Origin: Pomacea canaliculata
Taxonomy: Eukaryota; Mollusca; Gastropoda; Architaenioglossa; Ampullariidae
Reading direction: 5' to 3'
NCBI RefSeq assembly: GCF_003073045.1
Contig: NC_037596.1
Coordinates: forward strand, 8,327,416 to 8,391,415
Length of the DNA stretch: 64,000 bases
Under the pieces are notes generated by a model. The model had not been told where the DNA came from, ran no database searches, and saw only the letters and a list, made by a program, of their open reading frames with translations. Position numbers and translations under genes: made by a program. Shown here piece after piece: positions 1-64,000 of the stretch (its first letter is position 1; each line of letters starts with the position of its first letter).

Positions 1-1455
1 AGAGACGCCAACAACCAAGGCCCTCACCACACTGTGTCAAAAGATATGGGAAGAGAAGAAATGGCCAGAAGAAATGGGCTCAGTCTATCATCATCCCACC
101 CCTAAGAAAGGGAACCTGAAAAGCAGCCAGAACTACAGAACCATCAGTCTGATAAGCCACCCAAGCAAAGTAATGCTCAGAATCATCCTCAACCGCTTAA
201 AAACCTATTGCAAGAGGAACTGCTGGCAGGAAGAACAGGCTGGCTTCAGGCTGGAAGAAGTCTAGAACAGATCTTTAACTGCCGTGTTATGATAGAAAAA
301 CACCTGGAGCATTCATCGTGAACTATACCATAACTTCATCGATTTCAAAAAGCTTTTGATCGTGTCTGGCACGATGGACTCTGGCAGGTCATGAATCATT
401 CAACATAGAGGAGGGACTGATCCAGATGGTAGCAGCACTCTACAAGAACGCCTCCAGCGCGGTGCTACTCAACAACCAGCTAGGCGAGTTCTTCGCGATG
501 CACGGATCGGGGTCCGTCAAGGGTGCCTACTCTCTCCCATCCTTTTAACATCTTCCTGAAATCATGCAAGAAACCCTCCACAAACCACCTTACCTCAATC
601 TCCATTGGTGGCAGACCCCTGTGCAACCTACGCTTGCAGATGACATTGACCTCATGGCAGGCAGTAACAAACGAACTTCAGATTTGACGGACAACTCTCC
701 AGGCGACGGGGCCTATGGCATGAAAATAAGCTCAGTAAAAAAAGCAAATAATGATTACTTCCACCACCGGACAACAGCAGCAACATCGTCCATGAACGGC
801 CAGAAACTAACTGGAGGAGGTCAACAGCTTCAAGTACTTGGGTGCCACCCTGACTAAGAGATGGTTGCTGTACAGCAAGAATCCGTATCAGGATTGGTAT
901 GCAACATCCCGCAATGTCCAGGCTGAGAGGATCTAGAGCAACAACTCAATCAGCTTCAGTACCAAGCACACGGCTGTACAAGTCCCTCGTAGTGTCAATC
1001 CTTCTCTACGGCTTGGCGGAGACTTGGACGCTGCTTGCCGCAACGGAGAAAGAACTCCAGCCTTTGAGAACAAGTGCTGAGAAAGCTGCTCCGCATCTCT
1101 CGTACCCCAACACAGACCAACGCATACGTTACGGAGCACCGTAACCTCTCTCGTGGGCACATGAGCCCCTTCTGGCAACAGTGAAGCGCGCGCAAGCTCG
1201 CCTGTTCGGTCACGTCACCCGCCACAACACCCTGTTCAAGACGATCCTACAAGGAACCCTCGAAGGGAGCCGTCGTCGTGGTCGTCCGAGGAAAAGCTTG
1301 GTCACCAACATCAAAGAATGGATCCGAACGTGAGATGCCAGACCTGCATTCTCATCTGCTCAAGACAGACGACCGGGTGGAAAATTCTGTCTGTTGCTGC
1401 TGCCAGACGGTCCCCCCTACGCCCGGACCGGGCATAGGATTGACCTGACCTGACC
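1..1455 (+). mobile_element. Degenerate non-LTR retrotransposon (LINE) reverse transcriptase, 5' end off the window
   Basis: Broken reading frames on the plus strand carry consecutive pieces of a LINE reverse transcriptase. The fingers region includes NYRTISLISHPSKVMLRIIL and EEQAGFR near 130-260. A palm segment with FKKAFD-like residues (FQKAFDRVWHDG with one shift) lies near 330-375. A residual ADDIDLMAGSNK active-site block, retaining the FADD-type signature as LADDIDLM, is near 630-670. The C-terminal ILLYG..TWTLLAATEK region is near 1000-1050, and a basic tail (GSRRRGRPRKS-like) near 1265-1300. Many frame changes and stops separate these blocks, so it cannot be active. It ends just before a CAT/TTA simple repeat, which is typical of elements with microsatellite tails. 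The clade is uncertain, perhaps RTE- or Jockey-like. Confidence 0.88.
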
Positions 1456-1504
1456 ATCATCATCATCATCATCATCATCATTATTATTATTATTATTATT
1501 ATTA
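1455..1504. repeat. (CAT)n(TTA)n microsatellite
   Basis: About nine CAT units run directly into about seven TTA units. The repeat abuts the 3' end of the LINE fragment and probably is its simple-repeat tail. Homology to the second duplicated block (15,290 onward) begins immediately after it. Confidence 0.9.
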
Positions 1505-1673
1505 AAACAGCGAAAACTATTGTTCCTTTGCCTAACGAGCTCAATCAAACTAGATGCCGGTCAAGGGACGACTGACTGATATAAAGCTGCTTTATTAATC
1601 ATCATCATAATCATCATTATCTAACCTTGTTGGACTATATGATAGCTACATATTTTGACAACTGCTACATTAC

Positions 1674-1802
1674 CTCTCTGAAATCGTCGACGTCTCCAGA
1701 TAAGAACCACCATCACACCCACCACCAGTATTTCTATGGACAGGGTAATATCTATACCAGTGCCCACACCCTTACTCGTGGAGGTACCTTGGTCTTCACA
1801 CC
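1674..1802 (-). CDS. Gene A transmembrane exon
   Basis: A phase 1-1 exon of 129 nt, the same length as the transmembrane exon of gene D. It begins CEDQGTSTSKGVGTG, then a hydrophobic run and an RRRR anchor. The acceptor follows TTTGTGCTGACAG and the donor is GTAATG. It lies about 3 kb from the Ig5 exon because of the transposon in between. Confidence 0.7.
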
Positions 1803-4800
1803 CTGTCAGCACAAACACGATTAAAATACAGTTACTTCAGTCTTAAGCCGTTCACTACAATACGATTACAGAACAAACGCTACATAAGTTAGTCTATCTG
1901 CTTGTAGGACCGTTTACTAAGAACCAGCCTTACTGGTTAGTATGTTTGCTATATACGTTCCTTCAAGATAAAGAACTGACATGTAGTTCGTTTACTACAC
2001 ACTTCTCGGATTAATTTGCTTAATGTACACAAGTCTGATGTGTTTAATCCTCCAGCTTGATAACACGATATTTTTACATAAGACCTACAGACATATTACA
2101 TAGCTGTTCTGCAAACGATTTAACAACAATATTTTTTTTTAATCATACCTTTTTACACATTAGTCCTGATAAACATCCTTTTGTTTACTTTACCACGACG
2201 AGGTCTAACACATGCCCCGTATGCAGGGAGCCCCGATAGCGTTGCTATAGGTACGATATCTCTAGCGTCACCATAGCGCAGGCTATCGTAGCTCTAAGGC
2301 TAATGGAGCCTCACCCCTCCGTTAGCTCGCTATCGTACCGAAAGCACAAGTTGGCGGACTGGATGTTCGGGGAAAGTATTCTACGCTGTTGCGCCGCGAA
2401 CGTATTTTTCGGGACAGGAATCCTCCCCTGGACCGGTACAGCGACCAAGAACTTAACCAGAAATGTAGATTTAGAAGACAAGATATTGTAGAACTGACAA
2501 ATGAAATTGCAGGAGCAATCGAATTGTCAAATCGACGTGGGTCGCTTTCTCCAGTGCTACAGGTACAGAATAAATCAGTTACTACGCTGCTGATAAAACT
2601 TGTTCAGCTTGTTGTCTATTTGTCTTTAGCAGTGATTAGCTGCTTTTTAAATAATATTTTAAATTTGAAAAAGATAAAATTAACATCCTACCTTAGGTAT
2701 TGTGCAGACTAACATGACTGTAATGTGACAGTCAAATCTTCTAGTTCTGGACAAAGGATTTGCCTTGTGTGAGAGAGTGTATGTGTGTTGAGGCTTTGTA
2801 CTGTAACCCACAAATTTTTATTTTGCATTGCTGAATACCTGTTGCAGAGGTGTGTGTGTGTGTTGAGACTATGTACTGTACACCACATTTTTTTTATTTC
2901 GCATTGCATCTCACTTCAGAATATGTGTTACAGGTGTGTGAGTTTGTGTGTGTGTTGAGGTCTTGTACTGTAACCCACATTTTTTAACTGTATGCAGATC
3001 TACTCTAATATACAAAAATGCATACCCTGGCAGTACTGCAAGTTTTAACTATCATTTATCTCTTTGTCTAGCTTGCTTATTTTAGCTTTTAGCACCCAGA
3101 CTTCTAGTTCGAGATTTCAATTTCTGGTTCCATTTGGCTTATTATAGGCCACTTTTTGGTCTTTTAAATGTTCTATCATGGGTTGTTGCTCTGTATCTCC
3201 TTTGCTGGCTGTTTTTCTTTTTTTCATTCTAAAGGTTTTCCGGTTGTCCAGGGTGGTGTTGGCGGGTAGAAGATTGCCAACGATTTGGAGGGACTTGAAT
3301 ATTCTGTGGCAGAGCAATATGTAGTAAATGATGGCTGCAAGAGTGGCAATTAGATTTCTGCATATACATCAATATCCTTCTAAAGAAAAAAGATGCTATC
3401 CACAAATTGATTTAGTGTAAAGTGGAAGAAAATTATCAATCCTGCAAAAATTGACTGAAAATATCATTTAGATGTATATATATATTTGTGTGTGGATGCA
3501 CTTATTCACTTTTCATTTTGCTTTTGTTTTAAAATGTGATTGTGACTGTTTGAGTGTAAAATAAATTTCACTATGTAAATGTTAAGATATTGTGTATTAC
3601 TTGTTGAGATGGCAGCATGTTGCACACAAACTTCAGAACACAGCATTCTGCATACAAACTTCACAATAGAGCCATCATGAAACATGAATTCATTCAGCCT
3701 GCTTACCTCTTGTGCATTTGTACCATTCACTGGAATAAAAAAAACATGTTTTAAAAAGTGTACTTCATTTAATCAGCAAGCATATAGCTGATGTATAAAC
3801 AATAAAAGAAAAGTAAATAATGGTTGCATTTGAGGCAAGATTAAACCAACCCATTTCAACCTGTGGTGCTGTGTCCCAGGTTACTAAGAATGGGAAGCGT
3901 GTACTATTAAACAAATATAAGTGTGATTTAAACATCCAAAGCATACAATATGTTTCACTGCTCCAGCTGATTTTCAAAGATAATCACATTTTCTATTATA
4001 ATATTATAAATTCAAAAGATATATAAATAAACATAAGTAACCTATAAACATGATGATTATTCGGTCATTTACTTTTATATATACTTTTTAGCCAGTTAAT
4101 GTGTCACTTACCTCCAATACCACTGATCAGAGTAGGTGTTATTGCCAAGGATTGCAGCAACAGACTCTTCATATTCAGAGGGGGGCATTCCCTTGTCTCC
4201 ACCTGTTTTATTTGCATCGCTTTTTACTTTTTGAAGCGTTGTCGATGTTAGTAGATCCATTTGTCTTTTATTTCTGGTACCGTCTGAACAGCCACCCCGC
4301 ATGCCGACACCTTGGCCGCAATGGGTTTTTTTTTGTTGTTGTTTCTTTTGTTTGTTTTTGTTTTTGTGGTTTTTTTGTTGTTGTTTTTTTGTATCGTTCT
4401 TATGTTGGAGAAGCAGCTGGAAAGAATTTCGTTTTCCATGGATATCTCCTCTAACAAAATTTTTATTTCCATGTCACTGAAATTGGCTTTTCGTATATGT
4501 TTCGTTTCCCATTTTTCTGCAACTAAGACATCATCCGGGAAAAAAAGTAAACTTTACTTTCAAAGCAAATACATGCGCAGTAACGCATGAAAATTGGAAA
4601 TCTCCAGAAGTTATTTATAGAACTGCCTTACCGCGCTGAAAGCTAGTGAAGCTCTATCGGAGTGTGCATACCACGTTAGTGGGAGGACTATCGCTGCGAT
4701 AGCTTTCAGACCGAAAGGCTCTATCGCAACGATTGTCTAACGGAGTTTCTTGCATACGGCTCCTGACCTCACCTGACAACATCAATGTGACAATGGCGCT

Positions 4801-7800
4801 GGCAGTACGTCTGTGGTTGACATGATTGGTAACAGTGCACGTCACTTCTTTCCCGTCATCCTCTTTTTCATCGGCTATGATGACACACCTGGAGCCCTGC
4901 TGGTCTTCACACATCCCACCCCACGTAAACATGTCATAGGTCGAGGGCTTGACCCCAGGCGCCTCACAGGTAAGGATCACGTGGCACTTGCCAGGTGTAG
5001 AAATAGTGTGGTACTGGATGTTTATTAGGACCTTGTCTGGTCCATCTGAAAAAGTTGTCGTGCAGATCATTTGAATCTTTTTAGATTTTTCCTGCTGCCG
5101 TAGACTTAAACTCTAGTTATGCAATTTTCATAATTTCTTATTTGAAAAGAGTTTCTATCTACTTTGGCAGAAACGTGCTAGCTTAAAGAAAATAACTAGC
5201 ATATAAGAAAAACAATCAAGTGTAAAACTTGCTACTCCACGATTAATGCATTCCTCGAACTTTAAAATGAAATAAACATGCAGTTCTCGTTGTTGCATTG
5301 TCAGAACTGCTTGTATAAATTTATTATCAGTATTATACAGTTCAGATATTTTAAATGTTTGATAACAAGAAACCAAATCAGTAACAAAAAAAACCGTTAC
5401 TTTATTAGGATCAAAACGTAAACGCCTTCGCCTGACCTGAAACGTTGATGATGATGCTGGTGTTGGCTTTGCGGTTGTTGTTGACGTTGTTGATGAACGA
5501 GCACGTGACCTCCTTCCCGTCATCCTTTTTACCTTTAAAGGTCAGTTTACAATTAAAACCTCGCTGACCGTAGCACAGGCCGCCCCACGTGACCATTTCT
5601 GACTTCAAGGGCTGGACATTCCTTGCCTCGCATACCAGGGTTACCTCGGATGTGACATCTGGAGGTAAGTAGACATGGCCTCTGGTCGCCGGATAGGAAG
5701 CAAGGAATGTCTCGTCGCTATTGTCTTTTCGAAAAAGAATAATGTAGGGCTTGATGACCACGTCATCCGGTCCATCTGAAAATGTCACAGGCAAAGATCA
5801 GAAATATTTCTCTTCAAACGTGTGAACATTTACCTTTTTAAATGATTCATTTTATTGAAAACTACAATAAATACAGCAAATTAATTTTATTTATATTGTA
5901 ATAAAAACTCTCACTTTTGTGTTTGTGTGTTTATATTAACAGGTTTTTTTTCCTTTTTTGTGTCACTCCATGTTTCTGTTGCTTCTTGCAAACTGTGATC
6001 CTTAACAGTGTGACATCATCAATGTCTTTCTTAAATACATCTTGCTGTACTTACACGTGAATATAATATCAATTAAATTAAATAAACAATATGTCATTTC
6101 TAACATAACTTTGTAAGGGACTGTCGTGCACAAGTAATAATTTTGTCTTCGTACTCACACGCCACCATTATATTTATCTCTGAACGTTTATCGTAAAGCC
6201 ATTCCACTTCACACACGAGTTTTTCCCCCTGGTGGCTGCGGTTAATGATGTCGGACGAAAGCGGAAGCCGTTTGACTCCGTAGTCACCGGAAGTTAGAAC
6301 TTGTTCTCCTAGACGCCAGGTCAGTCTGCCCTCCGGGCTCCCTAGACTCTCAGTGTCACAGCTGCATTGGAAGGGACCGTCCTCGGGAATGTAGGTAAGG
6401 TCACAAACTATTTGTGGCGTGGATGACTCTTTCACCCCTAAGAAAGAGCACTTAAGCGAATTGATTTGTTTCAAATACAAAACCATGTTAATCTTGACAT
6501 AATAATAACAGATTAGCTTCAAACCTGTAAATCATTAACGGAAATAAACTTGCAAAGCGTTGCACTGCCCAAGATTATGAGCGAACTTTTTTTCGTGGAC
6601 TTGCATGCTGTCCATGCCAGCAGTCCCCCAGCTATCAACATAAGTATTCCACAAACAGATCCACTGGTCTTTTAATACGTGGTAGAAGTAGTAAAAGGGA
6701 AAATATTTTAGTAGAAGTAACGACGAGAATGAGAATGAATTAAAAAAATTAATTTTTTTCCTTTGAAACTTTGAGATCGAGACAGGAAATATTTTTTTAT
6801 TATGACAACATATTCTGATGTAAGAAATCTGTGAATAAGACACGCGGCTAGTATAGACTTACATCTGAATACGAAAAAGTTACTTTGGCACAATATGTAA
6901 TTACCTCCCCTTTCGTTAAGTCTTTCAAGTCTGGCACCAGGGTATACTACCACTGTGGATAAACATGTGAGGTTAACATGACTGTCAAACTGTGACTTGA
7001 AGGAAGTGAGCTGGAAGTAGCCCACGTTGTACACCAACGATGATTCATTGTATGGCACCAGTGACATGTTGACTGTAGAATTCTGTAAATAAAAAGTATA
7101 AGCGGAATAAAAGACAAATTAAAAATTTCAAGATATTAAAAATCTTGCTGGTCCTTATTGTAGTCAAATGTATTATTAAAACCAGTTTTGCTGGTTATAG
7201 ACTTTTCTGCCCCTGGAATCCAGTGTATTGCTATCTGTATCTAGACATGCCATCCGCTGTTACAGTGACAGCTTTAACATTATTAATGATCATGTTATTA
7301 GATGTGGTAAGACAGAACAGCAATAAATAGAAAATATAATTAGATTAACGATGTATTTTCCAGATTGCCAACACTCACCAAGGAGGTACAGTTGAGCTTG
7401 GCTCCATAGTTACCAAGAGCGGAGAAGATTTTTGCGACCTTAAAACTGGTAATTAGAGTCCAGTCCTCGCGGTTTACCACCATACTGACGTCGGTGATTC
7501 CAGAATTGTCTTATTAACAGAGAAAAATGTTAAATAATGTAAGCAAGCGTAAAAGAGCTAAAAAATCGTTCTTTAATGTTTTCAGTTTGATTTATGGGAG
7601 CCCATCTTCATGCATTAAAATACAGAATGTGGTCAACGTCGTTGGCTTTGTACAGCTGTGGTGTCGTTACTGGTGGTGGTGGTGGTGGTGAAAACGTTGC
7701 AAGACGCAGCCTTAAAGGCTAACCCGAGCGCACAATTTTTGTCCTTTATGATCCGATTAAATTATCTTAAAATAATGAGAATACCGAGAAATGCATCTTC

Positions 7801-9368
7801 TCTCCTAGAACTCATCTCATACAGACGACGCTATTCTTAGAAATACCGCCCTTTTGTCACTTCCTGTTTTCTTGACAAATCCATGTGTGATTAAGAGAAA
7901 AACATTAATTTAATATAATATAATATCACTCGTGGCTCATCATTAAATATCACGGGAACGTTTCTGTGGTATTGTACGATCTATTTCCAGTGATTTAACT
8001 GAGCGCTCGGGTCAGCCTTTAACTGTGAGTAAAGGAAGACCTATTAAACTGGAGTTCTTAGTTAACTTAGTTAAGTTCTAAAATGTTATTGAAAAGGCAA
8101 TGTTTGAGTAAGTTATACAAAATATTCTTAAGGTCAACAGTCCTTTTATTCGTACTTACAGTAAACGTCCAGTGTACTGTTCACAGAGTGTTCACTTCTG
8201 CTGGTGAAACGTTCTGTACACACCACTGTACCCGCCCACTCCCGGGTGACATTCACAGAGACAAGCCTAGAACTCGAATAGTTAGGTCGTTGCACATCTA
8301 TTTTCTGACCATGTGATGATATGCATCTCTCTCCATCGCACATTCCCACCGGTTTCTCTTGTCCATGTAAAGGTATGATGGACCACACGATTACGGAGTA
8401 TTTAGATAACTGGTTACATGACACCATCACCTGGTTCCCAGACAGCTCCTCAACTTCATTGTTGGGCGATATGCTAATAGCTGTTGACGTATCAAATAAA
8501 AAGACCCAAATGTTGCCTCACATGTTGAATATCTTGTATATAAAATATATTAAAATAAATTCTTTCTAACTGTACTAGCAGCGAGTTTGCCGACACTTTT
8601 GCTAATGTGATCTCTGGTAGTCAACTCGAATTCTGTTTGTTACACTGACCACGCAGATATCAAAAGCTGTTACAAAACTTTGATAAGAGTTCATTATATA
8701 TCTGCATTATTTTCAATCGCAATAATAATAGCCAGTCATGTTTGTGGACCATAATGTTGCAATTCAAATACTAGCTGAGTGTTTTAAATTTTATCATCAT
8801 CCAGGACATATTTGTCACCTGCCTCGTCTATAAAAGTGCTCAACCCACCAAAGAACGGTAACAGTCAAGGGACAAATAAACGAAGGTAATAAAAGGTTAA
8901 ATGGCATGAATATTGAAAAGGTTACAGTTTAATAATATTGAAAAACCTCATGATCAAATAAAACGTGTGAAAATTAATCTTGAAGTGTAAAAACAGTATG
9001 TGTGCTATCTCAAGCTACTGAAAGAATAAATCGTATGAACACCAACTGTCACAATGTTGCGCTTGTTGTGATTTCAGTGGAAGATGTATGTTAGAGTAGC
9101 AGTGTTCAATTAAAATTAGTTCTTAAATAAGAAGTCAGAAAGTAATTTTTCAAAATCAAAACATGTAGTGTTAGTGATAGGATACTAATGTGGATGTTGT
9201 AGTAGTAATAAAGTAAACTAATGTAAGAATATTAGTCGATTGATATTTATACTGTTGTAGTAATAGAGTGTGCTACTGAAATCCAAAGGTATACATACCC
9301 AACATCCTGTGACACATGATGAGACAGATCAGGAGAGGTGTCACCGCTGTAGCAAGTGGATGCGCCAT
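1674..9368 (-). CDS. Gene A: five-Ig-domain single-pass membrane receptor (tail beyond left edge)
   Basis: Eight exons, all open, join in consistent phase: signal peptide 9299-9368 (starts MAHPLATAVTPLLICLIM), Ig1 8160-8480, Ig2a 7379-7509, Ig2b 6905-7082, Ig3 6159-6437, Ig4 5437-5775, Ig5 4773-5045, transmembrane 1674-1802. All introns are phase 1 except the phase-0 intron inside Ig2. GT/AG borders were read at each junction. Ig4 and Ig5 share the WGGxC...DDGKEVTC pattern and look like an exon duplication. The transmembrane exon encodes the hydrophobic stretch ILVVGVMVVLIW followed by RRRRFQR, a stop-transfer signal. Many N-x-S/T sites fit a glycosylated surface protein. No tail exon was found left of 1674; a LINE occupies that side. 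A Harbinger transposon sits in the last intron. The ligand is unknown; an immune or recognition role is inferred. Confidence 0.75.
2214..4755. mobile_element. Decayed PIF/Harbinger-type DNA transposon inserted in the last visible intron of gene A
   Basis: This 2.5-kb block is absent from the otherwise collinear copy B (between about 15,713 and 15,720). On the plus strand, 2389-2570 encodes RRERIFRDRNPPLDRYSDQE and then a CRFRRQDIVELTNEIAGAIE segment, resembling the N-terminal part of HARBI1-type nucleases. On the minus strand, about 4110-4260 encodes ANKTGGDKGMPPSEYEESVA and then AILGNNTYSD, resembling the Myb/SANT-like second protein of Harbinger elements. Having both genes, divergently placed, supports the family call. 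The catalytic DDE part of the nuclease is not visible, so the copy is defective. Ends share CCGTATGCA in inverted orientation, and TCTAA occurs at both edges, possibly a TAA target duplication. Exact borders are approximate. Confidence 0.7.
2761..2990. repeat. Minisatellite, about 2.5 copies of an 80-90-bp unit
   Basis: The segment TGTGTGTTGAG...TACTGTAACCCACA...TTTTGCATTGC...TGTTGCAG recurs with small changes starting near 2785, 2858 and 2950. It lies inside the Harbinger element. Confidence 0.6.
4773..5045 (-). CDS. Gene A Ig5 exon
   Basis: A 273-nt phase 1-1 exon. It encodes GPDKVLINIQYH, the cysteine pair CHVILTC, then FTWGGMC and KEDDGKEVTCTVTN. The extra cysteine after WGG is shared with the membrane-proximal Ig exon of all other genes here. 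The donor TTGTCAG|GTGAGG is intact. Confidence 0.75.
5437..5775 (-). CDS. Gene A Ig4 exon
   Basis: A 339-nt phase 1-1 exon with the same WGGLC, CKLTF and KKDDGKEVTC landmarks as Ig5, and an additional loop before the first cysteine (YPATRGHVYLPPD). It is nearly identical to copy B at 16,198-16,536. Confidence 0.78.
6159..6437 (-). CDS. Gene A Ig3 exon
   Basis: A 279-nt phase 1-1 exon. Landmarks are CDLTYIPEDGPFQCSC, a central tryptophan in GRLTWRLGEQVL, and GEKLVCEVEWLY. The matching exons of D-G begin with TYVPEVG and contain GRL.WLVGNDVI, which places all of them in one family. Confidence 0.78.
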
Positions 9369-9889
9369 CTTGCAAGTAAGCAAAGGCTCGTTTAGCTCTC
9401 GAGTAAACACTCTCTTGTATCACTCAGGCCTTTTTTTGGTTGTTGTTGTTGCTGCTGCTGTCCAAGGCTCATTCGCCGGAAGACATCTCATGGTAAGCCG
9501 GTTGTGAGCTCACGGAAGGAAGACTGGCACAAAACATGAAACTGATAGTGTGTCTGGCAGTCTTTGTAGTTGTGATACGTGGATGGCGTGGACAATGTTT
9601 CTGAGAGATAGTGACATTGGACCCCACACATGCACGACCACAAGCGACTCAGTACTTGAATTTGTGGACCCACCCTGCAGAAATCCTATTTACACTTCCC
9701 TTATATTTGATATCATCTTGTTTAAGTCGGATGTAAGCACTTGTCTACACGAAATGAAACGCCAATAGCTGTTTTGCAACAGGGGCGTGAAACATGAGAA
9801 ATAGAGAAACACTTTTTTGGGTTTTGATGTCATTAAGTAATGTTACGTAATTCGCCCATGTTGCCTTTATCATCATCATCATCATCATT

Positions 9890-11060
9890 TGTTTCATACA
9901 TACACTATGTCACGGACCGTCCGCAGACACGCGCATTCTCTCCATAAACCAATATAATCAGATTGCTTGAGGGTGGGCGTCCCTCCTTAGAGGCACCAAT
10001 AATTATTGAATTCAAACACAATTTTAAATGAAAAAGGACAAAGTATCAACAATCAGAAATCCACTCCTTCTTTCGCCACACAAGATATATTACCAATATA
10101 TTTTATCATTCATCCAACGCACTATTAGAGTTAAAAATAAAGTTGATTCACATAAATACTGATAAGGTATTCCGCTGTCGCCGCTGCTGTCCTCTCTTGA
10201 TGACTTACCAATGTTAATATCCACTGAATTATAGTATAAAATGTACGTTCTTGACGAAACCCAAACCTTTTTATATTTTAAAGTCATTTCAACCCTCCCA
10301 AGTCCTCTATTGTTATGGGTAACACTAATCTTCTTTCCTATAAGTCGATTTATCATTTTTTTAAAAAGTGTTTTACGATACCGACAGTTTACAAGCAGAA
10401 CGTCACGGACTTGCACCTGCTGTTGCCTCCTGGGTGTTTAGCAGGATGAGGATAGGTTAACTGAAGGCCGAGAGGAAACCTTCCCTCCACCGGCGGTTTA
10501 AACTCAGTCTGTTTGGAACTGTCCTTTCCGGGCGACGGATGGTGGTTGGTGCGCAAGCGTAGAGAGATGCGGTGTAACCTCCCTCCCCTTGCTCACACCA
10601 AGTTTTCTGCCCTGGTTCATCGTTTTCTCACTCACACCAGTGTGTGGTTTCTTGGCCCCACCAAGAAACTGTACTGCGGGATGCCCAAGCCACAGAGCTC
10701 CCCACGGCGCGGACACGGACTACAGTAAATCACGATCTGTGAAGTATATCCACCTGTAGTATAAACACAGTATTACTTCCCCGGTAACACTTATTCCGCG
10801 GTCGCAGCAGTAGCGAGAAAGTGCAGAGAAAAACCACCAATTCCAACTTCTGTTCCGCCGTTTACTCTCCGCCTACCGTTTTTTCCTAACGTTATTTTCC
10901 TCTATCTTTTTCGTCACCTTTTTGCCGTCACGTTGTTTTGACATCACAACTTACGTCATTTGCTCAAGGGCAACAACATCCAGCCCACTACCCTAGATCA
11001 GATCAACCACGGTTGTCGACCTTCCCGCCTTACTCCCTCTACTAAAAACGTATCCGTTAC
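9890..11060. other. Unidentified insertion present upstream of gene A and absent upstream of B
   Basis: The A and B flanks align up to the CAT repeat at about 9,870-9,888 and again from the CGT repeat at about 11,065 (B: 20,675-20,755 with no gap). About 1.17 kb lies between them only in A. It has a GC-richer part at about 10,430-10,730. No protein domain, terminal repeat or clear target duplication was recognised. It could be a mobile element of unknown type or material lost from B. Confidence 0.5.
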
Positions 11061-12063
11061 AATCATCATCGTCGTCATTGTCGTCGTCGTCCCTTTAACT
11101 GGGACTGGCGGACTTGAATTTTTTATAATACTGCACAGGGTCTTGTTTACAAAAGACAACTCTTACAGAGGACGATTAGTTCTTCACATTTCATTGGAAA
11201 TCTACCGGTGGAAAAAAAAAGCCCACGCACATGTGTAATAAATTGCATACATAGCTCTGTGTGTGTGTATTTTTGATACGTAAATAATGGATGGAAACCA
11301 CAATACTGTTTTAGTGTACTACCTTTGTGCTTTGTTCACCTGCTTGACATTTTCAATTGTAAAGGAAAAGGTCAAAGGTAGAAGATGTTCAAGTCCTACC
11401 GTTGTACAGTGCTCACGCCTAGTAGCGTCAGGAAGCTTTTGACAAACGGATTTTCCTTCCAACATAAAATAAGTGATTAATGCCGTAGATTTATTAGCCC
11501 AAGTTTAAAGAGACGATTTAGTGACATTTTCCTTGAACGGGAAGCATCGTAAGTCTGTCTATTGTATCAGCTACTTAATACACACTAGCAGACACACGTG
11601 TATTACAAGCAGATAAATATTTCTGTCGGTTTTTTTGTAGGTAACTTTAGCTGACTGAGTTCATAAGCTTCCAAAGCATGTTATGCATGATTTTAGTTTT
11701 ATTTTATGTGCATGTAGAATTTATTACTTATAGTCACACTGAAACTGACAAAAACTTTTCAGAATGCAGCTTTATATTTTGAAAATGTTATATTGAGCTA
11801 CTTTTTCTTTCTCTTAGTGTTGCTGTTTAAAATTATTTTATTTGAAGTTGATTTCTTTATCACTGGTATGACTACACTATTTATATACCCACTGGTCAAC
11901 AGGACGAGTACAAACATCGAGTAAGAGTGAGTTGTAAGGCAGAAACACCAATAAAGTCAACTATACGGATATAAATATCTGCGATGGTTTGAACTATGGG
12001 AATAGTATGTGTTTGGTGTCATCGTGTTATTGTTTTCCAGTGATTTTAATGTATTGTCTTTAC

Positions 12064-12586
12064 TGTCCTTAATCCCCTCAGAGAGTGCGACCTTTGCACC
12101 AGGACGAACGGCGATGTTGTATACGCAATGGTCGAAGATAACAGAAGGAGAATATCGCTGGCGTGGGACAGTGACCTGCAGGTAGCCTACATTAATCATT
12201 AAAGATGATTCGTTGAATGCCACCAGTGATGTGTTGACTGTATCATTCTTGCCCAATAACTGTAAACAAAAGGCAGTTATTGTGCACAGATAAAAAGCAC
12301 GTTCTTAAAAAATCTCTACACTGCGATGAAATAAGAAATTTTTCAAAGAATCTTTCAAAATATGAACATTAGTGGCAGGAGAGGTAGTTTCATTCATAGC
12401 TTCTGTGTACTAAATCCGTGATGATGGAGTACCAGCAGTGACAGGACAGGGATAAAAGAAAGAAGTAGTCACAAGATAGTTTGAGTAGACTGCTGTACAG
12501 AGTTGTAATGAAATAAGTCACATACCGAATATCTTGTGACATGTAATGAGAAAGATCCCGACAGCTGTTACAAGTCCACTCGCCAT
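12064..12586 (-). pseudogene. Gene C: two-exon remnant of the A/B family
   Basis: A signal-peptide exon (12,526-12,586, MASGLVTAVGIFLITCHKIF, donor GTATGT) is followed after 266 bp by an Ig2b-like exon (about 12,064-12,259) with NTSLVAFNESS and VRPGAKV, clearly homologous to gene A 6905-7082. The Ig1 and Ig2a exons that should lie between them are missing. The signal exon ends in phase 1 but the Ig2b exon starts in phase 0, so they cannot be joined in frame. It is probably a deletion remnant of an older tandem copy. The signal exon might instead serve as another first exon for gene A. Confidence 0.6.
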
Positions 12587-12589
12587 TTT

Positions 12590-14170
12590 GCCAGGACTTC
12601 CTCCAGGCTCCTTGCTCTGCTTCTGAGGAAAACTCTCGAGTGAGAAACAATAACAACAAGGATGTGAGCTGACGGAAGTGAAACTAGTGAAGTGGCCATC
12701 ACATCTTTGTGATTTAATTAGGGCATCCTTGACAATATTTGTGACACAGGGACGGTTTACCGCATGCACGCACAACCACAAGTTGATCAGTGAATCAAAT
12801 TCGTAAAAATGGCATGCAGACATATTTTATGAACTCTTGCGACTTAAATATTTTGTTTTTAGAGTCGGATATATGTACTTGTTTACTGCTCTTTCAATGC
12901 GAGAAGCTATTGGTGAGCTGGGATGTAAAATATGAAATATAGAAAAGACAAAATTCTTGTCGTGACATGCACGGTTAAAACACCGAATGTATAGAATGAA
13001 GAATGAAGAAGTAAATTAGGAAGGAAGCACTATGACAATAATTCTGTACTGTCACAGGGACCGTAGTCATGTCGCCCTGCCTACAGTGTGCGTGTGTGTT
13101 AATGTGTGTCTTTGTTTGTGTGTGTGTTAGAGAGTGCGTGTGTCTGTTTGTTGGGTGCGTGAAGGTATGTGATGACCCGAAGATCGGGCTGGTGTAGCAA
13201 CTTTATCTTTTTGTCTGCTGGTGCAAAATTATGGAGCCTAGAGTTCACATGTTCAAGTATGAAAGAAAAAGTCAAAAGTAGAAAGCCAGAGTTTGACATA
13301 CAGACTTTCCTCTGAGAATAAAATAGTTGATTAATGCCATAACAACATTAACACAAGTTTAAAATAGAAAATTTATTTACACACTGCTACAATTTTTTGA
13401 AGGTGAAGCAATGTTTTTTTGTTTTTTTTTTTTCATGTAGAATCATGCCTATGCTATACACGAACACACAGACATTCAAGTAGTACAAATAGCTGATATA
13501 TCTGTCAGCGATCCCATTATTTTGCAGTGAACTTTGACTAACTGCCAGAGTATATAAGCTTTTAGAGCATATTATACCCGAAAGATTGATCAAACCAATT
13601 CATCTTTCCATAATAAGCTACTAAATGCTAGTTACATTAGATGTGCTTATTATTGCTTACAGGCAGATTGAAAATGGGAAAACCTTTCATAATTAAGTTA
13701 TAATCTTTAAAGATATTGTATTCATTTACTGCAGTTTTCTGTTATTGCTGCTGTTTAAAATATTGTATTGAAGTTCCAAGTTTATTCTTTCTCAATAATT
13801 TCGGCTGCACTAGTTGCACGACAACATGACTATATGCATGACGAAAATATAAAATTATATGAGGATGAGTTCAGTTACAATATTTTTACAACTGAAGGCT
13901 ATACACAAAAATAAACATTTTCTCTTTATATACAAATCACTGCAAAATCACCAGCCAAAAAATCCTCCCCCCCCCTTAAAAAAAACAAACAAACAAACAA
14001 ACACAGAGGGAATCAAGATAGTGAAAAATGCTATTTTGGATATAAAGTATGTAATTAATTAGTTACTGGCTTTCCACACTTAACCATGTTGTGTAGACAA
14101 TTATTACTGTGTTTTCTGTCCGTTCTCTCGCCTTCATTTAATGTAACATTGCTTATGACATAACGCAACT
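12590..14170. other. Intergenic stretch between C and the B tail
   Basis: The part at about 13,220-13,600 resembles the upstream flanks of A (11,380-11,700) and B (21,030-21,300) at lower identity, showing that C arose from the same duplicated unit. No gene is seen otherwise. Confidence 0.5.
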
Positions 14171-14172
14171 GG

Positions 14173-14291
14173 TTATATCACTGTTCTTTGTGTTCTGTGT
14201 TGTTGTTTTGCTTTGACCGGCTTTTTTATCATGGCGAATGTCAAGTTTTCATAAATTTCACCCAGGGAAGAAGGTGCGGTAGATTTCTGAG
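14173..14291 (-). CDS. Gene B terminal tail exon with a YENL motif
   Basis: After the acceptor CCTATTTTCAG, phase-1 reading gives QKSTAPSSLGEIYENLTFAM and then a basic stretch ending at TAA. YENL fits a YxN SH2-type docking pattern and corresponds to YQNV in the terminal exons of D, E and F. The exon was found from splice signals and phase, not from a long open frame. Confidence 0.55.
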
Positions 14292-14803
14292 CTGAAAATA
14301 GGAAAAAAAAATAAAATAAGCAGAATGAAGTTGATGTAGCAATAAAAAGATATTGGAGACAATGTTGTGACAGCTTTAAAATGATGGATGGTATTTACTT
14401 CATGAGAAACTCTAATGACACCATTTAAACTACGAAATATTTGAGTTATATTTTGCATTCAAGAACAAAAAAAGGATAGCACGATTTTTTAAAATTCCAC
14501 GAGACTAATTTATGAAGAGAAGCGATGGCCATGTATTAATTGGGACATATCTGTATTTATATCTAGATTGTCACATTTGTTAGGATGGGACGAATGTACG
14601 ATGTATTTCTAGAACCTAGGAACCAGTGTTTCTACAATTTTGTTTATTGTGCTAAGTACAAGTCATCTAGAGACAAAAATTTTGAATTCTTCTCGATCTT
14701 TAAAGAAAAGCAAAATGATTATGCTCAATAATAGCAGTGAATGTGAACAGCTGTTATTACTTTTTTCTTGTTACATACACTGTAAATATAGAGGAAAACT
14801 TAC

Positions 14804-14899
14804 ATTTGTCAGTAGGAGTATCAGGACCTGCTCTCATCGTGTCGTATGCGTTATTCATACTCAGACCTGCGTCCTGACTGGGTTTGTCGTACATTTGGT
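14804..14899 (-). CDS. Gene B first tail exon with a YDTM motif
   Basis: A 96-nt phase 1-1 exon with acceptor TTTAAG and donor GTAAGT. It encodes QMYDKPSQDAGLSMNNAYDT then MRAGPDTPTDK. The length equals the first tail exon of D and E (96 nt each). The tyrosine of YDTM has 13 residues after it in the exon, the same as YAGL in D and E. YxxM is the classic PI3-kinase SH2 docking pattern. Confidence 0.6.
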
Positions 14900-15218
14900 C
14901 TTAAATGAAGAAACAAAATATATTATTCGTAGTAAAGGGATTGAACTCTTGTGGTTTGTATTCCTTTAACATCATAAAATAAAGCATTCATTCACAATGA
15001 CTAACTACTCATCCTAACTACCCACGTCCATTTTTTTTAAATACTAGTTTGAATTTCTACAGACAGTGACATATAAGCTACATGCTAGGATGTTAGTTAT
15101 TTCTACACTACAAACACACAAGAAAAATAAAGTAAAAAAAAAAAGGACGTACATTTTTATAACGCTAAACTGACTCAATTTGTCTTTTAATTAAGAAGCT
15201 TGTATTAATATGTCATTA

Positions 15219-15220
<2 letters not shown>

Positions 15221-15284
<64 letters not shown>
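15221..15284. repeat. (ATT)n microsatellite at the A/B duplication border
   Basis: About 21 ATT units. Homology with block A (from 1,507) starts directly at the right side of this repeat. Confidence 0.9.
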
Positions 15285-17621
15285 GCATTGAAAACTATTG
15301 TTCCTTTGCCTAACGAGCTCAATCAAACTAGATGCCGGTCAAGGGACGACTGACTGATATAAATCTGCTTTATTAATCATCATCATCATAATCATCATTA
15401 TCTAACATTGCTAGATTATATGATAGCTGCATATTCTGACAACTGTTACATTACCTCTCTGAAATCGTCGACTTCTCCAGATAACAACCACCACCACCAC
15501 ACCTACCACCAGTATTTCTATGGTCAGGGTAACGCCTATACCAGTGCCCACACCTTTACTCATGGAGTTCCCATTGGTCTTCACACCCTGTCAGCATCAA
15601 ACAAGAATAGGATACAGTTACTTCAGTCTTAAGCAGTTTTTAATCATACGCTTTTACACATTAGTCCTGATAAACATCCTTTTGTTTACTTTACCACGAC
15701 GAGGTGTCTAACATTGACCTGACCTCACCTGACAACGTCAGTGTGACAATGGCGCTGGCTGTGTGTCTTGGTTGACATGATTGGTGACAGTGCACGTCAC
15801 TTCTTCCCGTCATCCTCTTCTTTGTCGACTATGATGACACACCTGGAGCCCTGTTGGTCTTTACACATCCCGTTCCCACGTAAACATGTCACAGGTCGAG
15901 GGCTTGACCCCAGGTGCCTCACAGGTAAGGATCACGAGGCACTTGCCAGGTGTAGAAATAGTGTGGTACTGGATGTTTATGTGGACCTTATCTGGTCCAT
16001 CTGAAAAGTATTTGTCGTACAGATCCTTGGGATCTTTTTAGGTTTTCCTGCTACCGTAAACTTAAACTCTAGTTATCTAATTTTCGTACTTTCGTATTTG
16101 AAAAGAGTTTTTATCTACTTGGGCAGTAAAATCCAAATCAGTGAAAAATAAAAACCGTTACTTTGGTAGGATCAAGATGCAAACGCCTTCGCCTGACCTG
16201 AAACGTTGAGGATGATGCTGGTGTTGGCTTTGTGGTCGTTGTTAACGTTGTTGATGACTGAGCACGTGACCTCCTTCCCGTCATCCTTTTTACCTTTGAA
16301 GGTAAGTTTACAATGAAAACCTCGCTGACCGTAGCACAGGCCGCCCCACGTGACCATTTCTGACTTCAAGGGCTGGACATTCCTTGCCTCGCATACCAGG
16401 GTTACATTGGATGTGTCGTCTGGAGGTAAGTAGACATGGCCTCTGGTCGCCGGGTAGGAAGCAAGGAATGTCTCGTAGCTATTGTCTTTTCGAAAAAGAA
16501 TAATGTAGGGCTTAATGACCACGTCATCCGGTCCATCTGAAAATGTCACAGGCAAAGATCAGAAATATTTCTCTTCAAACGTGTGAACATTTACTTTTTC
16601 AAACGATTGATTTTATTGAAAACTACAATAAATGTGTCATAATTTATGCTTCCTTCTGTTGTAAAAAGTTTTCTGTTGTTTTAATTTCTGCCTTTACCGT
16701 TCGATCGTTGTGTTAATCTAAAGGCTAGCTGTGTCATCGGAACAGAAAGTAATTTTATAAATATTGTCATAAAAACGCTCACTTTTGTGTGTTTACATCA
16801 ACAGTTTCTTTCCTTTTTTGGGTCACTCCATGTTTCTGTTGCTTCTTGCAAACTGTGATCCTTAACAGTGACATCATCAATTTCTTTCATCTTGCTGTAC
16901 TTACAGGTGAATAACTATCAGTTAAATTAAATAAACAGTATCTCATTTACTAATATAAGTTTGTAAGGGACTGTCCTGCACAAGTAATAATTTTTGTCTT
17001 CGTACTCACACGCCACCGTTATATTTATCTCTGAACGTTTATCGTAAAGCCATTCCACTTCACACACGAGTTTTTCCCCTTGGTGGCTGCGGTTAATGAT
17101 GTCGGACGGAAGCGGAAGTTGTTTGACGCCGTAGTCACCGGAAGTTAGAACTCGTTCTCCTACACGCCAGTCAGTCTGCCCTCCGGGTTCCCTAGACTCT
17201 GGGTGTTACAGCTGCATCTGAAGGGACCCTCCTCGGGAATGTAGGTAAGGTCACAAACTATTTGTGGCGTGGATGACTCTTTGACCTCTGAGAAAGAGCA
17301 CTTAAGCGAATTAATTTGCTTCAAATACAAAATCATGTTAATCTTGACATAATAATAACAGATTAGCTTCAAACCTGTAAATGATTAACGGAAATAAACT
17401 TGAAAAAGGTTGCACTGCCCAAGATTATTTCGTGGACTTACATGCTGTCCATGCCATCAGTCCCCCAGCTATCAACATAAGTATTCCACCAACCAATCCG
17501 CTGGTCTTTTAATACGTGGCAGAAGTAGTAAAAGGAAAAATCTTTTAGTAGAAGTAATGAGAATGAAATTTTTTTTTTAATTTATTTTTTTTCCTTTGAA
17601 ACTTTGAGATCGAGGTAAGAG

Positions 17622-17626
<5 letters not shown>

Positions 17627-17682
<56 letters not shown>
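17627..17682. repeat. (ATT)n microsatellite in a gene B intron
   Basis: About 18 units. The matching place in gene A (about 6,793-6,805) has only a short TTATTAT, so this expanded after the duplication. Confidence 0.85.
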
Positions 17683-17683
<1 letters not shown>

Positions 17684-20674
17684 AACATATTCTGGTGTAA
17701 GAAATCTGGGAATAAGACATGCGGCTAGCATAAACTTACATCTGAACACAACAAAGTTACTTTGGCACTAACATGTAGTTACCTCCCCTTTCGTTAAGTC
17801 TTTCAAGTCTGGCACCAGGGTAAACGACTACTGTGGATAAACATGTGAGGTTAACATGACTGTCAAACTGTGACTTGAAGGAAGTGAGCTGGAAGTAGCC
17901 CACGTTGTATACCAAATATGACTCATTGTATGGCACCAGTGTTTTGTTGAGTGTAGAATTCTGTAAATAAAAGTAAGAGCGGAATAAAAGACATGTTAAA
18001 AAATTTCATGATATTTAAAAATCTTGCTGGTCATTATTGTAGTCAAATAGACTTTTCTGCCTCCAGCGCCACCTGCTTTGATTACAGTGCATTGTTATTT
18101 GTATCTAGACATGGCGTCCGCAATTACAGTGTCAGCTTTAACATTATTAATGATCATGTTATCAGATGTGGTAAGACAGAACAGCAATAAATCGAAAATA
18201 TAATTAGATTAACGATGTATTTTCCAGGTGGCCAACACTCACCAAGGAGGTACAGTTGAGCTTGGCTCCATAGTTATCAAGAGCGGAGAAGATTTTTGCG
18301 ACCTTAAAACTAGTAATTAGAGTCCAGTCATCGCGGTTTACCACCATACTGTCGTGTCGGTGACTCCATAATTGTCTTATTAACAGAAGAAAATGTTAAA
18401 TAGTGTGAACAATTAGAAAAGAGCTAGAAAATCGTTCTTAAATGTTTTGAGCTTGCTTTATTGCAGCCCATCTGCATCCATTAAAATACAGAATGTGGTC
18501 AAGATCGTTGGCTTTGTACAGCTGTGGTGTCGTTACTGGTGGTGAAAACGTTGCGTAGGAAGACGCAGCCTTAAAGGCTAACCCGAGCGCAACATTTGTG
18601 TCCTTTATGATCCGATTAAATTCATCTTAAAATAATGAGAATACCGAGAAATGCATCTTCTCTCCTATAATTCATCTTATACTGACGAATCTATTCTTAG
18701 AAATACCGCCCATTTGTCACTTCCTGTTTTCTTGACAAATCCAGGTGTAATTAAGAGAAAAACATTAATATAATATAATAATATCACTCGTGACTCATCA
18801 TTAAATATCACAGGTAATGTTTCTGTGTTATTGTATGATCTATTTCCAGCGATTTTAGCTGAGCGCTCGGGTTAGCCTTTAACTGTGACTAGAGGGTAGA
18901 CCTATTAAACTGGAGTTCTTAGATAAATTCTAAAATGTTATTGAAAAGGCAATGTTTAAGTTCTACAAAATATTGTTAAGGTCAACAGTCCTTTTATTCG
19001 TACTTACAGTAAACGTCCAGTGTACTGTTGACAGAGAGTTCACTTCCGCTGGTGAGACGTTCTTTACACACCACGGTGCCCGCCCACTCCCGGGTGACAT
19101 TCACAGAGACAAGCCTAGAACTCGAGTAGTTAATTCGTTTCACATCTATTTTCTGACTATATGATGGTATGCATCCCTCCCCATTGCACATTCCCATATG
19201 TATCTTCGGTCCACGTAAAGGTATGATGTACCAGTCGATCATGGAGTATTTAGAGAACTGGTTACATGACACCATCACCTGGTTGCCAGACAGCTCCTCA
19301 ACTTCGTTGTTGGACGATATGTTAATAGCTGTTGACGTATCAAATAAAAAGACCCAAATGATAGCCTCACATGTTGAATATCTTGTATATAAAATATATT
19401 AAAATAAATTCTTTCTAACTGTACAAGCAGCGAGTTTGCCGACACTTTGCTAATGTGATCTCTGGTAGTCAACTCGAATTCTATTTGTTACGCTGACCAC
19501 GCAGACATCCAAAGCTATTACAAAACTTTGATAAGAGTTCATTATATATCTACATTATTTTCAATCGCAATATAATAGCCAGTCATGTTTGTGGACCATA
19601 ATGCTGCAATTCAAATACTAGCTGAGTGTTTTAAATTTTATCATCAGTCAGGACATATTTGTCACCTGTCTGTAAAAGTGCTAACCCCACCGATGACCGG
19701 TAACAGTCAAGGGACAAATAAACGAATGAATGAATAAAGGTAATAAAAGGTTAAATGGCATGAATATTGAAAAAGTAAAATTTTAATAATTATTGAAAAG
19801 CCCCACGATCAAATAAAACGTGTGAAAATTAATCTTGAAGTGTAAAAAAAAAATATGTATCTTCTCTCAAGCTACTAAAAGAAAATAAATCGTATGAACT
19901 CCAACTGTCACAATATTTCGCTTGTTGTGATTTCAGTGGAAGATGTATGTTAGAGTAGCAGTGTTTAATCAGAATTAGTTCTTAAAAAAGAAGTAAGAAA
20001 GTAATTTTTCAAAAGCAAAACATGTAGTGGTTAGTGATAGGATACTAATGTGGATGTTGTAGTAGTAATAACGGTGAACTAATGTAAGAATATTATTAGT
20101 CCAATGACATTTATACTGTTGTACAAATAGAGTGTTAGAGACTGTGTGCTACTGAAATCCAAAGGTCCACATACCCAGTATCCTGTGACACAATGATGAG
20201 AAAGATCAGGAGAGGTGTCACCACTGGAGCAAGTGGATGCGCCATCTTGCCACTAAACACTCGTGTCATTCAGGCCTTTTTTGGTTGTCCCAGGCTCATT
20301 TGCCGGAATAAATCTCATGGTAAGCCGGTTGTGAGCTGACGGAAGGAAGTGTGTCTGGCAGTCTTTGTGGTTGTGATACGTGGATGGCGTGGACAATGTT
20401 TCTGAGAGATAGTGACAGTTGACCCCACACATGCACGACCACATGCGACTGAGTACTTGAATTTGTGAACCCACCTGCAGAAATCCTATTTACAATGCCA
20501 TTATATTTGATATCATCTTGTTGAATACGGATGCAAGTACTTGTCTACACGAAATAAAACGCAAATAGTTGTATGTTAAGTTTTGCAACAGGCGCGTGAA
20601 ACATGAGAAGTAGGAAACACTTTTTTTTGTTGTTTTGATGTTATTAAGTAATGTTACGTAATTCGTCCATGCTG

Positions 20675-20738
<64 letters not shown>

Positions 20739-20756
20739 GTCGTCGTCGTCGTCGTC
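20675..20756. repeat. (CAT)n(CGT)n microsatellite
   Basis: About 21 CAT units followed by six CGT units upstream of gene B. Confidence 0.9.
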
Positions 20757-21399
20757 CCTTTAACTGGGGCTGGCGGACTTGGACTTTAATACACACACTG
20801 CACAGGGTCTTGTTTACAACTCTTACAGACAACGATCAGTTTTTCACATTTCATTGGAAATCCACCGGTGGAAAAAAAAGCCCACGCACATGGGATAAAT
20901 TGCATACATAGCTGTGTGTGTGTTTTGGATACGTAAATAATGGACGGAAACCACAATACTGTTTTAGTGTACTACCTTTGTGTTTTGTTCACCTGCGCAA
21001 GCGTATCAAGTGTAAGGGAAAAGGTCAAAGGTAGGTCACGCCTAGTTGCGTCAGGAAGCTTTTGACAAACGGATTTTCCTTCCAACATAAAATAGTTGAT
21101 TAATTCCGTAGATTTATTAACCCAAGTTTAAAAGAGACAATTCAGTGACATTTTCCTTGAACGGGAAGCATCGTAAGTCTGTCTATTGTATCAGCTACTT
21201 AATACACACCAGCAGACACACGTGTATTACAAGCAGAGAAATATTTCTGTCGGTTGTTTTTGTCGGTAACTTTAGCTGACTGAGTTCATAAGCTTCCAAA
21301 GCATTTTATGCCAGATTTTAGTTTTATTTTATGTGCATGTAGAATTTATTACTTATAGTCACACTGAAACTGAAAAAAACTGTTCATAATGCATTGAAT

Positions 21400-23590
21400 C
21401 AACTGCAGCAAGTAAAAGCGAAAGTTTTATTTAACTGGAGGGCTTTGCAGTCGAAGTGAGCGAACAGGATCCTGTAGAACTGTAACTTTATTCAAAAATA
21501 TTGTTCCAAAAATATTATTTACAATATTATGTTACTTATGTTACACAGACTGCTGCCGTTCTTGCACAACATATTATTATTTGTTTTCGTAGAAATAATT
21601 ATATTTCTTTAAAATATATCCAATGATGCCTTTTAAATAAAATGTATTTCCTATAATGTTGATATTTTCACCCATTGTCTGCTCGCTAGAAATATTTTAC
21701 AATCTGTTATCAGTGCTGACTTTAAAATACAAAATTGTCATGGCTAAACCAAAAGAGAAAAACAACAAAGCAAATGCGAAAAAGAATAGTTTATGAATAT
21801 TTTACTTTGTATTTCATGGACAGTTTTTGCTGAAGCGTCCCACACTCACTTTGGTTCTATATATTTCTATATAATATTTATATAAAGGACGACGAACATA
21901 TCTAGTAAAATAAAGGGACAATGAAGATCCCAGATGCATTATGAACATTTTCTGTATTTTAAAAAAAACGAATGCTATCTTTTTTATTATTATTTGCTAT
22001 CGAAATTTCAAAAATAGATTCAAATTTATATCCCTGATAACTACTTCTTACCTCTTGGATGGAAAATTTTAATAGTTTAATTGTCTTAGCTTCGTCTATG
22101 GTTTTACCGATGATATCTTAAACTCTTGATACAAATACGAAACACAAACTCATGTTTTAAGTTCCTAGACTTTTGCTACGACCTATAAAAATTTACCTTG
22201 AGATTTAGAGTATTTTCTGTATAGAAATGATAGACTACTGCACGTGTCTTATGACTTGCTCTTTGACCTTTGGGGAAACATCTCCATTCGTCGTTATCTT
22301 CTCTCGGCAAGAGGACCTGTCTGCACATCGTCCATCGAAAAAAGAAGATTTGAATGACAAAAGCGTATGCAAGACGAGACCTTACAACTATTTGGTGCAA
22401 ATTTGAGTCAACTGTCTTGTGATAAATTTGATACATACGTAGAACTGTCACAGACTGTTAAGAAAAGTTGAAGTAGATGAGTATCTGAATCCACTCAGAT
22501 TGCAATCATTTTCTACCTTTATCTCACTGTTTACTATATCTGTCTCTCGTTGACACTATACTTCTACTTCTGTCAGTATATCTCTATCTGTCTCGGTCAC
22601 TATCTCTCTATCTCTGTTAAACTTCTCTTTGTGTGCTTTTTTTACACCTCACTCAGTGCTAACATCACAGTCAGGGACTCCACATCATCTAAGTTCATCC
22701 CAATCAGTGTTGTGAACCATATGTGCATAGTATTTCTCTCAGAGCTTGGTCAAGCTCCCATTATGCAGCAAAGATATTGAAGCCAAAATAATCTGCTTTT
22801 GAGATTTTCTTCTTTGGGTGTGGTCCCAATAAAAGCATTCCTCATTAACTCATTAACTTGTCACCTTTCTTATAATAAAAATATGACCACTCTGAAACTT
22901 TTCCGTCAAGGTGGATTGAGGGGTATGTATCACAGAAGCTACTCATCTCTCCTGCTTCCTTTCAAGTCCCAATTATCTATGCAGTCGGACACCATTAACC
23001 CTCCTGTGTTTTAATTTCTTTATTAAAGATCACAGACTTTTAAAAGCCTATACAGAGATAAAGTTAAACTAATTTTTTGAAAGACAATAATTTTAGCGAC
23101 TCCTCGTGTGTTGTGTAATTAATGAATACTATTTGAATATTTCTTGAGTATGTATTGAATATATTTAACGAGCTTTTGAAATTGTGAAAATTATGAAATT
23201 AAAATGATACTTTTTAATTATTAAACCTTTTTAGGGATAGGTATGTTGTACATAAGACAGTGTCTCGTCGGTAATCTAAATAACTCACGGTGTGAACATA
23301 AATACATGAAGAGTTCTAAATGAAATGGAAGAAATGAAGTCTAAGGGTATTGTTGGTCTAGAATTGCTGTATTGCAACATTTGCTCCACAACGGTTACAT
23401 GAGAGAATTATTACCGTTGAATACACTAAAAAAAGGAATACCTGTGAGTACTGTCGGTCATTGCATGTTCTCTTTGAGTAAACGATTTTCATGCAAGGTT
23501 CACTACTTTTGTCACCGAAGTCTCAACTCTGTTTTGTGGTTACCTTTTAACAGTATCACAATGACTGCGAGATTCGATCATTGAACCTTT
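21400..23590. other. Intergenic region, no gene recognised
   Basis: AT-rich sequence with a TCTCTATCTGT-rich low-complexity patch at about 22,500-22,630. No domain-bearing reading frame or clear repeat was recognised. Confidence 0.4.
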
Positions 23591-23594
23591 CATC

Positions 23595-26500
23595 TTATGA
23601 TAAGGAGCTCACTTCCAACTTCTTCAGCATCCGCTCCTCCTCGGCACGGCGCCACTTCTCTAGCAACAGGTTTAAAGTGTAGAGAAAAGGATTCAAAGCA
23701 GAGTTGAGTGGCAACACAAAGATGACCATAGCCACACTAACTTCACTAGGAACAGGAATTCCTAAAGCAGCCATGATGCTGACCATTCCTACTGGAAACC
23801 AACACAGAAAGTCCGACACCACCACCGTGGCCAGGCGGCGAGCTATGATGATATCGTTGGATTTCTTGGTCGAGTTTACCTTCATAGAGTTCACTCGCAC
23901 TGACCAGTAAATACAGATCTGACCAGCTGCTATAAACACAAACAAACCATGTTAAAGATGATCATAACACCGAAAGAATAACTACGACCTTTGAAGTTTT
24001 TTCGTAATATCGGAAGCGGGATACAGATACCGTTTTGACTATAAAACTCCCAGTGAGAAAGAAAAGGCAACAAAGGAACAGCTGCTAGGAGTAAAGCCCA
24101 CAGCCCAGCCAGTCCACACGCCACGAGGCTGACCAGGGCTCAAACCGGAATTTACTGAAACGGAAATCGGAGAACGAGAAAACGGTCGAGAGTTATGAGA
24201 CAGATGATCAAAGCCGACACCTCGCTGGACATGAAGGACAAGAAGCCGGCCACGTTGCACGTCCTGCTGACTTTCCACTGAATGTCGTGCCATAGGTAAA
24301 TGGAGCGGTAGGTCTCGTCTGCTACACCCAGTATGGCTAGATACACTCCCATAAAGAAGTCAGCTATACTCAGGTTGGTAACAAACACATTGAAACCTGA
24401 AACCGAAAAGTTCTTCTGGAGAAGCTGTCTCAAGAGAAAGCCGCCAGCGTTACCCGTAATGGACAAAACACAGAACATCCACAGGAACACGCGGTAGACA
24501 TCTGATCGCAACAGGTCATCGCACGATGAAATTTCATCAGCTGGAGCGAAACATGATCCGCTTTCAAACGAGTCCGGGAGGTTCTGAGAACAACATAGTT
24601 TATAATTATCAGAATAAACAGCGCGGAGATATCGTGATGTCTTGAGAATATTTCGAGGAAATACCTCCAAGTGGGTTATTTCTCATGTCTAACGTGTTCA
24701 GGTTTGGTAGGTAGATGAAACCGTTATCTGTTATCGTTGCAATCTGATTGTACGAAATGTTCAGAACTTTAATACTCGAAAAATTAAGAAACGCTTTACT
24801 GTCCAATACTGTTATCGACATGCGAGTGATATCCACAGTTTCAAGATTTTTGTGTAAATAAGGAAAACCGCCATTCAACAAATTAACAAGAGGATTTCCA
24901 GCTAACCGCAACTCTTTTAAGTTAATTAATAACGAGAATGAGGTAAGGTCAAAGGTAGTTATATAATTATCACTAAGATCTAGGGTCCGGAGGTTTTGTA
25001 GATGAACTGATATCACAGAAGTCAGTCTACAGAAAGCTAGACTCAACCAAACAAGATATAAGTTAGAAGAAACGTCTGTCAGAGTCATACCTGAATGTCT
25101 ACCGTCTAGGTAACGCAAGTTCGAGAAAATTTTGTGTCGGAAATGGTTCTGTTACAGATGAATTGCCAGTCCTTGACAAACACATTCATGAGGACAGTGA
25201 AGTCCACAGAAAGTCTCATCGTCGTGTTGCGGACACTGTGGCCAGCCGTCACACACGTTGTCGCCATGGACACAAACACGTGACCCACGACAACGATAGA
25301 AGCCCGGACAGGTGTATCGCTGACAGTCCTCCTCGTCCTCGTGGGAGGGACAGTCGTACACACCGTTACACCGCACGTACACAGGCAGACAGTAAGCCGA
25401 CTCACCTGCACACCGGAAGTGCGTTTGTGGACATGACTCAGAAGTTTCGAGAGGTACTTGGTAAAAATCACCTTGACCATCAAAAAAAATTATCGACGGA
25501 GGGAAAAGTCGTGTCTTTTCCGGATACTTATAAAAATAAGAATATGTACAATCCTCGTCTGATTTGTCCCAGCAATCTGCATACATATCACAAAAGTTAT
25601 TATAGAGAATGCACTGTCCACTACGACAGGTAAACTCTGGACAGGTATGTTGGTGTTCACACAAGTTCTCGTCAGATCCATCGAGACAATCCTGCCTGAA
25701 ATCACAAACCAAACTATAAGGCAGAGTGGCGAGATGGTCGTCACAAGTAAACATTTGTGTTGTGATGGAAATGTCCAAGTCACTGACAGTTTGACAATAC
25801 AACGGAAGGCCAATTGCTCCACATGCGGTCTTTGGGTCACATGATAAAAGGAGTGCGTCACGTGACCTGAACGACAGTAGGAGACAGATATGTTCGTATT
25901 GTTCCAAAGGAATAAACTGTGATGCTGGAGACATGCAGGAAGCTGGCTGAGTCTGTGTTTTGAGTAGAGCATCATATTCACACACAACTCTCTTAGCATC
26001 AGATGAAGCACATTCTTTCAACAGTACTCGCAGAGGGCTGGACGTAGTCATAGAAACCACAAACTTTTCTCAAAAGATCTTCACGAAAAAGTTGCGTTGT
26101 GTTGGTTTCGTAAGAGATGGTGTTATCAGCCCACTGGAATGTGTATCTGTAATACTTTGGCCAGTTCGCTTTAGACATTCTCAAGCCGATCAAAACCCTC
26201 TGGTGATTTTTTCCATATTCAAACAGTTTTGAGAAAGCTTTCCATTCTTCATCAGATTTCATGCTAGCTACGTTTCCCCCATGCTTTTCACATTCATCAT
26301 CTAAGATGTCCAATGAAAGAGATTTTGCTTCAATATATATGTAACATTTGTTACCAACGCGACTGATCCATTACAGGCGGGACGGCTGTAGGGACAATGA
26401 GGACCCTCGTCCTCTCCTCCTTGGCACTCCTGCTCCAGGTTGCACTCCAGGTGTTCTTTGAATGCGTGGTAATATTGCACGGAACAATCCCACAGACCGC

Positions 26501-27424
26501 TGTCCAAACGCCTGGGGGCTTGGAATGAAGGATGGAACGAGAAAAGCATTTTGATGCCAATACCAGCATTGAGCATTTCATCATAGTTCAGAAGAATATT
26601 TGTTACAACGCTTGTGGGACTCTTGTGTTGGAGAAGAAGAGTTTCCCGAAGGATCTCAGGTTCCGTTTCTATAGTTTTGTATATGTCTAACTTATTGAAA
26701 GGTTCCTCAACGGTCAATAAATCCAAACGCAGTTCTGAAAAACTGACCATCGTCACGTGACCAGCTGGGGCAGTAATTTCCCGGGAGGTTTTAGTTCCGC
26801 AAGGATACTGCTCGCCATCTTCAAAGTTGTATGAAGTCACGAAGCCTGAGTTAGGGGATGTAAAGACTATGGGAGAACTTTGTACAAGGTGCTGTCCTCC
26901 ACTGCTTCAAAATGAACTTGAAACTTCAGCGAGAGGGATGGGTCCTTCAGACTGTCGTACAAGATGAATGTTTGCATGTTGTCATCACTTAATTGCAATG
27001 GACTTGCCTCTCTTGATGGCTGAACACCTGTACTCAACCTTGGCACAGACTGTGGAGTTATTTATGGTTGTTACCATGGCATCGACCAAACAGGGATCCC
27101 TGGGGAATAGGACATAGCTTGAGACACTATAGCCAGATGGTACTAGGACAGACCACACGCACTCAGAGACCGATCTGGAAAGGTTTTCTCCTCCTGCGAT
27201 TCCGTAGATCGCTCCTCTTCGACTGGAGATACGAAATTTTTTATGACTGTACCCGCATTCATTGATGTTGAGATGAAATTCCTCTAGTTCACCCGTTCTT
27301 GTAGTAGTTGTTGTAAAATTCTCAAAAGGATAGCATGAATTACTCAGTAAAGCATTAATACCGCCAATAATTCTATCATATATTGTAATACTTGTGAATG
27401 ATAATATGCTTGCTTCCCACGCCT
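23595..27424 (-). pseudogene. GRL101-like receptor 1: CUB-CUB-lectin-LDLa-LRR-7TM, frame-broken
   Basis: Read from high to low coordinate, the minus strand gives: CUB-like 1 (about 27,263-26,875, ECGYSHKKF...ECVWSVLVPSGY), CUB-like 2 (26,870-26,530, DGEQYPCG...ILLNYDE), a cysteine-rich linker (GLWDCSVQYY...GEDEGPHCPY), a C-type lectin-like domain (26,340-26,030), at least three LDLa-like repeats (25,790-25,190, DCLDGSDENLCE, DCWDKSDEDC), leucine-rich repeats (25,050-24,660, LRTLDLSDNYI), then seven helices with LDRFLVLRF after helix 3 and NPFLYT in helix 7. No introns interrupt it. The frame changes near 27,005, 26,870, 26,365, 26,030, 25,135, 25,110, 24,665, 24,150 and 23,945, so it is probably a pseudogene. 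The domain order matches GRL101-type molluscan glycoprotein-hormone-like receptors. The true 5' end is uncertain; a possible acceptor lies at about 27,424. Confidence 0.8.
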
Positions 27425-27429
27425 AAGGC

Positions 27430-29000
27430 AGAAGGAGAAAGTCATTATGAATGTTCGTCTGACTCAAACAGGACAGGCTCCAGTCATCAGTTACTTGGCA
27501 GTTTGTTAGGTTTATATACCACTCTTTATTTCAACCAAACCAATAGTTTCTATACTCGTTTCAGAAAAACAGATAATGATGGTACCAGTAAAAAAAAAAG
27601 TATACAACATTTTTTAGTTTTAATCTTTTTCTTTAGCGAGATATTTCAAACGGAAGCAACTTTTATCTGAGGTAACCATAATAAAAACCATTTCGTTGGA
27701 TTGGCCTGGATAAAGATTAAATTTCTGACGCAAGGAAAACATCAGTGTTTACCTTTTCAATCCCAGTCTGCAGTGCTTACGATCATTATTACCTATCCAG
27801 TTAGATTACTGTTTGAGGCAACCATCTTGGTCAAAATCCTGAAGTAATTTTTGCTTTTTTCAAAAGTGCAAAATGTCTACAACGAATTATAGAAATGTTT
27901 CATAAAAATATACCCGTAAAATATTACTTTTAGTAACATTTTAGGCCTAGTACCGACGATGTCCGGTCGCATCACTGTGAAATCTTGTTTGATATTTTAT
28001 TTTCATTTTTCGGGATATAAGGTATATTCCTGAAGACTAGCGGGCCTTTAATTTATTATCAAAGAGATATTAGTAACAAGTCCACAACCGAAATTCGGAA
28101 CGCAAACATCTTATGCGATAAAAGTCTCCCAGGCTGAGAATCGTACCACAGCCTCCTAACTCAGCCTCATAGGAGACCGGATGTCTGCAGCAAGTCGCAC
28201 TGGCGACATCTCGTGAGACACACAGATATCACTTACACGGTGAGCGCTGAAATAAATGTCAGCCAGCAAGTTGTCAGAGCTTGTATTTATTTCAGTTGGC
28301 CGACTGTCAACGGGCACGCCCAGTGCAATAATTCATTTGTTAAAACCGCTTCAATTTTTTAAAAGAATGAAGCAAAAGATAAATCACTGCTGACAGCAAT
28401 GTGGAGTACAATTTCAAGTCGACTCGCGATTCTCTTCTGGATTACAATATCTTTCATATCCATCCATAAGAAAATATCCGAGCATGCTTTTAGTGATTTA
28501 CTGAATATTTTTTTTATTACATCTTCTTCTAAACTTTTCTATACAACTTTTATCAACTTCCTTTGGTTTGTTGAATTTTTTTCTCCTCGTGTATTGCACT
28601 TGATGATTAAACACCACGATTGTCTTAATCTTTTGCAGTCACCTTATGTACTAATGCCATCTTCGTAAAAATATTTGAACAGTAAAATTTCATGTTACGT
28701 ATCCAACTTTATCTTTTTCAGTATATTTGGTTCTAAATATTTCCATCTTTGTCGTTTCCCTCTCAGTTCTAAATTAAAATCAAAATTAACTCATCAGTTA
28801 AAAATGTCTAAATTATGTCCAGACCTATTTTTGTACCTTCTGTGTAAATACATTTGCAGTACATCGCATAAAAGAAGGTGATAAACATATAGGCAGACAA
28901 ACTCATTGTTCTTACCTGTCTCTCGTCCCTTGGATGCTGTCTTCATTCATAAAGTAAGGTTTGTTACAAACGGGCATAACTCACGAACACTTCGCCAAAT
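27430..29000. other. Spacer between the two divergent GRL101-like loci
   Basis: No coding domain is recognised. It contains an inverted repeat of CTGAAATAAAT (28,247-28,257) and ATTTATTTCAG (28,285-28,295). Promoters for both loci would have to lie here if they are transcribed. Confidence 0.4.
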
Positions 29001-29003
29001 AAA

Positions 29004-32000
29004 ATGTTTTCTACACAAAGAAGCTGGAATTTACGATGTCCTCTACTTGTAGTGATTCTGGCTTTGTGTCTTTGGATTGCAAATTGCGTCCACAGAGATA
29101 TACCAGAAAGATTTAGAATGCCTGACGATGAAAGACAAGTGTATCTCGTAAACAACACTTCTGTTTCCCTCCAAAATAATTCTTTCACACATGGCTCTTC
29201 TCCTTTATCCAACTTTGAAACTCAAAGAGATGTGACGAAGATCATTCAAACTGATTTTCGTAAATCCTTGGAGGGGAAACAATTCACAACACTTTATTCT
29301 AACTCCTTGCACCAACATAACGGCAGTTCTGAAACCAGCGAGCGAAACAAGTCAGAAACAGTTTATGAGCTAACAGAGGACCAGTGTATGTCACAAAAAA
29401 TGATGACTTTTTCAGCTTCAGTGGGTGTCATTCACGGTGTTTTAAACTGGCCTCCAGAAGCGTCTTCTGGCTGTACCATTAGAATTGTCGTTCCTGAAGA
29501 TAATTATGTCCAAGCCACATTCGACTTCATTAAGCAGACCAACAATTTGTATATTACAGCCTCAGAAGATCCGGAATTTTCAGATCCAATGACCACTTTT
29601 AATATCTTAACTTTCCGATCGTTATTTACCATTGTTTATCAGTGGCTCCAACAAGATTTTTTTCCAAATCCCAGTCTCAAGAAATGTCACTGAATTCATG
29701 TTAAGGTTTACTTCCAGCGAGGAAGATTTGCGAATGAAGCTTCCACTTGTAAACACATCCCCTACCTCTGGCTATGTCTCCACCTGGGGCTTTGATGACA
29801 ACAGGCGTCATCCATGTTTGATGAACGCTTCTCGTACTGTTCATATTCCCCTCAACCATGTGGCTATGGTCAGCTTCTCCTACGTGGATATTTATTATAA
29901 GTCTCTCAAGCTTTGCACCAAGGTTTACATACAACTGTATGAAACTGTGAGTGATGGAAGCTTTTCGCTGAAGATGGAAATATGCACTAACTCAGTTACA
30001 CCAGCTCTAGTGCTGAAACATTCTTTTCAAATTCGTTTCTACGCTGTATTCTGCTTCAGAAGAGGTTTCAAGATGCTTTTCTCGTTTCATCCTACCCATG
30101 AAATGCCAGCCAGGACCGACAGAGGACTGTGGGATTGCTCCGTGCCACACTACCACACATTCAAGCAACACTTGGAGTGCAACCTGGAATGGGAGTGCCA
30201 AGGAGGGGAGGACGAGGGACCTCACTGTCCTTTCAGCAGCCCCTCCTGTAACGGTTCGGTTGCCGTGGCAAATAAATGTTATGTGTTCTTAAAAAATGTC
30301 ACTGATGACACGACATGGTTTTCCGTAAGTCGAGAGTGCAGAACTCGAGGAGGCAACCTCGCAAATGTCAGGACCAGACATGAACAAGATGCTTTTAATA
30401 AAATCTATCAATATGGAAAGTCGCCAGTTTATAAACATGTAGGCCTGACTACATACGATGGTACTCTGCCCTCACAGTACAAGAAACTGCTGGCCTGGTC
30501 TGACGGTACTGTTGCCTATGACTATACATATCTGATATCTACCATACTAACTCAGCTAAACATAGACATTATCTTCTGTTATGTTTCATCAATGGATTAC
30601 ACTGACTTTTTCCCCGACTCTTGCATTTCAAAATATCGTGGTATTGGTCAGCTGTGTGAGTTTTACATCCCAACGCTCGCTCCTCCAATGTCTGTGTTGA
30701 TGCCTCTTGTCAGCAGGAACACATCACAAAAGTCAACAACAGCCTCTACGTCCTGTGTTCTGACGGTCACTTTACTTTTGACTTTCTGTCATGTGACAAG
30801 GCTAGTCGCTGTGGTGCAAAATTTTTTCATTGCATTGCCAACCTGGAAGGGAAACAGGTCTGTTGTGACCGCCATGTTTGCGTGTGTCTGATGGCAGCAC
30901 CACTCTACCTTACACCCTCGTGTGCGACTTCAGACCCGACTGTTTCGATGGCTCTGATGAAAACTTTTGTACACGCAACGATCAGTGTTATGGGTTTAAA
31001 TGTCGAAACGGTCAATGTATCGAGTCTAGCAAGCGTTGTGACGTCACCAGGACTGCTGGGATGCCTCCGACGAAGATTGTAGCATGTTTCGATACTGGTC
31101 TATGTTATCCCCTTCTTTTTTTGATCCTCCAGCGGTAATAGACTTTGGTCCAAACGATGATGTTGTCTTCAGAACAATAAGTCCCTCTGACCCTTGTCCA
31201 GACACGCACTTCCGGTGTCCACCTGACGGTTACTGTTTACCTATTTACGTGCGATGTAACGGCGTGTACGACTGCCTTACCACGAGGACGAGAAAGAATG
31301 CTCGAGTTACACCTGTCCGGGATTCTACAGGTGTCGCGCCTCTACCGTGTGCGTGCACGTGGACCACATGTGTGATGACCGACCACAGTGTCCACAACAT
31401 GACGATGAACTGTTCTGTGACCTCCCTGCCCTCAGGGTTGTCTGTGTCAGGGTCTGGCCTTTGTTTGCTCAGATATATTCGATGCTCAGAAATTCCCTGC
31501 AATGCGTTATTTAGATGCTAGGGCTCCGGAATGACAACAAAGGACCTGACTCAAGCATTCACCTTGTCTGGCTTAGTCTAGCAGCTTGTGACTTACAAGT
31601 ACTTTCCAACATGTCCCTACCTAGTCTTCAAACACTGGACTTGAGTGACAACCTCATCAACAGGATTGACATGGCGTATTTCATGCAGTTTGAAAATCTC
31701 CGTGTTCTCCGTCTGGTCAGAAATCCATTTCAGTCCTTGTTTACCAGTTACACGGGAGGTCATTCCCTTCTGACTCATCTTGATGTTTCACAAACCTTAT
31801 TAAAAGCCTTCGAAGGTGATGTCTCTCGAATTTTCCTGATATTCAGGTTTTGAATATGTCTTTCGCTCAGCTAAGAAACCTGAGTTCAAACAGTTTCGTA
31901 TACTCTCGAAAGTTGATCGAGTTAGATATGAGCGGAAATGACGTCTTAAAGAAATTCACAGGGAAACGCTAAAGAATCTGACGACACTACGGGCTATTTA

Positions 32001-33009
32001 CGTCAGCTACTACGTCCTTTGTTGCAAAGAATTTTTGCCGGATGTGAAAACTTACTTTGCTTTTCAATCCCAGACAGCTTTTCTTCTTGTCAGAACCTCC
32101 TCCGCTCAAAATCTCTCTTTGTTGTTCTCTGGATTTTGTGTGTCGCTTCCTTCGTAGGAAACGTGTGTAGCATTTGTTACACGATCTTTCTTGAGACAGA
32201 AAACCTTGGCCATGCATTCGGTCTTTGATGATAAATTTAAATGTCTCAGACTTCGCTATGGGCATCTATTTGCTTGTGATTGGAACCGCAGATCAGGTGT
32301 ATGGAGATCGTTACCTGTGGCACGAACAGTCATGGACAGGCGGGTATGTGTGTCAGATGGCCGGCCTTCTGTACTTGACATCTACCCAGGTGTCTGTATT
32401 TACTCTGCTTCTGTTGACGATAGAGCGTGTATTTGTGATCAGGCTTCGTGTTTATATTTTCCAAAACTGTTTGCTACCTATTGTTTGTTGTTGCACCTGG
32501 GTTTCGGTCTTGTTCTCTCTGTTCTCCCGCTCTTTCTATTCGTATACCTTGGGGATTTCTACAAACAGAACTCCATCTGTGCACCTTTATCTGTTTATAA
32601 GGCTGGCTTTACAGGCTGGCCCTATATGTTTGGTGTGATTATTCTCATGAACCTTGTCTTAATCTTGACGGCTGATGTATTCCACGTGAGTAGTGTGTGT
32701 AGTCTTCCAATATGTATCAGTCGAACCCACACGATAGACAAATCCTTGGCTCGCCGATTAAACCTGTTGCTAGTCACAAAAACCTTGTCCTGTTCACTCC
32801 TGACAGTGATAGGGATCTCCACCCACATGGAAAAGTCACATCCTCTTGACATCATCAGTAATCTGGCGTTCCTGGTAGGACCTCTGAATGTTTCTTTGAA
32901 CCCTGTCCTGTATGCCATCAGTATTCTTCGTGAGACGAGGGGAAAATCTCAGAGACTGCGCTTGCTGAAGGTTCTAGAAGCTCGTTCAAGAATTCTCAGA
33001 AAAAATTAA
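29004..33009 (+). pseudogene. GRL101-like receptor 2: signal-CUB-lectin-LDLa-LRR-7TM, frame-broken
   Basis: It starts with a signal-like peptide (LRCPLLVVILALCLWIANC). CUB-like parts follow (29,390-30,090), then the linker GLWDCSVPHYHTFKQHLECN and GEDEGPHCPF, and a C-type lectin-like domain (30,262-30,665, RGGNLANV, LLAWSDGTVAYDY). Next come LDLa repeats (30,890-31,420, DCFDGSDENFC, HFRCPPDGYC), leucine-rich repeats (31,560-31,850, LQTLDLSDNLI) and seven helices (32,100-32,960, LTIERVFVIRL, NPVLYA). The order equals the neighbouring inverted locus. The frame shifts near 29,660, 30,700, 30,885, 31,040, 31,275, 31,430, 31,845, 32,220 and 32,450. No introns are seen. The best reading is an intronless duplicate that has decayed. 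Confidence 0.8.
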
Positions 33010-34200
33010 TTTTTTTAAGACATTGCATCCTAATTTTAAAAATTACTGTTTCTGTTGGAAAGAAGTTTTTGAAATTCTTCCTAGAAAAAAAAAATTATTC
33101 TGTAAATATGGCCATTCACTCATCTAGAAAATCGCACTTTAAAGCAATATTTACATTTCATCATAAAGAAAAGTTCAGTTCGAGCAGGCAAAAACTTGTA
33201 ATCTCATCGTTTCAGCCACTTTTTTTTCAGTGCTGCTTGCGATAGCGGAATGGTTGGTGGCTGAAATAAATCCTTCGCATGATTTCTTAAAACACTTTCT
33301 TGATCTGACTTTCTCTTGACCATCACATTTTATTGGACAGCACAATATTGCAGCACGGCATCTACCATAAGCTAGCACAGCACAGCACAGCACAGCAGAC
33401 GGACACCAACTGCGCTGCTGCAGCAAGTCGCTGGGCTGCTGACGACGGAGCTGATGTCTCGCATCCTGCTGCATCTTGCCGCAAGCCTCCTCCAAGCGAT
33501 CAATGGAGACTGGCTGGCTGGCTTCTAGAAAGGCAGGGCAGTATTCAGTTCCTAAAATCAGGAGAGACAGTTTTGGTTGCCTAGAAACGAGCCTCTGCTC
33601 TGATGCAAAAGAGATGATGTATGGTATTAATGGTATCTCGCAGTGTTAAAAGAGACTCACCTGTCTATTGGTTCCGCCATCTTTCCTTGATACCTGTCTC
33701 TTGTTCTTCCTTAAAACAATCCTCTACCAGAACACGACAAACATCGATTGGTGTAGAGAAAACCTTCTGTTGAAAGTATGTTCTAGTGATTTCCTAGTTC
33801 ATGTGTATATATTATCAGAGCTAAGTTTTTCGTTTGATTATTCACAGTTTTCCGATCTGCTTTCTCTTGTGTTTGTATCTCCTTCCTGTAAGCTTGAGCT
33901 CACACAAAACAAGCAAGAAAATAAAATACACTAATTTAATGAAATTTAATCTCCACTTCATTAACAGATTTGCTTCAAATATACAAAAGAGTAAAATATT
34001 AAAGTTTGTCTACATCATGCGTATGTGGAAGTAGTATAACCACAGTTTTTTTTCAAACCAGTCCGGTTTGTTCAAAGCACATCTACAGCACATAATTTTA
34101 TGAACGTTTCAAGAGCAATATGACTAGATATTTCATTAAAATATATCCAGATATCTATGTTTATCTCATTCTATCACTTACAATAATACTCTATCCTAGT
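33010..34200. other. Intergenic region, no gene recognised
   Basis: It holds a short (CACAG)n run at about 33,374-33,397 inside a GC-richer patch (33,340-33,520). No recognisable protein domain. Confidence 0.4.
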
Positions 34201-34209
34201 TCTGAATCT

Positions 34210-34286
34210 TCATGTTCGAGGTCTTGGCACATTCTGGTAAGCATTGCCTGAAGAACCATAGTCACTTTCGTTGTTGCTCGAGTCAC
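34210..34286 (-). CDS. Gene D terminal tail exon with YQNV
   Basis: The acceptor CTTCTTGCAG is followed in phase 1 by DSSNNESDYGSSGNAYQNV, PRPRT and TGA. YQNV matches the last exon of E and F, and the tyrosine falls at residue 17 of the exon in all three. Confidence 0.65.
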
Positions 34287-37200
34287 CTGCAAGAAGTCAA
34301 TAAATTTGTTTTTCTACAAAGTTGTCAGAACAAGTCTTGTCTTGATAAACTCTACATTAATAATCCTGGCAAAATAATAAAGCTTTCAGTTTAAAAATAT
34401 TCTTCGTAATCAATAAAACGTATTTTGTTTCTTGGAATTTTATGTCTTTTTTTTTCATCAATGAAAGAATGTATAAAGTGTTTGATGTCTTGGTGTGAGG
34501 TCTGCTTGAAGCTACATACTCTGAGTTATCTCCCTTCCAGTTATCTGGAATAGTCCCGCGTAGTCATGTTCTGCAGAGTTGTGTTTCCTGGTGTTGTTAG
34601 ATTCTTTTCTTCCGGCTTAAAGGAAAAGAGAAACTCAAATGAAGTACACATAGAAGTACTAAAACACACACACACACACACACAGATAGGAACAGGAAGA
34701 GAATCAGCAATCGTCTGGTTTTGCCCTAATGGCAATAACCGTTTAAATTACTTTAAATCTTTTGCAACGCGATTTATTCTTGCGAAACAGTCACTCTTAT
34801 GGACAAATAAAATGTGTCCTATCAGCTTTAACATTTGAAAAGTTAGAAAGATGTTAATGTGTAGCCACCGAGTCAGCAACAGACGACATAACGGCGCGCT
34901 AGTCCACTCCTGTAGTCAGCCGCCAAAAACAGGAAATATTTATGTCGCCGGATGAGAGATCTACATCCACAACACTCGTTATCGACAAATGCCCATGACT
35001 GCTTGAAGTCGATAACGACTGTGATGACATATTTAAAATTACTTTTTCCATTGATTGATTGCACTAATTAAAAGTTGGATCGTTTGGAACTGGCGAACTT
35101 CATTTAGACAAGAAAGCATAGAAGCGTCCGACGAATTTTATTTTTGAATTAAATTCATTCAAATTAATCTAAAAATATATGATGAGTAAGTCTTAGATGT
35201 CGGTTGAAAAACACTTTTCTCACACATACCTGGTGAATGACGTCTGCGAATCCACACGACAGCGAGCACCAGACACACCGCCAGCACCAGAACACCAAGT
35301 GTGACGCCGACACTAGCGCCTACACTCCTCGCCAAGATGTCGCTCGCGGCCACACTACCTGTCACATGGCAGTGTATATCATCAATTAAAACATGGGTAA
35401 GAAACATGAAGTCTATGCTCATAGTTTTGATTGTCAAACTATTGTACAAAATTAATGTGTGGTCTAAGCTCTCTTCGAATTTTGAAGCAAACAAGAGTGT
35501 CGGGAAGTCGTTGGAACAAGATGGTCGTTGGAACAGGATGGAGTGTGTAAATGTATCAAGCACATACGATCCTTTCAAGCAAGAAGCAGAACGATGCAAA
35601 GGTAGGACCTGCAAAAGCTAAATCTTTAGGTTTTTTTTTTTCCTAGCCTACCTGTGACTGTGACCTTCTCGACAGCTCTGACGCTGCGTCCGTTATTAGC
35701 GTGATTGGTGACAGAGCACGTGACATCCTCAGCGTCGCAAGATTCAAACGTGCACACGACACCTCGCTGACCTTGACACTGACCGCCCCACTGTACCATG
35801 TCGTAGCTGAAAGGTCTTAGGTCATCCACGGTGCAGGTAGCAATAACCAAGCAGTGAATGGATCGCACCTGGAGACTGACTCTCTCAGGACCATCTGCAA
35901 AAGTCACGCAGGCACGTGTGTAGGTTATGACGTCTGTTGTCACGTGTGAAGCACTTTCTACTAGCCAAACATCTGATCTTACTATTAAATAATTATTTTA
36001 ACATGTGTGCATGCTTCCCTACTTTATCACAGCTTTTCAGATTTTTCTTAATCCTGCTATTGTACATTTTTGTGGTCTCTTCCTTCCTTCCATTCTTTGT
36101 CTTTCTTTCTTTCGTTCGTTCTTTCTTTCCTTTTTAACAACTCACACGCTACTTTGTCCGTCACAAACACGGACTGCTTGACCACCCAGTCCACCTGACA
36201 CGTGACTCGCATGCCATCGTGCGTCCGGTTGACGCTGTTTGTGGGAAACGGCAGCTGCGTGACGCCATATCCGCCAGAGACTATGACGTCATTTCCCGCG
36301 AGCCACTGCAGCCTGCCTGCCGGACTCCCCAGCGACACTGTGCTGCACATGCAGTCCACTGGCCCACTTCTGGGACATAGGTTAATGAGCAGTTTGTCTC
36401 TGGAGGTGACGGTTCTAGAATCTTTAATAAACCTGACGCAAACAAACGTTTAGACTGCATTAATAAATATCAAAATATTCAGAATATTTAAAACAGTTGA
36501 CAGTAAAAACATTTTTTATTTATCTCTTCATTTGTGCTTCATGTTAAGGTCTGCGATTGAAATATGACCTTCCTTCAATAGGTCATGTACGTATCTACAA
36601 CTACTCCTATGTCTATGTTAATTAAGCCATCGATGATGCCGACAATCTTCTACGTATTATAAATGTGCTCTTCATTAGACCCGTGTATGGTGTCCATGAT
36701 TAAACTTTGAATGGGACTTGTTTCAGAAGTGATGATATGACATTCATTCGCATACAACATGAGCGTCAGTTGTTAATTATTCATTTTAATTGTTATTCAT
36801 AAATGGGTCGGAACGTGCGAGCTAACGTACCACCTTTTTCAGGATAAAGTTTGAAGTAGTCCAGTGTGGGACGAAAAGCAGAGTGTAGTAATAGTCGCCT
36901 CTCTTGGATGGTAAGGACCACGAGGTGGTGACTGTCCCCCTGTGGTACTCAAGACCTGTAGTGGAGTTGGTGTACAATTCAAAGGACGGTTTGGACGCAA
37001 TTTCTATTGGTCCCACGTAGTACTGCTATGGAAAAATAACAAAAGTAATATTAGTAATCAGCAGATGATGATCATGATGGTGATTATGATTATTGTTGGG
37101 GTTTTTTTGTTAGCAGTATGTATTTTACACCAGAGGACTAATACAAGGTAATTTTAGTTATCACGTTCCACGTAGTAATAGGGAGAGCACGTGACTTTGT

Positions 37201-39492
37201 CTATAAGACAAGTTCTTGCATCATCATCACTGACTTCTTGTTGTGAATGTAGGCAGCAGACATATAAGTATGTGCTTACATTACAATAGATATTGCGGTC
37301 ATTGTAAGTCTGATGTTACGCAGTTCAATAAAATGAGATGATAAATATCTAAATGCCATGTATTGTTGCGCAGATACATGTAGTCACGTGCACACGTGTA
37401 TCTATTTACCATACACATATATGCATGCAGGTGCAAACATGCGAGAACAAATACAACCGACACAGAAATATGAATACTTAGGGGAATAAGTATAAGTACG
37501 TAGTTACAAGAGAGACAAAAAGGGGGTAAAGGGTAGACATTTGTTTTCACATCAGTTCTTACTTGATAGATATCAATGTTGACCTCGTTAATGAACATAC
37601 TATAGCGACTGAGGGAGGAGAACACCCTGGAAGTAACAACTTCAGCAGTGAACGTCCAGTTCTCAAGATTTATTGTCACGTTGACCTTGTCCACTTGAAG
37701 TGGGTCTGACAACAGAAGGCAATCATACTAATCATCACCAATCATCTAACTGCTTCCGACAACAGAAACCATAACGACGACTTCCCTGTGACCCTGTGAC
37801 CCTGTGACCCTGTGACTCCTATCAGAAAGTGAACGTTCTCTTTCGTCTGTGAGTGCGCACTCATGTAATATGTATTATTAATTTTTATCTATACCAGGAT
37901 GGCTACATTCACAGAACAACATATGATACCATGAAAAAGTGACCTTCCATGAAGCAGTGTGACAATGTTTCAATGCGGATGTTTCAGCATGTTAATGAAA
38001 TAATGAAACATAAAGGTAGATCTCTCTTACATGCGATGTCCTGGGTGCAGTTAGCGGACACTACGGTGCCGTTGCTGAAGACTTCTGAACAGACCAATGT
38101 ACCCGCCATGTCCCGGGTGGCGTTAAAGGTGATGGAGGTGTGAGATACAGCTGTGACTGCCTGGTGCTGGACTGTGCATGACGTGTCGTCACGCACGTGC
38201 CGAGGGACACCTGTTGTCCAGACAAGGTAGTAAGACTCCAACTGACGGAGGTATTTGGAGATAAGGAGTAACAGGAAGCCGAGCTTTTGGTCAGTTCTCT
38301 GAACGGGATGACACCATCACTGCTGCACGACATGGCGATACCTGTGACACAATCCATAGACAGGTGTCACAATCCACGGTGAAACTGTTTTACTGGGGGT
38401 GCTATCTCGATGCTCTCATCACTGACGTGTACAGAATACAAGTTAGTGTTCTTATCTCAGTATATAGATGTCAAGATGACGATGACAACATTGTGTAATC
38501 TTTGAGAACACGGGTACGAGATTCAGCTCAGCTCTGACAATAAGCATGAGCAAGCATCTACACAATACGAGCCCTCGATGCTTTGTTTACATTCGGGCGG
38601 CTGCACAAAATCCTCATCTTCCCTGAGCTCTGTGGTCTGAATTGCTCTGTAAACACTGACATTTTCCCGTTACGCCCTTCTTAACCGAAAAATGTCAACA
38701 AACATTTGATCAAGTTTGACAAAGTGTCTAGATAAGATTAAGACAAAACTGTGCCAGTAATTTCATTTTTGCAATTGAATTTAAATTAATAACTTATCAG
38801 CACTTGATGGCGGAGTAATAATAATTTTCAATATTAACAGTCCTGCAACAGGATGCTCGGGGTTTGTGCCGATTGCTACGAATCATAATTTCATCCGCCA
38901 TGTGTTCACCCAGAGTTTCTTTGTCTTTTTCTTTACAAACTCTCCTTAACAGTTGTAATCAAAATCAGGCAGATGAAATTACTGCTAAATAGCTGTTTTA
39001 TTTTGGACTAAATCTTTTCTAAGACTTCTAATGATGCTTTTACACCGAGCTTGAACTTTATCGTACAGACGCCATTTTTCTGAGGGACAAAGGATAGGAA
39101 AATTTACACACTTCTGTTAATTGTCATCCTAAGGGGTAGAACTCAGTTCAGATATTCTCCTGTAAACCCATGAAGGTATTTTCAGTCCATTTACATAAAT
39201 GTACAATAATTTGAACAGATTTCACACCGCTTATGTAACTTATTAAAATGTATTGTATACAACTTGTCTTCACTCAGATTATCTTCCAAGTTATGTTTGG
39301 TATGCGTGCGCATCGTTCTCAGCCAGCTAATTTTTTCTTTTGTTTTTACTGGAAAAATAAAATAAAATTGACATACTAGTGACTTCAGTGACAGTAATAT
39401 ATCTGTAAAGAACTTCTATACTTACTGTTCGCCCTTTGACACGTAATGAGTATCACAACTGCTGTCGTCACAATCCCAGGTACAAGCGCCAT
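34210..39492 (-). CDS. Gene D: four-Ig-domain receptor with tyrosine tail; two one-base frame breaks
   Basis: Exons: signal 39,426-39,492 (MALVPGIVTTAVVILITC), Ig1 38,031-38,341, Ig2a 37,563-37,705, Ig2b 36,831-37,025, Ig3 36,146-36,421, Ig4 35,652-35,894, transmembrane 35,230-35,358, tail 34,520-34,615 and 34,210-34,286. Ig1 and Ig3 are each one base short of the length their phases require. Two frames overlap near 38,185-38,205 (Ig1) and near 36,362-36,372 (Ig3), so both exons are shifted. All other exons are open. The membrane anchor is GVLVLAVCLVLAVVWIRRRH. The tail gives HDYAGLFQ and NAYQNVPRPRT before the stop. It may be a very young pseudogene, a null allele, or carry two base-call errors. 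Confidence 0.7.
34520..34615 (-). CDS. Gene D first tail exon with YAGL
   Basis: 96 nt, phase 1-1, acceptor TTTCCTTTAAG, donor GTATGT. It encodes GRKESNNTRKHNSAEHDYAG then LFQITGREITQ. The frame that is open across the acceptor is not the longest one, but it is the one conserved with E. Confidence 0.65.
34664..34684. repeat. (CA)n microsatellite
   Basis: About ten CA units in the intron between the D tail exons and its transmembrane exon. Confidence 0.85.
37786..37818. repeat. Four copies of CCTGTGAC
   Basis: A perfect 8-bp tandem repeat just upstream of the Ig2a exon of gene D, within the intron. Confidence 0.85.
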
Positions 39493-39499
39493 GTTCTGT

Positions 39500-40565
39500 C
39501 TCCTCACATCCTTGTTGTTCACAGGCATCCTCTTATTTATACCCAGCTCTCGTGAGGCCGGAGCAACGAAGCGAGGCTGCAACAAGTGAGGAAAACAAGG
39601 AGAAGTATCAAACTTGTGAAGTAGTGTGCAGACACAGCAAACACTTTTTGTTGCTGTACCCCAGGGCATCTTGGCCACAGCTCTCTATCCAAGGGATAAG
39701 CTTCATCTGCAGTGTCTGGGGACACTTTATAATTACAAAGACAATACGATTGTCTTTGATTTCGCCATGTTACTCCACGCCAACGACTTACCTTCGCTTC
39801 ATAAGTACGACCGCTGCTGAAACAGGAAGTTAGAAAGCCGGAGCATCTCTCTCGCGTGCGTGCGTGCGTGCGTGCGTGCGTGAGTGCGTATGCGTGTGAG
39901 AGAGAGAGAGAAAAAGAGAAATATAAAAGTACGTGGCTTTTGTAGTAGTAAAAGCACACCTGTATGCGTGTATTCCTGTATACATATGTGGCAGCAGCCG
40001 TTGAATGTTGAAGCCTGACGACCCAGTTACACCTGTAAGGTCAACAGACGTGCCCTAGTGTTACTGCAACTCCGTGTCGTGCACTTGCAAAACTCTTCAG
40101 AGACATTTAGATGAGATTAACTCTAGGGGACATCTGCGTGAACCTGTGTTATTTACTCAAATTCAATACTGATTTCTAAGTGCTCGTGAATACTTTACCT
40201 GCAATAAAAATCATTCAAGTAGTTTTGGTGACCCTGCTCTCTTGACTTTTTTCTCAACTAAATTTGTCATCGATATTCCGTATGTTTAATTCCTCTGTGG
40301 TTTTCTGGAATTAGCAAAACTTGTTATGGAAACATGTAGCTATACAACCACCAGCCGGTATATGGTAGAATAATTTATTAAAAATATGAACAGCTTGTTA
40401 ATAATGTTTAATCTGACACTATGCCAAGTTTTTAGTATCTATATATATACTCGCACCCTACTACACATCTTTTTTAATTTTGTTCATGCAATATTTACTG
40501 TGTAAATAAAGTATGCTCAATGAGTGTAATAGGGGTGTGCGTGTTTGTAAATGCAAATTTACCCG
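39500..40565. other. Upstream region of gene D
   Basis: Probably holds the gene D promoter near 39,500-39,600. A (TGCG)n microsatellite lies at about 39,857-39,890. No coding domain is seen. Confidence 0.4.
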
Positions 40566-40566
40566 C

Positions 40567-40703
40567 CTCAGATTGTTTGTGACTGCACGTGCAAGTCCAG
40601 ACGACAACCAGCAGCAGAACACCCGGAAGAATGCAGCACGTGGAGCACGTGCCTGCACCGACGTCAGAAGCTGATGTGTTTTCACAACTGAGACCTACCC
40701 CAC
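40567..40703 (-). pseudogene. Orphan transmembrane exon of the Ig receptor family
   Basis: The minus strand reads CENTSASDVGAGTCSTCC, then ILPGVLLLVVVWTCTCSHKQ and SEA, ending at a phase-1 donor (GCGG|GTAAAT). The plan is the same as the transmembrane exons of A and D: C-E at the start, a glycine/serine linker, a GVLxL hydrophobic segment ending in W, and a cytoplasmic basic residue. The acceptor side (TCTCAG) leaves one base too few for phase 1. No Ig exon or tail was found nearby. It lies upstream of D and outside G, so it is probably a relic of a lost family member. Confidence 0.5.
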
Positions 40704-41074
40704 ATGGGGAGATGATGTTCATATCCCGGGTAGCCTTGTAAAGGATGCAGCAGGTGGTAAAGTTTTGCTGATACTGTTGTACCTACTTCCATGATTTGCA
40801 GTTTTTATACAATAAGCAGCGACATGTCTTGTCACTACCACAATGCCTGCCATTACTAAGGTTGGAATACACGCCAAAAGCCACAATGAATGCATAGATT
40901 ATTTAGAGAGCTGATCAAACAGGTGTTTTGTGTGGTGTTATTCAAGACCTTATATGGTCACACACCAATAGTCATTAAAGGTAGGTGCGTGGCTTTTCAC
41001 TCCTTTATCTGCGGCATCTCTTATACCATTTCATTCTTTCTTCTTTTATTCACTTATTAAAGAGTTGCTTTATC

Positions 41075-41390
41075 AGTGATGCTTTTTACTGCTAATACTC
41101 CTCTGACTGCTAATACTGTTACTACTAGTAGTATTTCTACTAGTGCTAACATTGTTAGTGCTATTTTGACTGATAGCATTGCTAGCATGATTACCATTGT
41201 TAGCACTGATAACTTCTAATATTGTCACTTCTTCCATGCTAGTACTATGATTTCTAGTGTTGCTATTACTACTAGTAATGTTACTACTATTACTATTGAT
41301 GTCTTTTACTGGTAGTACACTTCTACTGCCAGCACTACACTGTTACTATCTTGATACTGCTAACACTAAAAATGATACTAGCACTACTAT
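41075..41390. repeat. Degenerate ACT/AGT/GCTA-rich cryptic repeat
   Basis: About 300 bp are built from irregular repeats of TACTACTAGTA, GCTAACA, GCTAATACT and similar words. It looks like an old decayed trinucleotide array. Confidence 0.6.
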
Positions 41391-42639
41391 TCATGGAGAG
41401 AAAAAATCTTGCATATCTAAGAATGATGCGGTGACAAAGCCAGCGAGATATAGAAATCACAGACACTAGTGAAAATCATTTATAAACCAAACATAGACAC
41501 AAACCAGGCATGATCTCGACAGAAAGATAGGAGAAGGAATCGTAAGCAAAGTTTGGAAGAAATTCTAGTCATGGTAGGTATTTCAGATAGGTATGATCTC
41601 AAACTTGCCTGCATTGTTCACACCTTCAAGCTGAGGTAGACGATTAGAAATGGCGGCCATTCAAAATAAGTATACAAAACTAGAAAAGTTGCTACAAGTA
41701 TAAACGCGCCCAATGGAGAGAAACGAGGAAGAGAGACGCACACTGGGGTGAATGGAGAACATTTCTATGGCTTGATTGTACACAGAATTATTTTTCTCTT
41801 TCAATAAACTAGAATTGGCTTCCTTCATGGTCAGGACAGGAATTAAAGGGGGTTCCCCTTAGTTTACCCCTGCATTCTAAATATATTTTTCTTCAGTTTG
41901 ACTAGAAACTGAAATGTCAAGTAGCAACATATAACAATTAAATTCGACAAATATCAAATACGAATATCAAATGTTCTACAAATTTCAAACATTGAATATT
42001 AAGTCGCTTAGAACAGGTCCTCACTCCGTCACGGTAGCCATGTCACGTGGTCATGAACTGTTACGGTCGCTGACGATCTCAGGCTTCTTCATAATCACTT
42101 CCTTGTGTTCAATACACAACTCTCTCGCCCAACAAACAAACAAAAGGTGGTAACAACACTGTGGCTGAGCCAAAAGGAAGCCCCGGCTTTTGAACCCCTC
42201 AGCACCAATCGGACCGTTCGTCTTTGTTGTTCCAAGGAAAGAAAGAAAAATTCCCAAGGAAAATATTCCACTAAAACCTTAGTCGTTACGCTTCAAGTGT
42301 GATGTTTACTCTAATACCCACTTCCCTCACACCCCCACTCTGCCGATCTGGGAATCCTCTAAAGGCTTTTTGTCAGAAAGTGTGTTCTATTCGGATGATT
42401 TCTCTAGTCTCATAGTTTGTGCTCTGTACCCTACAATGGTCATAATTCTACATCTTCAATGTACACGAGACGACACAAGTGTCACTAACTCAATGGGTAA
42501 ATATTTATTTCTCTCGAAAGAACGTGATTATGGAAGCATTTGTGTGAATTTCTACACACAGACATATAAATGTGAATACATTTATTTACATTATTGATGT
42601 ACATATCAACTCTGTTTTGCCCTACCTATGTATAATAAA

Positions 42640-42890
42640 GGAAAGGTCGTCCCATGACCTTTGTCAGGTCGTTATGTTAGAGACCTCAGCTTTGACTTGA
42701 CAGTGGTGCCCATCTCCTCCCCATTACTGCCTTACCTCCCACCACCTTCTTTGGAGTGAGGTATGACTAGGTACTGGGGAAAGTGAGCTCCGCTACACGG
42801 GCATCGAACCGGCTCATCTCTCAGTTCGGACGCCAGCACTTGGTTACCTGTTTCCCCACCCATGTCTGATACTACCCTGCTCATACCCGT
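42640..42890 (-). mobile_element. SINE-like, tRNA-derived repeat candidate
   Basis: The minus strand contains GGTTCGATGCCC (about 42,806-42,817), close to the RNA polymerase III B box. Upstream is a GATGAGCC stretch and downstream a GC-rich body (CGGAGCTCACTTTCCCC, GGTGGTGGGAGGTAAGG). This would fit a tRNA-derived SINE head and body. No second copy was found in the window, so family membership is unproven. Confidence 0.4.
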
Positions 42891-43251
42891 CCGCATACTA
42901 ATCTTCCCGTAAACTGAAATACGAGAGTCCAGGACTTTACAGCACCCAGACAGCTTGTGTAACTTAACTCATTACAAGCATTACAGAGGGTTTGAACATG
43001 AGCCAGTGGCACCAAACACCTTGTGGCAAGTACTTGGAGTCGGGGTGAGAGGGGGTCAGAGTTCGTCACTTAGGTAACCAGGCTTTGGTAACCAGGCTTT
43101 GTGGGTGGGGTGAAGACCGCCCTATCAAGCAACACCTGTAAAAGGAAGAGTGTTCAAACCACTGCCAGCCATATACTGTCCCACCAGCGCCCCTGCTACA
43201 CCATAAATAGTCTACCCAGGGTGGCGCCGATACAATTTCTAGACTCTAGAC

Positions 43252-46200
43252 ATGGCGCTGATTACTGAGGTGACAAGACTTATGCTGCTTCTCGCCACTT
43301 TACAAAGAACAAACACCATAGGTAAGAACATTTGTACATTTATTATCTTTTTTCATTGCTTCTGTTTATGTTTGATGCTTTGATTATAGGTTACTCAAGC
43401 CTTTGCGTTGATTTTGCTTAACTTAGTTCTTTTTTTTTTCTTGCACGAGGGAAAGAACTATCTAGAAAAGATCATTTAAAGATGATGTAAGATTAAATCG
43501 GATCTTCGCAAATAAATGTATTTAGCAACGTTAGCAATACACAACAACACTCATTAGTTATCATTAGTTATAATTGGGACTGGTGTTTGGTTAAAGTATT
43601 TAATTATTCTCTAATCTGGTTACGTCGATGATATAAAGTGTACATTGTGCCAACAAATGCTTTTTGGGGAACTTCCGTCATCTTCCCCAAAGATAAGACT
43701 GATTGGCTCCACAGTCTTTATTTACCCCGCATAAAGAGTGACAGCTTTTACATATACAGATAATTATTGTCATCTTCACCATCGTTGCCATCATAGGTGT
43801 TGTCTTTGTTGTTGTTTTGCTGTCCTGTCGTCGTGGACCCTATCGTCTTCTTGACAAGTCTTTTCTGTACTGTTGCATGGAAGACATCGTCACAAACTGT
43901 GACACGAGTCCCGGGAAGGTGTACAGAGTGGTCGAGAAGACCGATGTGGTGTCAAAGTGCGAAGGTGTGGCTGTCAACACCACAGTCAACTTCTACCTTT
44001 ACAAACTGTCAGGGGAAGTAGTCACCATAAGCACATGTACCCCGTTCTGCAACCACATGTACCGCACCTTCGACGCTCGGCGGTACTCAACCGTCCAGTA
44101 CCTGAAGGAGACCTACACCAGATGCTACATCTACTACCCTGCCTACCGCGACATGGCCGGCACCGTGGTCTGTTCTGAGTTCTTTTCTAACGGCACCACG
44201 AGGGAACGTAGATGCCCATTGGACATCGTGTGTGAGTAATCACAAATGTATTCTTTTTATGTCAACACCTTCGTGATAATAACTGGTTTTAATGAGGACG
44301 CTTTCTGTTTGCTTTCATAGCAGATGTCCTATCATTAAGAAGGGAACGAAACCCAATCTTTAAAAACAATTGAAAAATCATCCAAACTATGTTATATACT
44401 TTGTCAGCAATTTTTAACAAGTTTGCTTAAGCTTTTTTGTGACTATTTCTCTCGACAGATCCATTTCAATTAAATAACACTTTCGTGATGACCAATTATG
44501 AGAACTGGACAGTGACTGCAGTTTTCTCCACATTCCGGGTCTTTTCTGCTATGAACCTTTATGTCATCGACATTAACGAGTACCTAGCAACTGTACGTAT
44601 GAAACTAGAGAAGCCATTTATCAGTAATACAAAGAATAGAACATTTGTTCATCTCTTATGTCGCAAGCATTGTTAAGATCTCGCTTGGACTGCTGATACT
44701 AAAGCAAGATAGTAACCTGCACTTGTGTATCATGTCTTCAGTCTTACAAGACAGACCTCACCGATCTTCTTAACTGATCAAATATTTTTGGCCATATACA
44801 AAGAATTTTACCAAACATCATTAGATGTTCAGTAATACATGGGAGACTGAGACTAAGTCACATTATATATATACATTTTAAGAAATGCTTGATGAAATGT
44901 TGCTTCGTTATTATTTGTATCAAGAGCAGTCGTTATCAAAGGGTTTTTCGTTCAATCCCCCATCATGCCTACGATGGATTTTTCAAGTTATCATCATTGC
45001 TGTTGTTATTAAGCTGTAGATGGTGTAATTTAAAGAAGTAAAAATCAAGATTATTGGTTAAAATTTAATAATGCAGAGGATGATGGTCAAAGACTGGTTA
45101 TTTTTAGAATGATGGCGCCAGTTTCTTCGTACAAAATCCGAACGTTACTACATGGACAGCATTTGAACCTTTCATCGAAATAACAGCAAATGAGACCTAC
45201 TACAAAGGAAATTTCACTGCCTCCTGGTCTCTTCCAAGTCAGAGTGGTAGCTACTACTACACTGCTGACCTCTACCCTTCAGAACAGACGAACGTGAGAC
45301 TCTATCCTATAAATGGTACATGAGTAAATTAATTAATTTCAATTTATGTATCGGTCTGTTAATATAGACACTACTAACAAACGAAAATTTTAGTGTAAGT
45401 TGTAGTCTGGCATTATTTTGACTATAATGAACTGGAGGGAATTAGAATGCGAAAGGTTCGTCATCTATTTTCAAGATCTTTGCTGTTCTATTTTCATATT
45501 CTATATACTATACATCTGCACTTCTTCTCTTCAGTCGCTGGCTTTAACGGCTATCAGTAAAACGAAACGGAATAAATCAGTGCACGATCGTAATTATTGT
45601 CACTGAGAGCAAAGTAGTAGGTTTAAGAATTTTATTTTATTTTGAGTGTCTGGGTATCTAAAACACTTCATTAATTCTCATCACCAGGTACACTAGTGAT
45701 CTCAGAGCCCTCTCAGCCGACTCAGAACTGTAACTTGACCTACGTACCGGAAGTGGGTACAGTAGACTGCATGTGCAGTACAATGTCACTGGGAAGGCCG
45801 CCAGGCAGACTGCAGTGGCTTGTAGGTAATGACGTCATTGCTGCCGGCGGATATGGCGTCACACAGCTGCAGTTTCCCACGAACCGCGTCAACCGCACGC
45901 ACGATGGCCTGCAAGTCACGTGTCAGCTGGACTGGGTGGTCAGGCAGCGCGTGGTTGTGTCTGACCGCGTGGCGTGTGAGTAGTCAACTCAATAAACACG
46001 CTCACACACACACATACACGGGATACTAAAACATTCTGCTTTTCCCTAAATCTTATAAAAAAAAAAAGAAGACAGAACCTGGTGACAATCGTTTCTGACA
46101 AAAATGTAAAAAAAAAAAACAATTTCGTCGTGTACCCAACCTTATAGTAAATCTGTTCACAGGACAACCTCACATGGAGACGTCCTTTACATTTTTTTTC

Positions 46201-49144
46201 CAGACGGTCCCGAAAGTGTGAGCATCCAGTTCAGGTCCGAAAACTGTCAGGTGATAATGACCTGCACTGTGGATGCCATCAAGCCATTTTTACCTGACAT
46301 GATACAGTGGGGAGGGCTGTGCCAGGGACAGAAAGGCGCTGAGTGCACCTTCAAAGCTAACGGCGCGGAGGATGACGGGAAAGTAGTCACGTGCACCGTC
46401 ACCAATGGCGCAAATAACGGGCGTGGAGCCAGCTCCAGTGTGAGGATCGCTGTCACAGGTAGACGTAGGTCAGAAATTATCAGGCAATAAAACTATAGAC
46501 AGAATACAGTTAGATGACACAATGACACAATATTTGTTTATAATACCGTACAGGATGTTCAACTACGGGAAACGGCTCCGGTACTGGCTACGTGTCAACT
46601 GTGATCAAAGGATCAGCGACGGGCAACGGTACAGGTGTGGGAGACGGCACAGGTAAAGGTGACGTCATGGCACCAAGCGACTCCACAGCCTACATCATAG
46701 GTATAGCTGTTGCCGCTGCCCTCGCTGTCATCTTCGGAATCAGTCTGCTTGTGGTAGTCGTCTGTATGTGCAGACACCGGGGTGCTGGTAGGTGAATGAA
46801 CATTCTTGTTTAATTGAAGAACATACTTTCGTAAATGAAAAATATTCTGACTGTCGGTTATCAGATTTCGTTAAAGTAAACAATAGCAGGTGCAAATATA
46901 AGGTAGTCAGCTCCAGCTGGCTTGGAAAGATGACCTGCACTTGCTGTTGGCAATTGTCCAGTATCTTATTGTTTAAGATAGTTAGTTAATGTTGAGGAGG
47001 ATTATTAGAAGTCTCGGGATAAGAAAGTTAAAGTTTTCATGTTTTATCTTTCAAAATTTTTATTAATGTGTTGTGCGGTGTGAATTTATTTTTTAGCAGA
47101 AGGGAACAGAGTTAGAACAGAAGATTCAAGGCAGACAACTGATCAACCACAAGATAATATGAGCTTATATCTGCATCCCTCGGTCTCACAACAGCCAAGG
47201 AGTCAGCAGCGTAAGTTCAATTCTCTGCAGTTCTCTTCTGGTCTTCAAATACAGACTGTCGACATCTGGTTGTTGGTCTTACGATACATTGATACATCTC
47301 TTAGGCTACACTACCTGCTTACTGAGTAGAACTACAAGCAAACACCCTCCACTACAGCATACCTTGCTATCACCTGCAACATTAAACTTTTGGTCGGAAT
47401 GTCTGGACTGGAGTGTGACACTGTTTTCTGAAAACTCTTTAAGAAATCTTGTGAGAAATATACTGCCTTTAGACAGAGGAAAAATGATGTATGTTAGCTT
47501 TATTTGAGGGTATGTATACCAAACTGGTATGTGTGGACAGTTTTCTGCATAATGCCCTGAAAATTAAGGATCACTCACACATTTTTTGTTGCTTTATGTA
47601 TTCTTTGCTTCTGTAACTGCAAGTTTTATTATACATGTGCTGTCGTAATGTTTTGAGATGAACAGATTTCTGCACACTGGAACTTGATACCAGTAAATGT
47701 AAATTTCTTTATGTATCTATTATGCATGAGTATACTTGCTTTGTGATTGTTAATATTCTTACCTTCCTGTATCGGTATTTGCTAGAGCTCAGCAGAATAA
47801 AGAATGTTGTGATTGTCATTGTTTTAGCCCCACAGCAGGACAATGATACCTGTCCGCCCGACGACAACCATCATTATGAATCCATTCACAGTAATGCACA
47901 TCATGATGAACTCAGAAGTAAGCCTACTGAGCTCTATCTTTTCTATAAATTTGTGAGTCTAGTGTATATTATTTAAGGTATACATCATTTGTATTCAGGT
48001 GTACAGAGAATGATGAATGTTTTTTTATTGCGGGTGATTTTCCATATTCAGACCAGTCTTCTCGCATCACTTCCGTAGAGAATGGATCATGTTCAAGCAT
48101 GACTACTTCTACAGCTAGACCTGACCTACAGTATGAACAACAAGGTGAGTCTCTGACCATCTGCCCAGACCAGTGTTATTTGTTTGAGCAGTTTTGCTGA
48201 TGACTGGAAATAAACCATTCATTCTGTAGCTGTGTTTATACTATAATAGCAGTAACATAATATACTACTTGTCTAGGACTATTTACATTTCTCCAACCTA
48301 TACAGCATAAGTTGTCTACCTACAGTATGTAGTTTTGTTTGTTTAAACACCTAAATTTCTTTAGTTCTTTGACTACGGAATTTCTTTTCTTGTCATCCAT
48401 AACTTGTCACTAGATTTAATTTCCTTTGGTACCTGATTTGATGAGCATCTGTGTGTGTGTGTGAGTGTGATACACCATAAAGGGTAAATGAGCGTAATTA
48501 TTAGGTTACACATTTACAACTAAACTGAGTGTGGCTATTAGCTCTAAAACTAAAAGGGTATTTCTCTTTTCACAGTGCACCCAAGTTTCCCTTCCTTTCA
48601 CAATCCTACTTTGAGTTAAAAGGATATCAAATGTTTTAGAGGCTGTTAGATACTCTATCTTCCCACCCTCTCAGGGATATTAAGATATTTATAAATTTTA
48701 GCTACTTTCCATGTCATGTATAACATTTATATATATATTTATACAAATATCCACGCATTAGCAAAATATAGAAATATGAACTAAGATACAAACATACCTT
48801 TTAGGCTAAAGGGAAAAACCTGAGTTAAAAATACTGGCCATAAGTTCACATTAAATATTATTAACTGTGTTATTTTAAAGATTAATGTAAACACGTCTTT
48901 TTAACCTTTTTTGTCGCCCATTTTGTCAACGCTCCCCACTTACATAACACAAACATCTCTCTTGGATAGGTAAGGCCCGTATATTGTCCCGTAAATCATT
49001 TTTTGATGTACACACTAAATGGCTGTTTTTATGTTTAGGGCGTCCCCCACCATTTCTACACCAGCAGAACGGTACAACTACCTCCACCTGGACCTAACTC
49101 ACCTCAGAGTGAGTATCCAGCCTCGGGTGCTACCATCTCAGTAG
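43252..49144 (+). CDS. Gene G: four-Ig-domain receptor with multi-tyrosine tail
   Basis: Exons: signal 43,252-43,321 (MALITEVTRLMLLLATLQR), Ig1 43,884-44,231, Ig2a 44,459-44,592, Ig2b 45,108-45,315, Ig3 45,688-45,975, Ig4 46,204-46,458, linker plus transmembrane 46,554-46,787, tail 47,097-47,210, 47,828-47,917, about 48,052-48,144, and a last exon ending at 49,144 (or 49,097, depending on the acceptor). Every exon length fits phase 1, or phase 0 within Ig2. The linker is Gly/Thr/Ser-rich (GNGTGVGDGTGKGD). The helix is AAALAVIFGISLLVVVVCMC. The tail contains YLHP, HHYESIH, QYEQQ and probably YNYLHL. It is the only family member on the plus strand. It lies divergent to D and tail-to-tail with E. 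All frames are open, so it is likely functional. Confidence 0.78.
47828..47917 (+). CDS. Gene G tail exon with YESI
   Basis: 90 nt, phase 1-1, acceptor TTGTTTTAG, donor GTAAGC. It encodes PQQDNDTCPPDDNHHYESIH then SNAHHDELR. The tyrosine is followed by exactly 13 residues to the exon end, as in B, D and E. Confidence 0.65.
49065..49144 (+). CDS. Gene G terminal exon, downstream acceptor, with YNYLHL
   Basis: The acceptor CATTTCTACACCAG has a good pyrimidine tract. Phase-1 reading gives ERYNYLHLDLTHLRVSIQPR, VLPSQ and TAG. The upstream acceptor at 49,038 would instead give a tyrosine-free end (RPPPFLHQQNGTTTSTWT, stop at 49,097). The downstream choice restores overlapping YxxL motifs like those of its paralogues. 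Confidence 0.5.
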
Positions 49145-49739
49145 AAGATATTTGTAGAGAGTGATGTCGCCTCGTCAAACTGGGAGGATGAGACAGAGCT
49201 CTTTGTATTGTTGTCTTCTCTGACATCTTCCTGTGTGTGACATGTGACTGAGTATGTTGTCTGACGGGCCTGTCATCGTGCGTGTGGAATGTGGCAACTC
49301 CTCCGTTTTGTTCCTTTTCGACATGCAGACTGGACGATCGGCAGAGTTCGGTGAGCTTCATGCCCGCTTGACCTTTGTTGATCAGTTGGATGTGCTGCTA
49401 GGAACTGTGTATTTGCTGTGGAGTGTATTCCTGCGCGTCTGACTTGTTTGATATTTGCCCTGCGGATTGCGTTCCTGTTGTGTGTAGACGCTAACCTTTG
49501 GCCTCGAGCACCGTCATTTTGTTCTGACGTCACATTCTCTTTACGTCACATTATTTTCACGTCACACCATCTGTCAGCTGTGACGCGCCTTCTGTTTGAC
49601 GATGAGATGCTATACACGCCATCTTTTATTGTCATATGACTTTGTGACAACAGTTGGCCTCTGGCGTTCAGTCGGACTTAGATTGCTTACAATATCTTTA
49701 TTTTATTCTTGATTGAACCAGAAACTACATCAATGGATA

Positions 49740-49745
49740 AATAAA
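49740..49745 (+). terminator. Polyadenylation signal AATAAA of gene G
   Basis: A canonical AATAAA about 600 bp after the gene G stop and before the convergent gene E, so it probably ends the G transcript. Confidence 0.55.
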
Positions 49746-50353
49746 GGTTTCAGGAGAAACGCATGACAATACTGGCCTTCTGTGTGTTGTTGTTTGCACG
49801 TTTTGTGTGTTTCAGTGAGTGACTTGGGTCATCGCCGACGAAAAAAAAAATGAAAGCCTTTAGTCGTCTGTACAGTCACATTTATATTATATACAACCAA
49901 TAGGCTTTAACACATTTAGTAATTTAAAGCTCTAAAGTTCTCAATTAGTTCTTTCTTTTCTTTCTCCATGATCTATGAAGGCGTGGTTGGTAGTTCGTGA
50001 CCAGAGGCAGATGGTGCAATGTTCCTTGTCGTGCCAACAACTCAGTCAAAGTCCTTTCGGCGCTAAATGGCGCCACTGCACCTGATGCGCCGAATCACAA
50101 TGTAAACTTGGATATATTTTTGGATAAATAGTAAAAAGAAATGAATTGAAAGAATACAGTGATACGGTGATTTAATGGGTTGGTCGAAAAATACAATGTT
50201 TTGCTGATCTTTTATCTTCTCTAGCTATCTTGGTCTGATATTCATACGTTAAAGGTGAGTGAACAATATATTTATACACAAAATCCAGACTACAGAAAAA
50301 TATGTTGTTATGTGTTGGTGTTGGATGAAACAATAATATATTTAAACATTAAC

Positions 50354-50424
50354 TTAAGGAAGTTGAACATTTTGATAGTAGCTAGTGTCAGAACCAGGGT
50401 GAGACGCGTTGTGTTCCGCATTAC
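50354..50424 (-). CDS. Gene E terminal tail exon with SYYQNV
   Basis: 71 nt after acceptor GTTTGCAG. Phase 1 gives NAEHNASHPGSDTSYYQNVQ, LP, then TAA. The same exon at 59,743-59,813 in F keeps GSDTSYYQNVQLP. Confidence 0.68.
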
Positions 50425-53400
50425 CTGCAAACATTAAGCAAAGATAAACGTTAAAAAAAATACATAACAAAACTATACATTAAGTAAGAAACAGCAATCT
50501 CAACAAGAATTCAAGGGGAACAACGTTAACCTACTTGTTTTCTCTGCAATCTCTGGAGTATAGTGCTGATAAAAAAAATACTCCATGGAAACAAATAAGT
50601 AAGAATACAGTTGACTCACTAAATGAATCTTTTCTTGAGACGAGTTTTTAAAATTCTGATAATTATTATATAGTGACAATTACTGTGAGTTGTCTCCCTT
50701 CCTGAGGTCTGGAATAGACCTGCGTAGTGATGCTCTTGGGAGTCTTTGTACCCGTCATCTGACTTTTGTTTAGGTCCACCTGAAACACGAAAGTGTCTCA
50801 CGTTTACAGGCTAGTTCAAGAGTGCAGAAAAATGTTCACCTAGCAGCAAAATCCTTGTTATATTATAATAATAATGAAAGATGTATTTCTTATATGTTTA
50901 TGACTTTAATGGCAATATACCTATTGATTAGCAATGACATTTTGATGCCATATTCTACACATATACCTATAATCTAACAAGAAAACTTCTTTTCTAAACA
51001 AATTTAATGTGCTAGACATAGAATTTTAAACATTAGTCTTTAGTTTAACGTAATAGTAATTACAACAGCTTTAGCAACGTAATATTGTAATTTTTAAATT
51101 TTGGTATGAAGGATTTTTGTAGCAGAAACAATGCTTTCGTAATGATACGTTGAAATGTAGTATTTGTGTAGAGATGTGGTTATTCAGACTCGAATACTGT
51201 AGATGGACACGTATTCTGTATCACCTACCTGTTGCACGACGTCTGCGAATCCACAGGACGACCAGCACCGAACACACCAGTAGCACCAACACACCAACGG
51301 TGACACCGACACTGGTGCCAACACTCTGCGCCATGGTGCTCCGCGCCATTTCGACAGAACAATCTACAGAAGAATCAGTATTTCATTTGGTTGCTATCTT
51401 TTGGAGTTTTAAAAGCTTGCTTAAAAGTTAAAATTATACATGAAAGACAACTGTTCGATGAATAAACAGAGATTAAGCAAAAACAAAAAAATGAAAATTA
51501 GCTAGAAAATAAGTTGTCTACAAACAATGTCTAAGAAACTAAATATAAGACATAGACTTGCTGGATTTTACAAAGAAATGCAATTTTAGATGTTCTGCCA
51601 ACAGACCTGAGACTGTGACCCTCGCAGTGGCACTGGCATTATGTCCGTTATTGGAGGGATTCGTGACCGTGCACGTGACCTCCTTCCCGTCATCCTCCGC
51701 GCCACGTGATCTAAACGTGCACACGGCACCTCGCTGACCTTGACACAGTCCACCCCACTGCATCATGCCAGGTGTGAAGGGTTTGATGTCGTCCACAGTG
51801 CAGGTCGCCGTGACCAAGCAGTTTTCAGACTCCACCTGAATGCTCACATCATTTGGACCATCTACAAAAGAACATTTTTGTTCTCCTTTAGAACGTCTTT
51901 AACTCTTCACAGAAGTAAATAGTCGGCATCAAATATTAGGTCAGAACTCTTTAAAGTGACTCTTGTCAGAAAGTTCAAGTTGAGAAACTAAATGTTATAA
52001 TCAGGAAATTATTGAGATTACGACGATACGTGATTGCGAACAGGTCTACATGCATTACGAAGACAAATAAAACGAAAGATTAAAGGAAATTTTTCAATGT
52101 GCCCTCATCTATAGTGACACTAAATGAGTTAAATAGTAAAATCAGGAGTGCTTTAGAATAAGAGTGTATTTATTTTTTAAATCTCAACGAGCTATTATTT
52201 TTACTGCTCGTCTGTATTAACTGCGTTTCTTTTGTTGCAAATGTTTTCGGACAATTAAGAGAGAAAACTATTCCCTGGATAGAAGCGTGGATTACTCACA
52301 CGCTACGTTGTCCGTCACAACCACGTGGTGCTTGACCACCCAGTTCAGCTGACACGTGACTTGCAGGCCATCATGCGTACGGTTTAAGCGATTTGTGGGA
52401 AACTGCAGCTGTGTGACGCCATCTTGGCCAGATGCTATGACGTCATTTCCTACAAGCCACATCAGTCGGCCGGGCGGCGTCCCAAGTGACGTAGTGCTGC
52501 ACTGACAGCTGATGGGACCCACTTCCGGTACATAGGTCAGGCGACAGTTTGTGCTGGGTGGCGAAGGCTCTGATATTTTAATGTAGCCTGATTGCATGGG
52601 ACATACCAAAAACAGTGTCACATATTTCAAACCAAAACATTTTTTACAAGTTGACAGTTCTAGCACTTTTGGTGGTTTGTTGATTTTACTTAGTACAGTA
52701 TACTTTATCGCTTTACTGAAAGTGTTAGATACAGATGCACTCGTCACAACTACCAGTATCGCTAATAACAACAGAATGTTTCCAACATCTTCAGCAGAAG
52801 GTCCCCTCAGTTAAAATTGCAAAATTCTATCTTGTACTTCTGGCTCTGCACGAATTTCAGTATGAACACCAACTCTGCAGTCAGCTCACAATATTTGTTC
52901 TTTAAATTGTTGGCAACGATGAATCAAAGGTAAAATTAATGCGACGATAAAAGGGTATGTTATATTCAGACCTTTTAAATAGAAGTTTGATTATTACCTG
53001 CTTACTGGGCAGCTCTTGTAGTGTACAAACGATCTCATAACTGAACTTTTCGAGGTTAATCACTGATGAAACACAACTTAAGATACCCTGTGCACGCTGT
53101 ACTTGTGGAAATCATCACACGCATCTTACAACTCATAAACGAACTATCTTACAGCTCGTTAACCGATACAAAACATGAACAGACTGACACGTGTCTTCTC
53201 ATTTTAGAAATCAAAGAACTAAATCAGCTCACGGAAACAATACTTTTTTCAGATTTCAAAAAATAAGACATCATAAGAACTACATCCCTAGCACAGCATC
53301 TCCAGAGTAGTAAAATGTAATCTAGTTGGCTTAAATCAGAGCCAGTCAGTAATATCCATTACTTCCACACAAGTGAGACTCATCCTTGAAAACCTGCGAT

Positions 53401-56400
53401 GATTTATGGAACTGTATTTCAGTAGGCACACTACGAAATGGCGGCGTTTGATAAAGACAATGGTTGTTGAGTATGTGCTCTTCATTGCTGTTGACTTTTC
53501 GTGGGCTGGAGTTTTACTCGTATTAAGCATGGAGTTTGGTAGATAATAAAAATAAACTCGTTGCATTGGCTGAACAAGGATGAACCTAATCGACTTGACG
53601 CCAATCCCATTGAAATGAATGTGGTTAACAATATGGTTAAATTGTGTTTGTCTGCTGCCAGCTTAATCCTTACACTTCTTTCAGATCTCATATATTTATT
53701 ACATGGGAGTTTCATCGTAACGAAGTAAAGTAATCTGCCATAAACATCAAACAAAACAGCAAGAAGTGGCCAACAATAAAGGCTCGAACTTCAGCAAGGA
53801 CAACACCAAACTACAAGCCCCGAGATGAACATTTCTAAGGTTACTGCAGTAGAATATCACACAAAGCTCTCACAGAAAGACTTTGAACTCTTCATGAAAA
53901 AAAAATTGCTTTCAATGGGGGTCATAAAACTCATCCTGGAAGCTGAGATATTCAGAGAGTTGTATGACTCGGAAAAAAATTCCCGTTGGCAATAACTGGG
54001 TCTAGAGGCGCTTATTCTGAGTAGAAGTGTTGAGCATGAGCCAATGTATGTGCTTTAAAATAATGACTGAACTCGAAGAAACTTTTAGAATGACCTTATA
54101 TTGATAGTTCACACAAACTAAATAATTTCTTCGAGGTCTGTCATCTTTGTGGTTTGCTTTTAAATATATCTTCGGCGACAGCACAGTAAAAAGGTGGGAG
54201 GGGGTTGTTTTGTTTTGTTTTTGTTTTTTGTTGGTTGTTGTTTTTGTTTTTTGTTTTTGTTTTGTTTTGTTTTGTTTTTCTCGCTTGCAGCTTTTACTCT
54301 CGTCAGTAGAGGCTAATGGTTTGTTAGTATTTCACAGATCACAGACTGGTTTCGTTACAAAAATTATCTCGTTACCTCATTCTTTACTCCCTTACCTCTA
54401 ATCTTGGGATGAATTCTCAGATCTGTAGGTCCACTGGGGACAATGTCACCAGTGTAATAATAGTTACCACCCTTGCTCGGAAAAGACCACGTGACAGTCA
54501 ACGTCCCCCTGTAGTATGTCTGCCCGTCAGTGTATGGTTGAAAGGAAGTTTTGGACACGACAGGTGGTAGTCGGAAAACATATTGTCTGTATTCATACAT
54601 CTGAAATGCATAATTTCACAACTTAAGTATATGTAAACTGTGGTGGAATCAATAAAAATTAAAACTGTTCATTATAATAATAAAGTTGTTTGGGTTTTTT
54701 TGCAGGTGGTGTTGAATTCATTCTTAGTAATAATAGCAGATTATTCCGAAGACACTTAAAAAAATGGAGAGGGAGACAAAATGAACGGGAGAGAAAACAC
54801 TCATAATCATTGAACTTTACTTCCAATAACAGTAATACCTGTGTAGAGTACTCTTTTATGTCAACATAATAAAATTCCATCGCAGAGAAAACCTTTTGAG
54901 TTGAAAACACAGCAGTTAGCGTCCAGTCTTGGAGATTCGTTGTCACACTGACATCGTCGACTTGAAAGGGATCTGGTGTTTAAAAAAGACAATATTGTTA
55001 TTTGCATTCTTTAATCATAGAAAGAACAAAGTCCACTGCGATTACTTTAAGTCAATAAAAAATAAAATTCCCTCAAAATTTTTATAATTTGGACACAAAT
55101 TACAGTTAAGGATTTGCCACACTTATTCCTGGGAACAAGAGCAGGTACAGCGCTATTTATAGAACAACATTGTTGACACTATGCATTAAGTAATCACACA
55201 ACCGATAAACATAGATATTCAAAGAAGTGTTAATATGTCAGTCAGAACTTTGGTTACATCCACACCATTAGTCGATCCCCACCATCTATGGTAGGAATAT
55301 TTGTTCTGATTTTGAAAAGGGCAGAGGCTACGTTAGTTAAGTCTACTTTGCTCGGAGGCGTGTTCATTTTGTATAGTTATTTTCTGGGTTCAGAGATGTT
55401 ACTTATAAAGTAATGTTAAGGAAAAACTTGCACATGCAACTTACACTCAAAGTCATATTTTGAATCCCCAGTGAGAGTGAAAGAGAGAGGGGAAGCAGAC
55501 GACGAGGAAGAAAGCGAAAGAGAGAGATGAAAGAAAAAGAAGCTCTGTGGTAAGTGAAAATATTCAATGTAACGCAGATAACTGAAGAAGCTTCAATATA
55601 TTTACAGTGTAAAGTTGTTTCCTTCACAAATTTGAGAATATAGAAGACAGATGAGAATAGACACAAACCTAAATTCCTAACAAACATTTTCGTGAACACA
55701 AATATCCTGGGAGACAAATAATATCCTGGCAAAACTTACACACGATGTCATGGGTGCAGTTATCAGACAACGTGGTGCCGTTACTAAAGAGTTCTGAGCA
55801 CACCAGCGTGCCCGCCATTTCCCTGGTAGCATTAAAATAAATGTAGCTGTAGGTGTAGTAGTTTCTACTTATGCCGGTGACCGTTGGATGCAGTGACACA
55901 CAAGAATAGTTGGCGCTACACGTGCCGAGACTGACGGAAGTTCCAGACAGTGAAATGAAGACCCAGGTGAGTGTAGTGTTGGGAGACAAGCTGCTACACG
56001 AAATATAAGTCGAGCTCAGCTCCCTAAATCTCCTCACACCGTTTTCGCTGCACGCGATGCTCATGCCTTAGAAGAGAAAACAACCACAAGACAATAATAC
56101 CATATATTGACTAACAGGACTCAACCCACTAAAAAGTAAGGCGATCATAGGTATCATGAGAATCTTCATTATAAAAATTACTACATTTTTATTGTTGCTC
56201 GGGGTTGGCTGCAATATAGAGCATGAAACGTTATTCAAGTCATCAGCTTATATATATATATCGACGATGATCAGCCACAAATCATTGCTCCCACCCATGA
56301 GAGTGATGCCTACTAACAGACTGAAGAAAGAAAATATACCTGGCAAGAACAACACTGATGTGAATATGGTAGTTAATGGTAAGTTTATTTAGAGGTCAAT

Positions 56401-57300
56401 TTTTAAAATGTAACAATAATCAAGAAGGGAGCCAGGCTAGTATAACATGTGTCGAGAAGTGATGACCCCACTCCCCTGGATTTTTCAAGTTAACGCTGAA
56501 TGACATTAAATAACAGAAAGAGTCTCATACCATTCAATGGCAAGATTGTGTTTATGCGTAGTCTAGTAAACTGTAAATGTTTACATATCGTTAAAATCTG
56601 TGAATAACTCAAATCGAAACCTGTCAACAGGGGAGAACAGTACATGTAATAGTGTTTGTTTATTCATACTGAAGTGAAAGTCAACGAGAGCATTCTGAGT
56701 AATGATGGTTATTGCCCTTCCTGAACTGTACACAGAAATGAAAGAGAAAAAAAGGAACAAAAAGTTATGTCATGATTAAAGTAATTCATTGTCGATGAAA
56801 CGCTTATTAACGTACCATATTATCACATTATTTGTAAAACTTATGACAGTTGCTTACAAGCATTGTAACTGAACTAAAGGCTCTGGTGTCACTAAGTGTG
56901 GATACTATAAGTGACAGTACACTGCACAACATCGACAATGTTACCTACATATGATCTATAAATAGTTCTTTCTCAGTTGTCTGCATAATTTGAAGTCAGT
57001 CATAATCAGTATAATTTGATGTGGCTACACAACAGCTACAACAGGAACGGTAGCAAATATAGAAACCACAGGTAGGTATGATGGTGATTGTGTGGATGTT
57101 TCAACAAAGAGACGAGCTTCATATCTGCTACTAAGGTAGCTCAATGTTACTAAATGTTCCTTCATGGGTGGTGATTGTCCGATGGGAGATATTGTAAAAG
57201 AACTGCATTAATATAAAATATTGTACTTACCGTCTGCCTTTTGATAGGTGATCACAAGTAACACAAGTGTTATTGCCACGGGCGTGGTTACCAGCGCCAT
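50354..57300 (-). CDS. Gene E: four-Ig-domain receptor with YAGL and YQNV tail
   Basis: Exons: signal 57,231-57,300 (MALVTTPVAITLVLLVITYQ), Ig1 55,740-56,066, Ig2a 54,839-54,972, Ig2b 54,396-54,600, Ig3 52,300-52,587, Ig4 51,607-51,861, transmembrane 51,229-51,363, tail 50,684-50,779 and terminal 50,354-50,424. All are open and phase-compatible. Ig1 has FNATREMAGTLVCSELFSNG. Ig3 has NRTHDGLQVTCQLNWVV. Ig4 has WGGLCQGQRGAVC and EDDGKEVTC. The helix is VGVLVLLVCSVLVVLW followed by IRRRR. The tail has HHYAGLFQTSGRE and SYYQNVQLP. SYYQNV fits the ITIM consensus (S/I/V/L-x-Y-x-x-I/V/L) as well as YxN. This is the most complete minus-strand member and is likely functional. Confidence 0.8.
50535..50565 (-). 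CDS. Candidate 31-nt microexon of gene E
   Basis: It is flanked by TTTTTTTATCAG and the donor GTAGGT, and conserved with the same borders in F (59,923-59,953). At 31 nt it shifts the frame; including it would add about ten residues (LYSRDCREN) and then a stop at the terminal exon, removing YQNV. It may be an optional tail switch or a decoy. Confidence 0.35.
50684..50779 (-). CDS. Gene E first tail exon with YAGL
   Basis: 96 nt, acceptor GTGTTTCAG, donor GTAATT. It encodes GPKQKSDDGYKDSQEHHYAG then LFQTSGRETTH. The donor was chosen because it gives the same 96-nt length and phase as D and B. Confidence 0.62.
54207..54281. repeat. TTTTG-rich low-complexity run
   Basis: An irregular GTTTT/GTTTTT array downstream of the Ig2b exon of gene E. 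It is largely missing at the matching place in F (62,440-62,470). Confidence 0.75.
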
Positions 57301-57304
57301 GTTT

Positions 57305-59080
57305 ACCAGGAGTTACTTATAAACACCCTGCTCCAGGTAACTGGTTTGAGTTTTACTGCAAGGTGTTTCCCCCTGTTTCGATATCTTTTTTTTTATTTTT
57401 GCGACGTGTTTAACTGTTGGAGTACATACCCCGGGACGTAAGGAGGACCAAGCTTGAGTCTGCACCTCAACACCTGTGGTAGGGAGGAGTGTGAGTGTGT
57501 GTAGAGCTGGGGCTTACACCACGCTCCACTAGGCAGAAGGCTGGAACTTGAATCCACCTGACATGTCTGCCCTTGTCAACGTCAGTCACTCGATCACATC
57601 CTAGTTTCTTTGTTCGTGAAGCTTGTAAAACCGCCAGGGCTGTTGCTGTTTAGCTAATTTGCAATCCCTGTACGATGCTCAGATTACATGTTCCTGGTTC
57701 TTTGTTGGTGATCGCGTGACACACACACACACACAGAAAACACACACAAAAACCCACATACACAGAAAACACACACACACACACATCTAAAAACACAAAC
57801 GAGTGGGTGTACAGACTGAACAGTGTAAGCATGGACACGGCTCTCAGTTATAACAAGTTGGTGTTTGTGTTGCGTATCACAATAATGATGAGTGGATTGC
57901 TCTTTGTTATGATTTTCGTGTATCAGTGTGTGACAATGACACGAGTATTGCGCTGACTGATTAGTAATCACTAAAATAAAGCACGAGGTATCCTTGGACA
58001 CGATACACTGAATACCTCTTCAGTCCTGGTTCAATCTCAATGTTTCTACACACAATTCAAGAAATCTTGTGCGAAAATGTATTGCCTGTAAACCGGGAAA
58101 AAATGATGTAACTTAGCTTTATGTGAGGGAGGTAGCTAGTATGTAAATTGTTTATCCACCAATCCACGCTCGGACGCTAATGTTGCCAGTGGCAGACAGA
58201 ACAAAGCAAGTGCACATGCCTACAACTTACACATGAATGAGCCAGTAGATGTATTAATTAAGTATATGACAAGATGAGTCAGTAGGGATGTCTTGCAGTG
58301 TATGTTGGCATGATGCAGGACTTCTAATTAATCCTCTATCATCAGAGTCAAATTATTTTCCACCTCGATACAGTTCACAACTTCTTCAGCAGAAAATATC
58401 AAGTGACTAATACTATGCACCTTGCAACTTGTCCAGACTGGAATCGTAGTTTACAAGATTGGAGAAATCACAGCTAGGTGAAAAGAAACCCACTCCATTT
58501 ATATTTTTGTATTTCTGTGTTTCTACTGCAGCCTCGCACTGACGTCCGTCGGTTGGTTATATCTCCCCTAAATATTTCCATCACTCTTTTCAATGTCGTC
58601 TACCAGCATTATTTACAACCAACTCTCAGCAAATGCTAAACAGTGTGGACAGTTTTCTGCATAGTGCCCTGAAAATTAAGGATCACTCAAACATTTTTGT
58701 TGCCTTATGTGTTCTTTGCTTCTGTAACTGCTAATTTTATTATGCATGTGCTGCCGTAATGTTTTGAAATGAACAGATTTCTGCAAACTGGAACTTGATA
58801 CCAGTAAATGTAAATTCATTTATGTATCTATTGTTTATAAATATACTTTCTTTGTGGTTGTCAGTATGGCTTACTCTTTTCTGGTTTCTCCCTCGATGTA
58901 AACTTTACCAGCCTTCTAAAGTTAGTCATCTATATCATTCCAGCTCGCTGGTGAATGTCTCCGTAGTCACAACGTGAATAAGACGTAGGAGAGTATTCAT
59001 CACTCATTCATACTCACTTCACCTTGTAGTTGTTAACACTAAACACATCAGCAATCAACTGTCAAGCATGAACGCGCACC
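57305..59080. other. E-F spacer carrying a copied piece of a gene G intron
   Basis: It includes the gene E upstream region and a CA-rich microsatellite (about 57,719-57,786). Segments at about 58,042-58,127 and 58,645-58,880 match the gene G intron at about 47,433-47,510 and 47,548-47,765. The G tail exons are not present in this copy. About 0.5 kb (58,127-58,645) is inserted relative to G. Confidence 0.7.
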
Positions 59081-59742
59081 TATATATAAATATAACAAAT
59101 AGGCTTTAACACATTTGGTAATTTAAAGCTCCAATGTTCTCAATTAGTTCTTTCTTTTCTTTCTCCAATGACTAATAAGCATAAATCAGGAAGAGTCTCA
59201 AATTAATTATTTATCACAATCTAAAACAATGCTGATTGAATAAAACGCGACTTTTCTGTACATCAAATCCAAAAGAATACAATTATGTCCTCACTGTAAC
59301 AGAAAAACCTGCATAGTATGTACAACACTCATAATAATCCAGCTTTCTAACAGTTTATAAAGCGGTCTTCTCTGTTTGCAGGGCTAGCTGTCGGGGGGAT
59401 TCCTATGTAGGTTTCCTCTCTCCTCCCTCTTTAGCCTTATAGTACAAAATTTCTTCTAGGCGGAATGGCACCACTGCCACTGCGCCGAGTCACAATGTAA
59501 ACTTCGGTATATTTTTAGATAAATATTAAAAAGAAATGAAAGAATACAGTGATACGGTGATTTAATGGGTGGGTCGAAAAATACAATGTTTTTCTGGTCT
59601 TTTATCTTCTCTAGCTATCTTGGTCTGCTATTCATAAGTTAAAGTTGAGCAAACAATATATTTATACACAAAATCTAGACTACAAAAAATATGTTGTTAT
59701 GTGTTGGTGTTGGATGAAACAATAATATATTTAAACATTAAC

Positions 59743-62700
59743 TTAAGGAAGTTGAACATTTTGATAGTAGCTAGTGTCAGAACCAGGGTGAGGCGCGTTG
59801 TCTTCCACGTTACCTGCAAACATTAAGCAAGATAAACGTTAAAAAAAATACATAACAAAACAATACATAAAGTAAGAAACAGCAATCTCAACAAGAATTC
59901 AAGGGGAACAACTCTAACCTACTTGTTTTCTCTGCAATCTTTGGTGCATGGCGCTGATAAAAAAAAGTGCGCCATGGAAACAAATAAGTGAGAATACAGT
60001 TGACTCACTAAATGAATCTTTTTTTGAGACGAGTTTTTAAAAATCTGATAATCAGTATATAGTGACAATTACTTTGAATTATCTCCCTTCCTGAGGTCTG
60101 GAATAGACCTGCGTAGTAGTGCTCTTGGGAATCTGACAACTGACTTTTGTTTAGGTCCACCTGAAACACGAAAGTGTCTCCCGTTTACACGCGTGTTCAA
60201 AAGTGCAGAAAAATATTCACCTAGTAGTTTTATTTAAAATGTTTATTATAATTTAATAATGAAATATGTGTTTCTTGTATGCTTATGACTGACAATATAC
60301 TTTAATGATTAGCAATAAAATTTTGATTCCAAATTCTACACATACACTTATACTCTAACAAGAAAACGCATTTTCAAAAAAACATTTGAGGTGCTAGACA
60401 TAGAATTTCAAACATTAGTTTTTAGTAATAGTAATTTCAAGAGCTGTTGTAATGTTTTATTTTTGGTAAGAAAGCCTTTGTAACAGAAGCAATGGTTTCG
60501 TAAGGATACTTTGAAATGTAGTATTTGTGTAGATGTGTGGTTATTCAGACTCGAATACTGTAGGTGGACACGTATTCTTTATCACCGACCTGTTGCACGA
60601 CGTCTGCAAATCCACAGGACGACCAGCACAGAACACACCAGTAGCACCAACACACCAACGGTGACACCGACACTGGTGCCAACACTCTGCGCCATGGTGT
60701 TCCGCGCCATTTTGTCCAAACAGTCTACAACAGAATCAGCATTTCACTTGGTTGTTATCTTTTGGAAGTTTCAAAAGCTTGCTTAAAAGTTAAAAATTAT
60801 ACATGAAAGACAACTGTTCGATGAATAAGCAGAGAATAAACAAAAAAAAAAAAAAATGAAAATTAGCTAGAAAATAAGTTGTCTACAAACAATGTCTAAG
60901 AAACTAGATATAAGATATAGACCTACTGGATTTTACAAGGAAATGCTAATTTTAGATGTTCTGCCAGCAGACCTGAGACTGTGACCCTCGCAGTGGCTTT
61001 AATGTTGTGGCCGTTATTGAAGGGATTCGTGACCGTGCACGTGACCTCCTTCCCGTCATCCTCCGCGCCACGTGATCTAAACGTGCACACGGCACCTCGC
61101 TGACCTTGACACAGTCCACCCCACTGCATCATGCCAGATGTGAAGGGTTTGATGTCGTCCACACTGCAGGTCGCCATGACCAAGCAGTTTTCCGACTCCA
61201 CCTGGATGCTCACATCTTTTGGACCATCTATAAAAGAACATTTTTTATTTTCCTTTAGAACGTCTTTATATCTTCACAGAAGTAAATAGTCGGTTATTAG
61301 GTAAGAACTCTTTAAAGTCACTCTTGTCAGAAAGTTCAAGTGTGTATTTTTTTTATCTAAACGAGCTTTTATTTTACTGCTTGTCGATATTAACTGCGTT
61401 CCCTTTGTTGAAAACATTTCCGATCAATTAATTTTAAATTACCTTGTTTTATTCGAAATGTACATACACAATAGTTGGTTACCTTGGCACCTATCTTAAC
61501 AACAGATTTCCCCCTTTCTGTGTGTGGAGAGTGAGAGAAAACTATTCCCTGGATAGGCGCGTGGGTTACTCACAGGCTACGTTGTCCGTCACGACCACGT
61601 GCTGCTTGACCACCCAGTCCAGCTGACACGTGACTTGCAGGCCATCGTGCGTACGGTTCACGCGGTTCGTGGGAAACTGCAGCTGTGTGACGCCATTCTG
61701 ACCAGATGCTATGACGTCATTTCCTACAAGCCACATCAGTCGGCCGGGGGGCGTCCCAAGCGACGTAGTGCTGCACTGACAGTTGATGGGACCCACTTCC
61801 GGTACATAGGTCAGGCGACAGTTTGTGCTGGGTGGCGAGGGTTCTGATATTTTAATGGAACCTAATTGCATGGGACATAGCAAACACTGTAATATATTTC
61901 AAACGAACAAAAAATTTGACCGAATGTAACTTTTGGTGGTTTATTAATTTGACTTAGTATACTTTATCGCCTTGTAAAATTTACTGAAAGTGTGAGATGC
62001 AGATGCACTCGTCACAACTGCCTGTATCGCTGCTAACAACAGAATGTTTCCAACATCTTCCGCATATATTATCAAAAGTTCTCGTCAGTTAAAATTGCAA
62101 AATTATATCTTGTACTTCTGGCTCTGCACGAATTCCAGTATGAACACCAACTCTGGAGTCAGCTCACAATATTTGCTTTTTAAATTGTTGGCAATGATGA
62201 ATCAAAGGTCAAACTAATGCGACGATAAAAGGGTTTGTAATATTTAGACCTTTTAAATAGAAGTTTGATTATTACCTTCCATCTGGGCATTTGTGTATGT
62301 GTTTTAAAATAATGACTGAACTCGAGGAAACTTTCAGAGTGATCCTATACTGATTGTTCAAACAAACTAAATAATTTCGAAATAAGTCATCTTTACTGTG
62401 TGCTTTTAAAATATATCTTGGAGACAGCACAGTAAAAATATGTTGTTTTGCTTCTTTTAATTTCTGTTACTTACGTCAGTAGAGGCTAATGATTCATAAG
62501 TATTTCATAGACTAGTTTCGTTACGAAGTAATCTCGTTAACTCATTCTTCACTCCCTTACCTCTAATCTTGGGATGAATTCTCATATTCGTCGGTCCATC
62601 AGGGACAATGTCGCCAGTGTAATAATAGTTACCACCCTTGCTCGGAAAAGACCACGTGACAGCCAACGTCCCCCTGTAGTATGTCTGCCCGTCAGTGTAT

Positions 62701-63146
62701 GGTTGAAATGAAGTTTTAGACACGACAGGTGGTAGTCGGGAAAAATATTGATATTGTCCGGATTCATGCATCTGAAATACATAATCTCAGACTTAAGTAT
62801 ATATCAGTTGTAGTAGAATCAATGAAAATTCTTAACTGTTCATTATAATAATATAGAAAGCTGTATTTTGTTTGTGTTAGGTGCTGAATTAATTTTTAAT
62901 AATACGAGCAGATTATTCCGAAGACACATGTAGAAAGAAGGAGATGGAGATAAAATAAACGGGAGAGATAACACTCATAATCATTGAACTTTACTTCAAA
63001 TAACAGTAATACCTGTGTAGAGTACTCTTTTATGTCAACATAATAAAGGTCCATCGCAGAGAAAACCTTTTGAGTTGAAAACACAGCAGTTAGCGTCCAG
63101 TCCTGGAGATTTGTTATCACACTGACATCGTCGAATTGAAAGGGAT
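59743..63146 (-). CDS. Gene F: four-Ig receptor, recent paralogue of E, 5' part beyond the window, tail frame-shifted
   Basis: Visible exons: Ig2a 63,013-63,146, Ig2b 62,561-62,771, Ig3 61,574-61,861, Ig4 60,973-61,227, transmembrane 60,590-60,724, tail 60,073-60,160, terminal 59,743-59,813. Lengths equal those of E except Ig2b (+6 nt) and the first tail exon (88 rather than 96 nt). The 8-bp loss shifts the tail into FPRALLRRSIPDLRKGDNSK and a stop, so the YAGL motif and the downstream YQNV exon are not translated in frame. The anchor reads VLWICRRR where E has VLWIRRRR, and the donor after it is GTCGGT. The signal and Ig1 exons must lie right of 64,000. It could act as a receptor with a short, non-signalling tail. 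Confidence 0.75.
60073..60160 (-). CDS. Gene F first tail exon with 8-bp deletion
   Basis: Compared with E, GATGACGGGTACAAAGAC is shortened to about 10 nt just before CCCAAGAGCA. After this the sequence for EHYYAGLFQ is still present but in another frame. Confidence 0.7.
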
Positions 63147-63412
63147 CTGGTGTTTAAAAAACAATATTGTTCGTTGCAATCTTTAATCATAGAAAGAACA
63201 AAGTGCTGCGGTTACTTCGAGTAAAAAATAATTCCCTCGAAATTGTAATAATTTATAAACTGCCTCACTTTTTGTTTTTGGTTTTGTTAAATTGTATTTA
63301 AGGATTTGCCACACGTATTCCTGTGAACAGGAGCAGGTACAGCGCTATTTATAAAACAAAATTATTGACACTATGCATGAAGAAATCACACAACCGATGA
63401 ACATAAATATCA

Positions 63413-63445
63413 TCTTGTTGTTGTTGCTGCTGCTGCTGCTGCTGT

Positions 63446-63501
<56 letters not shown>

Positions 63502-63534
63502 CTGTTGCTGCTGCTGCTGCTCTTGCTGCTGTTC

Positions 63535-63565
<31 letters not shown>

Positions 63566-63625
63566 CGTCGTCGTCGTCGTCGTCATCATCATCATCATCA
63601 TCATTATTATTATTATTATTATTAA
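63413..63625. repeat. Compound trinucleotide microsatellite of about 210 bp
   Basis: Successive blocks of TTG/CTG, ATG, CTG/TTG, GTC, ATC and ATT lie in an intron of gene F. The matching place in gene E (about 55,235) lacks it. Any protein read from it is low-complexity artefact. Confidence 0.92.
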
Positions 63626-64000
63626 GCAGTGTGATTTTGGCAACTTTGGTTACATCCACACCATTAGTCGACCCCCACCAGCCATGGTAGGAATATTTGA
63701 TTGTGCGAAGGTCAGGGGCTATGTAAGGTAAGTCTACTTTGCTCATTTTTTATTGTTATTTTCTGGGTTCAAAGATGTTACTTATAGATGAAGTAATGCT
63801 AAGAAAAAAAAATTGCACATGCAACTTACACGGAAAAAACACATTTTGACAAAGTCACATTATAAATCCCCAATGAGAGTAAAAGAGAGACGGGAGGCAG
63901 AAGATGAGGGATAAAGCTAAAGAGATGAACGAAGAAGAAGCTTTTTGATAAGTGAAAATATGCAAACTAACTCAAAGAACTGATGAAGCTTTAATATATT

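Follow-up and report, generated by a model that had tools for sequence, protein, structure and literature searches.

We report 15 receptor-like copies arrayed in tandem in Pomacea canaliculata, whose small cytoplasmic tail exons keep particular tyrosines while the tails as a whole evolve fast. The copies are single-pass receptors with 4–5 Ig-like domains, and the window, the whole stretch of 64,000 nucleotides analysed, covers part of the array on contig C7. We assign a probability of about 0.5 to the reading that the tails would act as SH2-docking sites, with a distal pYxN (Grb2 type) shared by both subfamilies, a proximal YxxL in one of them (except in G and J), and in the other a YDxP-type site, joined by YxxM in four of six copies. 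The kept tyrosines in fast-changing tails suggest that these uncharacterised receptors may signal into the cell. Little is known of molluscan signalling from variable surface receptors, and the two tail types in one array name the exact tyrosines for testing.

Receptor copies and their tail exons

The copies, grouped into two subfamilies by similarity, have the Ig fold of the immunoglobulin superfamily; the first domain is V-like in the predicted structure of paralogue I, and D3 of gene E matches Pfam ig above cut-off at residues 274–327. A D3 exon has 55 matches beyond the array, 53 of them on the same contig, and this one-contig spread marks where to seek recognition genes in an invasive crop pest. 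D1 is the most diverged exon between E and F, with about 36 non-synonymous to 6 synonymous changes against 28:24 in the other compared exons (p 0.0016; D2b and T1 left out). Positive selection on D1 was rejected, D1 alone being not significantly above neutral (p 0.24).

Six of the locus ids were looked up and no paper naming one of them was found, and literature searches on ITIM-ITAM or IgSF in apple snail, gastropod or mollusc and on Pomacea tandem or immune receptors listed no paper on this family among their matches. The words ITIM, IgSF and transmembrane are absent from the apple-snail immunity review PMC9178244.

Table 1. Exons of the array genes in the window (T1, proximal tail exon; T2, terminal tail exon; TM, transmembrane).
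Gene	Feature	Position	Strand	Remarks
A	Signal, D1, D2a, D2b, D3, D4a, D4b, TM	1674..9368	-	splice sites only
B	TM	15455..15587	-	out of phase with exon before
B	T1, MYDKP + AYDTM	14804..14899	-	96 nt
B	T2, EIYENL + stop	14173..14291	-	
D	D1, internal frame change	38029..38342	-	matches 1-50 and 55-110 in different frames
D	TM	35230..35358	-	
D	T1, HDYAGL	34520..34615	-	96 nt
D	T2, NAYQNV + stop	34210..34286	-	
E	Signal peptide	57231..57300	-	ATG, GTAAGT donor, ends phase 1
E	D1	55740..56066	-	V-like Ig fold in paralogue I model
E	D2a	54839..54972	-	
E	D2b	54396..54600	-	
E	D3	52300..52587	-	Pfam ig match
E	D4	51607..51861	-	
E	TM	51229..51363	-	
E	T1, HHYAGL	50684..50779	-	96 nt, AG/GT, phase 1-1; P0003
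E	T2, SYYQNV + stop	50354..50424	-	P0003
F	T1, YAGL present but frameshifted	60073..60160	-	88 nt, 8 nt shorter than E; P0002
F	T2, SYYQNV + stop	59743..59813	-	P0018
G	TM	46554..46787	+	boundaries from sequence; P0007
G	First tail exon, SLYLHP	47100..47210	+	boundaries from sequence; P0007
G	Second tail exon, HHYESI	47828..47917	+	P0007
G	Third tail exon, LQYEQQ	48052..48144	+	boundaries from sequence; P0007
G	Terminal exon, no tyrosine	49039..49097	+	boundaries from sequence; P0007

An earlier note on this DNA had proposed a conserved two-tyrosine tail in genes B, D, E, F and G; in the present assembly three of these, B, D and F, are disrupted. The YAGL and YQNV tail of gene E is confirmed, and the submitters' protein C0Q70_12261 (P0003) has the same one. 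The exons for the same pair of motifs in D also join in phase, as judged by splice sites; the database matches include no model of D. In F the terminal YQNV was upheld; its T1 is read out of frame in the NCBI model (P0002), and the submitters' model (P0018) skips it and retains YQNV. The YDTM and YENL exons proposed for B do exist, but the gene is disrupted upstream of them by a frame change in D3, two in-frame stops in its second D4 exon and a transmembrane exon that leaves phase and runs into a stop. The B-type tail (YDKP, YDTM, YENL) is intact in neighbour A, some 2.3–3.0 kb before base 1 and so outside the window; A itself is absent from the database matches.

Gene G departs from this plan. 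Its YESI exon is real, matching a database model, and has the 13 residues after the tyrosine that had been described; it is not the proximal exon, however, but the second of four tail exons, and no YxN occurs in the tail. A tyrosine tail is missing from the models of U4 and J, and the NCBI model of U5 (P0010) fuses the T1 of U5 to that of U3 and lacks T2.

Tail motifs, motif classes and possible sorting signals

The tail exons are symmetric in phase 1, and each carries conserved tyrosines. The interval of 13 residues between the tyrosine and the exon end, first noticed in B, D, E and G, extends to all 11 readable T1 exons, some of them outside the window, a count that includes B and F despite their broken upstream frames. 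The 96-nt length given for T1 of B, D and E was likewise found in A, H, U3 and U5; other lengths are 90 nt (U1, U6), 81 (I) and 88 (F). The distance between the tyrosines is 27–30 in the eight tails measured, and 30 in D, E, H and I, though the exon of I is shorter upstream. Proximal motifs are YAGL, YSGL or YSCL in subfamily 1 (G and J apart), and YDTM or YEMM, also YEMT and YEMA, in subfamily 2. The latter subfamily has an additional conserved tyrosine that the earlier note overlooked, Y[D/E]KP (YDKP or YEKP), in 6/6 copies. Y-x-N, the sequence criterion for ITT-like or Grb2-docking motifs, is present in 10/10 readable terminal exons and absent from G; in H the +3 residue is T. The tail of paralogue I is predicted to be disordered (pLDDT < 50, residues 469–521).

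We searched the tails for the ITIM consensus (S/I/V/L)xYxx(I/V/L). SYYQNV of E does fit it, as had been claimed, and F fits too by its terminal residues, which are identical. ITIM as a general label was rejected, as E is the only one of the eight Pomacea tails scanned to fit (A, U1, U6, D, H, I and G do not). The tails are not ITAMs either, because the tyrosines lie 27–30 apart and the consensus, as worded in part of PMC7226588, is YxxI/L x6-12 YxxI/L. The description of the tails as YxxL/M plus YxN SH2-docking patterns is a fair reading, given that a passage of PMC10279719 lists pYxN as the Grb2 SH2 consensus (and pYxx(P/L) as that of CrkII) and one of PMC7226588 treats YxxM as a PI3K-type motif; 'YxxL/M', however, masks the difference between the subfamilies, with YxxM in only 4/6 copies.

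The same tyrosines could instead belong to YxxPhi sorting signals, which would bind AP-2 and lead to endocytosis, with or without SH2 docking, which we regard as possible and less probable than docking. Taking the YxxPhi sorting-signal consensus as a yardstick, we found that YAGL, YSGL, YSCL, YDTM, YEMM, YQNV, YENV and YENL all fit, and that D, E, I and A have two such motifs each. Such a pair arises in 1.4–2.7% of shuffled tails of D, E and I and in 7% for A, more rarely than YxN in the same tails. Shuffling yields YxN in 4–34% of cases and the ITIM of E in 4%. A sorting signal needs no asparagine at +2, yet that residue is invariant in the readable terminal exons; nor does it need Y[D/E]KP, which is nonetheless kept, and YEMT, YEMA and YHNT violate YxxPhi but retain the tyrosine. 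A single motif in a single tail is weak evidence, and chance can be rejected only across copies, not gene by gene.

Beyond the array, the same contig holds a distant relative with small exons that are consistent with splicing and read EIYENF, NVYENT and HKYADL. A crude splice scan of relatives at C7 24.6 Mb, C4 34.07 Mb and C7 21.07 Mb (minus strand) gave no clear tyrosine tail; the C7 24.6 Mb region holds two stray YEN matches. The single Littorina relative found (P0009) carries a pair of tyrosines in its tail, in motifs that are neither YxN nor YxxPhi.

Conservation of the tyrosines and putative signalling

Across four non-overlapping pairs, the motif codons carry 3 synonymous changes and no non-synonymous one, whereas the remaining codons of the tails carry about 39 and 120, respectively (Fisher p 0.017; some members of the motif set were picked once the alignment had been seen). 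This comparison supports constraint on the motif codons. It is improbable, in our view, that the motifs are remnants which recent duplication and gene conversion have left in a tail evolving neutrally. That account draws on the pooled dN/dS of 0.95 for T1 of subfamily 2, on the little synonymous change in close pairs, for example E-F and A-B, and on the T1 of U5 and A, which has zero synonymous differences (p 0.0012 against other exons) and may reflect local sequence exchange. Several subfamily 1 pairs, however, have tails whose synonymous sites show strong divergence or saturation (dS about 0.8–2.3) and still keep the motif residues, a match for which recent copying does not account. Recent copying is thus an unlikely cause of conservation for these pairs, while T1 of subfamily 2 is compatible with it. 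Neutral remnants also sit poorly with motif codons that change synonymously only, and with decayed copies, as the terminal exons of U2 and U3 have lost both the tyrosine and Y-x-N.

If the tails do dock SH2 domains, ligand binding by the N-terminal domain would lead a Src-type kinase to phosphorylate the tail, and the distal pYxN that the two subfamilies share would recruit a Grb2-type adaptor. The proximal part would then determine the output: through pYxxL in subfamily 1, 30 residues from the distal tyrosine in four tails measured, and in subfamily 2 through a YDxP-type site and, in 4/6 copies, also pYxxM (Crk- and PI3K-type). At least 46 SH2 exon matches are found in this genome. Differing outputs among paralogues, as the earlier note proposed, are plausible, though B, its example, is a disrupted copy. 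T1 and T2 both start in phase 1, and T1 can therefore be skipped with the frame kept. That the copies are cell-cell adhesion or self-recognition molecules, with tails reaching the cytoskeleton via Crk/Grb2, rather than immune receptors is the least probable account: the multi-Ig ectodomain, V-like first domain and YxxP, a Crk-type motif of adhesion scaffolds (in a passage of PMC10279719), suit it, but no feature here distinguishes adhesion from immunity, and the faster E-F change in D1 is compatible with both.

Comparison with known systems

The VIgL proteins (FREP/CREP) of gastropods have Ig-like domains in common with the snail copies, which differ in being membrane-bound; nine members scanned at E 1 matched 18 Pfam families, none of them a fibrinogen or lectin domain, the VIgL hallmark. 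Oyster CgIgIT2 is a molluscan receptor alike by description, with five Ig domains, a transmembrane segment and a tyrosine-based tail motif; passages of PMC11999971 call it ITAM-bearing, and a title cited there calls it inhibitory. Also by description, PTC1 and PTC2 of the snail Biomphalaria, in which genes for single-pass transmembrane proteins are clustered (part of PMC10875847), resemble the Pomacea array. Hydractinia Alr and Botryllus FcoR are likewise clustered invertebrate Ig-type receptors; according to sections of PMC12065747, the motifs of FcoR tails vary among members, being ITIM, hemITAM or core Y-x-x-I/L/V, and Alr candidates are also reported to have motifs of this kind. Neither homologues of Alr or FcoR nor proteins named Biomphalaria were among the matches of our search, which needs shared 5-residue words and in part covers the best 7995 candidates.

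The vertebrate ITIM/ITT receptors LAIR-1, CEACAM1 and TIGIT are, like the snail copies, Ig receptors with two tail tyrosines. Part of PMC7226588 places those of LAIR-1 (Y251/Y281) 30 apart and those of CEACAM1 (Y459/Y486) 27 apart, the limits of the snail range, and describes a YxN ITT-like motif in TIGIT. In the snail array, by contrast, only E and F fit the ITIM, and the sequence kinship seen is limited to the Ig fold. We tentatively suggest, as a conjecture well short of an even chance, that C7 carries a chromosome-restricted gastropod receptor complex of which this array is one station: dozens of Ig-like genes built from phase-1 cassettes, whose small tyrosine-motif tail exons (YxN, YxxL, YxxM, YDxP) would be shuffled, skipped or lost to yield receptors of signalling, soluble and tail-less kinds whose ectodomains are related. 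Such a complex would be a molluscan counterpart of the paired-receptor loci of vertebrates and of the FcoR locus in Botryllus.

Array layout and corrected gene structures

The window lies at C7:8327416-8391415 (C7 is contig NC_037596.1) in a genome of 440 Mb and 24 contigs, and exons were mapped on 174 kb joined around it. In this mapped stretch we found 15 paralogous copies of an Ig-like receptor gene, marked by their D3-type ectodomain exons. Grouped by similarity and not by a tree, D, E, F, G, H, I and J form subfamily 1, with a single D4 exon, and U1-U6, A and B form subfamily 2, with two D4 exons (one in U4). The stray exons between A and B may be left over from a copy that has been lost. 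Two divergently placed genes also lie within the array; the hyperdiverse genes described for Biomphalaria sudanica include one that combines 7TM, LDLa and LRR (PMC10875847).

Features of the array and its surroundings (window coordinates unless C7 is named)
Feature	Position	Strand	Content
U1-U6	upstream of window	minus	D3-type exons
A, B, D, E, F	wholly or partly inside window	minus	D3-type exons
G	wholly or partly inside window	plus (sole plus-strand copy of the 15)	D3-type exon
H, I, J	downstream of window	minus	D3-type exons
U4	~26 kb before window	minus	NCBI model P0014
J	85-88 kb, outside window	minus	NCBI model P0006 (isoform X2)
Stray exons between A and B	12089-12247 and 12524-12586	minus	D2b-like exon and signal-peptide-like exon
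Divergent gene	23595-27422	minus	LDL-receptor A repeats, leucine-rich repeats, 7TM matches
Divergent gene	28980-33009	plus	leucine-rich repeats; C-type lectin match below cut-off
D1 of E	55738-56067	minus	
D1 of F	64083-64412, outside window	minus	
Distant relative	C7 ~21.111-21.1145 Mb	plus	small phase-1 tail exons after TM exon

The earlier note, which described two-tyrosine cytoplasmic tails in B, D, E, F and G, was largely right, and its observation is stronger than could be seen from the window, with several details wrong. The YESI exon of G is real (model P0007) and stands second, not proximal, in a row of four tail exons. B has readable YDTM and YENL tail exons in a disrupted gene, with a frame change in D3, two in-frame stops in the second D4 exon and a transmembrane (TM) exon out of phase. 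The YQNV-type terminal exon of F can be read, while its proximal exon (88 nt) is broken in frame; it is out of frame in NCBI model P0002 and skipped in the submitters' model P0018. D carries a frame change in D1. Since the assembly was built from PacBio contigs with single-base errors corrected by Illumina reads (PMC6129957), some of these breaks may be assembly errors.

Conservation of the tail tyrosines

The proximal tail exon (T1) is readable in U1, U3, U5, U6, A, B, D, E, F, H and I, counting B and F despite their broken upstream frames, and the fixed position proposed for its tyrosine, 13 residues before the last whole codon, was found in all 11. The residues that follow are AGL (D, E, F), SGL (H) or SCL (I) in subfamily 1 and DTM (A, B), EMM (U3, U5), EMT (U1) or EMA (U6) in subfamily 2, where an additional Y[D/E]KP is kept in 6/6; U2 has a frameshifted T1-like stretch. 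The terminal exon (T2), readable in U1, U5, U6, A, B, D, E, F, H and I, confirms the tyrosine first seen in B, D, E and F: Y-x-N occurs in 10/10, followed by V or L (T in H). Invariant T2 columns are G, Y and N (3/20) in the subfamily 1 alignment and S, Y, E and N (4/19) in that of subfamily 2. T2 has decayed and lost its tyrosine in two further copies, U2 (VDEK) and U3 (LHEN), and the non-motif tail tyrosines GYKD (E), DYGS (D) and CLYE (I) are not conserved among copies. The two tyrosines are spaced by 30 residues in D, E, H and I, by 29 in U1, U5 (from splice sites, against NCBI's model) and U6, and by 27 in A.

As wholes the tails are not tightly held, since pooled dN/dS is 0.33 for T1 and 0.55 for T2 in subfamily 1, and 0.95 and 0.74 in subfamily 2. 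Four pairs that share no copy were compared (E-D, H-I, U1-U6, U5-A): their motif codons show 0 non-synonymous and 3 synonymous changes, as against ~120 and 39 in other tail codons (p 0.017), with the Y, L and N codons chosen from the earlier finding and the YDKP codons added after the alignment was seen. All three synonymous changes fall within subfamily 1. Between U5 and A, T1 has 0 synonymous differences in 17 sites, where about a third is predicted from other exons (p 0.0012), and its flanking introns are 76% and 82% identical; subfamily 2 may be held in part by sequence exchange or by constraint from splicing. T1 of B likewise shows zero synonymous differences from both, and the other exons compared differ strongly between U5 and A.

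Outside the tails, D1 of E and F differ by ~36 non-synonymous and 6 synonymous changes, and the remaining exons compared by 28 and 24. In U4 the reading frame runs on past the D4 donor and ends in a hydrophobic C-terminus, in agreement with its NCBI model, which has no tail; this copy may be lipid-anchored. In the model of J the TM segment includes charged residues, and the tail is short and lacks tyrosine.

Relatives on C7 and in other species

With the D3 exon of G as genome query (E 0.01 or better, best candidates scored) at least 72 matches were obtained, and among those listed 17 lie in the array and 55 elsewhere, 53 of the latter on C7, which holds 7% of bases. The binomial p of 1e-58 for this enrichment is overstated, since locally clustered matches are not independent, and weak matches may be other Ig-like genes. 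Matches on C7 span 0.8 to 30.9 Mb, with groups near 6.6-6.9, 9.75-10.3, 26.3-28.2 and 30.7-30.9 Mb.

Judged by splice signals, the tail exons of the distant relative near 21.11 Mb would read EIYENF, NVYENT, HIYDTT, TYEQH and KYADL, and also SEYGEL, which fits the ITIM consensus, if the last exon extends to its stop; with it, there would be six tail tyrosines, two in YEN. A crude splice scan found no comparable tyrosine tail in relatives at C7 24.6 Mb, C4 34.07 Mb and C7 21.07 Mb (minus strand). Among the matches listed, the only relative with a tail from another species was Littorina saxatilis P0009 (33% identity), whose two tyrosines stand in motifs unlike those of the Pomacea copies (PLYGTP, TVYESS). 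Model P0016 ends without a tail.

Signalling or sorting, and known receptors

We consider signalling the most likely reading of the tails, with a probability of about one half. The Grb2 SH2 consensus is given as pYxN and that of CrkII as pYxx(P/L), proline preferred (PMC10279719), and YxxM/YxNM is classed as PI3K/Grb2-type (PMC7226588). The Pomacea canaliculata genome gave at least 46 SH2 exon matches. YxxPhi is the consensus of endocytic signals, and the same tail motifs fit it; sorting, however, needs neither the +2 asparagine nor YDKP, the sole point at which sequence separates it from signalling. An ITAM is ruled out by the tyrosine spacing of 27-30, which is outside its range.

The ITIM fit claimed for SYYQNV of E holds and extends to F, and to none of the other array tails scanned (consensus for ITIM, ITSM, ITT-like and ITAM in PMC7226588, for ITIM also in PMC11460946). 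The array spacing matches that of the tyrosine pairs of LAIR-1 and CEACAM1, 30 and 27 apart, respectively (PMC7226588). The kind is already known, because Ig receptors with tyrosine tails are described in vertebrates, Hydractinia and Botryllus (PMC12065747) and likewise in oyster (PMC11999971). To judge from the literature searched, the novelty lies in a gastropod Ig family whose tails come in two types and whose D3 exon is spread over one contig.
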